Shown: positions 1-64,000 of the stretch, piece after piece | Position numbering within the stretch: the stretch's first letter is position 1 | How the letters are laid out: every line of letters begins with the position of its first letter | Assembly (NCBI RefSeq): GCF_964275005.1 | Contig: NC_092702.1 | Location: forward strand, 783,501 to 847,500 | DNA from: Diadema setosum | Taxonomy: Eukaryota > Echinodermata > Echinoidea > Diadematoida > Diadematidae | Direction: 5' to 3' | DNA: 64,000 nt | Notes under the pieces: model-generated | What the model saw: only the letters and a program-made list of their open reading frames with translations | What the model was told of the DNA's origin: nothing | Databases searched by the model: none | Program-made: the position numbers and the translations under genes

Positions 1-3000
1 ACTATTTCAACGTGAATTATGTTTCAAATCAGTATATTGTCATTAACCATTAAAAAGAATTATCTCAGTAACTTAACTACTTCATAAATAAAAATCAACT
101 CCAAATTTGATTGAAATTGTTGTATTAATTGAAATAGCAGTTTCTGAATGAAACCGGGGAATGCTGCCGTTGGTTTTGAAACGCCTTTGTACATTGAGCT
201 CTTGAATTGTGTAATGTCGGTATATTTGCAAATGTTTTATCGTGTAACAATGCTGCATTTGACGATTAAATTCATGTAAATGTTACAAAAACCTTGAGCA
301 TTACTGATTGCGTTTTTGTTCTGTTTGTTCCTCACAATTACTTTCTGCTGCATATCGCAGGGTTAGGTAAATCCTGTTTGTCAATTACGTGTATACTATT
401 CCTACTCAAGATGTACATGAATCATACCTCATAGTCAACATTCTGGCATACTAACACTTAAATATGTAAACGCCTTCTGTGTTCATCAGGAGAGCACGAA
501 TTGTTATTCAAGAAAACTCAGTGAAAAAAAATCACGTTCAAGAGGTTTTCTTATTGGCCCGATTTTCTTGTGAGTCACAAGTTGCAATCACTGACATGAC
601 TGACGTTAAACTGCCTAAAAGCGTTTCAGTCACTCTCTGATTTATTAAAATGAGGAAGGAAGAATCACACAATGCATTTCAGACACTTTCTACAAGGCAT
701 TCATTCAGTAGGGGCACTTTGAGATTATGTTGTCTGTACCTACTACTTTTTCATGTTAATGTTTCTGTTTAAAGGCATTATTTAATGGTAGATGATGAAA
801 CACAACCCTAGCTTTAGTGCTTCAAAATAGCTCTTGAATATTAGTTAGGGATGGAAACAACTAATGTAAGTATTTGAATCAGTATAATCAATGTCCAGTT
901 TTGTTAAATGTACAACATGTAAACAATATTTGTGATAAAAGTGTTTCTGGACCAAAACCATCTGCGGTTATGGTATAGTGAGAAAATTATGATATTTCCT
1001 TATATCTTAGGCCTTATTTCAAGAATTTTACAGTTTAGGTTGTTTTGTGATACGATTGAAGTACACATATGCATCAAATGTGATATTTCGAACATCTTTT
1101 AAATCACTGCATTCAGTGAAAATGTACCTTTAAAATTTGTACACGGTGTCTTCGAAATATTTCATTTTCCCTTGTGGAAGAAATTAGGATATCTCGATGT
1201 TAGCTCTGAGCTACTTGTGACACTCTCGGAAAAGACAGCTGAGGAGGGAGGATAGGGGGTGATAAGGCTACCATGAAAACTACTCTGATCTGGTACTCGA
1301 CTCGAGTTGTCGAAATTTATTCAGTTCAGAAGCACAGTTCTAAAAGGCATAATATATCAGATACTGAATCGAACACTTGATGAAGTACATCACCATCGGG
1401 CCTGGTTCACACACTAAGCTTGTCAAACACCACCGGGTCTGGGATACATACGCGCTTGTCAAACACCACCGGGTCTGCCACTGATGAGAGAGGGTGGCGG
1501 ATGAGAAGGCTACCACGACAACTACTCTGGTCTGGTAGTCAACTATAGTTGTCGAGATTTATACAGTATAAAACAGCTTGCAAAAGCTATCTCGCTTCAG
1601 AAACGAGCCTATTAAAGACGTGCGCAGTATTAAATTGGTATGAGATACTGAATCGAACCCTGACGGACATCAGAAAAAATCAATTCTAGCTTCGTGGAAA
1701 ATGTGCCAAAGGCCTATACGGCAAGCATATCTAATTATTAACACAATTCAAGGGAATCATCATCCTGTTTTGCCGAGAGGTAAATATTCATTCTGAATCA
1801 TGACCTTATATACTCGACCAAAAGTTGAAAACTAAATTGTCTACGGCAGAGCAGCCGTGGACAATTTGAGAGCTCAGACAACTACTGTCCTAGGCAGAGC
1901 AAGCGAACAAGTTTAGATGTTAAACACATTCTCTTACTAAGCTAGTTCCGTCTCGTCAATCTTCTTCGAGAAGACGACTTGAATAGAATTCGGTTCCAAG
2001 TGACAACAATACTGTTCCAGCTATATATCACTAATCAAAATCGGAAAAAAAGATGGACTCTGGCTTCGGAAAACAAGAATGCTATGGAAGCATACCTAAT
2101 CATATCCACAATTCCAGTCAACCAACGTTTGATAAACTGTCAATTTCCTACGCTACCGAAAAACAATCATCCATACTAAATACTGAACTTAACTCAACTC
2201 GACCAAAAGTTGAAAGAATTGTTTACGGCACAGCAGTCGCACAAATGGCAGGAAACGCAAACTGTAAGAGATTCCATACTCTTGTCAAAGACAATCTGTT
2301 TCACACAGACGACCGAGGTGTTTTACGGTTTAATACAAAAGACAGCACTAAGAACGGAAGAATGGACGCTGGCTTCGGAGAAAAAAAAAATCCTACAAAA
2401 GAATAATTATCACCAAACATTCATACTGAATTGTATCAAAAGTCGTCTAGGTCAGAGCGGCCGTACAAACCCACGCACAAATGACAATGAACAAACACCA
2501 CTGTAGAAGAAGTCGAAATCCCCACACAGACGGTGAAAAGAAAACTCCATGTATACAGGACTGGATGTCGCCCTGGCAGTTGTTGCTGTTCTGGACTCTT
2601 TTTCAACTCGCAATGGTGATTCGGTGTACTTGACAAGCCGTACGAGGGCGTGACACTGGAGGATTGCGGTGTGCCCAGAACTGCCATACACGAAACTTTT
2701 CGCGTTGGCCGCGCAGTCTCACAATTAGCGTCATCAGAAAATTTTCCGCCCTGTCTTCGTTTGTCGCAATTGGCCAAATATCGCACCAAGAAAATAAAAA
2801 AGGACGGAGACCAGATTACTGTTGGTGATGTTAAGTTTGGGATTGCCCCACTTTACTATTCACGGAAGCAGATCTCGATTTGAAGTGGGACGTGGACTCG
2901 GCAGCCTTCAGCCGCTCTAAATGTAATACAAACAGAAATTTATAGCTCACTCTCGGCTAGATATCGCAGCAGTACCTTTTGACTGCTTTTCGGCTCTTCT

Positions 3001-3139
3001 TTAACATGTACACTATTTGTCTCATTTGAAATAGGTCATATACGCTTGAGTCAAGAAAACAAGCTATACATAGGGCCTACATGATCGAACCTGACTACGA
3101 TTTGGGAAAACTTTGACCCAGGATATGCAATAATGTTAA
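1..3139. repeat. Satellite unit A (3.14-kb tandem repeat)
   Basis: First complete copy of the long satellite, starting at the phase ACTATTTCAACGTG, which recurs at 3140, 6285, 47628, 52131 and 60103. The unit contains smaller internal duplications: the stretch near 1266-1340 (AAGGCTACCATGAAAAC) returns in changed form near 1507-1580, a 'CACCACCGGGTCTG' motif occurs twice near 1430-1480, and a 'GACCAAAAGTTGAAA' segment occurs near 1817 and 2200. Short open frames exist, but their frames shift between units, so I regard the unit as noncoding. It holds a TATAAAA-like string near 1568 and a conserved stem-loop at 1836-1865. It could be centromeric, subtelomeric or simple heterochromatin; the sequence does not decide. 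Confidence 0.93.
1836..1865. other. Conserved stem-loop in the satellite unit
   Basis: A 12-bp stem (ATTGTCTACGGC against GCCGTGGACAAT, one G-U type pair) with a 6-base loop AGAGCA. The same hairpin is present in the other units that cover this position; in unit E near 53936 one loop base is changed while the stem stays. Function unknown. Confidence 0.6.
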
Positions 3140-6100
3140 ACTATTTCAACGTGAATTATATTTCAAATGAGTATGTTGTCATTAACCATTAAAAAGAATT
3201 ATCTCAGTAACTTCCTTACTTCATGAATAGAAATCAACTCCAAATTTGATTGAAATTGTTGTATTAATTGAATTAACAGTTTCTGAATGAAACCGGGGGC
3301 ATGTTGCCGTTGGTTTTGAAACGCCTTTGTACAATGAGCTCTTGAATTGTGTAATGTCGGTATATTTGCAAATGTTTCATCGTGTAACAATGCTGCATTT
3401 GGCGATTAAATTCATGTAAATGTTACAAAAACCTTGAGCATTACTGATTGCGTTTTTGTTCTGTTTGTTCCTCACAATTACTTTCTGCTGCATATCGCAG
3501 GGTTAGGTAAATCCTGTTTTGTCAATTACGTGTATACTATTCCTACTCAAGATGTACATGAATCATACCTCATAGTCAACATTCTGGCATACTAACACTT
3601 AAATATGCAAACGCCTTCTGTGTTCATCAGGAGAGCACGAATTGTTATTCAAGAAAACTCAGTGAAAAAAAAAATCACGTTCAAGAGGTTTTCTTATTGG
3701 CCCGATTTTCTTGTGAGTCACGAAATGCAATCACTGACATGACTGACGTTAAACTGCCTAAAAGCGTTTTAGTCACTCTCTGATTTATTAGAATGGGGAA
3801 GGAAGAAACACACACTGCATTTCAGACACTTTCTACAAGGCATTCATTCAGTAGGGGCACTTTGAGATTATGTTGTCTGTACCTACTACTTTTTCATGTT
3901 AATGTTTCTGTTTAAAGGCATTATTTAATGGTAGATGATGAAACACAACCCTAGCTTTAGTGCTTCAAAATAGCTCTGGAATATTAGTTAAGGATAGAAA
4001 CAACTAATGTAAATATTTGAATCAGTATAATCAATGTCCAGTATTGTTAAATATACAAAATGTCAACAATATTTATGATGAAAATGTTTCTGGACCAAAG
4101 CCATCTGCAGTTATATGGTTTAGTGAGAAAATAGTGATATTCCTTATATCTTAGGCTTTATTGCTAAAGTTGTACAGGGTAGGTTGTTTTGTGATACGAT
4201 TGAAGTACACATAATATGCATCAAATGTGATATTTAGAACATTTATAAATCACTGCACTCAGTGAAAATATACCTTTAAAATTTGTACATGGTGTGGTCG
4301 AAAATATTTCATTTTTCCTTGTAGGAGAAATGAGGATATCTCGATGTTAGCTCTGAGCTACTTGTGACACTCTCGGAAAAGACAGCCGAGGAGGGAGGAT
4401 AGGGGGCGATAAGGCTACCATGAAAACTACTCTGATCTGGTACTCGACTCGAGTTGTCGAATTTTATTCAGTTCAGAAGCACAGTTCTAAAAGGCATAAT
4501 ATATCAGATACTGAATCGAACACTTGATGAAGTACATCACCATCGGGCCTGGCTCTCACACTAAGCTTGTCACACACCACCGGGTCTGGGATACATACGC
4601 GCTTGTCAAACACCACCGGGTCTGCCACTGATGAGAGAGGGTGGCGGATGAGGAGGCTACCACGACAACTACTCTGGTCTGGTACTCAACTATAGTTGTC
4701 GAGATTTACACAGTATAAAACAGCTTGCAAAAGCTATCTCGCTTCAGAAACGAGCCTATTAAAGACGTGCGCAGTATTAAATTGATATGAGATACTGAAT
4801 CGAACCCTGACGGACATCAGGAAAAAATCCTTTCTAGCTTAAGGGAAAATGTGCCAAAGGCCTATACGGCAAGCATATCAAATTATTAACACAATTCAAG
4901 GGAATCATCATCTTGTTTTGCCGAGAGGTAAATATTCATTCTGAATCATGACCTTATATACTCGACCAAAAGTTGAAAACTAAATTGTCTACGGCAGAGC
5001 AGCCGTGGACAATTTGAGAGCTCAGACAACTACTGTCCTAGGCAGAGCAAGCGAACAAGTTTAGATGTTAAACACATCCTCTTACTAAGCTAGTTCCGTC
5101 TTGTCAATCTTCTTCGAGCAGACGACTTGGATAGAATTCGGTTCCAAGTGACAACAATACTGTTCCAGCTATATATCACTAATCAAGATCGGAAAAAAAA
5201 GATGGACTCTGGCTTCGGAAAACAAGAATGCTATGGAAGCATACTTAATCATATCCACAATTCCAGTCAACCAACGTTTGATAAACTGTAAATTTCCTAC
5301 GCTACCGAAAAACAATCATCCATACTAAATACTGAACTTAACTCAACTCGACCAAAAGTTGAAAGAATTGTTTACGGCACAGCAGTCGCACAAATGGCAG
5401 GAAACGCAAACTGTAGGAGATTCCATACTCTTGTCAAAGACAATCTGTTTCACACAGACAACCGAGGTGTTTTACGGTTTAATACAAAAGACAGCACTAA
5501 GAACGGAAGAATGGACGCTGGCTTCGGAGAAAAAAAAATCCTACAAAAGAATAATTATCACCAAACATTCATACTGAATTGTATCAAAAGTCGTCTAGGT
5601 CAGAGCGGCCGTACAAACCCACGCACAAATGACAATGAACAAACACCACTGTAGAAGAAGTCGAAATCCCCACACAGACGGTGAAAAGAAAACTCCATGT
5701 ATACAGGACTGGATGTCGCCCTGGCAGTCGTTGCTGTTCTGGACTCTTTTTCAACTCGCAATGGTGATTCGGTGTACTTGACAAGCCGTACGAGGGCGTG
5801 ACACTGGAGGATTGCGGTGTGCCCAGAACTGCCATACACGAAACTTTTCGCGTTGGCCGCGCAGTCTCACAATTAGCGTCATCAGAAAATTTCCGCCCTG
5901 TCTTCGTTTGTCGCAATTGGCCAAATATCGCACCAAGAAAACAAAAAAGGACGGAGACCAGATTACTGTTGGTGATGTTAAGTTTGGGATTGCCCCACTT
6001 TACTATTCACGGAAGCAGATCTCGATTTGAAGTGGGACATGGACTCGGCAGCCTTCAGCCGCTCTAAATGTAATACAAACAGAAATTTATAGCTCACTCT

Positions 6101-6284
6101 CGGCTAGATATCGCAGCAGTACCTTTTGACTGCTTTTCGGCTCTTCTTTAATATGTACACTATTTGTCTCATTTGAAATAGGTCATATACGCTTGAGTCA
6201 AGAAAACAAGCTATACATAGGGCCTACATGATCGAACCTGACTACGATTTGGGAAAACTTTGACCCAGTATGCAATAATGTTAA
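3140..6284. repeat. Satellite unit B
   Basis: Second complete copy, about 3,145 bp, in the same orientation as unit A and very similar to it by eye. Differences are scattered substitutions and small indels. It runs directly into unit C with no junction sequence, which shows true head-to-tail tandem order. Confidence 0.93.
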
Positions 6285-6448
6285 ACTATTTCAACGTGAA
6301 TTATATTTCAAATGAGTATGTTGTCATTAACCATTAAAAAGAATTATCTCAGTAACTTCCTTACTTCATGAATAGAAATCAACTCCAAATTTGATTGAAA
6401 TTGTTGTATTAATTGAATTAACAGTTTCTGAATGAAACCGGGGGCATG
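6285..6448. repeat. Satellite unit C, first piece
   Basis: The start of the third unit, stopping at GGCATG (6443-6448), where element 1 is inserted. The unit continues at 21680 without loss of sequence apart from the duplicated 6 bp. Confidence 0.93.
6443..6448. repeat. 6-bp target site duplication, left of element 1
   Basis: GGCATG stands immediately before the element tip and is repeated at 21674-21679 immediately after the other tip. The uninterrupted satellite (for example around 3298-3303) has one copy, so this is a real target duplication. Six bp is the length known for Polintons. Confidence 0.92.
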
Positions 6449-6524
6449 AGTAGTATGATCATGTACCGGTAGACACCTTAAATCCTGTCGTTAACACGGG
6501 AGTCTATGGCAGGATTCAGGATCG

Positions 6525-6532
6525 TGACGTCA
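6525..6532. promoter_or_regulatory. TGACGTCA box, outer copy, element 1 left tip
   Basis: A perfect palindromic CRE/ATF-type octamer 76 bp from the tip. It belongs to an imperfect tandem duplication of about 50 bp (CCTG.CGTTAACACG...GTCTATGGCAGGAT) spanning roughly 6483-6582, which carries a second TGACGTCA at 6573-6580. The mirror copies lie at 21590-21597 and 21542-21549 in the right arm. Confidence 0.7.
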
Positions 6533-8451
6533 TCAGTCCTGCAGTTAACACGCGAGTCTATGGCAGGATCCATGACGTCATCAAGATGTCGATTGCGCAA
6601 TACCATCATCGATGGTGCAATAAACGTTTTTGTTCGATATTGTTTATAGAGGTTCTAATCGCGGAGCATGACGGATAAGCCTCATAGACAACAATAGGAG
6701 GAGGAAATTTTGAGGATCAGTCGTGGAAATTAATCAATACAAGATTCCATAGAGAACAAAATGAAGAGAAAAAGCAAAAAATATGTAGCAGACTCGTAGA
6801 ACTCTACATAATCAGTAAGCCCCCCCCCCCCCTTCTGAATTGTCTATGCAGTGGGTGGTTAATTATTATTATGTCTATTTTGCCCGTGCTAGGTTCGCTA
6901 ACTGAATGAGTTAAAAGGGGAATATCTCTCTTTTCCAATATAAACATGTGGGTAGTTTTAGTCTTGGAAATATGGGTTATGAATATTGCTTTATCTTAGG
7001 GCTCTACATAGAATTACATGTTGCTTCTTAGGAGTCTTGGCCGGTAATGTGATCTCTGTTGCTGCGTTGTTATTATGACGTTATATCGTTTTAGTTTTTG
7101 CCAAATGAATGAGGGAATTATTCTGCTTTCTTCCGTTTATTGCACGTTATTTTTTTTTTTTGTTTATTGGCCGTTTGATAATTTGACGCGATAGTAAAAA
7201 ACACTTCCATATCGACAGCAAAACTCCCACAGGTACCAAACGATGCGTCATTCAACGAAAATATTGGTCCTAGTGTGGGCTCTTTATTTCTCTGATAAGA
7301 TTCCTATTGTCGCATGATGCGTTTTTTTCGCTTAGAGCAATTATGCGCTCTTAATTTGAAATAGTAAAATGCGCTTTAATCCCCATCCCCCATTGTTGTT
7401 TTTCACGTGCTAAGATTTAGCTCTCAAATTACATGCTCTTTCCTATTTAATGAGAGGTTTGTCATTATGTCACTTAGGAATGTTACAAACATGAACCCCC
7501 ACCTCGACCAGTACTGTACAGTCCCTTTAAACTCTGTTGAGGCACGCAGGTCTACACAAGCAGCCACCAATTCTCTGTGATTGTCTACAACTTGAGCGTT
7601 ACGTACGACTGTACTCTGTTGGTATTATATCTCCAGTGACTGTATATCTCGCATATTATAGTTAACTAAATCAAGATTGCTATTGATAGTAACCGCTATA
7701 CTCATATTCCCAGTTGTACCTGCTGTTGCGTCTTTAGATTGATCATGATTACACAATTTGAATTCATGTTCAAGTGCACAGGTCGTGCTGCGTTTGATGT
7801 CCATGGTTTCATGGCAGAAAGATCATTCCATAAGGGATTCACAACTTCTGTGAAAACGGATTTTGCGGATGGCGTTGGTGAACATTAACACCTACACATC
7901 AGCTAACTATACTTGTCACGTATTAAAGCCTACTTCTTCAACATTTCCTCTGAAGATAATCTTCTATAGCGGTAGATCAAGTTCTGCGTTAAATAGGGTG
8001 GTTCTATGGTGTGTTTTCTTTTTGTCATACGCGAGCGTGCGCCCCTATTGTACACTGTAAACATGGTATTGTTTTCGATGTATATTGCCCAGTGACAAGA
8101 ATTTTCCCCACAAAGACAGAAACAACGATGAAAGGGGATGTCATTAGCTTCATCAGTCCTAACAAGGCGATCAGAAAACGTCACATTACAGTTGAGTAGT
8201 TTTTATACCTCTCAAACTTTGATATTACTTCGTAACTGTGTGAAAAACCTTGCTCGCATGACGTAACAACCGACCCCCGTCATTAATGTTGAGTCGTGTT
8301 TTTGAGGTGCAGAAGGCAACATGCGTGATTTCGAATAGACATTTCCTTGTGAAAAACAAATTAAATCTCAGGTTTTGTTTTCTTAGACAACAGTTACATA
8401 ATTGCTTTGTTCTTTTCTATCATAATAAATTCATGTTATGTCCATTAAGAA

Positions 8452-8454
<3 letters not shown>

Positions 8455-8504
<50 letters not shown>

Positions 8505-8515
8505 ATATATATATA
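8455..8515. repeat. (TA)n microsatellite in the left arm of element 1
   Basis: Almost pure TA dinucleotide run. The mirror tract in the right arm is at about 19518-19583 and differs in length. Confidence 0.9.
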
Positions 8516-8892
8516 TCCTCCATCCACAGAAACCTGCGATTCCAGTAATGTACTGTATGAATATATACTAGTAGTATATTGAATATATAGTATATTTATA
8601 TAACTGTATGACGCAAGATAAAAAAAAATGATAATGTATTGGAATATCGCATGACATCATTAAAAAGTGTCACGATATTGATGTTCAGAAAAAAGAAACC
8701 AACGACAGAAGAAGCGTTGAGTTACCCAGATTAATCAAGTTCATGTTGGAAGTGATATTATCGTTGTAACGCCAGTGTGTCGTTAGTACAAGATGGCGAC
8801 CTGATTTGTTCAATAATATACATTGACTCAACGCATGGAGCAAGAAAATCTTGTCAGTCACACTCAGGTTATCACGCTAGTTTCATGGTTTG

Positions 8893-11864
8893 CGTATGAT
8901 TGTAAATGTTACCAATCCGTGAAGGGGATTGTTATACAGGTATGTTTAATACACCAACTATACTGCTGATGAAGAAAAAAGTCTCCAACTGCACAGTCAC
9001 CAAGAAGACAATAGACACTCGATCGTAATTTGAGTTAAATTATGTAGTGGGACTGGATTTTGTTTGTTTGTTGTTTTTTAATCATCAATCGCACTTCATT
9101 TTTTATTTGTTCGTTTTATCACGTGACCGTCTGACACTTGTCTGTCGTTGAATATTCAAGCTATGTGCGCGAAAATCACACAACCTATAGCTGTCAGATA
9201 TCATTCTTCGTAAGGTCATTCGATTTTTTGCTTTATCACGTGACCGTTGACACCCACCGTCCTTCGTTGAATATGCTGTATAGGTATTGACCTACAACTG
9301 TACACAGGAGATTGGCGAGTACACGTACAAAAAATCAATCTCGATTGTTTTTCTTACAGTACGGTGTCAGTTCTATACATGGTGGAATATCATTAATTAA
9401 CTCATTCTACTATCTGAAATACAAACAGGTACTTTGTATAAGTTCCTCTTAGACTTTCGGCATATTCGTAACCCTTTGGTTTTCTACTCTTCGAGACGCG
9501 GGTCATGTCGGGTCAGGTTGAGACGATGTGAGTCATCTTCCTTGGCCCTCAGTGGACTGCGCAATCGCTCATAGATCTCTCTGCCCCGCCATCAATCGAT
9601 AAATCCGCACAAGACTTACAATCATTGCTCAAAAGACAGAAGATTTGGCATAACCACGCTCGACTGACTACATCTCCCGTGCAACACACACTTTGCGTGT
9701 TTAACCGACATTCTACCACGTTTACTCTGGAGGTCTCCCTCATCTCTTTGTCTCTCTTGCTTTCCTCTTCCACTCAGCCCACACAAAAAAGGAAGTCAAT
9801 ACATTATTACTATGTAATAACTGTTAAAACAGAGTACGGGTACTGACAACATATCACCAAGCATTGCTAGCAAGGAGACATGACAGAAAGAGACTATATA
9901 CAATGTACTTGATTCATAGGCCTATCGATATGTCATTCAATGTTGCCCGATAGGACCTATTTGGCACGTGAAAATGTGGGGTGTAACCAACTTTCAGGTT
10001 TCATAACGGATCATTTTACATTTTCTTTATACACAGTAAATATATTCCCTCACCCTGATTATTCGCGAGCTACACGTCTTTCGTCTACGAATTCTTCTAT
10101 ATTGGTGGATCTCTATAAGCAACCAGCCTGATAAAATGGTGATCCCGAACTATTTGTGATTTTTAGATGCTTGAAGGCTTAGTTCAAAGACAATGAATAG
10201 AAACCATCAGGTATAATTATATCCGTCCGTTAGATCATCCCGCAAAGTAAAACTAACCACCCTCTGAAAAGTAATCGCCACTTTTTTGCTTCACGACAGA
10301 ATCTTCGAAGTAGGTCATGCTATGTATTATGTTGAAATAATTGCTGGTAGATGTCAACCCTTGGTATAGTACACGGGTGGATGCGAGAGTCATCACTAAA
10401 GGCTGATCTGTATACAGTGCTGTCTGTGTAGCATTCCTCCAACAAATCAATACCATCTACACTAATCCCTGCATTCGAATTCCCCGCTTGTGTGTTCGCT
10501 CTTCGCGACGTTCTATTGTATCAATTTGCTTTGCATCGATCTCTTTAGGAGCCCTTGTGCTTACAGTTTGGTAGCTCCATGGTTACGGGTCTTCACTCTC
10601 TCACCCAACCCCTTCACCGGAACGGGGGACAGTTTACTCTCTCTTCTTGTCCGGACAAGTTTTGACAGGTAGTCCGTGATAGAACTCTCTTGGTAGCACT
10701 GAGTGAAGGAGATGCATAAATAGGAGTGGGGCTTCTTCGTCATTTTACTTTCAACCACTACACGCTGATACTATATATGTCGAACACCAAGACGTTTATA
10801 CTGGTAAGTCACATACGTTCGGGAATTTTTACATGCATTCTAACTTGCCTATCATGTACTGTGCTATAATTTTCAACGCTATTACGGCTGCACTCAATCA
10901 CAGGTCTGGTGGTTGTATGGGCGTAGCTAGATCCTGGTTGTCACGTGCCTAACATAACAGGTGACATGTATACTGATGTGCGCATACTTTCTCACCTTCG
11001 GGAGAAACATTTTATGGAATGCTAGAATTTAGTTATCGTTGTGTATGTACGTTTGTTAAGTGGATTAGGAGGCAACACCTCTGCATAATCATATCATTCA
11101 ACAGAACAAAGTATACTGGAAACCCGGAAATCTCTTTGTCTCATCAAAGTACATGTAGGCCTACATGAAGTAGCATAGAACACAAAATGGAACGTACGTA
11201 GAGTATGGTTCATTATGAAAGAGATGTAAATAAGACTGTTAAAAATACGAACGAGCACTAATAGATGGACGAAAATTTTATAAACAATTTGAGTACAGTT
11301 CGATGTTGTAGGGTGGGTTACCTTAATGGGTAGCTATATCTCCCCTGTTGTGTTACTGTTTTAACTTTATGTCAGTTTAAAAGTGCATCGTATGGTACGA
11401 GTACAACATTCGGACCTGATAGATATGAGCAGTCATTTCGACGATTGTTTTTGGATTTTTTTTTTGTTTTGTCATCCGAAATACAAGGTTTGATAAAAAT
11501 GTGTACGTCATTTTTCTTAACATGACCAAAGTGACACCTTGCAAAACACTGCAGAGATTTGATGATTTTGATGACGAAAACAAAGTAAATGCTTTGTTTC
11601 TAGTTATTGCTTGTTACATGTTGTTCTGACTGTGATGTTTTAGTAACTGTGAGAGGTGCGTGGTCGCCACAATTACTTGATTACACGCTGATATTTGGAG
11701 AAGGTATTGTCAGTGATTCTATGAATATTATATCATGGTGTACCACGCATGAGTACATATCACATACCCCGAAATATCGATTACCAACGAGTCTTGTGAC
11801 GACACGACTTATCCACCATTTCGTTATGTATCGCTTATGATATCACATTTTTTTTTCTCGTTAA
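8893..11864. other. Noncoding interior of element 1, left
   Basis: About 3 kb between the left arm and the promoter array. Only short, unsupported open frames occur. The one structure I see is a direct duplication of about 120 bp around 9115-9275, sharing TTATCACGTGACCG and CGTTGAATAT. No gene, RNA or further transposon is recognised. Confidence 0.6.
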
Positions 11865-12518
11865 TAACAGCGGTGGATTTAAGTACGTGGTAGATCCTGA
11901 TCGGAGCTCATTTGCTGATCAACCGTCGTCCCGTGAACATCGACACAACGAACTCCCCTTCAGTGGCACTTGACGAAGGGTCTATGGTACATCTCTCTTC
12001 TCGTAGAAAGCGTACTATTGCGTGGTGACAGCTTGTCTTGGATGTTTGTTGTTGCCATGGAGACTATGAAAACAATGAAATTTCGTTCATAGTTAACGGC
12101 GGTGGATTTAAATACGAGGTAGAACTTGATCGGAGCTCATTTGCTGATCAACCGTCATGCCGTGAACATCGACACAACGAACTCTCCTTCAGTGGCACTT
12201 GGCGAATCGTCTACAGCACATCCCCCTTCTCGTAGAAAGCGTATTGCTTGGCGACGGTTTGTCTTGGATGTTTGTTGTTGCCATGGAGACTATGAAAACA
12301 ATGAAATTTCGTTCATAGTTAACGGCGGTGGATTTAAATACGAGGTAGAACTTGATCGGAGCTCATTTGCTGATCAACCGTCGTCCCGTGAACATCAACA
12401 CAACGAAGTCTTCTTCAGTGGTTCTTCATTTGACCGACGCTCTATACTGTACATTCCCCTAGCTCCCTGTAGAAAGTTTATCAGCGGTAACAGTACATCT
12501 TGGATTTCTTCTGTTACC
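11865..12518 (+). promoter_or_regulatory. Triplicated promoter/start-region module before the zinc-finger exon
   Basis: Three head-to-tail copies of a roughly 230-bp module begin near 11865, 12094 and 12320, each opening with GCGGTGGATTTAA and then GATCGGAGCTCATTTGCTGATCAA. Copies 2 and 3 contain the TATA-like string ATTTAAATACGAGG; copy 1 has ATTTAAGTACG. The modules end in CCATGG, at 12057, 12283 and 12519. Only the last leads into the long zinc-finger frame. The first two lead into identical 11-codon frames, so they may now act as upstream start sites or as decayed copies of the original start. Confidence 0.65.
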
Positions 12519-12960
12519 ATGGAAAGTATGGAGCCAATGGAGCTGGACACAACGTTTGATTGTGATGTGTGTGAAGCTGTATTCACCACAAAATCAAATA
12601 TGTTACGTCATAAACGTATGTTCCACGGTCAACGGATATTGTACGTGTGCAACACTTGTGGGACCACTTTCACTCGGATGGATAACCTGAGACATCACGA
12701 GAAGAAGATGCATGCCATAACTACTCGAGGAGAGGATGAACAAAGATTCGACTGCTCCCATTGTAAAGCGAGATTCGTGACGAAAAAGCATTTAAACGAA
12801 CACATCAAGAGGATGCATCGTTCTTCGGATACATACTGTTGCCACATTTGCGGACAAGTGTTCGACCGGAAGAAGCCCTTTATGAGACACATCAAACATC
12901 ATCGAGTAAACATATCAACATCGACAAAATGTGTCAAGAGAGACGATCCCCTCGAAGAGG
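12519..12960 (+). CDS. Four-finger C2H2 exon of element 1 (exon 1 of the pPolB gene)
   Basis: Reads 147 full codons from an ATG in good Kozak context (GTTACCATGG), just after the last promoter module. The frame is open further upstream to 12126, but that part is the repeated module, so I chose this ATG. It encodes four C2H2 fingers: CDVC...HKRMFH, CNTC...HEKKMH, CSHC...HIKRMH and CHIC...HIKHH. Such fingers usually bind DNA, so recognition of the element's own arms or promoters is a reasonable inference. The exon ends at a strong donor (GAGG then GTAAGTAC) after 442 bp, leaving phase 1, which fits an acceptor at 14192. The same 442-bp exon length and phase occur in element 2, supporting splicing to the polymerase exon rather than a separate gene. 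Confidence 0.82.
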
Positions 12961-13364
12961 GTAAGTACTGGAAATGTGTTATCATTCATGTTAGTTATGA
13001 AGGAAAGGAAAAATAATAGGGTAAAGCAATGAAATCATCCGATATATGTACTTTCAGAAACCGAATCGATTGCGTGATTGTGCTATATGTAAGGTGACAG
13101 TGAATGAATATAAGAATATCAGTGGTAATACTGAAAATGATAATGACAGATGATATGGTACTCTTGATAATGTCATGAGACGAACAATTTCGTAATTTTT
13201 CACCCTGATGATGTCCTCATGCTGCACTAACTATGATACCCTTTCCGTAAAATTAAAAAGAAGAAATATATATCAGCGCCATTTAGGGACTGTAAGAGTG
13301 GTCTGTATGTACGTATACATCGTGCGAATTGTACATTGGTTTTATGTGCATTGCCATGCGCATA

Positions 13365-13400
13365 TTATTCTCTTGTTATATCGATATAACAAGAGAATAA
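13365..13400. repeat. 36-bp perfect palindrome
   Basis: TTATTCTCTTGTTATATC followed directly by its exact complement, centred on ATCGAT. It lies in the intron of element 1. A related AACAAGAGGACAATAT string recurs at about 13402 and 13841. Confidence 0.85.
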
Positions 13401-13455
13401 CATAACAAGAGGACAATATGTAATAATTGTAATAGTATAATTATGATAATATAAT

Positions 13456-13550
13456 GATAAATTCAATTCAATTCAATTTGATATAGGTTTATTGACAAAA
13501 AGAACATGCAGCTCAATAGCTGAACTTGTTCATTTTACAATTAAAATACA
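13456..13550 (-). mobile_element. Possible LINE or SINE 3'-end fragment
   Basis: On the minus strand the piece reads GTCAATAAACCTATATC followed by repeated ATTGA units. That is the usual look of a non-LTR 3' end with a short-repeat tail. The 5' limit is not visible and no coding part is present. Confidence 0.4.
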
Positions 13551-13562
13551 TATACGACATTG

Positions 13563-13601
<39 letters not shown>

Positions 13602-14192
13602 AATGTAGTTGAAATAGGGTATCAAAATGGATACTGAGTGAATATAACGGAAACACTGTTCAGGACCTGTACAAACAGACGAAACCTTCATATTTCAACC
13701 CGGTCTCAAATCCTTGACCTTGGGCCCCAGACCCAGAGATTACCAAGAAAGTCATCGACAAAAAAGTACATGCATTAAAAAAATGTATAAAAAATATATA
13801 CATATAAATATATTAAAAATATATAAAAATATGATATATAACAAGAGGACAATATTATGTTATTGTTCTTTCCATATGTATTTTTCAAGTAGTAGTATAA
13901 TAAGTATGTTTAAGTTAAATTTGTTACTTTACTGCTTTTTGTTTTGCATATAGTATACACAGAGTATGCAATGATTTTGTTTAGCCTATCTAATATTATT
14001 GAATGTCAATTATTACGCCACTTTTTATCTCTGGAAACATGTTTTGAGGGAACATTTTAATTATTTATTTTCGATTGTTTTGAAATTGTATACATGTACA
14101 GATATTTGAAAGGTCTAATATAATTGTATGATGATAATATTCGTATTATTAATTTCATTATTATTTGTTTTTTGGTATATCTTATTGATTAG

Positions 14193-17100
14193 GGAATTGC
14201 TTAGGGAGTGTTGGACCCTGCGAACTTCCCCAACATATCGATCCAGACGGATGTCTTGGAAGAATCTACAAGGAGCACTGGTGCCACATCAAAGACAGAC
14301 AGTCTGTTGGAAGAGTCTACCGCTGGTACAATTTTCATCTGCCTGCTCTGAACAATGACGTGCTGAGAGAGAAAGCCGTGGCAGTGTTCAACCTTCAATC
14401 TACAGCATTCAAAATCAACGCATCCTATGGATTTGTTTTATTCAATAATGAAACGAACGAATGTAGGCATTATTATGCCAGTAGAAACACAAAATTGTTT
14501 GACGCACCTTTCCTCGTTAGAGATACAACCTCGTTTCGGAAATTCACGGATGTTTTCTTGGGTGAAGATGCATTGGAATATGCGCGTTCCCTTCGCCCAG
14601 ATTCTAAATGGGTGGTTCAGCATATCACCAATGTAACGTTTTACATCTCGCGCCTTACAGATCATCCTATTGGAAAGAGCGTAGATCTCCCCTCGTATAT
14701 AAGTCAGAACAAAGCCATCGTTTCACTGTCAAAAAATCAAAACAGTGGGCATTCCTACGACGATAACTTGTGTCTTTTTAGATGTATCGCACTGGCAAAA
14801 GGTTGTGATAGTAAGTCACTAGAAAAGATGAGCAAGGCATTGTTCGTCCGGTATTGTCAAGATACTCCAGTGCAGGAATTTAAGGGGGTCAAATTGAGCG
14901 AGCTCCATAAGATCGAGGAATTATTTCAGGTCAATGTCGTTGTTTATGAATTACACCCTGTACATCCCACTGAAGAATGTGATGAGGATGATGGAGAAAT
15001 AGATCAGGTCACGGCGACGCTTGTTCGACGTAGTATGGACAAATATGACAATACCATGTTTGTTAATCTCTATGGCAACCATTTCAGCTATATCACAGAT
15101 ATTGAGCGCTACTGTCAGAGTTACCAGTGTCGAAAATGTAGCAAACTGTGGAAAACAAGGAGAAGTTTGCTCCGCCACGAAACAACTTGCAATGCTTCGG
15201 GAACTTCGTTCAGCTTTCCCAAAGGTATGTCTACGTTTCACAATCCTCCAACCATCTGGGAGGAATTGGCGGATGAGAGAATCGACGCCGATGAAAGTCG
15301 GAGATTCTTCCCTTTCTTCGCGACATTCGATATGGAATGTTATCTTGAAAGAGTGGAGAGCAAACCAGACATACCGACGGGTAAACTCCAATACACCAGC
15401 AGGCATATCCCCATGAGCGTAAGTGTAAATTCAAACGTGCCCGGGTATGAGGAGCCTTTTTGTCTTGTGTCTGACGGAGATCCACAAAAATTGATCGATG
15501 ATATGGTCACGTATCTATTAGAAGTAAGTCAAAGCTCACTGTCTCAACTGAAGTCTGATTACGCAGATATCATCGAGATGTTGGAAGAAAAGACGACGAA
15601 ACTAACAAAACAACTTGAGAGTGAGATGGATGACCAAAAAGCTAAAAAACCTACACATCTCATCAAACTGAAAGATAAATTTGAAAACTATTTGTCCGAA
15701 CTACCCGTGGTTGGCTTCAATTCCGGTAGATACGATATCAACGCGATTAAACAGTATCTCTACCCCGCTCTCTTGCAAAAAGACCCGGTCAATTATGTCA
15801 TCAAAAGGAATCATAACCACATGGCTCTTAAGACTGGCAATCTCCAATTTCTTGATATTACAAATTTTCTCGCTCCGGGCTTCTCGTACGCCGCATTTCT
15901 CAAAGCCTATGACTGTGAGGAGAGTAAGGGTTACTTTCCTCACGGTTGGGTTGATTCACTCGACAAACTAGAAGAACGTCAGCTACCACCAATAGAGGCC
16001 TTCCAAGATAATCTTAACGGTAAACAGTTTTCCTATGAACAGTACTTGCACTGCCAGAGTGTTTGGAAGAACAATAACATGACGTGTCTCAAGGACTACC
16101 TTATATGGTATAATAATTTAGATGTTACACCTTTCATCGAAGCGATCGAGAAAATGCGTGCCTTCTATCGAGGTCTGACAATCGACCTATTTAAAGATGG
16201 CATTTCGGTTCCTGGTCTTACCATGAAATATCTTATGAAGTGTAGCCCAGACGCCCACTTCAGTCTCATTTCTGACAAAGACAAAGACCTCTACTATACC
16301 TTTCGAGATAATCTAGTTGGAGGACCCTCCATCATCTTCCACCGTTACCACGAACGTGGTGTAACCCAAATTCGTGGAGGTAAGTTTTGTCAAAAAGTGA
16401 TTGGTTTCGATGCCAATGCCCTCTATCTTTGGGCGATAATGCAACATATGCCGACGGGACAATATTCTAGACGAAAACTGGAGAACAATTTTAAGTCAGA
16501 ATCCAAACATCCCATTGCCCAAGAGTGGTTGCAGTACGAAGCGCATCGCCGAGGCATTCACATACGCCATGCCGGGAACAACACAGAGAAAAGACTAGGC
16601 CCCCTTCAATTGCCAGTAGATGGATTCTGCTCCAAAACTAAACAAATCTTCGAATTTAACGGATGTTACTTTCACGGTCATCCCTGTCATCTGACAAAGG
16701 GTCAAACACAAAACCAGAAACTGGGGAAATCAATGAATGATTTGTTAAAGAAAACCGAAGAAAAGCGGAGATATATCGAAAGTCTAGGTTATGAATGCGT
16801 CTCCATCTGGGAGTGTGAGTATCGAGATAGGCGCAAAATTGATCCTGAACTCAGTGCGTTCCTCTCCGAAAACTTCCCCTCTCCCAAGTTCCGTCGTGGA
16901 ATGACTCAAGATCAAATTTTAACCGCCATTACAAACGGAACACTCTTTGGCTTTGTACAGTGCGATATCCATGTCCCTGAAAAGCTTAAGCAGTCCTTTT
17001 CAGAGATGTGTCCTATCTTCAAGAATGTCAATATTTGCAGAGAGGACATTGGAGACCTCATGCAATCGTACGCTAACGAGCACGGAATCATGAATACTCC

Positions 17101-18073
17101 TCGTCGCAGTCTGATCGGGAGTATGTTTGGTGAAAACATACTGTTGTATACCCCTCTGCTGCGATGGTATCTCAGTCATGGTTTGGTGGTTACGAAAATC
17201 TATCAGTTTGTCGAGTTTGAATCCAAGGCGTGTTTTAGAGATTTTGGTGAGAAAGTGTCTGACGCACGGCGAGCTGGAGACCTAGATCCTTCAAAGAAAA
17301 TCATCGCGGATACGATGAAATTGATCGGAAACTCATCGTATGGCAAGACAATTACAAACAAACTGAAGCATCGAAACGTCAAAATCTGCGATGAAAACAA
17401 AGCTGAGAGGTACATTAACAACATTCTTTATCGAGACTTGAATCCGATAGGGGAAGACTGTTACGAAGTCGACTTAGCAAAACAGAAAATAAAACTAGAT
17501 CTTCCCGTGCAAATTGGCCACGCTGTGTACCAGTTGGCAAAACTACGCATGCTCCAATTCTATTATGACTTTCTTCTAAAATATATTGACCCATCGGACT
17601 TCCAGCTGTGTGAGATGGATACCGATTCAGCTTATATGGCTATTTCTGGCGACTCCATAGACAACATTGTCAAACCACACATGCGACAGGAATATGAAGC
17701 TGACAAATGCAATTGGTTCCCGAGAAACGACACACCAGAAGTAGCCAGGCATGATAAGCGTACTCCTGGGTTATTCAAAGTTGAGTGGGAGGGTGATGGA
17801 ATCGTGGCACTTTGTAGTAAGACCTACTACTGCTTCGGTGCAACTGATAAATTCAGCTGCAAGGGAGTCAGTAAGAAACAGAATGTTATTACCAAAGATG
17901 TGTACCTGGAGGTTCTGAGATCTAGAAGAGCATCTGGTGGTGTGAATACCGGTTTTCGTGTCGTTGACAATGGTATCTCCACCTACTCCCAGGCCAGAAA
18001 TTCCTTCTCCTATTTCTACCCGAAACGAAAGGTGCTCGAAGATAATGTTTCTACGACCTACCTGGATATCTAA
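14193..18073 (+). CDS. OTU-like / protein-primed family B DNA polymerase / Vsr-like nuclease (exon 2, element 1)
   Basis: Replicative polymerase of the element. The frame is open from the acceptor at 14192; the first ATG is not its start. Counting from the GTG at 14360 as residue 1 (1,237 residues): an N-terminal domain of unknown role; an OTU-like region (DDNLCLF, C138; NHFSYI, H241); a C2HC finger (C257, C260, H273, C277); exonuclease motifs ExoI FDMECYL (D324, E326), ExoII GFNSGRYD (N454, D459) and ExoIII YNNLD (584-588); polymerase motif A GFDANALY (D684); a Vsr-like nuclease at about 750-825 (VDGF D754, FEFNGCYFHG, SIWECE); motif B NSSYG (991-995); motif C DTDS (1087-1090); and KTY (1154-1156). 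All catalytic motifs are present and the frame is intact. Known pPolBs copy linear DNA from a terminal protein. The cysteine-protease activity is inferred from a few residues only. Confidence 0.9.
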
Positions 18074-18160
18074 GTGTGTCGGAAAGATAGTTATAACTTT
18101 CACGAATCAAACTGCGTGGAGTTAAGTGTGTCAAGCCTAATACATATTATACATGGGATT

Positions 18161-18166
18161 AATAAA
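18161..18166 (+). terminator. Polyadenylation signal of the element 1 gene
   Basis: AATAAA 88 bp after the TAA stop (18071-18073), the first canonical signal downstream. The position is typical for a short 3' UTR. Confidence 0.6.
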
Positions 18167-19140
18167 TGATCAACGTGACCAAGTTATCCTCAACCACTGT
18201 CCATCTTCTTAGTACTACTTTCTGTGAACAAAGGAAATAATTTGACAGTGGGAGTTATTTAAGATGATAAGCGCGCGATATCCATTCATTTTCCTCATGA
18301 TTTCATCCGTGAATTACTTGTCATATAATTATTATGATTTTCATTTTTTTTTAATGTACATACATGTAAATAAATATGTGAAGAATGACACCTTACGGTA
18401 TGTCATTCATTATACAAACTTTGCTTATTGCAGGTATCAAAATCCTGCAAGAAAATTGAACGAAGCAAAGTAAATCAATACAGTCTATAACGACTTCTGT
18501 CAAGACTGAGAATTTATGTTGCATATGTGATTATAAAATCGTTATTGATGTGATCATATCTGATTCACTGAGGATATGTGAAGGTTACTAACGATATAAC
18601 CAAACATATCCAATGAGTTATTTCTATCAAAGTCCGACCAAGGAGGTACAAGCAACCACCTCCCTGACTGATTGAAAATCAAATCTAGTATACATATACG
18701 TGCACCACATTTCCGAACGAGTTGTAAGCTCTAACCTGTTTTCTTCCAATATTTATGGTTATTTATACAAGTATATTTGTCGCATTTTATGTCAATGCCT
18801 GAAAGTTGAATAAAGTACAAACAGAGAAACAAACAAATAAACTTTGTGTGAATTTCGTCATTTCGAGGGTGTCGTCCACATGATCATGCTGCTGTCGTGG
18901 TGGGGGTGTTTGTGTGTGTGCTTGAACTGTAACGGTAAAGCGTTGAAGAAAGTCGAAGTAGAAAGTGAACGCGACAAATAGATGTGGGAGAGTTCCAGAG
19001 TACACTAAACGTGACAGAATGTCGGTAAAACAGCGGCTATCACAAAGTGTGTGTAGTTGGGAGAAACGAGGATTGGTATCGTGAATACCATGCATACATT
19101 TATATGTACAGATAGTTCATACAATCATTTCTCGTATACA
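18167..19140. other. Noncoding interior of element 1, right
   Basis: Sequence between the polymerase gene and the right arm. A 102-codon frame on the minus strand (19095-18787) has no recognisable domain and no counterpart in element 2, so I do not call it. Confidence 0.55.
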
Positions 19141-19518
19141 CAAACCATGAAATTAGCGTGATAACCCGAGTGTGACTGACAAGATTTTCTTGCTCCATGC
19201 GTTGAGTCAATGTATATTATTGAACAAATCAGGTCGCCATCTTGTACTAACGACACACTGGCGTTACAACGATAATGTCACTTCCAACATGAACTTGATT
19301 AATATGGGTAACTCAACGCTTCTTCTGTCGTTGGTTTCTTTTTTCTGAACATCAATATCGTGACACTTTTTAATGATGTCATGCGAAATTCCAATACATT
19401 ATCAGTTTTTTTTTTATCTTGCGTCATACAGTTATATAAATATACTATATATTCAATATACTACTAGTATATATTCATACAGTACATTACTGGAATCGCA
19501 GGTTTCTGTGGATGGAGG

Positions 19519-19585
<67 letters not shown>

Positions 19586-21673
19586 CTTAATGGACATAAC
19601 ATGAACTTAATTATGATAGAAAAGAACAAAGCAATTATGTAACTGTTGTCTAAGAAGACAAAACCTGAGATTTAATTTGTTTTTCACAAGGAAATGTCTA
19701 TTCGAAATCACGCATGTTGCCTTCTGCACCTCAAATACACGACTCAACATTAATGACGGGGGTCGGTTGTTACGTCATGCGAGCATGGTTTTTCACACAG
19801 TTACGAAGTAATATCAAAGTTTGAGAGGTATAAAAACTACTCAACTGTAATGTGACGTTTTCTGATCGCCTTGTTAGGACTGATGAAGCTAATGACATCC
19901 CCTTTCATCGTTGTTTCTGTCTTTGTGGGGAAAATTCTTGTCACTGGGCAATATACATCGAAAACAATACCATGTTTACAGTGTACAATAGGGGCGCACG
20001 CTCGCGTATGACAAAAAGAAAACACACCATAGAACCACACTATTTAACGCAGAACCGCTATAGAAGATTATCTTCAGAGGAAATGTTTAAGAAGTAGGCT
20101 TTAATACGTGACGAGTTGTTAGCTGATATGTGTCAATGTTCACCAACGCCATCCGCAAAATCCTTTTTTTTCACAGAAGTTATGAATCCCTGATGGAATG
20201 ATCTTTCTGCCATGAAACCATGGACATCAAACGCAGCACGACCTGTGCACTTGAACATGAATTCAAATTGTGTAATCATGATCAATCTAAAGACGCAACA
20301 GCAGGTACAACTGGGAATATGAGTATAGCGGTTACTATCAATAGCAATCTTGATTTAGGTAACTATAATATGCGAGATATACAGTCACTGGAGATATAAT
20401 ACCAACAGAGTACAGTCGTACGTAACGCTCAAGTTGTAGACAATCACAGAGAATTGGTGGCTGCTTGTGTAGACCTGCGTGCCTCAACAGAGTTTAAAGG
20501 GACTGTACAGTACTGGTCGAGGTGGGGGTTCAGGTTTGTAACATTCCTAAGTGACATAATGACAAACCTCTCATGAAATAGGAAAGAGCATGTAATTTGA
20601 GAGCTAAATCTTAGCACGTGAAAAACAACAATGGGGGATGGGGATTAAAGCGCATTTTACTATTTGCAAATTAAGAGCGCATAATTGCTCTAAGCGAAAA
20701 AAAAAACGCATCATGCGACAATAGGAATCTTATCACAGAAATAAAGAGCCCACACTAGGACCAATATTTTCGTTGAATGACACATCGTTTGGTACCTGTG
20801 GGAGTTTTGCTGTCGATATGGAAGTGTTTTTTACTATCGCGTCAAATTATCATACGGCCAATAAACAACAACAACAACAAAAAATAACGTGCAATAAACG
20901 GAAGAAAGCAGAATAATTCCCTCATTCATTTGGCAAAAACTAAAACGATATAACGTCATAATAACAACGAAGCAACAGAGATCACATTACCGGCCAAGAC
21001 TCCTAAGAAGCAACATGTAATTCTATGTAGAGCCCTGAGATAAAGCAATATTCATAACCCATATTTCCAAGACTAAAACTACCCACATGTTTATATTGGA
21101 AAAGAGAGATATTCCCCTTTTAACTCATTCAGTTAGCGAACCTAGCACGGGCAAAATAGACATAATAATAATTATGTACATCTGCAACCAACTAACACGA
21201 AGGTAGCACAAAATGGCAACAATGCACCTAATCACACTGCTCTTGTCGATGAAAATATCGGCAACCATCCACTGCATAGACAATGCAGAAGGGGGCTTAC
21301 TGATTATGTAGAGTTCTACGAGTCTGCTACATATTTTTGGCTTTTTCTCTTCATTTTGTTCTCTATGGAATCTTGTATTGATTAATTTCCACGACTGATC
21401 CTCAAAATTTCCTCCTCCTATTGTTGTCTATGAGGCTTATCCGTCGTGCTCCGCGATTAGAACCTCTATAAACAATATCGAACAACTACAACAATTGATT
21501 ATTGCACCATCGATGATGGTATTGCGCAATCGACATCTTGATGACGTCATGGATCCTGCCATAGACTCGCGTGTTAACTGCAGGACTGATGACGTCACGA
21601 TCCTGAATCCTGCCATAGACTCCCGTGTTAACGGCAGGATTTAAGGTGTCTACCGGTACATGATCATACTACT
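19141..21673. repeat. Element 1 right terminal inverted repeat
   Basis: About 2.53 kb, complement of 6449-8892. It is longer than the left arm mainly through about 88 bp near 21173-21260 that the left arm lacks, and it has a different TA-repeat length. Otherwise it differs by roughly 2 percent in the stretches compared by eye. It ends in CATGATCATACTACT at the target duplication. Confidence 0.9.
21542..21597. promoter_or_regulatory. Paired TGACGTCA boxes, element 1 right tip
   Basis: Two perfect octamers at 21542-21549 and 21590-21597, mirroring those of the left tip. The outer one is 76 bp from the element end. Confidence 0.7.
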
Positions 21674-21679
21674 GGCATG
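21674..21679. repeat. 6-bp target site duplication, right of element 1
   Basis: GGCATG, identical to 6443-6448, followed by CTGCCGTT, the expected satellite continuation. Confidence 0.92.
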
Positions 21680-23617
21680 CTGCCGTTCGTTTTGAAACGC
21701 CTTTGTACAATGAGCTCTTGAATTGTGTAATGTCGGTATATTTGCAAATGTTTCATCGTGTAACAATGCTGCATTTGGCGATTAAATTCATGTAAATGTT
21801 ACAAAATCCTTGAGCATTACTGATTGCGTTTTTGTTCTGTTTGTTCCTCACAATTACTTTCTGCTGCATATCGCAGGGTTAGGTAAATCCTGTTTGTCAA
21901 TTACGTGTATACTATTCCTTCTCAAGATGTACATGAATCATACCTCATAGTCAACATTCTGGCATACTAACACTTAAATATGCAAACGCCTTCTGTGTTC
22001 ATCAGGAGAGCACGAATTGTTATTCAAGAAAACTCAGTGAAAAAAAAAATCACTTTCAAGAGGTTTTCTTATTGGCCCGATTTTCTTGTGAGTCACAAAA
22101 TGCAATCACTGACATGACTGACGTTAAACTGCCTAAAAGCGTTTCAGTCACTCTCTGATTTATTAGAATGGGGAAGGAAGAAACACACACTGCATTTCAG
22201 ACACTTTCTACAAGGCATTCATTCAGTAGGGGCACTTTGAGATTATGTTGTCTGTACCTACTACTTTTTCATGTTAATGTTTCTGTTTAAAGGCATTATT
22301 TAATGGTAGATGATGAAACACAACCCTAGCTTTAGTGCTTCAAAATAGCTCTGGAATATTAGTTAAGGATAGAAACAACTAATGTAAATATTTGAATCAG
22401 TATAATCAATGTCCAGTATTGTTAAATATACAAAATGTCAACAATATTTATGATGAAAATGTTTCTGGACCAAAGCCATTTGCAGTTATATGGTTTAGTA
22501 AGAAAATAGTGATATTCCTTATATCTTAGGCTTTATTGCTAAAGTTGTACAGGGTAGGTTGTTTTGTGATACGATTGAAGTACACATAATATGCATCAAA
22601 TGTGATATTTAGAACATTTATAAATCACTGCACTCAGTGAAAATATACCTTTAAAATTTGTACATGGTGTGGTCGAAAATATTTTATTTTTCCTTGTAGG
22701 AGAAATGAGGATATCTCGATGTTAGCTCTGAGCTACTTGTGACACTCTCGGAAAAGACAGCTGAGGAGGGAGGATAGGGGGTGATAAGGCTACCATGAAA
22801 ACTACTCTGATCTGGTACTCGACTCGAGTTGTCGAATTTTATTCAGTTCAGAAGCACAGTTCTAAAAGGCATAATATATCAGATACTGAATCGAACACTT
22901 GATGAAGTACATCACCATCGGGCCTGGCTCTCACACTAAGCTTGTCACACACCACCGGGTCTGGGATACATACGCGCTTGTCAAACACCACCGGGTCTGC
23001 CACTGATGAGAGAGGGTGGCGGATGAGGAGGCTACCACGACAACTACTCTGGTCTGGTACTCAACTATAGTTGTCGAGATTTACACAGTATAAAACAGCT
23101 TGCAAAAGCTATCTCGCTTCAGAAACGAGCCTATTAAAGACGTGCGCAGTATTAAATTGGTATGAGATACTGAATCGAACCCTGACGGACATCAGGAAAA
23201 AATCCTTTCTAGCTTAAGGGAAAATGTGCCAAAGGCCTATACGGCAAGCATATCAAATTATTAACACAATTCAAGGGAATCATCATCTTGTTTTGCCGAG
23301 AGGTAAATATTCATTCTGAATCATGACCTTATATACTCGACCAAAAGTTGAAAACTAAATTGTCTACGGCAGAGCAGCCGTGGACAATTTGAGAGCTCAG
23401 ACAACTACTGTCCTAGGCAGAGCAAGCGAACAAGTTTAGATGTTAAACACATCCTCTTACTAAGCTAGTTCCGTCTCGTCAATCTTCTTCGAGCAGACGA
23501 CTTGGATAGAATTCGGTTCCAAGTGACAACAATACTGTTCCAGCTATATATCACTAATCAAAATCGGAAAAAAAGATGGACTCTGGCTTCGGAAAACAAG
23601 AATGCTATGGAAGCATA
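21680..23617. repeat. Satellite unit C, second piece
   Basis: Continues unit C from the element 1 insertion point to the element 2 insertion point, in register with units A and B. The last six bases, AGCATA, are the left target duplication of element 2. Confidence 0.93.
23612..23617. repeat. 6-bp target site duplication, left of element 2
   Basis: AGCATA before the element tip, repeated at 46576-46581 after the other tip. Uninterrupted units have a single GGAAGCATACTTAATC at this place. Confidence 0.92.
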
Positions 23618-23690
23618 GGTAGTATATCTATGTACCCGTTCGACCCACGGTGGAGCCGGTGGAGCCGGTGGAGCCGGTGGAGCTCCACCT

Positions 23691-23698
23691 TGACGTCA
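23691..23698. promoter_or_regulatory. TGACGTCA box, element 2 left tip
   Basis: A perfect octamer 73 bp from the tip. The right-tip copy is at 46513-46520, 55 bp from the end, the difference being two fewer 9-bp GGTGGAGCC repeats. Confidence 0.7.
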
Positions 23699-24455
23699 TA
23701 ATTGAATATGCATAAGATGGCATCATACATGAATATGTATGATGTCATTATTTGCTGGTAGGATTAGATAGCGTTAATAAGGGGGAAATGAGCCCATCCT
23801 TTAGATAAGATTATGAATGGTTGATGGTGTTGTGGAGCTGACAGGGCCTGTCTTTGTGAATATGTACGAGGTTAGTGATGTTGTGATAATTATGAAAGCT
23901 TGACGGCGTTGTGGAGCTGTCAGAATCTTTTCTTTTTTGTGTGTGAATATGTACGAGTTCGATGATGTCGTATGTTGATTAATTCTCGACTATGTAAATC
24001 AGCTTGCCAATAATGTGAATCTAAGCGTGGAGCCTTGCATATGGCGAACGATGTGACATTTGTTTGTTTTTTTTTTCTTTTTTTTCTTTTTTTTTGAGGA
24101 AAGGCGTTGTGTGGAGCCTAAAGAATATGCATGAGGTTAAAAGTCTCGTTCATGATTTATTCGCAAATATGTAAATCAGCGTACCATGAACGCGAATGTT
24201 GGTTGCGTGGAGCCTGGCCAAGCGATGCGACCACGAGATGTGGAGCGCTACTTTTGTTGTTGTTGTTGACTTTTTTAAAGGAAAATGACTGTGGAGCTTT
24301 CAGGGCTGTGACTATAATGTGGAGCGCTACATTTGCTTTTTTTTGTTTTGTTTGTTCGCTTCTTTTAGGAAGGTAAGTGTGGAGCCTTCAGGGCTGTGAC
24401 GTGGAACGCTACATTTGCTTTTGTTTTGTTTAAAGTTTGTTTTAGGAAGGTAAGT

Positions 24456-25275
24456 GTGGAGCCTTGAGTGCTGTGACCATGACGTGTGGAGCGTTGGGGC
24501 ATTTATTTCGTTTCTTAGAGGAAGGATGGGAGTTCAAGCTGTGGAGCCTGATGCATATGCATGAGGCCATAAGATTGCCGATGATTTACCAGTGAATATG
24601 TAAATTAACTTATCATGAATGCAAACCCATCGTTCGTGGAGCCTTTACAAGCAGTGTGACTAGTGTGATGTGGAGCGCTACATTTGCTTTTTGTTTGTTT
24701 GCTTGCTTGCTTGTTTAGGAAGGTGAGCGTGGAGCCTTGAGTGCTGTGACCATGACGTGTGGAGCGTTGGGGCATTTATTTCGTTTCTTAGAGGAAGGAT
24801 GGGAGTTCAAGCTGTGGAGCCTGATTCACATGCATGAGGCCATAATATTGCCGATGATTTGCCAGTGAATATGTAAATTAACTTATCATGAATGCAAACC
24901 CATCGTTCGTGGAGCCTTTACAAGCAGTGTGACTAGTGTGATGTGGAGCGCTACATTTGCTTTTTGTTTGCTTGCTTGCTTGCTTGTTTAGGAAGGTGAG
25001 CGTGGAGCCGTAAGAGTTGTGACTGTGACATGTGGAGCGTTACATTTATTTTGTTTCTAAGAGGGAGGGTGGGAGTTCTAGTTGCGGAGCCTGATAAATT
25101 GTATTTAATGTATCGTAGCAATAGTTTTGTCGATGATTTATCGTTGAATATGCAAATTAACCTGCGATGAATGCAAATCCATCGTTCGTGGAGCCCTTAC
25201 AAGAGCTCTATCACATGTGGAGCGCTACCTTTGTGGTTGTTGTCTTTGTTTTGTAAAGGTGAGCACTATGTGGAG
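24456..25275 (+). repeat. 273-bp higher-order repeat within the GTGGAGC array
   Basis: Units start at 24456, 24729 and 25002, the first two nearly identical and the third diverged. Each contains four GTGGAGC motifs, the run CTTGCTTGCTTGTTTAGG, and a segment ending GTGAATATGTAAATTAAC. A typical product of unequal exchange within the arm. Confidence 0.8.
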
Positions 25276-25790
25276 CCTTACGAGAATGCATGAAGCCGTA
25301 TTATAAAATGGGTTCAAGAATGTAGCCAATTGGAAGCGCTGAAATGAGTCACGTGTGCGTGCATTATTTTCTTCAGGTATGCACTAAGAAGAGTCTCTCT
25401 TCCACCTCCCTGGCCTGACGTACGTCACAATGTTCACACTAGCAGTGCGCACTCAATCAGTTGTTACAAGTGCTTCACGCGCTACTATACGCGCTGTCAA
25501 TCCTGTAAACAACTTCTAGTTCGGGCCGCGGGCTGCCACAACAGCCGGCGGCCTTTCTTGTGCATAACAGTACGTGGCGTACGTATACTCTTATACGTAC
25601 GTACAGTACTTATGTGCGGGATTTCCGAGTGCGACGTGCGTAAATGTTTGGGACGAACATCTTCGGATATCTTGACTTTTGAGCGAGTGCTACATGTAGC
25701 TGACTGGTATTGACCCACAAAGGTACGTGAATAATGCTGTTAGTTTTCGACCCATTTTATAAAACAAATGATGCAGAGGATTATTTCGTG

Positions 25791-25917
25791 GCGTTAGTGA
25801 AGGTGCGGCGCACTCTCGAGTATTGACAACGGTTGCAAACATGCACTCGGCTGCGCCTCGTGCATGTCGCACCATTGCCAATACTCTCGAGCGCGCCCGC
25901 CGCACCTTCACTAACAC
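25791..25917. repeat. Long GC-rich hairpin
   Basis: An inverted repeat of about 127 bp. The outer stem GTTAGTGAAGGTGCGGCG pairs with CGCCGCACCTTCACTAAC; inner parts CTCGAGTATTG/CAATACTCTCGAG and ACATGCAC/GTGCATGT extend the fold. It lies in the left arm only. It could be a small hairpin transposon relic; no target duplication is evident. Confidence 0.75.
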
Positions 25918-26050
25918 ACTCTATCCTGCAACTGATTGACAAATTGCCCTACATCGACGTAAATAAGCACTGAATTGATCAGTGTCTTAGTAGTAGCCAT
26001 ACCCGCTGCATGCCATAAGGATTAGAACCAACACTTGCTTTCGGGCGAAA

Positions 26051-26121
26051 GCTCGGTGGTCTAGTGGAGATGACACCTGTCCGGTGATCAGGAGGTCGTA
26101 GGTTCAAATCCTGCTCGAGTG
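26051..26121 (+). other. tRNA-like SINE head, copy 1 (Pol III promoter)
   Basis: Box A TGGTCTAGTGG at 26057-26067 and a perfect box B GGTTCAAATCC at 26101-26111. The anticodon arm is irregular and no closed acceptor stem forms, so this is an internal Pol III promoter of a SINE, not a tRNA gene. Confidence 0.8.
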
Positions 26122-26316
26122 TGTACGCCCATGATTTTTTATCATGGCTACTACTAAGACACTGATCAATTCAGTGCTTATTTACGTCGATGTAGGGCAA
26201 TTTGTCAATCAGTTGCATGAAAACATCTCGACGGAAGAAAATCATGAATTTCAATAACAAAGCAGTACCCGCTGCATGCCATAAGGATTAGAACCAACAC
26301 TTGCTTTCGGGCGAAA

Positions 26317-26387
26317 GCTCGGTGGTCTAGTGGAGATGACACCTGTCCGGTGATCAGGAGGTCGTAGGTTCAAATCCTGCTCGAGTG
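26317..26387 (+). other. tRNA-like SINE head, copy 2 (Pol III promoter)
   Basis: Same sequence 266 bp downstream, with box A at 26323-26333 and box B at 26367-26377. Confidence 0.8.
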
Positions 26388-27104
26388 TGTACGCCCATGA
26401 TTTTTTATCATGGCTACTACTAAGACACTGATCAATTCAGTGCTTATTTACGTCGATGTAGGGCAATTTGTCAATCAGTTGCATGAAAACATCTCGACGG
26501 AAGAAAATCATGAATTTCAACACTCTATCCTGTGCATCATTAGTATATTATCACCGATGACGTATTCGTAAATAATATGCAAATCAGCGTGCCACGAACC
26601 TGAATATTTGTTGCGTGGAGCCTTTGCAAGCGCCGTGACCATGAGATGTGGAGCGCTCCGTTTGTAGTTGTGTTTATCTTGGAAGGTGAGTGTGTATGAA
26701 CTTTGACAAGGTGTCGGAGATGTGGATTTTTTGTTGTTGTTATGTTTTTTAGAAAGGGTAAGCGCTCTGCGGAGCTAAACGAATGAGCTGTAGTGACGAT
26801 TTTATTTGTGAACGTGTCACTCAGCTTTTAACGAAATTGTAGCGTGGAGCCTTGTATATTATCGTGCAGCAAAAAGATCTTCATTATTGCCCGTTCATAT
26901 TGTAGAATGGATAGGATACGTCGCATACATAAATTTTTGAAGTTTATGAGGGGATAACGGGTCATGATGTAGCCTAAATGAATAACAATATACTAAGAAG
27001 TTTTAAATGCCTCGAATCTTTTGCGTTAGAAATAGGCAGGCTACATACACGAAGAAAGAAAGAAAAAAAATGATAATCGTGTCAACCGATTCATAGACGT
27101 ACGC

Positions 27105-27385
27105 GATATACATGTATAGCTATTCAAATAACAAACCAAGTGTTTACAAACGAACCCAGTTGTTGTTGTTTTTATAATGATATAAACTGCTTTGGTAAGC
27201 AAAAATTATGTACAGTTTACTCTATGAGCAACAGGAATGCAACTCCTCAACGCATGCGATATACATAATCAAATTACAAACCAATTATCTATACAAACGG
27301 ATCCATTTGTTGTTGTTGTTATTAAAATAATATGACTTGCTTTGGTAAGCAAAAATTATATACAGTTCACTCTATTCGCTACACA
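27105..27385 (+). repeat. Two-copy direct repeat of about 150 bp in the element 2 arm
   Basis: Two copies share CGATATACAT, TTGTTGTTGTT and TGCTTTGGTAAGCAAAAATTAT followed by TACAGTT.ACTCTAT, the second starting about 150 bp after the first. Both are mirrored in the right arm near 45230-45500. Confidence 0.75.
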
Positions 27386-27559
27386 AACAAAATCTTAGCT
27401 CATCAGCGCATCACTTGAATCGAAGACTATAATATTCAGTATTTTCACATAGTTCGCATGTTGTTGGATGTGAATCCATGACTTTATCCAGTATTTCACT
27501 CGATTATGCGTGACAATGACATAACTAAATTGAACGCGAACACCACACGTGAAGTAGAC

Positions 27560-27985
27560 TACCAGTAATTTTTGATAATGACGCGTGTTTTGATCAACCT
27601 TTGATTGTGCAAGCTTGTGCAACCAATAAAGGCGAAGGTTTGAAAGTGCCCTGTGCGCATTAAACGCAGTGGCATCTTTGGTACAGTGGCCAGTTAAGTC
27701 GATGGTATTACGTAACCCGTAGGAAATGACTGGTCTCTATGGAGTGGGGCGGGAAATTTAAAACTTCCTTTACTCGACCTCAGGTTCATTCGGCCTTTAC
27801 AAGGGTGTTGAGCGTATCGCTCGCATTTCCCATAGATATTCACAGTAAGCAAGCAAGCTGGTGCCAGAAATCATCTCCATGAAGTGGGGCGGGGGATTTG
27901 AATTTCCTTTACTCGAGTTCACGTTCACTCGGCTTTTGGTGGCTGTGGAGCATATCGCTTACAATATCGACAGATATTCAGAGCG
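27560..27985 (+). promoter_or_regulatory. Inward-facing promoter-like modules, left arm of element 2
   Basis: Two tandem modules about 140 bp apart, each with a GC box (GGGGCGGG at 27746-27753 and 27886-27893), a TATA-like AATTTAAAAC or GATTTGAATT, then CCTTTACTCGA and GTTCA.TCGGC. About 300 bp around the first copy also matches the region just upstream of the zinc-finger exon on the minus strand. This suggests the arms carry copies of the gene's own promoter pointing into the element. Promoter activity is inferred from motifs only. Confidence 0.6.
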
Positions 27986-28570
27986 AGCAATTTTTACTGC
28001 GACGTTGTAATTGAATTTTCCTCTGAACTTCAATACAATAAAAGCAAAAAACAAAACAAAAAATAGAGCAAAACAGAACAAAACACTAGAGCTTGAGGGA
28101 ATTCATCATTGTATCGTACCAAGCTGAATAAGCAGTAGAGATGATTATACATGTCTGTTATTATCGAGTTATGATATCAGATAGATAACTGTCGTTATAT
28201 TTCCCGACAAAAGCATGGGATTGACGCATTATTCGTAGTCGAGATTTTTGTTAAGAGGTGGTTATTTTCGTTTCGTGTTTTTTGTAGTTTGGTCGGTTTA
28301 TACTGTGCCGAAAACGTAGAATTTTTTTTTTATTGAATATTAGCCCGTTTTCTTCATTTAATTTTGCGGACGTTTACATCGTGCACGATAGCATGAAGAA
28401 TGATTTTGTTCACGAATGAGAATGTATTTGCATTTCTCGCATTCATTTGTGTTTTATGCGTAAGCAATTTTAGTTGCTATACCTGTGCGTTGCGATACAT
28501 GTTCTGAGAGGTTTTCTTTTTCACTTTTTTTTCTTTCTGCTAAGTTGCGTTTTCCTTCGATAAATCTTTA

Positions 28571-30597
28571 ACAAGTTTGAGCTTATGATAGGTTTGTTTA
28601 CCGACCAACATAAAACTTTTCCTAACTTGTGCTTGTGAAAGTAGATGTTATGCGTCGCCACATGTCCCGTGAAGTTCCCCCATTTCATTGTACATTCTTG
28701 ATGAATGTACATTTTCTTTGTATCTGTTGCATGCGTTTTTATTGCTTAGAAGAATATTATGTATAGATATTGATTGTTTTGTTTGTTTTTTCGTAATAAA
28801 ATTCCCGTACTCATGTCATTGAACAATGTCATTCACCAACACTCACACACATGCATGCCGAATGTATCAAACAGATCGTCGGTTCCAGGAAGGATTGGGG
28901 AAAAGACTGCAACATTTGGCATTCAGATAGATACAATTCTTTTTATTAGGTTACACCCCTTTGCAAAATACATGCGCTTCTTGTGATGTGGAAACATCGA
29001 TTCAAAATTCATACACAGATTAAACTTGGTTTTGTTTTTGTACAGATCACATATATTCACAAGTAATGTGCTTTCAGACTTTATACACGAAATTATTTTT
29101 ATGTACAGCTAATATGAACAAAGTTACTGTAAACCTGTATGAACAATCGATACAACAAACGATATAAAATCATGCTTCTGTTATATTATCGTATAGAATA
29201 CTTTACGGTTGTGTTTTGGTTGACATTTTCATGCATTTGTACACTAGGAGATTACTCGTTTTTTAAAAATTTTTGTCTGACAACTGCAAAATTAAAAATT
29301 TAAAATAGAAACGAATACGCTATCATTTTTTAGCATAGAAAAAAATATTGAGCCAAAAACAATGCAGTACGTTGTCACAATGACAATTAACAACTGAATT
29401 AAAAGTCAGCCGTCTTGAAAATGAATACGACTGAAAACACTTTTGCACGAAATACAAATGATAGGTTTCCTCGTGAAATATTGAATGTCTTTGATACATC
29501 TATTTGTCTGATGAGATACTTTGCCATTTGCATTTCCAGTGCTTTGCCTGAAGGAACGCCTCCAAGCTTGATGCGTCTCACGTATATAAGAATATAAACA
29601 TTTTTGCAAATATATAGACGATGAATGTTGTAAAACCCTTCTCTGCTAATTCATGGCACTGAAGATAAGTGACTGTAAATTCGTATTAAGAGTCGACGCA
29701 ACCACCTATATATGCAAAACCAAACTTAAGCCGTTGTTATGCAAACATTACTTTGGCGTTGTGTTTATTTACGTCACTATGCATGATCGTTGATTATTGA
29801 GTTATGGTTACAAAAGTTATGAAAATACAAACGCAACAATGATAGGTTTGTTTCTGACAAGAACAAAAAGACGGTTTATATTCCTGCAGTGATAACAATA
29901 CAGTTCATAAAATCGAAACACTAATGACAAATTGACAATTGTTGGATGAATTAGAGTTAACACTCTACACTTTTTGAGAATGGAGTATGATTGAAAAAGT
30001 GTTGGCATGAAATACGAGCTAAAGTTATAAGATATCATACAAATAACAAAAAAGAAATGTGGCTGAAACATAGAAAAAGACTACAAACAAGTTTTTTCTT
30101 GACGTAGATTAATTGTGTTAGCTTGCATACTTGTATATTACGATGATTAGACTAAAGAATACATGCGTGTCCATTGACTCTTGCGTGCACGAGATATACA
30201 TCTATTAATCATTATGTACAACAATTCTGTCAGTATCTCGTATAGCCTGCATTTCGAAGAAAAACTAATACATGTAATACACCTCACTCTATCAAAGAAA
30301 TAAATGAGACTTATACAACAGTACATCAGCACCTGTGCTCATAATCACACGAATAAGTACAAAACATATCTTTACACTGCAGAATTAATAGACGGGGCCA
30401 TGTTTTAATCAGTTTTATGTCGTAGAACAGTTCTATGTAATGTACCACTTAAGAAGTCAGTTTTGACATGCGGGTCTGAATTGACTGACGGTATAACCAT
30501 TGGTTTTAATGGTTTGCCATACTGCGTGGACGTGAGTCAAAAATACGCAATATACAGGACAAATACACTTGTAAAAATGAAACAGAATAGTATCACT

Positions 30598-30640
<43 letters not shown>

Positions 30641-30834
30641 GTCAAAAGCATTTCACATATAAAGCTTAGGTTATCAACGACTAACCGATGACACTGCGAT
30701 GTGACAACTGTATGATACAGTTCCTTTCATTATTGAGAGCGTGCAGTGACACAAGCCAATGTCAAAACAAGCAAACAAAGATAACAAAATGTATATAGAG
30801 AGAATGATCTAATGACAACAGCTTCACTTTATCG
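28571..30834. other. Noncoding interior of element 2, left
   Basis: About 2.3 kb between the left arm and the end of the polymerase gene. AT-rich, only short unsupported frames. It includes a (GA)n microsatellite near 30599-30633. I see no AATAAA close behind the polymerase stop on the minus strand. Confidence 0.6.
30599..30633. repeat. (GA)n microsatellite
   Basis: Pure GA dinucleotide run about 200 bp past the polymerase stop codon. Confidence 0.9.
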
Positions 30835-33800
30835 TTAAATGTCTAAATAGGTAGTTGAAACGTTGTCTTCCAATACCTTTCTCTTTGGATAGAAGTAGGT
30901 AAAGGCATTCTTAATTTGTGAATAAGTGGAAATTCCGTTTTGGACCACGCGAAATCCCTTGTTGACGCCACTACCAGCAACCTTTGAACGGAGTACCTGC
31001 AGGTACGTGTCTTTCGTAATGTCATTTTGCTTCTTGTTGACCCCTTTGCAACTGAATTTGTCAGTAGGACCAAAACAGTAATATGTTTTACTGCAAAGTG
31101 CTATTATCCCATCCCCCTCCCACTCTACTTTGAATAACCCAGGTGTCCTCTTATCATATCGAGCGTTCTCGGGGGTATCGTTTCGAGGGAACCAGTTTGC
31201 CTTGTTGTTTTCATACTTGTGTCTCATATTGGGTTTGATTATGTTATCGAACGACTCAGACGAAATGGCGATATAAGCGGAGTCAGTATCCATTTCGCAC
31301 ATTTGAAAGTCTGACAGATCCACGTATTCCAAGAGAAAATCGTAATAAAACTGAAGCATACGTAGTTTTGCTAATTGGTAAACGGCATGACCGATTTGAA
31401 CAGGGAGGTCCATGTTAATCTTTCTCTTCGCCATATCAACCTCGTAACAATTGTCTGAGATGGGGTTCAAGTCCCGGAAAAATGTGTCGTTAACGTGTTT
31501 CTCGGCTTTCTTCCCATCGCAAACATTGACGTTTCGATGTCTTTCCTTATTTGTTATTGTTTTTCCATAAGACGAGTTGCCGATGAGTTTCATGGTGTCA
31601 GCTATAATGCTCTTAGAGGGATCAATATCACCCCTACGTCTAGCATTTGACACGCTTTCACCAAAGTGTTTGAAACAGGCAACGGGCTTGTACTCCACAA
31701 ACTGGTGTATCTTGGATACGACCAACCCATGGCGAAGATACCATTGGAGTAGAGGTGTGTAAAGTAGTATGTTCTGACCAAACATACTCCCAATTAAGCT
31801 ACGCCTAGGAGTGTTCATGATGTCATGTTCCTTGGCGTAGGATCCCATCACGTCCCCGATGTCCTCTCTAGATATGTCTACATTCTTAAAAATTGGGCAC
31901 ATTTCTGAAAAGTGTTCTTTGAGATGATCAGGCACATGGATATCACACTGAACGAACCCAAAGAGAGCACCATGTTGAATAGCAGAGAGAAGATTCTCTT
32001 GGGTCAACCCATGACGGTATTTAGGAGGAGGAAACCTCTCCGTGAGAAAAGCGCTTAGTTTGGGATCAGTTTTGCGCATTTGTTTATACTCACATTCCCA
32101 AATGGAAATGTACTCGTAACCCAGACTTTGTATGTATCGCCGTTTTTCCTTGGTTTTTTCCAACAGTTCCTCCATAGTTTTTCCCAGTTTGGTATTCGTT
32201 ATCTGACCTTTATTGAGATGACAAGGATGCCCATGGAAGTAGCATCCATGAAATTCAAACACTTGTTTGGTTTCGGCACAAAAGCCATCCACGGGAAGTT
32301 GCAAATGTCCGATTTTCTTTTCAGAATGGTTACCGGCATGTCGAATGGGAATTTGTCGACAAAAACTTTCGTATTCTAACCACTCTTGGGCGATCGGATG
32401 CCTATTTTCTGGCTTAAAGTTATTCTCGATCCGTCGTCTTACATAGTGGCCTGTTGGCATTCTTTGCATAATTGCGTGTAGATACAACGCATTTGCATCA
32501 AAACCAACTATCTTTTTACATGGCTTACCCCGACGAATTTTTGTTACGTTACGCTCATGATATCTATGAAAAATGATAGACGGACCTCCCACCAAATTAT
32601 CACGAAATGTGTAATAGAGATCCTTGTCTTTCTCCGAGATCAAGCTAAAGTGCGCCTCTGGGCTACATTTTATCAGATACTTCATGGTAAGTCCAGGAAC
32701 TGAAATACCGTCTTTGAACAGATCGATTTTGAGATTTATATAGAACTCACGCATCTTCTCCACAGCTTCAATGAAAGGTGTAACATCGAGATTATTGTAC
32801 CATATCAAATAATCTCTCAGGCAAGACATTTTATTTTCTTTCCACATGCGCTGACAGTATTCATACTGCTCTCTTGAAAAGGAGGTATGGTTAAGATTAT
32901 CCCTGAAAGCTTCAATAGGGGGAAGTTCAGATTCATTCAGTTTATCGAGGCAATCCACCCAGCTATGAGGGAAGTAACCTTTCCCCTGTTCGCAGTCATA
33001 CGCCTTTAGAAATGCTGCGTACGAAAATCCAGGGGCAAGAAAATTTGAAATATCTAAGAACTGGAGATGCTGCGACTTCAGAGCCATGTGATTATGGTTT
33101 CGCTTTATGACAAAGTCGATCGAATCATACTTTAAAAGCGAAGGATAGAGAAATTGTTTAATTGCATTAATGTCATACCTCCCCGAATTAAACCCAACCA
33201 CAGGCAGTTCTTCGATGTGATTGACAAACCGTTGTTTTAGTCTCATGAGATGGGTTGCTTTCTTAGGCTTGTCTTTGTTTTTCGTTTGCGAGGTTCCAAA
33301 TTCTTGTATTTTTCGATCTAATTTTTCTGTGACGTCCTTGTAAAAAGACTGAAGCAAAGAATAAGAACGACGACTGATTTCTAACATATATATCGCAGTG
33401 TCATCGATTAGTTTTTGTGAGTCTCCATCGGACACTTGACAAAATGGTTCTGTGTACCCGGGAACATTTGAGTTAACGCTTACACTCATCGGAATATGTC
33501 TAGAGCTATATTGTAATTTGTCAGTGGGGGTATACTTCAGGTTGTTGCCGTTTTCTATCTTTTCTAGGTAGGACTCCATGTCGAAGGTAGCAAAATAAGG
33601 AAAGTATCTGCGCTCTTCTTCAACCAAAATCCCTTCATCAGCCAACTCGTCCCATATTGTCAAGGGGTTGTGAAATGTAGCTCTTCCCTTAGGGAAAATA
33701 TGCTTAGTGGCTTTAGAAGTACACATTTTTTCGTGTCGATGAAGTGACTTTCGAGTTTTCCAAAGTTTGCCACATGTGCGGCATTGGAAATTTTGGCAAT

Positions 33801-34751
33801 ATTGTTCAATATCTGTGATGAAGCTGAAATGATTTTCGTATAGATTTACGTACATAGTATCTGGAAATTTGTCCAATCCCCGTCGGACGAGTTTAGTGGC
33901 TACTGTTACATTATCATTGTCTGCCAGTTTCTTTTCACATTCTGTCACATCTTCATCATCACTAAATTGTACTGGTTGTAACTCATATACCATAATATTG
34001 ATCTTAAAGAACTCCTCCACTTTACTCAAATGACCGAGTCTAACGCCTGAAAACTCTGAGGTGGAAACATGAGGTAGGCCTGTATACTGTTTCAGCAATT
34101 TTTTGGCCTTGGTTTCAAGACATCGGGGATCTACCCCTCGGAAAAGAGCTAGACATCTAAAAAGACATAAGTTATCGTCATATACCCGACCATCTCTATG
34201 GCTGTTGGCTAAAGAAACAATGGACTTGTTATTTAGTATGTAAAGTGGTAGATCAATTCCAGTACCTATCGGATGATCTTTGATACAAAACACGTAGAAC
34301 GTCACATTCGTGATATGCTGAACCACCCATTTGGAATTTGGGCGAAGTGTTCGAGCATATTCCAGCAAATCTTCTTTGAGAAATTCATCCAAAAACTTGT
34401 GGAATGATGTTTCGTCTGAAATGAGAGCGGGTTCATTGAAAAGTCTGTTATTTCTATTGGCATAATAATAGCGACACTCGTTTGTTTCATTGTTACACAA
34501 TACAAAACCATAAGACGCATTGATCTTAAATACGGTAGACTGTTGTTCGAACACGTTTTGCGCTTTTTCTCGAAGAGCATCGTTGTTTAAGTTTGGAAGA
34601 TGAAAGTTGTAAAAGCGATGAAGTCTGCCAAACGACTGTCTGTCTTGAATGTCAAGCCAATGTTCCCTGTACACTTGGGCTGCGCAGCTTTCAGGATCGA
34701 TGTGCGGAGGAACGTTGATAACTGGTATCAAGTCAGCCTGGTCGCGACGTC
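30835..34751 (-). CDS. OTU-like / protein-primed family B DNA polymerase / Vsr-like nuclease (exon 2, element 2)
   Basis: Counterpart of the element 1 polymerase, about two thirds identical by eye, with the same C-terminal end STTYLDI. The exon starts at an acceptor (TTAATTTTCAG) at 34752. Counting from the TTG at 34731 as residue 1 (1,298 residues): an N-terminal domain; an OTU-like region (DDNLCLF, C189; NHFSFI, H301); a C2HC finger (C317, C320, H333, C337); ExoI D384/E386; ExoII N515/D520; ExoIII YNNLD (645-649); motif A GFDANALY (D745); a Vsr-like nuclease (VDGF D815; FEFHGCYFHG, E826; SIWECE 876-881); motif B NSSYG (1052-1056); motif C DTDS (1148-1151); and KTY (1215-1217). Everything seen in element 1 is kept, which argues for selection on the whole multidomain protein. 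Likely nuclear or replication-associated; protease and nuclease activities are inferred from motifs. Confidence 0.9.
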
Positions 34752-34862
34752 CTGAAAATTAAGTACATTAATTGGTACACAGTATTTGTTTGTTAAATTG
34801 AAGCCTCATATACTGTACGTGTACACTGTAGCACATATATCGCGGCATTACGCTTTAAATAG

Positions 34863-34918
<56 letters not shown>

Positions 34919-35884
34919 CTGGAAAGGAAATACATGTACGTATATTTTTCGGTTTAAATTGAGTTAAGAAGTTAATATTGTGCGCCTACAATTCACTCTT
35001 CATTGATTCAACTATAAACTTGAATGGATCTGTGTTAAACAACTATGAACGAAACAGCAAGTAAAAACATTACAATGATGCATGTAACCATGCTTTAAAA
35101 AAAACCAACAATGCAAGGTCTACTGTTATTTCAATTATTTTATTCATTACTTTTGTATTGTTGTTACGATCTGAAGTCACACTCAAGCATGTGTGTTGTC
35201 TCTTACTGATCACCACGCTACAAAGAAGTCTCTGCTTTCTCTTTGTTTTTACTTTAAACCAAGTGAGAACTGACGAGGTTTTGTAAGAAACAAACTCATT
35301 AAACTAATTTTATCGTGAAAGTGTATACTAGATGACATTTATAGACATGTAACATTCATGGAGCATTCTATGTTTCAACGTTGAAAGACATTTTGATAGT
35401 ATTACATGAATCTTAGCGAAATTCTGGCTATAAGAGACATGAATATCGCGTCAGTACATTTTGAAGGAACTGAAAGATTCTAGAAAAAAAATAACACACA
35501 CAATCACACACACACACAATACCATACACACATCAATGAACGCTAAAATAAAATATTGACATGCGATGTTAATTACACTTATTCAATGTACAAAAGAAAA
35601 AATATATACTGTATATCTAGATATATTTTACGCCGATCTCTGATGTTGGTAGCTTCGGCTCTATTCACATAATATAGAGATATTCATTTTTTTTTTAAAT
35701 CCGTGCTGACTGATACTCATATCGATATCACACGGTGGGAATATAAAACAAACTTAATAAGTATTTGAAATTCATTTGTTATCGATGTGACGGCAAAATT
35801 CAAAATCTATTTGAACAGATTTGTATAGCTTCTTTATTACCCCTTCATCACAGTCATTGTTTTAAGTTTAATGATTATACTTAC
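34752..35884 (-). other. Phase-1 intron of the element 2 gene
   Basis: 1,133 bp from donor GTAAGTATAATC (read on the minus strand at 35884) to acceptor TTTTCAG at 34752. It contains a (TA)n run at about 34866-34914. Size, position and phase match the intron of element 1. Confidence 0.7.
34866..34914. repeat. (TA)n microsatellite in intron
   Basis: Pure AT dinucleotide run. The intron of element 1 also has one, near 13566-13600. Confidence 0.9.
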
Positions 35885-36326
35885 TTTTTGCTTGGTTTCC
35901 TTGTTGTTCAAGTGCTCGCTTTTTGGGTGTTTTTTGAAGAGTCCGGGGTCGGTGGGACTCCAGATGTTTCATAAATTTCTCACGTTGATAATATGTCCGT
36001 CCACACGTATGACACAAAAAGGTTTCTTTCAGGCGATGCGTTTTCACGTGTTCATCAAGATGCTTCTGTTCTATGAATTGTGCATCACACTGTGAGCAAG
36101 TTAGACGCTGGTCTTCACCATTTGTTTTCACGTTATTCGGATCTTGGTGGGTTTTCATGTGTCGTTTGAGACTATCTGGCCGACTGAAACCTTTTCCACA
36201 CAAATCACACACGTGCAATACTCTCTGTCCTTGATGATATACACGATGGTGGCGCAACAAATTCTTTTTCTCCGTGAAATCTGCGCTGCAAAACTCACAA
36301 CTAAATCTGCGACAGTCGTCTTCCAT
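35885..36326 (-). CDS. Four-finger C2H2 exon of element 2 (exon 1 of the pPolB gene)
   Basis: Starts at an ATG in an ideal Kozak context (GCCACCATGG). The 442-bp exon gives 147 full codons with four C2H2 fingers: CEFC...HHRVYH, CDLC...HMKTH, CSQC...HVKTH and CHTC...HLESH, then a basic tail (KTPKKRALEQQ). Finger spacing and linkers follow the element 1 exon, including the GEDQRL/GEDEQRF linker before finger 3. It ends at a GTAAGT donor in phase 1, which matches the polymerase exon acceptor. Read without splicing it would stop a few codons into the intron. Likely the DNA-recognition module of the element protein; the recognised site is unknown, with the GTGGAGC repeats the first candidate. Confidence 0.82.
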
Positions 36327-36720
36327 GGTGGCTTTAGTATTCTATCACCGTAAGAATATCAGGCCGGTGTAATCAACAAAGATTACACAACATGGGTAGA
36401 AACACGCTTCTTTCTTGAACTTCCAGAGGTCCACGCTCCACAGCTGCCAAAGCTCGAATGAACCTCGTCTCGAGTAAAGAAAGATTATAACTCCCGCCCC
36501 CACATTACGCAGAGTGGTAATTTCCTACGGTTACGTAATACTGCCACGCTTGAATGATTTCTGGCCTCTGTACACAGATCCCCCACTGCGTTATGTAAAC
36601 AGGCACTTCCAAACCTTCAATGGCCAACCAAAACACTGTATATAGGACCCCATACCTTTATGAAAATGACTGGTAGTCTTGCTCACGTATTGTAGTCACG
36701 CTGTTAGTTAAATGATAGTC
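36327..36720 (-). promoter_or_regulatory. Promoter-like region of the element 2 gene
   Basis: On the minus strand this region has TATTACGTAACCGTAGGAAAT, a GC box (GGGGCGGG near 36492-36499), TATA-like TTATAATC, then TTTACTCGAG and GTTCATTCG, ending about 100 bp before the ATG. The order matches the modules in both arms. It also holds one GTGGAGC (near 36435-36441), the motif of the arm array. Confidence 0.6.
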
Positions 36721-37499
36721 TCATGCACGCTCAAGTAAAATACTTGAAGTTGTGAATACACAAAAACTTTTTCACAACAATTTTGCGAGCTTCACTTAAC
36801 TGTCTTACATTTAAACACTGTCGAATTAATGCAAAGCTTAATATACAAGGATTATTGAAGCGGAAACTGTAATACAACCTGAATTAAACGCACGTTAGAA
36901 AAAACAAATGGTCGGTAAGCAAAGCTATCATAAGCCAGAGATCTATCGCAGGAAAAAACACAACTTAGCAGAAAAAAAAAAGTGAAAAAAACCCCTCTCA
37001 GAACATGTATCCCAACGCACAAGTATAGCAACTAAAATTGCTTACGCATAAAACACAAATGAATGCGAGAAATGCAAATACATTCTCATTCGCGAACAAA
37101 ATCATTCTTCATGCTGTCGTGCACGATGTAAACGTCAGCAAAATTAAATGGAGAAAACGGGCTAATGTTCAAGAAAAAAAAATTCTTCGTTTTCGGCACA
37201 GTATAAACCGACCAAACTACAAAAAACACGAAATGAAAATAGCCACCTCTTAACAAAAATCTCGACTACAAATAAATGCCTCAATCCCATGCTTTTGTCG
37301 GAAAATATAACGACAGTTATCTATCTGATATCATAACTCGATAATAACAGACATGTATAATCATCTCTACTGCTTATTCAGCTTGGTACGATACAATGAT
37401 GAATTCCCTCAAGCTCTAGTGTTTTGTTCTGTTTTGCTCTATTTTTTGTTTTGTTTTTTGCTTTTATTGTATTGAAGATCAGAGGAAAATTCAATTACA

Positions 37500-37980
37500 A
37501 CGTCGCAGTAAAAATTGCTCGCTCTGAATATCTGTCGACATTGCAAGCGATATGCTCCACAGCCACCAAAAGCCGAGTGAACGTGAACTCGAGTAAAGGA
37601 AATTCAAATCCCCCGCCCCACTTCATGGAGATGATTTCTGGCACCAGCTTGCTTGCTTACTGTGAATATCTATGGGAAATGCGAGCGATACGCTCAACAC
37701 CCTTGTAAAGGCCGAATGAACCTGAGGTCGAGTAAAGGAAGTTTTAAATTTCCCGCCCCACTCCATAGAGACCAGTCATTTCCTACGGGTTACGTAATAC
37801 CATCGACTTAACTGGCCACTGTACCAAAGATGCCACTGCGTTTAATGCGCACAGGGCACTTTCAAACCTTCGCCTTTATTGGTTGCACAAGCTTGCACAA
37901 TCAAAGGTTGATCAAAACACGCGTCATTATCAAAAATTACTGGTAGTCTACTTCACGTGTGGTGTTCGCGTTCAATTTAG
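37500..37980 (-). promoter_or_regulatory. Inward-facing promoter-like modules, right arm of element 2
   Basis: Mirror of the left-arm modules, with GC boxes near 37611-37619 and 37752-37759. They read on the minus strand, the same direction as the zinc-finger/polymerase gene that starts 1.2 kb downstream, so they could serve as distal promoters. Confidence 0.55.
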
Positions 37981-38151
37981 TTCTATTACGTAATACTCGT
38001 ATAAGTCTTCAGAGGTTAGCATTTCCCAGGTGTTTAAGGCAGTGAAGTCAAGTAATGAAATTCAAAGTAGGTAAAAATTCCAAGCAGTCCCAGTTGGCTA
38101 TAAATACCCGTGTCAGTGAGCAGCAAGCATCTTTTTCAAGTGTGACGGCAG
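37981..38151 (+). repeat. DIRS left inverted terminal repeat
   Basis: Matches the complement of 44890-45085 from CAGAGGTTAGCATTTCC inward to GCAAGCATCTTTTTC. It contains a TATA box (GGCTATAAATACC near 38077-38089). Confidence 0.8.
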
Positions 38152-38492
38152 TGAATTATACCAGGGAGGTGAGACACCTCCCTGATTATACATCTCAAAC
38201 TCCAATGTCTAGTGATCGGGAAGACGACGCTACCTCTCAGCCCCCATCCCCGCGGGGAGATCAGGGCATGGAAGGCCGCCTTGAAGCTCAACTAGAGAAA
38301 CCTTTCATCTATCCGAGATACTCTCCCGCTTCATGGATAGGGCGGCGGCACACCGTTGTAATGACAAACGGCATGCGAGCCATGCCCGCTGGTGCAGGAG
38401 AGCTCCTCCTCCCGGCGACTAGTCCGGACATGCGAGCCATGTCCGCGGGGACAGGGGCGCTGCCCCGCCCATCGAAGACTTCAGCGAGCTAG
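38055..38492 (+). pseudogene. Gag-like first reading frame of the DIRS fossil
   Basis: A frame of 145 codons beginning with an ATG inside the left terminal repeat, just after the TATA box, where DIRS elements start their first (gag-like) gene. Composition is proline- and serine-rich (SQPPSPRGDQ) with no firm domain. I treat it as a remnant of the fossil element. Confidence 0.5.
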
Positions 38493-39529
38493 CCAACCCC
38501 ATCGGCAGCTCATCAGACGACGATATACTCATGTCAGCCTCCTTCCCGGCAAAACTGATTACGTTGCCCTGTATGGGTGGCCTTGACTCTGCCCTTGTGG
38601 TTATGGTCATTTTGACAACCGAATTGATCCGGATGCCATGCCCTACAGCCAAACTCTTTCAAAGCCTGGTACCCAATTTAATATTAACTTAAATTCTGAT
38701 CTCATTTGGGCCAAATTTAAAAACTGGCTGATTTGGTAATGAAGGCAGTCACACTGCCACATCAGAAGGTAAGTCTCTAAAAAATCGCGAAGCAAATGCT
38801 CAATTGCCATCGACTGCCCAAGCAGTTCTCACACCAAAAATCGAGAGCAAATTGGGCGATCCTCCTTCACGAGGACTTGGGTCTTGTGAGCTCCCAACTT
38901 CTACAACAAAATGTAGTGAAGGGACTTCTACCGCATGTAAATCCTTTCTGAAATTCACAGATCATGCACGGATAATCATCCATGCAACTGACACAACGAG
39001 AATTAAACAACTCATGTCACCATCGATGGCCTGACAGTCCCGGGCTTTGCTTATCGTATGATCTGAGCATGCACCATCGAGGTATCTTGAAACCCCTTCT
39101 CAACCCTTCTCAACAACACTTGCGCAGCAAGTCGATTCCACTTGATAGAAAGTTGTTCAGAAAGACATCTGAGAAAAATTGACAAGTGTCACATAAGTAT
39201 ACATCGTGGGTCATGAATGTCTCTACGCAAGCCAGCAAAATGAAAAAAAAAAAAAAAGGATGAGTACTGTCCAAAACCGTTCATTGCTGGAAATCTCAAG
39301 CTTTCAAAAGATGACTGGTCAAAATAATTCCTGATTCTTGGATATTGGCCACAATATTTGGCTATGAAACCAATACACGTAGTTTCATTTCAACCCCATA
39401 CCAATAAATTTTTCCTGTACAAAGTGTACATTCTACCGAGGAGGAAAAGGTAACCCATGAAGAATTATCTCTGAAGATTCTCGCAAAGCAAGCTATTAGA
39501 GAGATTCCTCACATGGAGTATCAACTCTA

Positions 39530-41140
39530 ACCTAGCGCTACCAAAGACTGGCGGTCTAAGTCCAATCATAAATTTGAAAAACAAATTTGTAAGATTCGAA
39601 CACTTCAGAGTGGAACAGTTTCGCGTGATTAAGGCTTTAATTTTGCCCCTCCAAAGGGTGCATATTTATCGGTATCCGTTCACCTTGTTCACCAAGCAAA
39701 GTCTTTCGAATGGAAATAGTATTTTACCGCATTCTTTCAGTGCCTTCTATCTGGCCTTAATTCGACCCCACAGATTTTCCTTAAAGTTATGAAACCTGTC
39801 TTTGCCTCGGTGAGGAGTAGTGGCATTAGAACAATCACCTATTTCGGGGATATCCATTCTCCTTCTTACACCAGAGAAGAGTGTCTTGACAAAGCCAATT
39901 TTATGATCAACTTGTTGTCACCCATAAAGAGTTTCAGTAAGGATTTCGACAAATCCAGTTTCAACCCAAAGCACGTCGAGACCTCCCTTGGTTCTCATAT
40001 TAATTCCCAGCAAATGATTTTCAATTTTCCTCAGAACAAGATTGACAAGGTTACTGCCCTTGGAAATTCAATCTTGTATGGCAACGTAACCAAATATCGG
40101 GATTTTAATACCTTCCTCAAAGAAATTTACATTCTCATCACTTGTGACTAGAAAAAATAAATCAACTAATGCTCTGCGTAAAGCAGAAGAAGACTTTGAC
40201 ACAAAGTTTGGTTTCATTACCTAGTCATGCAATACAAAACATTCTTTGGTGGTGGCTGTCTCGCAAGACAAAGAATTATTTTCCACCTTCATGAGCATGA
40301 TAATTTCAAGGGATGCTAGCATCTCAGTATGGAGAGTAGTTAATTCTGAACAATGACAATTCCTTTGCTCATAGAGTCTGGAGTGCCAAACAGAATTCCC
40401 CGCATAGCAATGTGTGCGAACCTCTTGCAATTCAGAACGGTCTTGAAGCCCTGTGTGGCTCGTGTACAAAAAAAAAAAAAAAAAATGTGCTTATTCATAA
40501 TCCGGTCAGACATTTCTACAGCTGGTAGCATACCTGACCCGAACGAATTCACAGCCAACATTGGAATTGGTGTCTAGCAATCGGATATCAGCTTCACATT
40601 CAACAGATGTAGATGATTCTGAAGCTTTCTGCTTGTTTCGCAGAGACATGAACAGCTAATTACTATGCATGTTTTTTTCACCACATAATCCACAAACTCT
40701 ACGGTAGATTAGCAGTGACGCTGACGTTGCATCTCGGTTCCCCTGACCACCAGTTCGCTCCTCATGTCAAATGGAAGCCAAGTTTTATTGCCCTGAATTT
40801 TGAGGCCTTTTTTCCTTACCCTAGAACATTCAACTGAACAAGGTGACCTGAGCAATCCTCACTGCCCCAATGGTGGCGGCAGCCATGGGTCTCAGTATTG
40901 CTCGAAATGCGAATAGCCCCACCCCTATTACTCCGCGAGAAATTCTTGCCCCACACCCTCACCCACCGACTAGCCTCCAGCTAGCCGCCTGCATGGGTGC
41001 TCTCTGCTAGCGATGACAAGTGACAGACACATCGCAGCACGCTGCAAAGTTCCTTTCATCATCATGGCGAGACAATACCAATAAACAAAACAGATGAGGG
41101 TGCTTGAAGACAATAGCAATGATTGTATTCTGAACAATCT
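39530..41140 (+). repeat. 1,611-bp tandem duplication, copy 1
   Basis: Directly followed by copy 2 at 41141-42751 with no spacer. All compared lines and the long frames inside are identical, including a poly-A run of the same length (near 40467). It contains the reverse-transcriptase-like stretch of the DIRS fossil. Confidence 0.9.
39574..40151 (+). pseudogene. Reverse-transcriptase remnant of the DIRS fossil, copy 1
   Basis: Stretches such as FASVRSSGIRTITY, TREECLDKANF and QNKIDKV are typical of the RT of DIRS/Ngaro-type retrotransposons in style and order. The region is broken and is listed only as a fossil. The same remnant recurs in copy 2. Confidence 0.65.
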
Positions 41141-42751
41141 ACCTAGCGCTACCAAAGACTGGCGGTCTAAGTCCAATCATAAATTTGAAAAACAAATTTG
41201 TAAGATTCGAACACTTCAGAGTGGAACAGTTTCGCGTGATTAAGGCTTTAATTTTGCCCCTCCAAAGGGTGCATATTTATCGGTATCCGTTCACCTTGTT
41301 CACCAAGCAAAGTCTTTCGAATGGAAATAGTATTTTACCGCATTCTTTCAGTGCCTTCTATCTGGCCTTAATTCGACCCCACAGATTTTCCTTAAAGTTA
41401 TGAAACCTGTCTTTGCCTCGGTGAGGAGTAGTGGCATTAGAACAATCACCTATTTCGGGGATATCCATTCTCCTTCTTACACCAGAGAAGAGTGTCTTGA
41501 CAAAGCCAATTTTATGATCAACTTGTTGTCACCCATAAAGAGTTTCAGTAAGGATTTCGACAAATCCAGTTTCAACCCAAAGCACGTCGAGACCTCCCTT
41601 GGTTCTCATATTAATTCCCAGCAAATGATTTTCAATTTTCCTCAGAACAAGATTGACAAGGTTACTGCCCTTGGAAATTCAATCTTGTATGGCAACGTAA
41701 CCAAATATCGGGATTTTAATACCTTCCTCAAAGAAATTTACATTCTCATCACTTGTGACTAGAAAAAATAAATCAACTAATGCTCTGCGTAAAGCAGAAG
41801 AAGACTTTGACACAAAGTTTGGTTTCATTACCTAGTCATGCAATACAAAACATTCTTTGGTGGTGGCTGTCTCGCAAGACAAAGAATTATTTTCCACCTT
41901 CATGAGCATGATAATTTCAAGGGATGCTAGCATCTCAGTATGGAGAGTAGTTAATTCTGAACAATGACAATTCCTTTGCTCATAGAGTCTGGAGTGCCAA
42001 ACAGAATTCCCCGCATAGCAATGTGTGCGAACCTCTTGCAATTCAGAACGGTCTTGAAGCCCTGTGTGGCTCGTGTACAAAAAAAAAAAAAAAAAATGTG
42101 CTTATTCATAATCCGGTCAGACATTTCTACAGCTGGTAGCATACCTGACCCGAACGAATTCACAGCCAACATTGGAATTGGTGTCTAGCAATCGGATATC
42201 AGCTTCACATTCAACAGATGTAGATGATTCTGAAGCTTTCTGCTTGTTTCGCAGAGACATGAACAGCTAATTACTATGCATGTTTTTTTCACCACATAAT
42301 CCACAAACTCTACGGTAGATTAGCAGTGACGCTGACGTTGCATCTCGGTTCCCCTGACCACCAGTTCGCTCCTCATGTCAAATGGAAGCCAAGTTTTATT
42401 GCCCTGAATTTTGAGGCCTTTTTTCCTTACCCTAGAACATTCAACTGAACAAGGTGACCTGAGCAATCCTCACTGCCCCAATGGTGGCGGCAGCCATGGG
42501 TCTCAGTATTGCTCGAAATGCGAATAGCCCCACCCCTATTACTCCGCGAGAAATTCTTGCCCCACACCCTCACCCACCGACTAGCCTCCAGCTAGCCGCC
42601 TGCATGGGTGCTCTCTGCTAGCGATGACAAGTGACAGACACATCGCAGCACGCTGCAAAGTTCCTTTCATCATCATGGCGAGACAATACCAATAAACAAA
42701 ACAGATGAGGGTGCTTGAAGACAATAGCAATGATTGTATTCTGAACAATCT
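41141..42751 (+). repeat. 1,611-bp tandem duplication, copy 2
   Basis: Second copy, offset by exactly 1,611 bp from copy 1. After it, unique DIRS-fossil sequence resumes (TCGTGATCC). Confidence 0.9.
41185..41762 (+). pseudogene. Reverse-transcriptase remnant of the DIRS fossil, copy 2
   Basis: Identical to the remnant at 39574-40151 as part of the tandem duplication. Confidence 0.65.
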
Positions 42752-44493
42752 CGTGATCCTTTTTATCCCATCTACAGAACACTTCAACTTTAAGCCTACA
42801 GCATAGCTTTTCAATAAAGCCCACTCCACGATTAACTCATAGACCTGCTCGGTCTTCCATTCTACCTGAAGCCGAGAGTTATGACATAGGCAAACAGCCC
42901 CTATAGTCAGACTTATGAAGGGCGTATCTAACTCCGACCCTCGCAAGCCTAAATACAACAAGACTTGGGATGTTTCAATTGTTTTGAATCACTTTTTATC
43001 GTTTCAAGATACCTATGAACTATAGATTCCTTCAGTGCCTTGAGCCAAAAACAATTTTCCTTACTCGCACTCGTTTCGGCAAAACGTACACAAATGCTGA
43101 GACATCTAGTTCTTATGACATTACCGGAAGACGAGGCCACGTTTGCACATAGAGATATGAAAGGTATATCTCTAACCAGGTAATTAAAGCGCCTTCTCTT
43201 TAATACCTCCAATCCTAAACTTTGTGTTCCGATCAACTCTTCACGAGTATATTAAATGCACAGAACACCTCCAACGAGCAAGTTCAGAAAGCAAAGCCAT
43301 AACTTCTTCAAAACACCCCAACAAATCGGTGACGACAAGCATCTTGGAGCGGAGACTGAAAGCCAGTCCTTCGCAGCTGCTTGTATAAACACTTAAAATA
43401 TAAATAATAATACTGTCAGTGGCTACGTATACATCCTTGTACACTGTACTGACTGCTGCACACAAATTATGTATGTATTGTCGCTATGGGAACATGTACC
43501 TAGTTTGTACTGTCTTCGAGATCAGTATGAAAGGGTACCACAGGCCGTACCTCGTGTTCACATACATAAGGATTTGGGAGCACAGTCATCCCGCGTTCAT
43601 CCCAGACTCTCAAGGATGCCAATATGAAAGGGGTACCACATTCTCTGCTCATAGCTACAGAGGCACCGCAACTTCTAAACTTTTGCACATTGAGTATAAA
43701 GGTCTTAACGAAATCTTGTCCACAACTGACTAGACGAACGCTGATACATTTTGAACCTTCTACAATGTATCTTCTAACAATTGATTCCACATTAGTTCAA
43801 CAATTCTCAGCTCTGCTGAGTTAGAAAGAGACATGTAAATTGTGATAATATGTGTATACCTGTAGGTATATCAGTATCTCAATATTAAGAACAATGTCCT
43901 AATACGAGTCAGATAAGACACAAGACCATTTATAAATCACGTTACGTTGTGCCTTGGAAAATGGCAACACATTACTCGGCCACTCGTTTAGGAGATTCGG
44001 TCCACCAAACTGATGAATTTAAACTCTGATATCGACCCAAAATGGCAATGGAGTTGCCTCTAATCATTGCTGCAATATTACTTTGCCGAGCATGAACTGG
44101 TTAATGTCCAATTCTTCCTTCAAATGTACACGAATTATGAACATGATTATGATTATGTCTTGATTGGAAAATCGGTACAAGAGGTCCATTGTATTTGATT
44201 TGTCTGTGCGCTATCATGCTTAATCCTGCTCCAGTTAAAGCACGCAAGGTATCAAAATGATATCATACTCAATTCTATGCCTTGCACCTTATACTAATAG
44301 GTTCTCAAGCAAACTTTGCTTGAGTTCTTCTCCTGTTTGCGACAATGTGTGTCACCATCGATAGACACCCTCTACGCATGAGGTGTCATGACTAAAGTTT
44401 CAACCTTGTTGTGAAAACTGTCCATCATCCTTCTTGTCCTCTTGCCCTCACTCATGACTGTCACTAGACTGACTTCTGTACGGAACTTTGAAC
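42752..44493. other. Degraded interior of the DIRS fossil
   Basis: About 1.7 kb between the duplication and the internal complementary region. A tyrosine recombinase gene would be expected in the family; I cannot recognise one here. No other feature seen. Confidence 0.45.
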
Positions 44494-44610
44494 ATGCTAA
44501 CCTCTGAAGACTTATACGAGTATTACGTAATAGAATTCCTAAATTATACAAGTAATAAGAAGTATAATTAGAATTCTATTAGTAATAATGAAGTATAAGT
44601 CGAAGAGGTT
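44494..44610. repeat. DIRS internal complementary region
   Basis: The first half (ATGCTAACCTCTGAAGAC to GTAATAGAA) is the complement of the left end at 37981-38020. The second half (TTCCTAAATTATAC to GTCGAAGAGGTT) is the complement of the right end at about 45012-45085. The two halves meet through a shared AATT, as expected from a circular intermediate. This is diagnostic of DIRS-type elements. Confidence 0.85.
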
Positions 44611-44889
44611 CCCACCCAGCATCTCATTTAATCGATACTCTTCAGTTCTGAACCCTCCCTTTCCAACACTGTACAGAAGTCAAAACTGCTGGGCCCTACT
44701 GTATGCTGATGTTCTGCTTATCAATTGCTTGACATGAGATGTCCATACGTATAGTATGCTCCATACCTTTGGAACAGCAATGGTTGTGCTTTATTTATTG
44801 CTTGTCTGTATGAGAAGAACCAGTTAGCTAATTGTCTGCATTGCACCCAATACTGGTGTTGCTGGTCTGTCTAAAGCCGTATTCTCTTT

Positions 44890-45085
44890 GAAAAGATGCT
44901 TGCTGCTCACTGACACGGGTATTTATAGCCAACTGGGACTGCTTGGAATTTTTACCTACTTTGAATTTCATTATGTGACTTCACTGCCTTAAACACCTGG
45001 GAAATGCTAACCTCTTCGACTTATACTTCATTATTACTAATAGAATTCTAATTATACTTCTTATTACTTGTATAATTTAGGAATT
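44890..45085 (-). repeat. DIRS right inverted terminal repeat
   Basis: Complement of the left repeat plus a distinct outer extension (GACTTATACTTCATTATTAC to TTTAGGAATT). Differing outer extensions at the two ends are usual in DIRS elements. Confidence 0.8.
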
Positions 45086-46512
45086 ATGTCATTGTCACGC
45101 ATAATCGAGTGAAATACTGGATAAAGTCATGGATTCACATCCAACAACATGCGAACTATGTGAAAATACTGAATATTATAGTCTTCGATTCAAGTGATGC
45201 GCTGATGAGCTAAGATTTTGTTTGTGTAGCGAATAGAGTGAACTGTATATAATTTTTGCTTACCAAAGCAAGTCATATTATTTTAATAACAACAACAACA
45301 AATGGATCCGTTTGTATAGATAATTGGTTTGTAATTTGAATATTATGTATATCGCATGCGTTGAGGAGTTGCATTCCTGTTGCTCATAGAGTAAACTGTA
45401 CATAATTTTTGCTTACCAAAGCAGTTTATATCATTATAAAAACAACAACAACTGGGTTCGTTTGTAAACACTTGGTTTGTTATTTGAATAGCTATACATG
45501 TATATCGCGTACGTCTATGAATCGGTTGACACGATTATCATTTTTTTTTCTTTCTTTATTCGTGTATGTAGCCTGCCTATTTCTAACGCAAAAGATTCGA
45601 GGCATTTAAAACTTCTTAGTATATTGTTATTCATTTAGGCTACATCATGACCCGTTATCCCCTCATAAACTTCAAAAATTTATGTATGCGACGTATCCTA
45701 TCCATTCTACAATATGAACGGGCAATAATGAAGATCTTTTTGCTGCACGATAATATACGAGGCTCCACGCTACAATTTCGTTGAAAGCTGAGTGACACGT
45801 TCACAAATAAAATCGTCACTACAGCTCATTCGTTTAGCTCCGCAGAGCGCTTACCCTTTCTAAAAAACAAAACAACAAAAAAAAATCCACATCTCCGACA
45901 CCTTGTCAAAGTTCATACACACTCACCTTCCAAGATAAAAAAGTCAACAACAACAACAAAAGTAGCGCTCCACATCTCGTGGTCGCATCGCTTGGCCAGG
46001 CTCCACGCAACCAACATTCGCGTTCATGGTACGCTGATTTACATATTTGCGAATAAATAATGAACGAGACTTTTAACCTCATGCATATTCTTTAGGCTCC
46101 ACACAACGCCTTTCCTCAAAAAAAAAGAAAAAAAAATAAAACAAACAAACAAATGTCACATCGTTCGCCATATGCAAGGCTCCACGCTTAGATTCACATT
46201 CGTGGCAAGCTGATTTACATAGTCGAGAATTAATCAACATACGACATCATCGAACTCGTACATATTCACACACAAAAAAGAAAAGATTCTGACAGGTCCA
46301 CAACACCGTCAAGCTTTCATAATTATCACAACATCACTAACCTCGTACATATTCACAAAGACAGGCCCTGACAGCTCCACAACACCATCAACCATTCATA
46401 ATCTTATCTAAAGGATGGGCTCATTTCCCCCTTATTAACGCTATCTAATCCTACCAGCAAATAATGACATCATACATATCATGTGTGATGCCATCTTATG
46501 CATATTCAATTA

Positions 46513-46520
46513 TGACGTCA
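46513..46520. promoter_or_regulatory. TGACGTCA box, element 2 right tip
   Basis: Mirror of 23691-23698. Confidence 0.7.
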
Positions 46521-46575
46521 AGGTGGAGCTCCACCGGCTCCACCGTGGGTCGAACGGGTACATAGATATACTACT

Positions 46576-46581
46576 AGCATA
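46576..46581. repeat. 6-bp target site duplication, right of element 2
   Basis: AGCATA, identical to 23612-23617, followed by the satellite continuation CTTAATCATATCC. Confidence 0.92.
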
Positions 46582-47627
46582 CTTAATCATATCCACAATT
46601 CCAGTCAACCAACGTTTGATAAACTGTCAATTTCCCTCGCTACCGAAAAACAATCATCCATACTAAATACTGAACTTAACTCAACTCGACCAAAAGTTGA
46701 AAGAATTGTTTACGGCACAGCAGTCGCACAAATGGCAGGAAATACAAACTGTAAGAGATTCCATACTCTTGTCAATGACAATCTATTTCACCGAGACGAC
46801 CGAGGTGTTTTACGATTTAATACAAAAGACAGCACTAAGAACGGAAGAATGAACGCTGGCTTCGGAGAAAAAAAATCCTACAAAAGCATAATTATCACCA
46901 AACATTCGTACTGAATTGTATCAAAAGTCGTCTACGTCAGAGCGGCCGTACAAACCCACGCACAAATGACAATGAACAAACACCACTGTAGAAGAAGTCG
47001 AAATCCCCACACAGACGGTGGAAAGAAAACTCCATGTATACAGGACTGGATATCGCCCTGGCAGTTGTTGCTGTTCTGGACTCTTGTGTCTACTCGCAAT
47101 GGTGATTCGGTGTACTTGACAAGCCGTACGAGGGCGTGACACTAGAGGATTGCGGTGTGCCCAGAACTGCGATACACGAAACTTTTCGCGTTGGCCGCGC
47201 ATTCTCACAATATTATTAGCGTCATCAGAAAATTTCCGCCCTGTCTTCGTTTGTCGCAATTGGCCAAATATCGCACCAAGAAAACAAAAAAGGACGGAGC
47301 CCAGATTACTGTTGCTGATGTTAAGTTTGGGAATGCCCCAATTTACTATTCACGGAAGCAGATCTCGATTTGAAGTGGGACATGGACTCGGCAGCCTTCA
47401 GCCGCTCTAAATGTAATACAAACAGAAATTTATAGCTCACTCTCGGCTAGATATCGCAGCAGTACCTTTTGACTGCTTTTCGGCTCTTTTTCAACATGTA
47501 CACTATTTGTCTCATTTGAAATAGGTCATATACGCTTGAGTCAAGAAAACAAGCTATACATAGGGCCTACATGATCGAACCTGACTACGATTTGGGAAAA
47601 CTTTGACCCAGTATGCAATAATGTTAA
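46582..47627. repeat. Satellite unit C, third piece
   Basis: Completes unit C. The three pieces add up to about 3.15 kb, one normal unit, so neither element insertion removed satellite sequence. Confidence 0.92.
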
Positions 47628-50600
47628 ACTATTTCAACGTGAATTATGTTTCAAATGAGTATATTGTCATTAACCATTAAAAAGAATTATCTCAGTAACT
47701 TCCTTACTTCATGAATAGGAATCAATTCCAAATTTGATTGAAATTGTTGTATTAATTGAATCAACAGTTTCTGAATGAAACCGCGGGCATGCTGCCGTTG
47801 GTTTCGAAATGCCTTTGTACATTGAGCTCTTGAATTGTGTAAATGTATATGCAAATGTTTCATCGTGTAACAATGCTGCATTTGGCGATTAAATTCATGT
47901 AAATGTTACAAAAACCTTGAGCATTACTGATAAGTTTTTGTTCTGTTTGTTCCTCACAATTACTTTCTGCTGCATATCGCAGGGTTAGGTAAATCCTGTT
48001 TGTCAATTACGTGTATACTATTCCTACTCAAGATGTACATGAATCATACCTCATAGTCAACATTCTGGCATACTAACACTTAAATATGCAAACGCCTTCT
48101 GTGTTCATCAGGAGAGCACGAATTGTTATTCAAGAAAACTCAGTGAAAAAAAAATTCACGTTCAAGAGGTTTTCTTATTGGCCCGATTTTCTTGTGAGTC
48201 ACAAAATGCAATCACTGACATGACTGACGTTAAACTGCCTAAAAGCGTTTCAGTCACTCTCTGATTTATTAGAATGGGGAAGGAAGAAATACACACTGCA
48301 TTTCAGACACTTTCTACAATTCATTCATTCAGTAGGGGCACTTTGAGATTATGTTGTCTGTACCTACTACTTTTTCATGTTAATGTTTCTGTTTAAAGGC
48401 ATTATTTAATGGTAGATGATGAAACACAACCCTAGCTTTAGTGCTTCAAAATAGCTCTGGAATATTAGTTAGGGATACAAACAACTAATGTAAATATTTG
48501 AATCAGTATAATCAATGTCCAGTATTGTTAAATATACAAAATGTCAACAATATTTATGATGAAAATGTTTCTGGACCAAAGCCATCTGCAGTTATATGGT
48601 TTAGTGAGAAAATAGTGATATTCCTTATATCTTAGGCTTTATTGCTAAAGTTGTACAGGGTAGGTTGTTTTGTGATACGATTGAAGTACACATAATATGC
48701 ATCAAATGTGATATTTAGAACATTTATAAATCACTGCACTCAGTGAAAATATACCTTTAAAATTTGTACATGGTGTGGTCGAAAATATTTCATTTTTCCT
48801 TGTAGGAGAAATGAGGATATCTCGATGTTAGCTCTGAGCTACTTGTGACACTCTCGGAAAAGACAGCTGAGGAGGGAGGATAAGGGGTGATAAGGCTACC
48901 ATGAAAACTACTCTGATCTGGTACTCGACTCGAGTTGTCGAATTTTATTCAGTTCAGAAGCACAGTTCTAAAAGGCATAATATATCAGATACTGAATCGA
49001 ACACTTGATGAAGTACATCACCATCGGGCCTGGTTCACACACTAAGCTTGTCAAACACGACCGGGTCTTATGGGATACATACGCGCTTGTCAAACACCAC
49101 CGGGTCTGCCACTGATGAGAGAGGGTGGCGGATGAGGAGGCTACCACGACAACTACTCTGGTCTGGTACTAAACTATAGTTGTCGAGATTTATACAGTAT
49201 AAAACAGCTTGCAAAAGCTATCTCGCTTCAGAAACGAGCCTATTAAAGACGTGCGCAGTATTAAATTGGTATGAGATACTGAATCGAACCCTGACGGACA
49301 TCAGAAAAAATCCATTCTAGCTTCGGGGAAAATGTGCCAAAGGCCTATACGGCAAGCATATTTAATTATTAACACAATTCAAGGGAATCATCATCCTGTT
49401 TTGCCGAGAGGCAAATATTCATTCTGAATCATGACCATATATACTCGACCAAAAGTTGAAAACTAAATTGTCTACGGCAGAGCAGCCGTGGACAATTTGA
49501 GAGCTCAGACAACTACTGTCCTAGGCAGAGCAAGCGAACAAGTTTAGATGTTAAACACATCCTCTTACTAAGCTAGTTCCGTCTCGTCAATCTTCTTCGA
49601 GCAGACGACTTGGATAGAATTCGGTTCCAAGTGACAACAATACTGTTCCAGCTATATATCACTAATCAAGATCGGAAAAAAAAAGATGGACTCTGGCTTC
49701 GGAAAACAAGAATGCTATGGAAGCATACTTAATCATATCCACAATTCAAGTCAACCAACGTTTGATAAACTGTCAATTTCCCTCGCTACCGAAAAACAAG
49801 CATCCATACTAAATACTGAACTTAACTCAACTCGACCAAAAGTTGAAAGAATTGTTTACGGCACAGCAGTCGCACAAATCGCAGGAAACACAAACTGTAA
49901 GAGATTCCATACTCTTGTCAATGACAATCTGTTTCACACAGACGACCGAGGTGTTTTACGGTTTAATACAAAAGACAGCACTAAGAACGGAAGAATGAAC
50001 GCTTTATTGCTAAAGTTGTACAGGGTAGGTTGTTTTGTGATACGATTGAAGTACACATAATATGCATCAAATGTGATATTTCGAACATTTATAAATCACT
50101 GCACTCAGTGAAAATATACCTTTAAAATTTGTACATGGTGTGGTCGAAAATATTTTATTTTTCCTTGTAGAAGAAATGAGGATATCTCGATGTTAGCTCT
50201 GAGCTACTTGTGACACTCTCGGAAAAGACAGCTGAGGAGGGAGGATAGGGGGTGATAAGGCTACCATGAAAACTACTCTGATCTGGTACTCGACTCGAGT
50301 TGTCGAATTTTATTCAGTTCAGAAGCACAGTTCTAAAAGGCATAATATATCAGATACTGAATCGAACACTTGATGAAGTACATCACCATCGGGCCTGGCT
50401 CTCACACTAAGCTTGTCACACACCACCGGGTCTGGGATACATACGCGCTTGTCAAACACCACCGGGTCTGCCACTGATGAGAGAGGGTGGCGGATGAGAA
50501 GGCTACCACGACAACTACTCTGGTCTGGTACTCAACTATAGTTGTCGAGATTTATACAGTATAAAACAGCTTGCAAAAGCTATCTCGCTTCAGAAACGAG

Positions 50601-52130
50601 CCTATTAAAGACGTGCGCAGTATTAAATTGGTATGAGATACTGAATCGAACCCTGACGGACATCAGAAAAATCCATTCTAGCTTCGAGGAAAATGTGCCA
50701 AAGGCCTATACGGTAAGCATATCAAATTATTAACACAATTCAAGGGAATCATCATCCTGTTTTGCCGAGAGGCAAATATTCATTCTGAATCATGACCATA
50801 TATACTCGACCAAAAGTTGAAAACTAAATTGTCTACGGCAGAGCAGCCGTGGACAATTTGAGAGCTCAGAGAACTACTGTCCTAGGCAGAGCAAGCGAAC
50901 AAGTTTAGATGTTAAACACATCCTCTTACTAAGCTAGTTCCGTCTCGTCAATCTTCTTCGAGAAGACGACTTGGATAGAATTCGGTTCCAAGTGACAACA
51001 ATACTGTTCCAGCTATATATCACTAATCAAAATCGGAAAAAAAAGATGGACTCTGGCTTCGGAAAACAAGAATGCTATGGAAGCATACTTAATCATATCC
51101 ACAATTCCAGTTAACCAACGTTTGATAAACTGTCAATTTCCTACGCTACCGAAAAACAATCATCCATACTAAATACTGAACTTAACTCAACTCGACCAAA
51201 AGTTGAAAGAATTGTTTACGGCACAGCAGTCGCACAAATGGCAGGAAACACAAACTGTAAGAGATTCCATACTCTTGTCAATGACAATCTGTTTCACACA
51301 GACGACCGAGGTGTTTTACGGTTTAATACAAAAGACAGCACTAAGAACGGAAGAATGAACGCTGGCTTCGGAGAAGAAAAAAAATCCTACAAAAGCATAA
51401 TTATCACCAAACATTCATACTGAATTGTATCAAAAGTCGTCTAGGTCAGAGCGGCCGTACAAACCCACGCACAAATGACAATGAACAAACACCACTGTAG
51501 AAGAAGTCGAAATCCCCACACAGACGGTGAAAAGAAAACTCCATGTATACAAGACTGGATGTCGCCCTGGCAGTTGTTGCTGTTCTGGACTCTTGTGTCT
51601 ACTCGCAATGGTGATTCGGTGTACTTGACAAGCCGTACGAGGGCGCGACACTGGAGGATTGCGGTGTTCCGAGAACTGCGATACACGAAACTTTTCGCGT
51701 TGGCCGCGCAGTGTCAGAATTAGCGTCATCAGAAAATTTCCGCCCTGTCTTGGTTTGTCGCAATTGGCCAAATATCGCACCAAGAAAACAAAAAAGGACG
51801 GAGCCCAGATTACTGTTGCTGATGTTAAGTTTGGGATTGTCCCACTTTACTATTCACGGAAGCAGATCTCGATTTGAAGTGGGACGTGGACTCGGCAGCC
51901 TTCAGCCGCTCTAAATGTAATACAAACAGAAATTTATAGCTCACTCTCGGCTAGATATCGCAGCAGTACCTTTTGACTGCCTTTAGCTCTTCTTTAACAT
52001 GTACACTATTTGTTTCATTTGAAATAAGTCATATACGCTTGAGTCAAGAAAACAAGCTATACATAGGGCCTACATGATCGAACCTGACTACGCTTTGGGA
52101 AACCTTTGACCCAGTCTGCAATAATGTTAT
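47628..52130. repeat. Satellite unit D with internal duplication
   Basis: 4,503 bp: a normal unit plus a 1,365-bp internal tandem duplication (48636-50000 and 50001-51365). The new junction reads GAATGAACGCTTTATTGC, joining two unit positions that share GCT. The rest follows units A-C. Confidence 0.9.
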
Positions 52131-54430
52131 ACTATTTAGACGTGAATTATGTTTCAAATGAGTATATTGTCATTAACCATTAAAGAGAATTATCTCATTA
52201 ATTTCCTTACTTCATGAATAAAAATCAACTCCAAATTTGATTGAAATTGTTGTTTTAATTGAATTAACAGTTTCTGAATGAAACCGGGGGCATGCTGCCG
52301 TCGGTTTTGAAATGCCTTTGTACACTGAGCTCTTGAATTGTGTAATGTCGGTATATTTGCAAATGTTTTATCGTGTAACAATGCTTCATTTGACGATTAA
52401 ATTCATGCAAATGTCACAAAAAAAGCTCAAGCATTATTGATTGCGTTTTCTTTCTGTTTGTTCCTCACAATTACTTTGTGCTGCATATCGCATGGGTTAG
52501 GTAAATCCTGTTTGTTTATTAGGTGTATTCTATTCCTACTCAAGATGTACATGTATCATACTTCATAATCAATATTCTGGCATAATAACAATTTAAATAT
52601 GCAAACGCCTTCAGTGTTTATCAGCAGAACAGGAATTGTTATTCAAGAAAACTCAGTGAAAAAAAAATCACGTTCAAGAGGTGTTTTTTTTTTTTTGGCC
52701 CGATTTTCATGTGAGTCACAAAATGCAATCACTGATATGACTGACGTTAAACTGCCTAAAAGCGTTTCAGTCACTCTCTGATTTATTAGAATGAGGAAGG
52801 AAGAATCACACACTGCATTTCAGACACTTTCTACAAGGCATTCATTCAGTAGGGGCACTTTGAGATTATGTTGTCTGTACCTACTACTTTTTCATGTTAA
52901 TGTTTCTGCTTAAAGGCTTTATTTATCGCTAGCAGATGAAATACAACCCAAGCTTCGGCGCTTCAAAATAGCCCTAGAATGTTAGTAAGGGATAGAAACA
53001 ACTGATGTGATAATTTGAATCAGTATAATCAATGTTCAGTATTGTCATATATACATAATGTGAATAATAGTTATGATAGAAATGTTTCTGGACCAAAGCC
53101 TTCTGCAGTTATGGTTTAGTGAGAAACTAGTGATATTTCCTTATATCTTAGGCTTTATTGCGAACGTTTTACAGGGTAGGTTGTTTTGTGATACAATTTA
53201 ATTACACATCAAAATAATGTGATATTTCGAACATTATTTAAATCACTGCCCCCAGTGATAAACATTACCTTTAAAATTTGTACACGGTGTGGTCGAAAAT
53301 ATCTTATTTTTCCTTGTGGGAGAATGAGAATATCTCCATTTTAACTCTCAGCTACTTTTGACACTCTCGGAAAAGACAGCTGAGGAGGGAGGATAGGGGG
53401 TGATAAGGCTACCATGAAAAATACTCTTTTCTTGTACTCGACTCGAGTTGTCCAAATTTATTCAGTTCAGAAGCACAGTTCTAAAAGGCATAATATATCA
53501 GATACTGAATCGAACACTTGATTTCGTATATCACCATCGGGCCTGGCACACGCGCTTGTCAAACTCCACCGGGTCTGCTAAGTCCTGCTGAGAGGGGTTG
53601 GCGGATGAGAAGGCTAACAATACAACTACTCTGGTCTGGCACTCAACTAGAGTTGTCGAGATTCATACGGTATAAAACGGATTGCAAAAGCTATTTCGCT
53701 TCAGAAGCGAGCCTATTAAAGTCGTGCGCAGTATTAAGTTGGTATGAGATACTGAATCGAACCCGGACGGACATCAGAAAAAAATCTATTCTAGCTTCGG
53801 GAAAACTGTGCCAAAGGCCTATACGGCAAGCATATCAAATTATTAACACAATTCAAGGGAATCATCATCTTATTTTGCCGAGAGGTAAATATTCATTCTG
53901 AATCATGACCTTATATACTCGACCAAAAGTTGAAAACTAAATTGTCTACGGCAGAGCCGCCGTGGACAATTTAAGAGCTCAGATAACTATACTGTCCTAG
54001 GCAGAGCAAGCGAACAAGTTTAAATGTTAAACATATCCTCTCACTAAGCTAGCTTTCGTCTCGTCAATCTTCGAGCAGACGACTTGGATAGAATTCGGTT
54101 CCAAGTGACAACAATACTGTTACAGCTATATATCACTAATCAAGATCGGAAAAATGGACTCTGGTTTCGGAAACAAGAAAGCTACGGAAGCATACATAAT
54201 CATATCCACAATTGCAGTCGACCAACGTTTGATAAACTGTCAATTTCCTACGCTACCGAAAAAGAATCATCCATACTAAATACTGAACTTAACTCGACCA
54301 AAAGTTGAAAAAATTGTTAACGGCAGAGCAGTCACACAAATGGTAGGAAACACAAATTGTCAGAGATTCCATTCTCTTGTCAATGTCAATCTGTTTCACA
54401 CAGACGACCGAGGTGTTGTTTTATGGTTTC
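52131..54430. repeat. Satellite unit E (diverged, truncated)
   Basis: Starts in phase (ACTATTTAGACGTG) but carries clearly more substitutions and indels than other units, for example around 52920-53350. It stops at unit position about 2320, where non-satellite sequence begins. Confidence 0.88.
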
Positions 54431-54560
54431 AACTTCAACTCTCAACTTTGACTTTATTTTTCATTTCCAGTGAATAAAACGGGAAAATTACATACAATGC
54501 ATTAACAGAATATATTTGTAACGACTGAAAAAAATACCTGTAATCATAACAACATAGATT
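54431..54560 (-). mobile_element. Possible LINE 3'-end fragment
   Basis: On the minus strand the piece ends GAAAAATAAAGTCAAAG followed by TTGA-type repeats, like a non-LTR 3' end. It may be the tail of a separate fragment, as it is 1 kb from the reverse transcriptase frame and other repeats lie between. Confidence 0.35.
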
Positions 54561-54574
54561 TATTTTCTAAGTTA

Positions 54575-55235
54575 CTCAACCTTGTAACCCTGATTCGGCT
54601 TACTTACATCACTGTTCATGCTCTCCCGCTACCTTGTAACCCTGATTGGACTACGCACCAGATAACGTGAATACTTCCCCCATCCCCAGTTGTTCGTGCT
54701 CACTCAAGTTTGTGACTCTGAATGGACTTCCTTATTCTCTCTGTTCTCCCGCTGCCTTGTAACCCTGATTGGACTATAGTTTGCAGGCACAAACCCTTGT
54801 TGGTCGTAAAGGAGTCTGCGCAAAGACTACTATATGCACCACTTCAGCACTGTTCCATAGGCCCTGTGTTGTAGCTTCTCCTTGTCGGGAGAGGCTGCAG
54901 TGTGCAGTGGTGCGTGTATTAGTCTTGGCACATGCAGACTCCTAATACGACCAACAAGGGTTTGTGCCTGCAAACTAATTGGACTACGCGCCAAATGACG
55001 TTATTACCTCCCCCATCCCCCTTCCTTCGTGCTCACTCAACCTTGTGACCCTGATTGGACTTCCTTATTCTCATGGAGTCACTGTTCATGCTCTCCCGCT
55101 ACCTTGTAACCCTGATTGGACTACGCACCAGATAACGTTATTACCTCCAAATCCCCCTTCCTTCGTGCTCACTCAACCTTGTGACCCTGATTGGACTTCC
55201 TTATTCTCATGGAGTCACTGTTCATGCTCTCCCGT
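54575..55235 (+). repeat. Minisatellite of about 125-136 bp units
   Basis: Repeated CTCTCCCGCTACCTTGTAAC, CTGATTGGACTACGC and GATAACGTTATTACCTCC segments, with a second sub-unit CTCACTCAACCTTGTGACCC. Four to five units, interrupted by a MITE at 54777-54977. A further partial unit lies at about 55436-55490. Confidence 0.8.
54777..54977. mobile_element. 201-bp MITE with perfect terminal inverted repeats
   Basis: Tips TAGTTTGCAGGCACAAAC and the exact complement, with the perfect inverted repeat at least 32 bp long and extending imperfectly further. Flanked by a 9-bp duplication ATTGGACTA (54768-54776 and 54978-54986); uninterrupted minisatellite units have one copy. A 9-bp duplication suggests the Mutator-like group, but no coding part remains to prove it. 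Confidence 0.85.
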
Positions 55236-55435
55236 AGTCTAGCTTCTGGACTCTTTTTACTCGTAGGGGTGATTCAGTGTACGCGACCAGGGCGTGACAC
55301 CCGAGGATTGCGATACGCCGAGAACTGCGATACCCGAGAAAAAGTTGGGCGCGCAGTCTCTCGATTATCGCTATCAGAAAATTTGCGCCCTCTCTTGGTT
55401 TATCCCACCAAGGAAAAGGGGACGGAGCCCAGACT
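55236..55435. repeat. Diverged satellite fragment
   Basis: Aligns by eye to unit A positions about 2590-2815 (CTGGACTCTTTTT, GGGCGTGACAC, CAGAAAATTT, GGACGGAG) with many differences. It is an old piece stranded between minisatellite units and the LINE. Confidence 0.75.
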
Positions 55436-55486
55436 AGCTCTCCCGCTACCTTGTAACCCTGATTGGACTACGCGCCAGATGACGTT

Positions 55487-57478
55487 ATTTATTCATCAAG
55501 TCAGTCATCTATTTTTTCATCTCGAACAGAATTCGTAAAGACATATTTCTTTTTTGAACGTCTTCTTCTCGAGTCACTACACAAGTCCTGTCCAGTGCAG
55601 AGCGCAGGATCTGGCTTTGGTGTTGAAAGTCTCCAGGTCATTGACAGTGCATGGCTCTGGTAGGAGGGGGCAGACCAAAAGATGTTGCATTGTCTGATCC
55701 TGCCCGCAGTCGCAAGCAGTTTCTCCATCCCTATTGTAGCCCCATTTCTGCATGAGGACTTTGCATCGTCCTGTTCCTGTCCGTAGGCGATTCAGGCATG
55801 ACCAGGTGGGCCATGCCTCACTTGAACCCGGAGGGAGTGATTCACTTGGTTCATAGGAGAGCTGATGCGTCACAGACTGGAGGTGGTTGGACCATAGGGT
55901 AATCCTTCGACCGTGGGCGGTGCCATCAAGGGATTCGGTTGAATGGAGAAAACTGCGTCTGGATTTGAGTCTCTTTTTAGCAGGTTCACGATTGTAGAGT
56001 GGGTGGCGAGGGTTAACTTCTTGCTTGGTTTTCTCCATCTGTGCTGAGACCTCTCGCCTGATGTGTGGTGGGGCAATACCACACAGTAAGTAAAGGTCAT
56101 CTACTCTTGTTGGTCGCAGACATCCAGAGATAGCTCTGCAAGCTGCATTCAGGACTGGGTCGATCTTTGCAGCATGGGATGACCTACACCAGACAGGGGC
56201 TGCATACTCGGCAGTGGAGAAGCATAGAGCAAGAGCTGTGGTGCGGATAGTTTTGGCATCTGTTCCCCATCTTGTATTAGCAAGCTTCTTCAATATGCTG
56301 TTCCTTGCTCCAGCTTTCGCCTTTGTCTTGGCAATGTGCTCCTTGTAAGTAAGGGAACGATCCAGTGTGACACCTAGATAGATCGGCTTATTGGTGTGTT
56401 TAAGCCATTTTCCATACCATCTGACCCTCAGTTGTCGGTTAGCATCTCTGTTCTTAAGGTGGAAGACGCTAAGTTGAGTCTTCTCCGGGTTTGCACGTAG
56501 GTGATTTGCGGCATAGTAAGGAGTTAGACCTGCCAGAGCATCACTGAGTGCTTTTTCCACCTCTTCAAAGGATTGCTTCTGTGAGGCAATGCAGAGATCA
56601 TCAGCATACAGGTAGCTCCTTGTACTTGGATGGATTGGTTGTTCATTCGTGTAGATGTTGAAAAGAAGCGGGGCAAGGACGCTTCCTTGCGGGAGACCGT
56701 TTTTCTGTCTCCGCCATCTGCTGCGGGTACCATTCAGATTCACATAGAACCGCCGGTTTGAAAGCAGGTTCTGGATCAATTGTGTCAGCTTGACATCCTT
56801 GGTCATCTCAAAGACTTTCCTTGTAAGAATCCTATGGTTCACTGTATCGTAGGCCGCAGAGAGGTCAACAAAAGCTGCTCCAGTTATCAGCCCTTCCTCA
56901 AACCCATCTTCGATGTACTGTGTGAGATTCAACAGTTGGCCAGTACAGGACTTTCCTGGCCTGAAGCCTGCCTGCTCGGGAATGAGGAGCTCATCTACAA
57001 AGGGGGCGATACGGTTGAGTAGGAGCCTTTCAAAGAGCTTGTACGTGTGGCAGAGCAGGGAGATAGGTCTGTAACTCTTTGGGCTGGCTGGGTCTTTGCC
57101 TGGTTTGAGTAAGGCGACTACTCTGGACTTCCTCCATAGCTTTGGCAAGGTGTTGTCACTCAGACATTTGTTCAGCATGTCAAGCAGCCACTGGAGTGCA
57201 ACAGGTCCAAGATGTTTGATCTGCTCACAGAGGATATCATCTAATCCAGCTGCCTTATTACTCTTCATTGCTTTGGTAGCACCACACAGATCATTCATGG
57301 TGAAAGGTCTTGTGAAGTCAGATGGCCCTTGGGAAGCTGTCTCAGCATTTTGGGGGAGCTTTTTGAACGTGAAACATAAGTACATATTTATATGTCAACA
57401 ATTACAAAATATGAAGTGTAATATTCAAGGAAAAACAAATGATAGGATCAACAAAAAAAAAAACAAAACACAGAACAC
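55487..57478 (-). mobile_element. 5'-truncated non-LTR retrotransposon (LINE)
   Basis: About 2 kb on the minus strand, covering the reverse transcriptase frame and a short 3' UTR that ends GATGAATAAATAAC near 55488. The endonuclease part expected upstream is absent. The right edge is uncertain: an A-rich stretch at 57386-57478 separates the frame from the satellite, and the satellite resumes there at a different unit position than where it stopped at 54430. Confidence 0.75.
55577..57385 (-). CDS. Non-LTR retrotransposon reverse transcriptase (partial ORF2)
   Basis: An open frame of 602 residues. RT landmarks: LLKPGKDPASPKSYRPISLL (92-111); GFRPGKSCT (140-148); FVDLSAAYDTVNHR (172-185, catalytic D174); GLPQGSVLAPLLFN (230-243); and YADD (260-263, catalytic pair D262/D263). 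A thumb region follows with KPIYLGVTLD, and a C-terminal zinc-knuckle-like CDCG.QTMQHLLVCP near 558-573, typical of the Jockey/CR1-related LINE groups. The usual N-terminal endonuclease is missing, so the copy is 5'-truncated; the listed first ATG may lie in or near flanking sequence. The frame has stayed open, so the insertion is fairly young. It is probably not mobile on its own. The exact clade is unresolved. Confidence 0.85.
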   Translation of the reverse strand: MYLCFTFKKLPQNAETASQGPSDFTRPFTMNDLCGATKAMKSNKAAGLDDILCEQIKHLGPVALQWLLDMLNKCLSDNTLPKLWRKSRVVALLKPGKDPASPKSYRPISLLCHTYKLFERLLLNRIAPFVDELLIPEQAGFRPGKSCTGQLLNLTQYIEDGFEEGLITGAAFVDLSAAYDTVNHRILTRKVFEMTKDVKLTQLIQNLLSNRRFYVNLNGTRSRWRRQKNGLPQGSVLAPLLFNIYTNEQPIHPSTRSYLYADDLCIASQKQSFEEVEKALSDALAGLTPYYAANHLRANPEKTQLSVFHLKNRDANRQLRVRWYGKWLKHTNKPIYLGVTLDRSLTYKEHIAKTKAKAGARNSILKKLANTRWGTDAKTIRTTALALCFSTAEYAAPVWCRSSHAAKIDPVLNAACRAISGCLRPTRVDDLYLLCGIAPPHIRREVSAQMEKTKQEVNPRHPLYNREPAKKRLKSRRSFLHSTESLDGTAHGRRITLWSNHLQSVTHQLSYEPSESLPPGSSEAWPTWSCLNRLRTGTGRCKVLMQKWGYNRDGETACDCGQDQTMQHLLVCPLLPEPCTVNDLETFNTKARSCALHWTGLV

Positions 57479-60102
57479 GAAAACTCAGTGAAAAAAAATC
57501 ACGTTCTAAAGGTTTTCTTATTGACCCGATTTTCATGTGAGTCACAAGTTGCAATCACTGATATGACTGACGTTAACCTGCCTAAAAGCGTTTCAGTCAC
57601 TCTCTGATTTATTAGAATGAGGAAGGAAGAATCACACACTGCATTTCAGACACTTTCTACAAGGTATTCATTCAGTAGGGGCACTTTGAGATTATGTTGT
57701 CTGTACCTACTACTTTTCCATGTTAATGTTTCTGTTTAAAGGCATTATTTAATGGTAGATGATGAAACACAACCCAAGCTTTAGTGCTTCAAAATAGCTC
57801 TGGAATATTAGTTAGGGATACAAACAACTAATGTAAATATTTGGATCAGTATAATCAATTTCCAGTATTGTTAAATGTACAACATGTGAACAATATTTGT
57901 GATAAAAATGTTTCTGGACCAAAACCATCTGCAGTTATGGTTTAGTGAGAAAATTTTGATATTTCCTTGTATCTAAGGCTTTATTTCAAGAGTTTTACAG
58001 CTTAGGTTGTTTTGTGATACGATTGAAGTACACATATGCATCAAATGTGATATTTCGAACATTTTTTAAATCACTGCACTCAGTAAAAATGTACCTTTAA
58101 AATTTGTACACGGTGAGGTCGAAAATATCTCATTTTTCCTTGTGGAAGAAATTAGGATATCTCGATGTTAGCTCTGAGCTACTTGTGACACTCTCGGAAA
58201 AGACAGCTGAGGAGGGAGGATAGGGGGTGATAAGGCTACCATGAAAACTACTCTGATCTGGTACTCGACTCGAGTTGTCGAATTTTATTCAGTTCAGAAG
58301 CACAGTTCTAAAATGCATAATATATCAGATACTGAATCGAACACTTGATGAAGTACATCACCATCGGGCCTGGCTCTCACACTAAGCTTGTCACACACCA
58401 CCGGGTCTGGGATACATACGCGCTTGTCAAACACCACCGGGTCTGCCACTGATGAGAGAGGGTGGCGGATGAGAAGGCTACCACAACTACTCTGGTCTGG
58501 TACTCAACTATAGTTGTCGAGATTTATACAATATAAAACAGCTTGCAAAAGCTATCTCGCTTCAGAAACGAGCCTATTAAAGACGTGCGCAGTATTAACT
58601 TGGTATGAAAAAACTGAATAGAACCCTCATGGACATCAGAAAAAATCCATTCTAGCTTCGGGGAAAATGTGCCAAAGGCCTATACGGCAAGCATATCAAA
58701 TTATTAACACAATTCAAGGGAATCATCATCCTGTTTTTGCCGAGAGGCAAATATTCATTCTGAATCATGACCTTATATATTCGACCAAAAGTTGAAAACT
58801 AAATTGTCTACGGCAGAGCAGCCGTGGACAATTTGAGAGCTCAGACAACTACGGTCCTAGGCAGAGCAAGCGAACAAGTTTAGATGTTAAACACATCCTC
58901 TTACTAAGCTAGTTCCGTCTCGTCAATCTTCTTCGAGCAGACGACTTGGATAGAATTCGGTTCCAAGTGACAACAATACTGTTCCAGCTATATATCACTA
59001 ATCAGGATCGGAAAAAAAGATGGACTCTGGCTTCATAAAACAAGAATGCTATGGAAGCATACTTAATCATATTCACAATTCAAGTCAACCAACGTTTGAT
59101 AAACTGTCAATTTCCCTCGCTACCGAAAAACAATCATCCATACTAAATACTGAACTTAACTCAACTCGACCAAAAGTTGAAAGAATTGTTTACGGCACAG
59201 CAGTCGCACAAATCGCAGGAAACACAAACTGTAAGAGATTCCATACTCTTGTCAATGACAATCTGTTTCACACAGACGACCGAGGTGTTTTACGGTTTAA
59301 TACAAAAGACAGCACTAAGAACGGAAGAATGAACGCTGGCTTCGGAGAAAAAAAATCCTACAAAAGCATAATTATCACCAAACATTTATACTGAATTGTA
59401 TCAAAAGTCGTCTATGTCAGAGCGGCCGTACAAACCCACGCACAAATGACAGTGAACAAACACCACTGTAGAAGAAGTCGAAATCCCCACACAGACGGTG
59501 AAAAGAAAACTCCATGTATACAGGACTGGATGTCGCCCTGGCAGTTGTTGCTGTTCTGGACTCTTGTGTCTACTCGCAATGGTGATTCGGTGTACTTGAC
59601 AAGCCGTACGAGGGCGTGACACTGGAGGATTGCGGTGTGCCGAGAACTGCGATACACGAAACTTTTCGCGTTGGCCACGCAGTCTCACAATTAGCGTCAT
59701 CAAAAAATTTCCGCCCTGTCTTCGTTTGTCGCAATTGGCCAAATATCGCACCAAGAAAACAAAAAAGGACGGAGCCCAGATTACTGTTGCTGATGTTAAA
59801 TTTGGGATTACCCCACTTTACTATTCACGGAAGCAGATCTCGATTTGAAGTGGGACATGGACTCGGCAGCCTTCAGTCGCTCTAAATGTAATACAAACAG
59901 AAATTTATAGCTCACTCTCGGCTAGATATCGCAGCAGTACCTTTTGACTGCTTTTCGGCTCTTCTTTAACATGTACACTATTTGTCTCATTTGAAATAGG
60001 TCATATACGCTTGAGTCAAGAAAACAAGCTATACATAGGGCCTACATGATCGAACCTGACTACGATTTGGGAAAACTTTGACCCAGTATGCAATAATGTT
60101 AA
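57479..60102. repeat. Satellite unit F (lacks its first 0.5 kb)
   Basis: Begins at unit position about 514 (AAAACTCAGTGAAAA) and runs to the unit end in register with units A-D. Confidence 0.9.
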
Positions 60103-63100
60103 ACTATTTCAACGTGAATTATGTTTCAAATGAGTATATTGTCATTAACCATTAAAAAGAATTATCTCAGTAACTTCCTTACTTCATGAATAGAAATCAA
60201 TTCCAAATTTGATTGAAATTGTTGTATTAATTGAATTAACAGTTTCTGAATGAAACCGCGGGCATGCTGCCGTTGGTTTCGAAATGCCTTTGTACATTGA
60301 GCTCTTGAATTGTGTAAATGTATATGCAAATGTTTCATCGTGTAACAATGCTGCATTTGGCGATTAAATTCATGTAAATGTTACAAAAACCTTGAGCATT
60401 ACTGATAAGTTTTTGTTCTGTTTGTTCCTCACAATTACTTTCTGCTGCATATCGCAGGGTTAGGTAAAACCTGTTTGTCAATTACGTGTATACTATTCCT
60501 ACTCAAGATGTACATGAATCATACCTCATAGTCAACATTCTGGCATACTAACACTTAAATATGTAAACGCCTTCTGTGTTCATCAGGAGAGCACGAATTG
60601 TTATTCAAGAAAACTCAGTGAAAAAAAAAAATCACGTTCAAGAGGTTTTCTTATTGGCCCGATTTTCTTGTGAGTCACAAAATGCAATCACTGACATGAC
60701 TGACGTTAAACTGCCTAAAAGCGTTTCAGTCACTCTCTGATTTATTAGAATGGGGAAGGAAGAAATACACACTGCATTTCAGACACTTTCTACAATTCAT
60801 TCATTCAGTAGGGGCACTTTGAGATTATGTTGTCTGTACCTACTACTTTTTCATGTTAATGTTTCTGTTTAAAGGCATTATTTAATGGTAGATGATGAAA
60901 CACAACCCTAGCTTTAGTGCTTCAAAATAGCTCTGGAATAATAGTTAGGGATACAAACAACTAATGTAAATATTCGAATCAGTATAATCAATGTCCAGTA
61001 TTGTTAAATATACAAAATGTCAACAATATTTATGATGAAAATGTTTCTGGACCAAAGCCATCTGCAGTTATATGGTTTAGTGAGAAAATAGTGATATTCC
61101 TTATATCTTAGGCTTTATTGCTAAAGTTGTACAGGGTAGGTTGTTTTGTGATACGATTGAAGTACACATAATATGCATCAAATGTGATATTTAGAACATT
61201 TATAAATCACTGCACTCAGTGAAAATATACCTTTAAAATTTGTACATGGTGTGGTCGAAAATATTTCATTTTTCCTTGTAGGAGAAATGAGGATATCTCG
61301 ATGTTAGCTCTGAGCTACTTGTGACACTCTCGGAAAAGACAGCTGAGGAGGGAGGATAAGGGGTGATAAGGCTACCATGAAAACTACTCTGATCTGGTAC
61401 TCGACTCGAGTTGTCGAATTTTATTCAGTTCAGAAGCACAGTTCTAAAAGGCATAATATATCAGATACTGAATCGAACACTTGATGAAGTACATCACCAT
61501 CGGGCCTGGTTCACACACTAAGCTTGTCAAACACGACCGGGTCTTATGGGATACATACGCGCTTGTCAAACACCACCGGGTCTGCCACTGATGAGAGAGG
61601 GTGGCGGATGAGGAGGCTACCACGACAACTACTCTGGTCTGGTACTCAACTATAGTTGTCGAGATTTATACAGTATAAAACAGCTTGCAAAAGCTATCTC
61701 GCTTCAGAAACGAGCCTATTATAGACGTGCGCAGTATTAAATTGGTATGAGATACTGAATCGAACCCTGACGGACATCAGAAAAAATCCATTCTAGCTTC
61801 GGGGAAAATGTGCCAAAGGCCTATACGGCAAGCATATCAAATTATTAACACAATTCAAGGGAATCATCATCCTGTTTTGCCGAGAGGCAAATATTCATTC
61901 TGAATCATGACCATATATACTCGACCAAAAGTTGAAAACTAAATTGTCTACGGCAGAGCAGCCGTGGACAATTTGAGAGCTCAGACAACTACTGTCCTAG
62001 GCAGAGCAAGCGAACAAGTTTAGATGTTAAACACATCCTCTTCCTAAGCTAGTTCCGTCTCGTCAATCTTCTTCGAGCAGACGACTTGGATAGAATTCGG
62101 TTCCAAGTGACAACAATACTGTTCCAGCTATATATCACTAATCAAGATCGGAAAAAAAAGATGGACTCTGGCTTCGGAAAACAAGAATGCTATGGAAGCA
62201 TACTTAATCATATCCACAATTCCAGTTAACCAACGTTTGATAAACTGTCAATTTCCCTCGCTACCGAAAAACAAGCATCCATACTAAATACTGAACTTAA
62301 CTCAACTCGACCAAAAGTTGAAAGAATTGTTTACGGCACAGCAGTCGCACAAATCGCAGGAAACACAAACTGTAAGAGATTCCATACTCTTGTCAATGAC
62401 AATCTGTTTCACACAGACGACCGAGGTGTTTTACGGTTTAATACAAAAGACAGCACTAAGAACGGAAGAATGAACGCTTTATTGCTAAAGTTGTACAGGG
62501 TAGGTTGTTTTGTGATACGATTGAAGTACACATAATATGCATCAAATGTGATATTTAGAACATTTATAAGTCACTGCACTCAGTGAAAATATACCTTTAA
62601 AATTTGTACATGGTGTGGTCGAAAATATTTTATTTTTCCTTGTAGAAGAAATGAGGATATCTCGATGTTAGCTCTGAGCTACTTGTGACACTCTCGGAAA
62701 AGACAGCTGAGGAGGGAGGATAGGGGGTGATAAGGCTACCATGAAAACTACTCTGATCTGGTACTCGACTCGAGTTGTCGAATTTTATTCAGTTCAGAAG
62801 CACAGTTCTAAAAGGCATAATATATCAGATACTGAATCGAACACTTGATGACGTACATCACCATCGGGCCTGGCTCTCACACTAAGCTTGTCAAACACCA
62901 CCGGATCTGGGATACATACGCGCTTGTCAAACACCACCGGGTCTGCCACTGATGAGAGAGGGTGGCGGATGAGAAGGCTACCACGACAACTACTCTGGTC
63001 TGGTACTCAACTATAGTTGTCGAGATTTATACAGTATAAAACAGCTTGCAAAAGCTATCTCGCTTCAGAAACGAGCCTATTAAAGACGTGCGCAGTATTA

Positions 63101-64000
63101 AATTGGTATGAGATACTGAATCGAACCCTGACGGACATCAGAAAAATCCATTCTAGCTTCGGGGAAAATGTGCCAAAGGCCTATACGGCAAGCATATCAA
63201 ATTATTAACACAATTCAAGGGAATAATCATCCTGTTTTGCCGAGAGGCAAATATTCATTCTGAATCATGACCATATATACTCGACCAAAAGTTGAAAACT
63301 AAATTGTCTACGGCAGAGCAGCCGTGGACAATTTGAGAGCTCAGAGAACTACTGTCCTAGGCAGAGCAAGCGAACAAGTTTAGATGTTAAACACATCCTC
63401 TTACTAAGCTAGTTCCGTCTCGTCAATCTTCTTCGAGAAGACGACTTGGATAGAATTCGGTTCCAAGTGACAACAATACTGTTCCAGCTATATATCACTA
63501 ATCAAAATCGGAAAAAAAAAGATGGACTCTGGCTTCGGAAAACAAGAATGCTATGGAAGCATACTTAATCATATCCACAATTCCAGTTAACCAACGTTTG
63601 ATAAACTGTCAATTTCCTACGCTACCGAAAAACAATCATCCATACTAAATACTGAACTTAACTCAACTCGACCAAAAGTTGAAAGAATTGTTTACGGCAC
63701 AGCAGTCGCACAAATGGCAGGAAACACAAACTGTAAGAGATTCCATACTCTTGTCAATGACAATCTGTTTCACACAGACGACCGAGGTGTTTTACGGTTT
63801 AATACAAAAGACAGCACTAAGAACGGAAGAATGGACGCTGGCTTCGGAGAAGAAAAAAAAATCCTACAAAAGCATAATTATCACCAAACATTCATACTGA
63901 ATTGTATCAAAAGTCGTCTAGGTCAGAGCGGCCGTACAAACCCACGCACAAATGACAATGAACAAACACCACTGTAGAAGAAGTCGAAATCCCCACACAG
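60103..64000. repeat. Satellite unit G with internal duplication, cut by the window end
   Basis: In phase with the other units. It carries the same internal duplication as unit D: 61112-62475 and from 62476, offset 1,364 bp, with the same junction GAATGAACGCTTTATTGC. Unit D and unit G are therefore copies of one rearranged variant. Confidence 0.9.

Follow-up and report, generated by a model that had tools for sequence, protein, structure and literature searches.

Polymerase-only relatives of Polintons in the genome of Diadema setosum, with integration probably supplied in trans

In our study, two elements in a 64,000-nucleotide stretch of the Diadema setosum genome (the window; contig NC_092702.1, positions 783,501 to 847,500) were found to contain one recognisable gene each, in which C2H2 fingers are spliced to a predicted protein-primed polymerase with vOTU, exonuclease, Vsr and palm parts. 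Polymerases of this kind were found at no fewer than 27 loci of the 912.7-Mb host genome, in at least four diverged families (A to D). On balance we favour the reading that these are polymerase-only relatives of Polintons, which would replicate themselves and receive a Polinton integrase in trans, probably from the full Polintons that share their genome. It has been proposed that many DNA viruses of eukaryotes, and linear plasmids too, go back to Polintons. If the reading is true, the elements are a branch that carries only the polymerase, is long-lived and has moved recently. It would stand beside transpovirons and linear plasmids as their chromosomal counterpart, a replicator that keeps its replicase and outsources integration. 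The elements make the action of Polinton integrase in trans directly testable and provide a natural test of the end sequences that this integrase needs.

Element 1 occupies positions 6449-21673 and element 2 positions 23618-46575 of the window (Table 1). The original prediction had claimed 6-bp target duplications and long arms, and both were confirmed. The duplications are perfect at both flanks of both elements, and a paralogous empty site with one copy of the hexamer was found for each. The window outside both elements and outside 54417-57476 consists almost entirely of a tandem array with a unit of about 3.15 kb, and therefore paralogous unoccupied target sites were available. Perfect 6-bp duplications were present at all nine independent insertions examined; the copy C18:764965-780515, which has the same flank and hexamer as element 1 and 99% identity to it, was left out of these insertions and was still counted among the 27 loci and the 14 tip-defined elements described below. 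Both elements have kilobase inverted arms. In element 1 each arm is about 2.4-2.5 kb long, and the aligned arms are 97.1% identical in 2055 columns and 95.0% identical in 419; the two inserts in the arms of element 2 are both missing from a relative on C1. The predicted sharing of tips was found to hold at three ends, which carry AGTAGTAT, and to fail at the left end of element 2, which carries GGTAGTAT. Allowing one mismatch at most, the 19-base tip pattern AGTAGTATNNNNATGTACC had exactly four matches in the window, the four element ends, and was matched in none of 100 shuffles; AGTAGTAT by itself is unspecific (7 matches in the window, 2.15 expected).

Table 1. Positions of the features of both elements in the window
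Feature	Element	Position	Strand	Remark
Paralogous empty site	1	3298..3303	.	one GGCATG, in tandem array
Paralogous empty site	2	5238..5243	.	one AGCATA
Left 6-bp target duplication	1	6443..6448	.	GGCATG
Left inverted arm	1	6449..8897	+	tip AGTAGTATGATCATGTACC
Polymerase exon 1	1	12519..12960	+	four C2H2 fingers; donor AGG/GTAAGT, phase 1
Predicted phase-1 intron	1	12961..14192	+	GTAAGT...AG
Polymerase exon 2	1	14193..18073	+	1294-aa open frame from 14189
Right inverted arm	1	19136..21673	-	
Right 6-bp target duplication	1	21674..21679	.	GGCATG
Left 6-bp target duplication	2	23612..23617	.	AGCATA
Left inverted arm	2	23618..28567	+	tip GGTAGTAT; with insert 25277-26571
Polymerase exon 2	2	30835..34751	-	1307-aa open frame 30835-34758
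Predicted phase-1 intron	2	34752..35884	-	
Polymerase exon 1	2	35885..36326	-	four C2H2 fingers
Right inverted arm	2	36939..46575	-	split by insert 37983-45083
Right 6-bp target duplication	2	46576..46581	.	AGCATA

The first exon of either element contained four C2H2 stretches. The same phase-1 intron was predicted in families B and C, and in family D the fingers and the polymerase lie in a single open frame. The second exon of element 1 encodes an N-terminus presumed, from its position and the literature, to be the terminal protein, followed by the vOTU, a C2HC finger, the exonuclease and a palm with a Vsr module. The motifs stand in the order vOTU D..C and H, C2HC finger, exonuclease, palm and Vsr, in agreement with the predicted content of one such gene per element. 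The Vsr module is also supported by a match to solved Vsr endonucleases, and its core residues are invariant across five aligned polymerases, as are the exonuclease and palm A, B and C motifs in five copies. The part from the exonuclease to Vsr matched the polymerase (pPolB) of a canonical Polinton on C6 by profile (probability 97.3). In a six-frame search of the genome, PF03175 scored above its cut-off for element 2 and other family copies, element 1 not being among the matches, and a plain hmmscan of both polymerase frames did not list PF03175. Judged by its motifs, the gene of the elements is a protein-primed family B polymerase. Models of the polymerase halves, made from a two-sequence alignment, were unusable (mean pLDDT 42.2 and 29.7). 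In the C1 copy, the frame diverges from the other copies near the C terminus. The polymerase exons of elements 1 and 2 are 70% identical homologues, and because of this the two families, which had been taken as independent, do not represent independent reductions.

The earlier statement that neither element has a recognised integrase or capsid was upheld: none was found by Pfam on 20 ORFs (75-148 aa) of the two elements or by tblastn with canonical Polinton proteins. Across nine copies searched (C3 minus its last 3 kb), tblastn gave no match to rve integrase, protease, ATPase or minor capsid. A 75-aa frame of element 1 (18246-18470) gave a Pox_A32 match far under the cut-off (E 0.2; 11.6 versus 22.8 bits), which may be what is left of a Polinton ATPase. 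The locus-by-locus check in the host genome gave the same outcome, since a Polinton-type integrase within 10 kb was found at none of the 27 family loci versus 13 of 20 other PF03175 loci (Fisher p 5.5e-7), and a capsid match within 10 kb likewise at 0/27 versus 13/20. These 20 comparison loci are all the non-family PF03175 loci of the genome search, several being fragments, and seven of them were likewise without an integrase match within 10 kb. In the integrase search, 109 of 1031 candidates were scored, with one canonical integrase as query, and therefore a very divergent integrase could escape it. The 109 matches were read as Polinton type (31; 41-100% identity) or retroelement-like (78); 26 of the 31 entered the count, and the remaining five were neighbouring pieces of loci already included. 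The 78 all lay more than 10 kb from any family locus (the closest at 15.2 kb). All 35 capsid candidates were scored. One family locus, C11:25357258, lies near an integrase match (13.7 kb) and a capsid match (10.8 kb); the canonical pPolB C11:25366660 adjoins this locus and is closer to both.

Canonical Polintons of the same genome carry open integrase and capsid frames. The C6 copy, the one read whole and on which the canonical comparison rests, has the tip AGTAGTAT, the duplication CATGTA, an rve-chromo integrase, a protease and an ATPase, so that its tip and duplication length are those of the polymerase-only elements. The sequence ACAATAGAATATGA was found 49-56 bp from the tip in canonical C6, canonical C8 and family D, and nowhere else within 357,772 bases examined; among the families only D has this subterminal site, whereas the arms of A, B and C are distinct. 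Beyond this 24-bp site, the arms share with canonical C6 only short weak matches. The tip of canonical C8, based on one arm, is AGTAGTAAG and differs from AGTAGTAT, and in canonical C9 AGTAGT was not found in the 1.5-kb stretch where the tip was expected. The common tip and duplication length, together with the family D site, suggest outside help, and the claim of a complete element, in the sense of a self-sufficient one, was not supported. The tip common to the elements and the canonical Polinton may reflect descent rather than present use. A trimmed resident Polinton was rejected as the source of the elements because the family polymerase is very divergent from that of C6, BLAST aligning the Vsr module alone (31-35% identity), and because Vsr stands elsewhere in the palm, after motif A in the family polymerases and upstream of it in C6.

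We infer the following course of priming, processing and integration in trans. The single gene, spliced, would give a finger-bearing protein-primed family B polymerase, whose C2H2 fingers may bind element DNA. The N-terminal terminal-protein region would prime at the repeated AGT tip, sliding back along this trinucleotide repeat. The vOTU protease would release the primer protein, and the exonuclease and palm would replicate the linear element by strand-displacing synthesis. An rve integrase of the canonical Polintons would then insert the copy in trans, with a 6-bp duplication. A family C element on C8, 4148 bp long and without a polymerase, ends in the same tips and is flanked by a perfect duplication; unless its gene was deleted after insertion, it suggests that supply in trans occurs within the group. 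The elements may in addition use the virions of canonical Polintons and travel as packaged satellites. The canonical copies in the genome have open capsid, protease and ATPase frames, and the available text of PMC4028283 treats Polintons with and without a capsid as a continuity; we regard this extension as unlikely. A transposon of one protein, in which the polymerase both replicates the element and inserts it through its relocated Vsr-like nuclease and terminal protein, with no need of an integrase of any source, is rather improbable. It is consistent with the failure to find an own integrase in the copies examined, with the invariant Vsr core and with the changed palm position, but 6-bp duplications and AGT tips are typical of Polintons with rve integrase, one of which in this genome has both, and canonical Polintons carry the Vsr module despite having an integrase.

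The 27 loci were obtained by merging 43 polymerase matches (gap under 9 kb), 14 of which span at least 1000 residues without a stop. Manual pairing of 35 tip matches by orientation and spacing gave 13 pairs plus element 2, with 8 left unpaired; the polymerase was present in 13 of these 14 tip-defined elements and an integrase or capsid match in none. Eight of them measure 14,984-15,551 bp; the remaining six are between 4.1 and 31.1 kb long, in part because of inserts. In comparisons of seven family pairs, plus element 1 with element 2, the polymerase gene was the sole coding sequence found conserved, and outside it only short arm matches or weak antisense matches were found. The polymerase was also the only clearly constrained coding sequence within two families. 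Its pN/pS was 0.23 for C1 against element 2 and 0.17 for C4b against C4a, without stops; the other ORFs had medians of 0.92 and 0.70, and 14 of 28 and 21 of 31 were stopped in the partner copy, respectively. The value of 2.1 for the polymerases of C4a and C22 rests on very few changes. Between C13 and C4b, 4 mismatches and 4 gap openings were found across a 7.2-kb stretch, and such near-identical copies show recent movement. The elements look like stable, recently active lineages, and the proposal that a reduced gene set recurs without the look of decay was thereby strengthened.

That the elements are ordinary decay products, canonical Polintons which lost most genes by chance, is accordingly very improbable. 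Decayed or deleted Polinton pieces do occur in the genome (a palindromic C24 element whose integrase is broken; incomplete matches to integrase and capsid), and the uneven sizes of the tip-defined elements and the weak Pox_A32 match would fit decay. The long open frames, the purifying selection on the polymerase, the recent copies, and a polymerase unlike that of C6 with Vsr differently placed argue against it. Least probable of all is an unrecognised, very divergent integrase or other transposase within the elements, for which about 4.7 kb of the interior of element 1 lie outside the gene, but the non-gene matches between families and the other ORFs give it no clearly constrained candidate, and in family D some two thirds of the roughly 6.4 kb between the arms is polymerase frame.

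The vOTU and Vsr parts have precedents in the literature. In the available text of the studies concerned, the vOTU is reported for Polinton pPolBs (PMC11071308), group I Mavericks are marked by a Vsr-like insertion (PMC10328495), the commonest end of vertebrate Mavericks is (AGT)2 (PMC8097293), and 9 of 72 Polintons are without MCP, protease and ATPase (PMC4028283); the vOTU, the Vsr and the capsid-less state are thus known in Polintons. An integrase-less, polymerase-only Polinton lineage was not found in the literature searched. Scans of viral and genome contigs with the family polymerase gave no relatives; a control with a canonical pPolB was also blank, and therefore these negatives carry little weight. 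The capsid-less Polintons, compared on virion genes alone in the text available (PMC4028283), resemble our elements in the missing virion module, but here the integrase is missing as well. Linear plasmids and transpovirons are described as a replication module without a virion module (PMC11071308). Unlike linear plasmids, the copies examined here are chromosomal with 6-bp duplications, and unlike transpovirons, they do not match a Tlr1-like pPolB-helicase, the polymerase frames of elements 1 and 2 yielding no helicase family up to E 0.1. Entamoeba histolytica has Polinton-derived B2 polymerases in a genome where Polinton integrase, protease and ATPase were not found by the authors, who suspect assembly error or gene loss (PMC3511435); the elements here have defined ends, and the available part of that paper describes neither element ends nor mobility.

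Group I Polintons or Mavericks share with our elements a protein-primed polymerase with vOTU motifs, inverted arms, AGTAGT tips and 6-bp duplications. The elements differ from them in that no integrase, capsid or protease was detected and no ATPase above cut-off, and in that the gene is spliced in families A-C. Their arms measure 2.4 to about 5 kb, whereas those of canonical C6 measure 0.4 kb, and the N-terminal C2H2 fingers were not found in the C6 frame. A Vsr-like module is present in the elements too, but it follows palm motif A, whereas in canonical C6 it precedes this motif. The two positions suggest that protein-primed polymerases acquired the nuclease, or that it changed place within them, on more than one occasion.

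In our study, the two neighbouring Polinton-like elements el1 and el2 were found to contain one recognisable gene each, which encodes a protein-primed family B polymerase (pPolB). A genome search with exon 2 of this gene, in which 36 of 112 candidates were scored, gave at least 43 matches at at least 27 loci; seven further elements were read whole as adjoining stretches, as was a short element on C8. The copies fell into family A (el1 and C18:764965-780515, a single insertion copied together with the array around it), family B (el2 and C1), family C (C13, C22 and two copies on C4, C4a and C4b) and family D (C3, with a protein 54% identical to that of el1). As predicted, el1 and el2 belong to diverged families: the DNA of families A, B and C was alignable over just ~2.2-2.7 kb pairwise, and the exon-2 frames of el1 and el2 (1294 and 1307 aa) were 70% identical. 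Between families, tblastn of the ORFs recovered the gene along with short matches within the arms and two weak hits in antisense; the arms of families C and D had 217 bp in common, 88% alike and oppositely oriented. Over 7.2 kb, C13 and C4b were nearly identical, with 4 mismatches and 4 gap openings between them.

Features of el1, el2 and their surroundings (window positions)
Feature	Position	Strand	Remark
el1	6449-21673		flanked both sides by hexamer GGCATG
el2	23618-46575		flanked both sides by hexamer AGCATA
Unoccupied paralogous site for el1	3298-3303		array unit, single hexamer GGCATG
Unoccupied paralogous site for el2	5238-5243		array unit, single hexamer AGCATA
~3.15-kb tandem array	1-6448, 21674-23617, 46576-54417, 57476-64000		longer matches 88-99% alike
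75-aa frame	18246-18470	+	directly 3' of el1 gene; Pox_A32 match far under cut-off (E 0.2)

The expected 6-bp target duplications were confirmed by the paired hexamers and the single-hexamer empty array sites, and the long arms by inverted arms of kilobase length in both elements. Within the window, AGTAGTATNNNNATGTACC at no more than one mismatch was found at the four element ends only, and in none of 100 shuffles. Perfect 6-bp duplications were present at all nine independent insertions with both flanks read, the C8 element included. The elements read in families A-C were 14,991-15,551 bp long, and el2 with its inserts 22,958 bp; el2 owes its extra length over its relative C1 to two inserts that are missing there. 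The family D element was 16,273 bp long with arms of ~4.8-5.1 kb. Eight of 14 elements delimited by paired tip matches were 14,984-15,551 bp long and the remaining six were 4,148, 10,577, 13,449, 19,696, 22,958 and 31,138 bp. The element at G000:C8:3493698-3497845 (4148 bp) contained family C arms and the perfect duplication ACTTCT, without a polymerase. A family C-tipped element at G000:C12:147379-178516 held a second tip pair (151454-164902); this inner element was apparently inserted into the polymerase frame of the outer one, since the polymerase matches end at 151454 and restart at 164898.

The absence of a recognised integrase or capsid gene, claimed in the original prediction, extended to the other copies searched. 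In a genome search that scored 109 of 1031 integrase candidates, a Polinton-type integrase was found within 10 kb at 13 of the 20 other loci matching PF03175, a Pfam profile of pPolB, whereas it was found at none of the 27 family loci (p 5.5e-7). Capsid protein matches within 10 kb were likewise found at 13/20 and 0/27 loci, respectively, and 15 of the 20 other loci had one or the other nearby. Among the 14 tip-defined elements, which include the array copy of el1, 13 contained the polymerase, and in none of the 14 was an integrase or capsid matched. One family locus on C11 has both within 15 kb, and a neighbouring canonical polymerase lies closer to both. A canonical Polinton at C6:21716624-21734443 combined its PF03175 polymerase with an rve-chromo integrase, a Pox_A32-type ATPase and an adenoviral-type protease. 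Two more of its frames lacked a Pfam match, and from position, length and general knowledge we take them to be the major and minor capsid proteins; the element ended in 0.4-kb arms with the tip AGTAGTAT and the duplication CATGTA. Its proteins had no match in nine family copies (C3 minus its last 3 kb) beyond the Vsr part of the polymerase. A Pfam run on 20 ORFs gave one sub-threshold Pox_A32 match, in the 75-aa frame, possibly a relic or a chance match.

The gene had the predicted organization. Exon 1 encoded four C2H2 fingers in both el1 and el2. Families A, B and C have a predicted phase-1 intron, with GTAAGT as donor and AG as acceptor; in family D (C3), a single 1402-aa open frame spans fingers and polymerase, which supports their belonging to one predicted protein. 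The OTU-like region, C2HC finger and pPolB with Vsr-like domain were recovered as ordered motifs, named in el1 from general knowledge: vOTU D..C (191-196), vOTU H (298), C2HC finger (314), exonuclease I, II and III (380, 509 and 640), palm motif A (739), Vsr core (821), motif B (1044) and motif C (1144). The core residues of the vOTU, C2HC, exonuclease, palm and Vsr motifs were invariant in an alignment of five copies, and the Vsr module matched Vsr endonucleases of solved structure (1odg, 1vsr and 1cw0). The N terminus is a putative terminal-protein region, following PMC11071308.

Between families, synonymous sites were saturated (pS 0.85-0.89; pN 0.18-0.35). The polymerase pN/pS was 0.23 for C1 and el2 (1294 codons) and 0.17 for C4b and C4a (1338 codons), with no stops; dN/dS by codon alignment was 0.26 and 0.17, respectively. 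For other ORFs of at least 60 aa, with overlapping ORFs included and arms counted twice, the median ratio was 0.92 in the former pair (n=28; 14 of them interrupted by a stop in the partner copy) and 0.70 in the latter (n=31; 21 so interrupted); a few individual ratios down to 0.27-0.32 rested on few changes. The finger exon ratio was 0.71 in family B and 0.23 in family C, where the partner copy carried a single stop. The C1 polymerase frame diverged from the remaining copies near the C terminus.

Derivation by trimming of a resident Polinton was rejected against C6, the one canonical copy read whole, because the Vsr module is placed differently in the palm: in C6 it lies N-terminal to the YxGG motif and motif A, whereas in families A and D it lies C-terminal to motif A. 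The PF03175 matches agree with this. Long family matches ran unbroken from profile position 15 to ~307, which by arithmetic on these matches would be the run up to the Vsr module, whereas canonical matches with both parts broke near position 200. The differing position suggests either two separate gains of the module or its relocation.

Slide-back priming on repeated trinucleotide ends is known from protein-primed replicons, and the repeated-trinucleotide tips of the elements would suit it. Vertebrate Mavericks likewise have (AGT)2 ends and 6-bp duplications, according to PMC8097293. The 14-mer ACAATAGAATATGA was found close to the tip, at a distance of 50 bp in the C6 arms, 56 bp in the family D arms and 49 bp in the C8 canonical element (one arm read; tip AGTAGTAAG); it was missing from families A-C and did not occur elsewhere in 357,772 bases compared, some counted twice. 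At this site family D and C6 had 24 exact bases in common, against a maximum of 14 in 2000 Markov simulations. AGTAGT was absent from the stretch expected to contain the C9 canonical tip. We infer that the elements' own polymerase would replicate them and that a Polinton integrase, in trans, would insert their copies or may once have done so.

The vOTU and terminal-protein region (PMC11071308) and the Vsr module (PMC10328495) are already known in Polinton polymerases. Virion genes are absent from capsid-less Polintons as from el1 and el2, 9 of 72 elements being without MCP, protease and ATPase (PMC4028283); according to PMC11071308, the structural module was lost in transpovirons, and families A-D had no capsid match; Polinton-type polymerases of E. 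histolytica had no detected integrase (PMC3511435), as in families A-D. No paper on polymerase-only, integrase-less elements was found among the titles and abstract openings surveyed, Repbase and most subscription papers lying outside the survey.

The window corresponds to C18:783501-847500 of a 912.7-Mb genome. Nearly all window sequence outside el1 and el2 was the ~3.15-kb array, in which no Rfam or tRNA match was found; the stretch interrupting it (54417-57476) contained a 605-aa open frame with RVT_1 (55577-57394, minus strand). The left-arm insert of el2 contained two tRNA-Thr (GGT) genes (26049-26123 and 26315-26389) in a duplicated 266-bp stretch. In the right-arm insert (37983-45083; 7.1 kb), sequences of ~160 bp close to the two ends form an inverted pair, and a 1.6-kb tandem duplication lies in the interior; the five ORFs tried gave no Pfam match above cut-off. 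In el1, a 226-bp tandem repeat (2.4 copies, 11865-12421) was present 5' of the start codon, partly in the same open frame. A canonical-type pPolB frame (1297 aa) was found 71 kb past the window (G000:C18:919166-920665), with no integrase or capsid match in its vicinity. A palindromic Polinton derivative (G000:C24:30800501-30812416; tip AGTAGTCT) contained 5.5-kb arms, 99.5% alike, with a broken integrase in each, and an inverted pair of integrase pieces at C13:2856371-2865748 resembled this arrangement.
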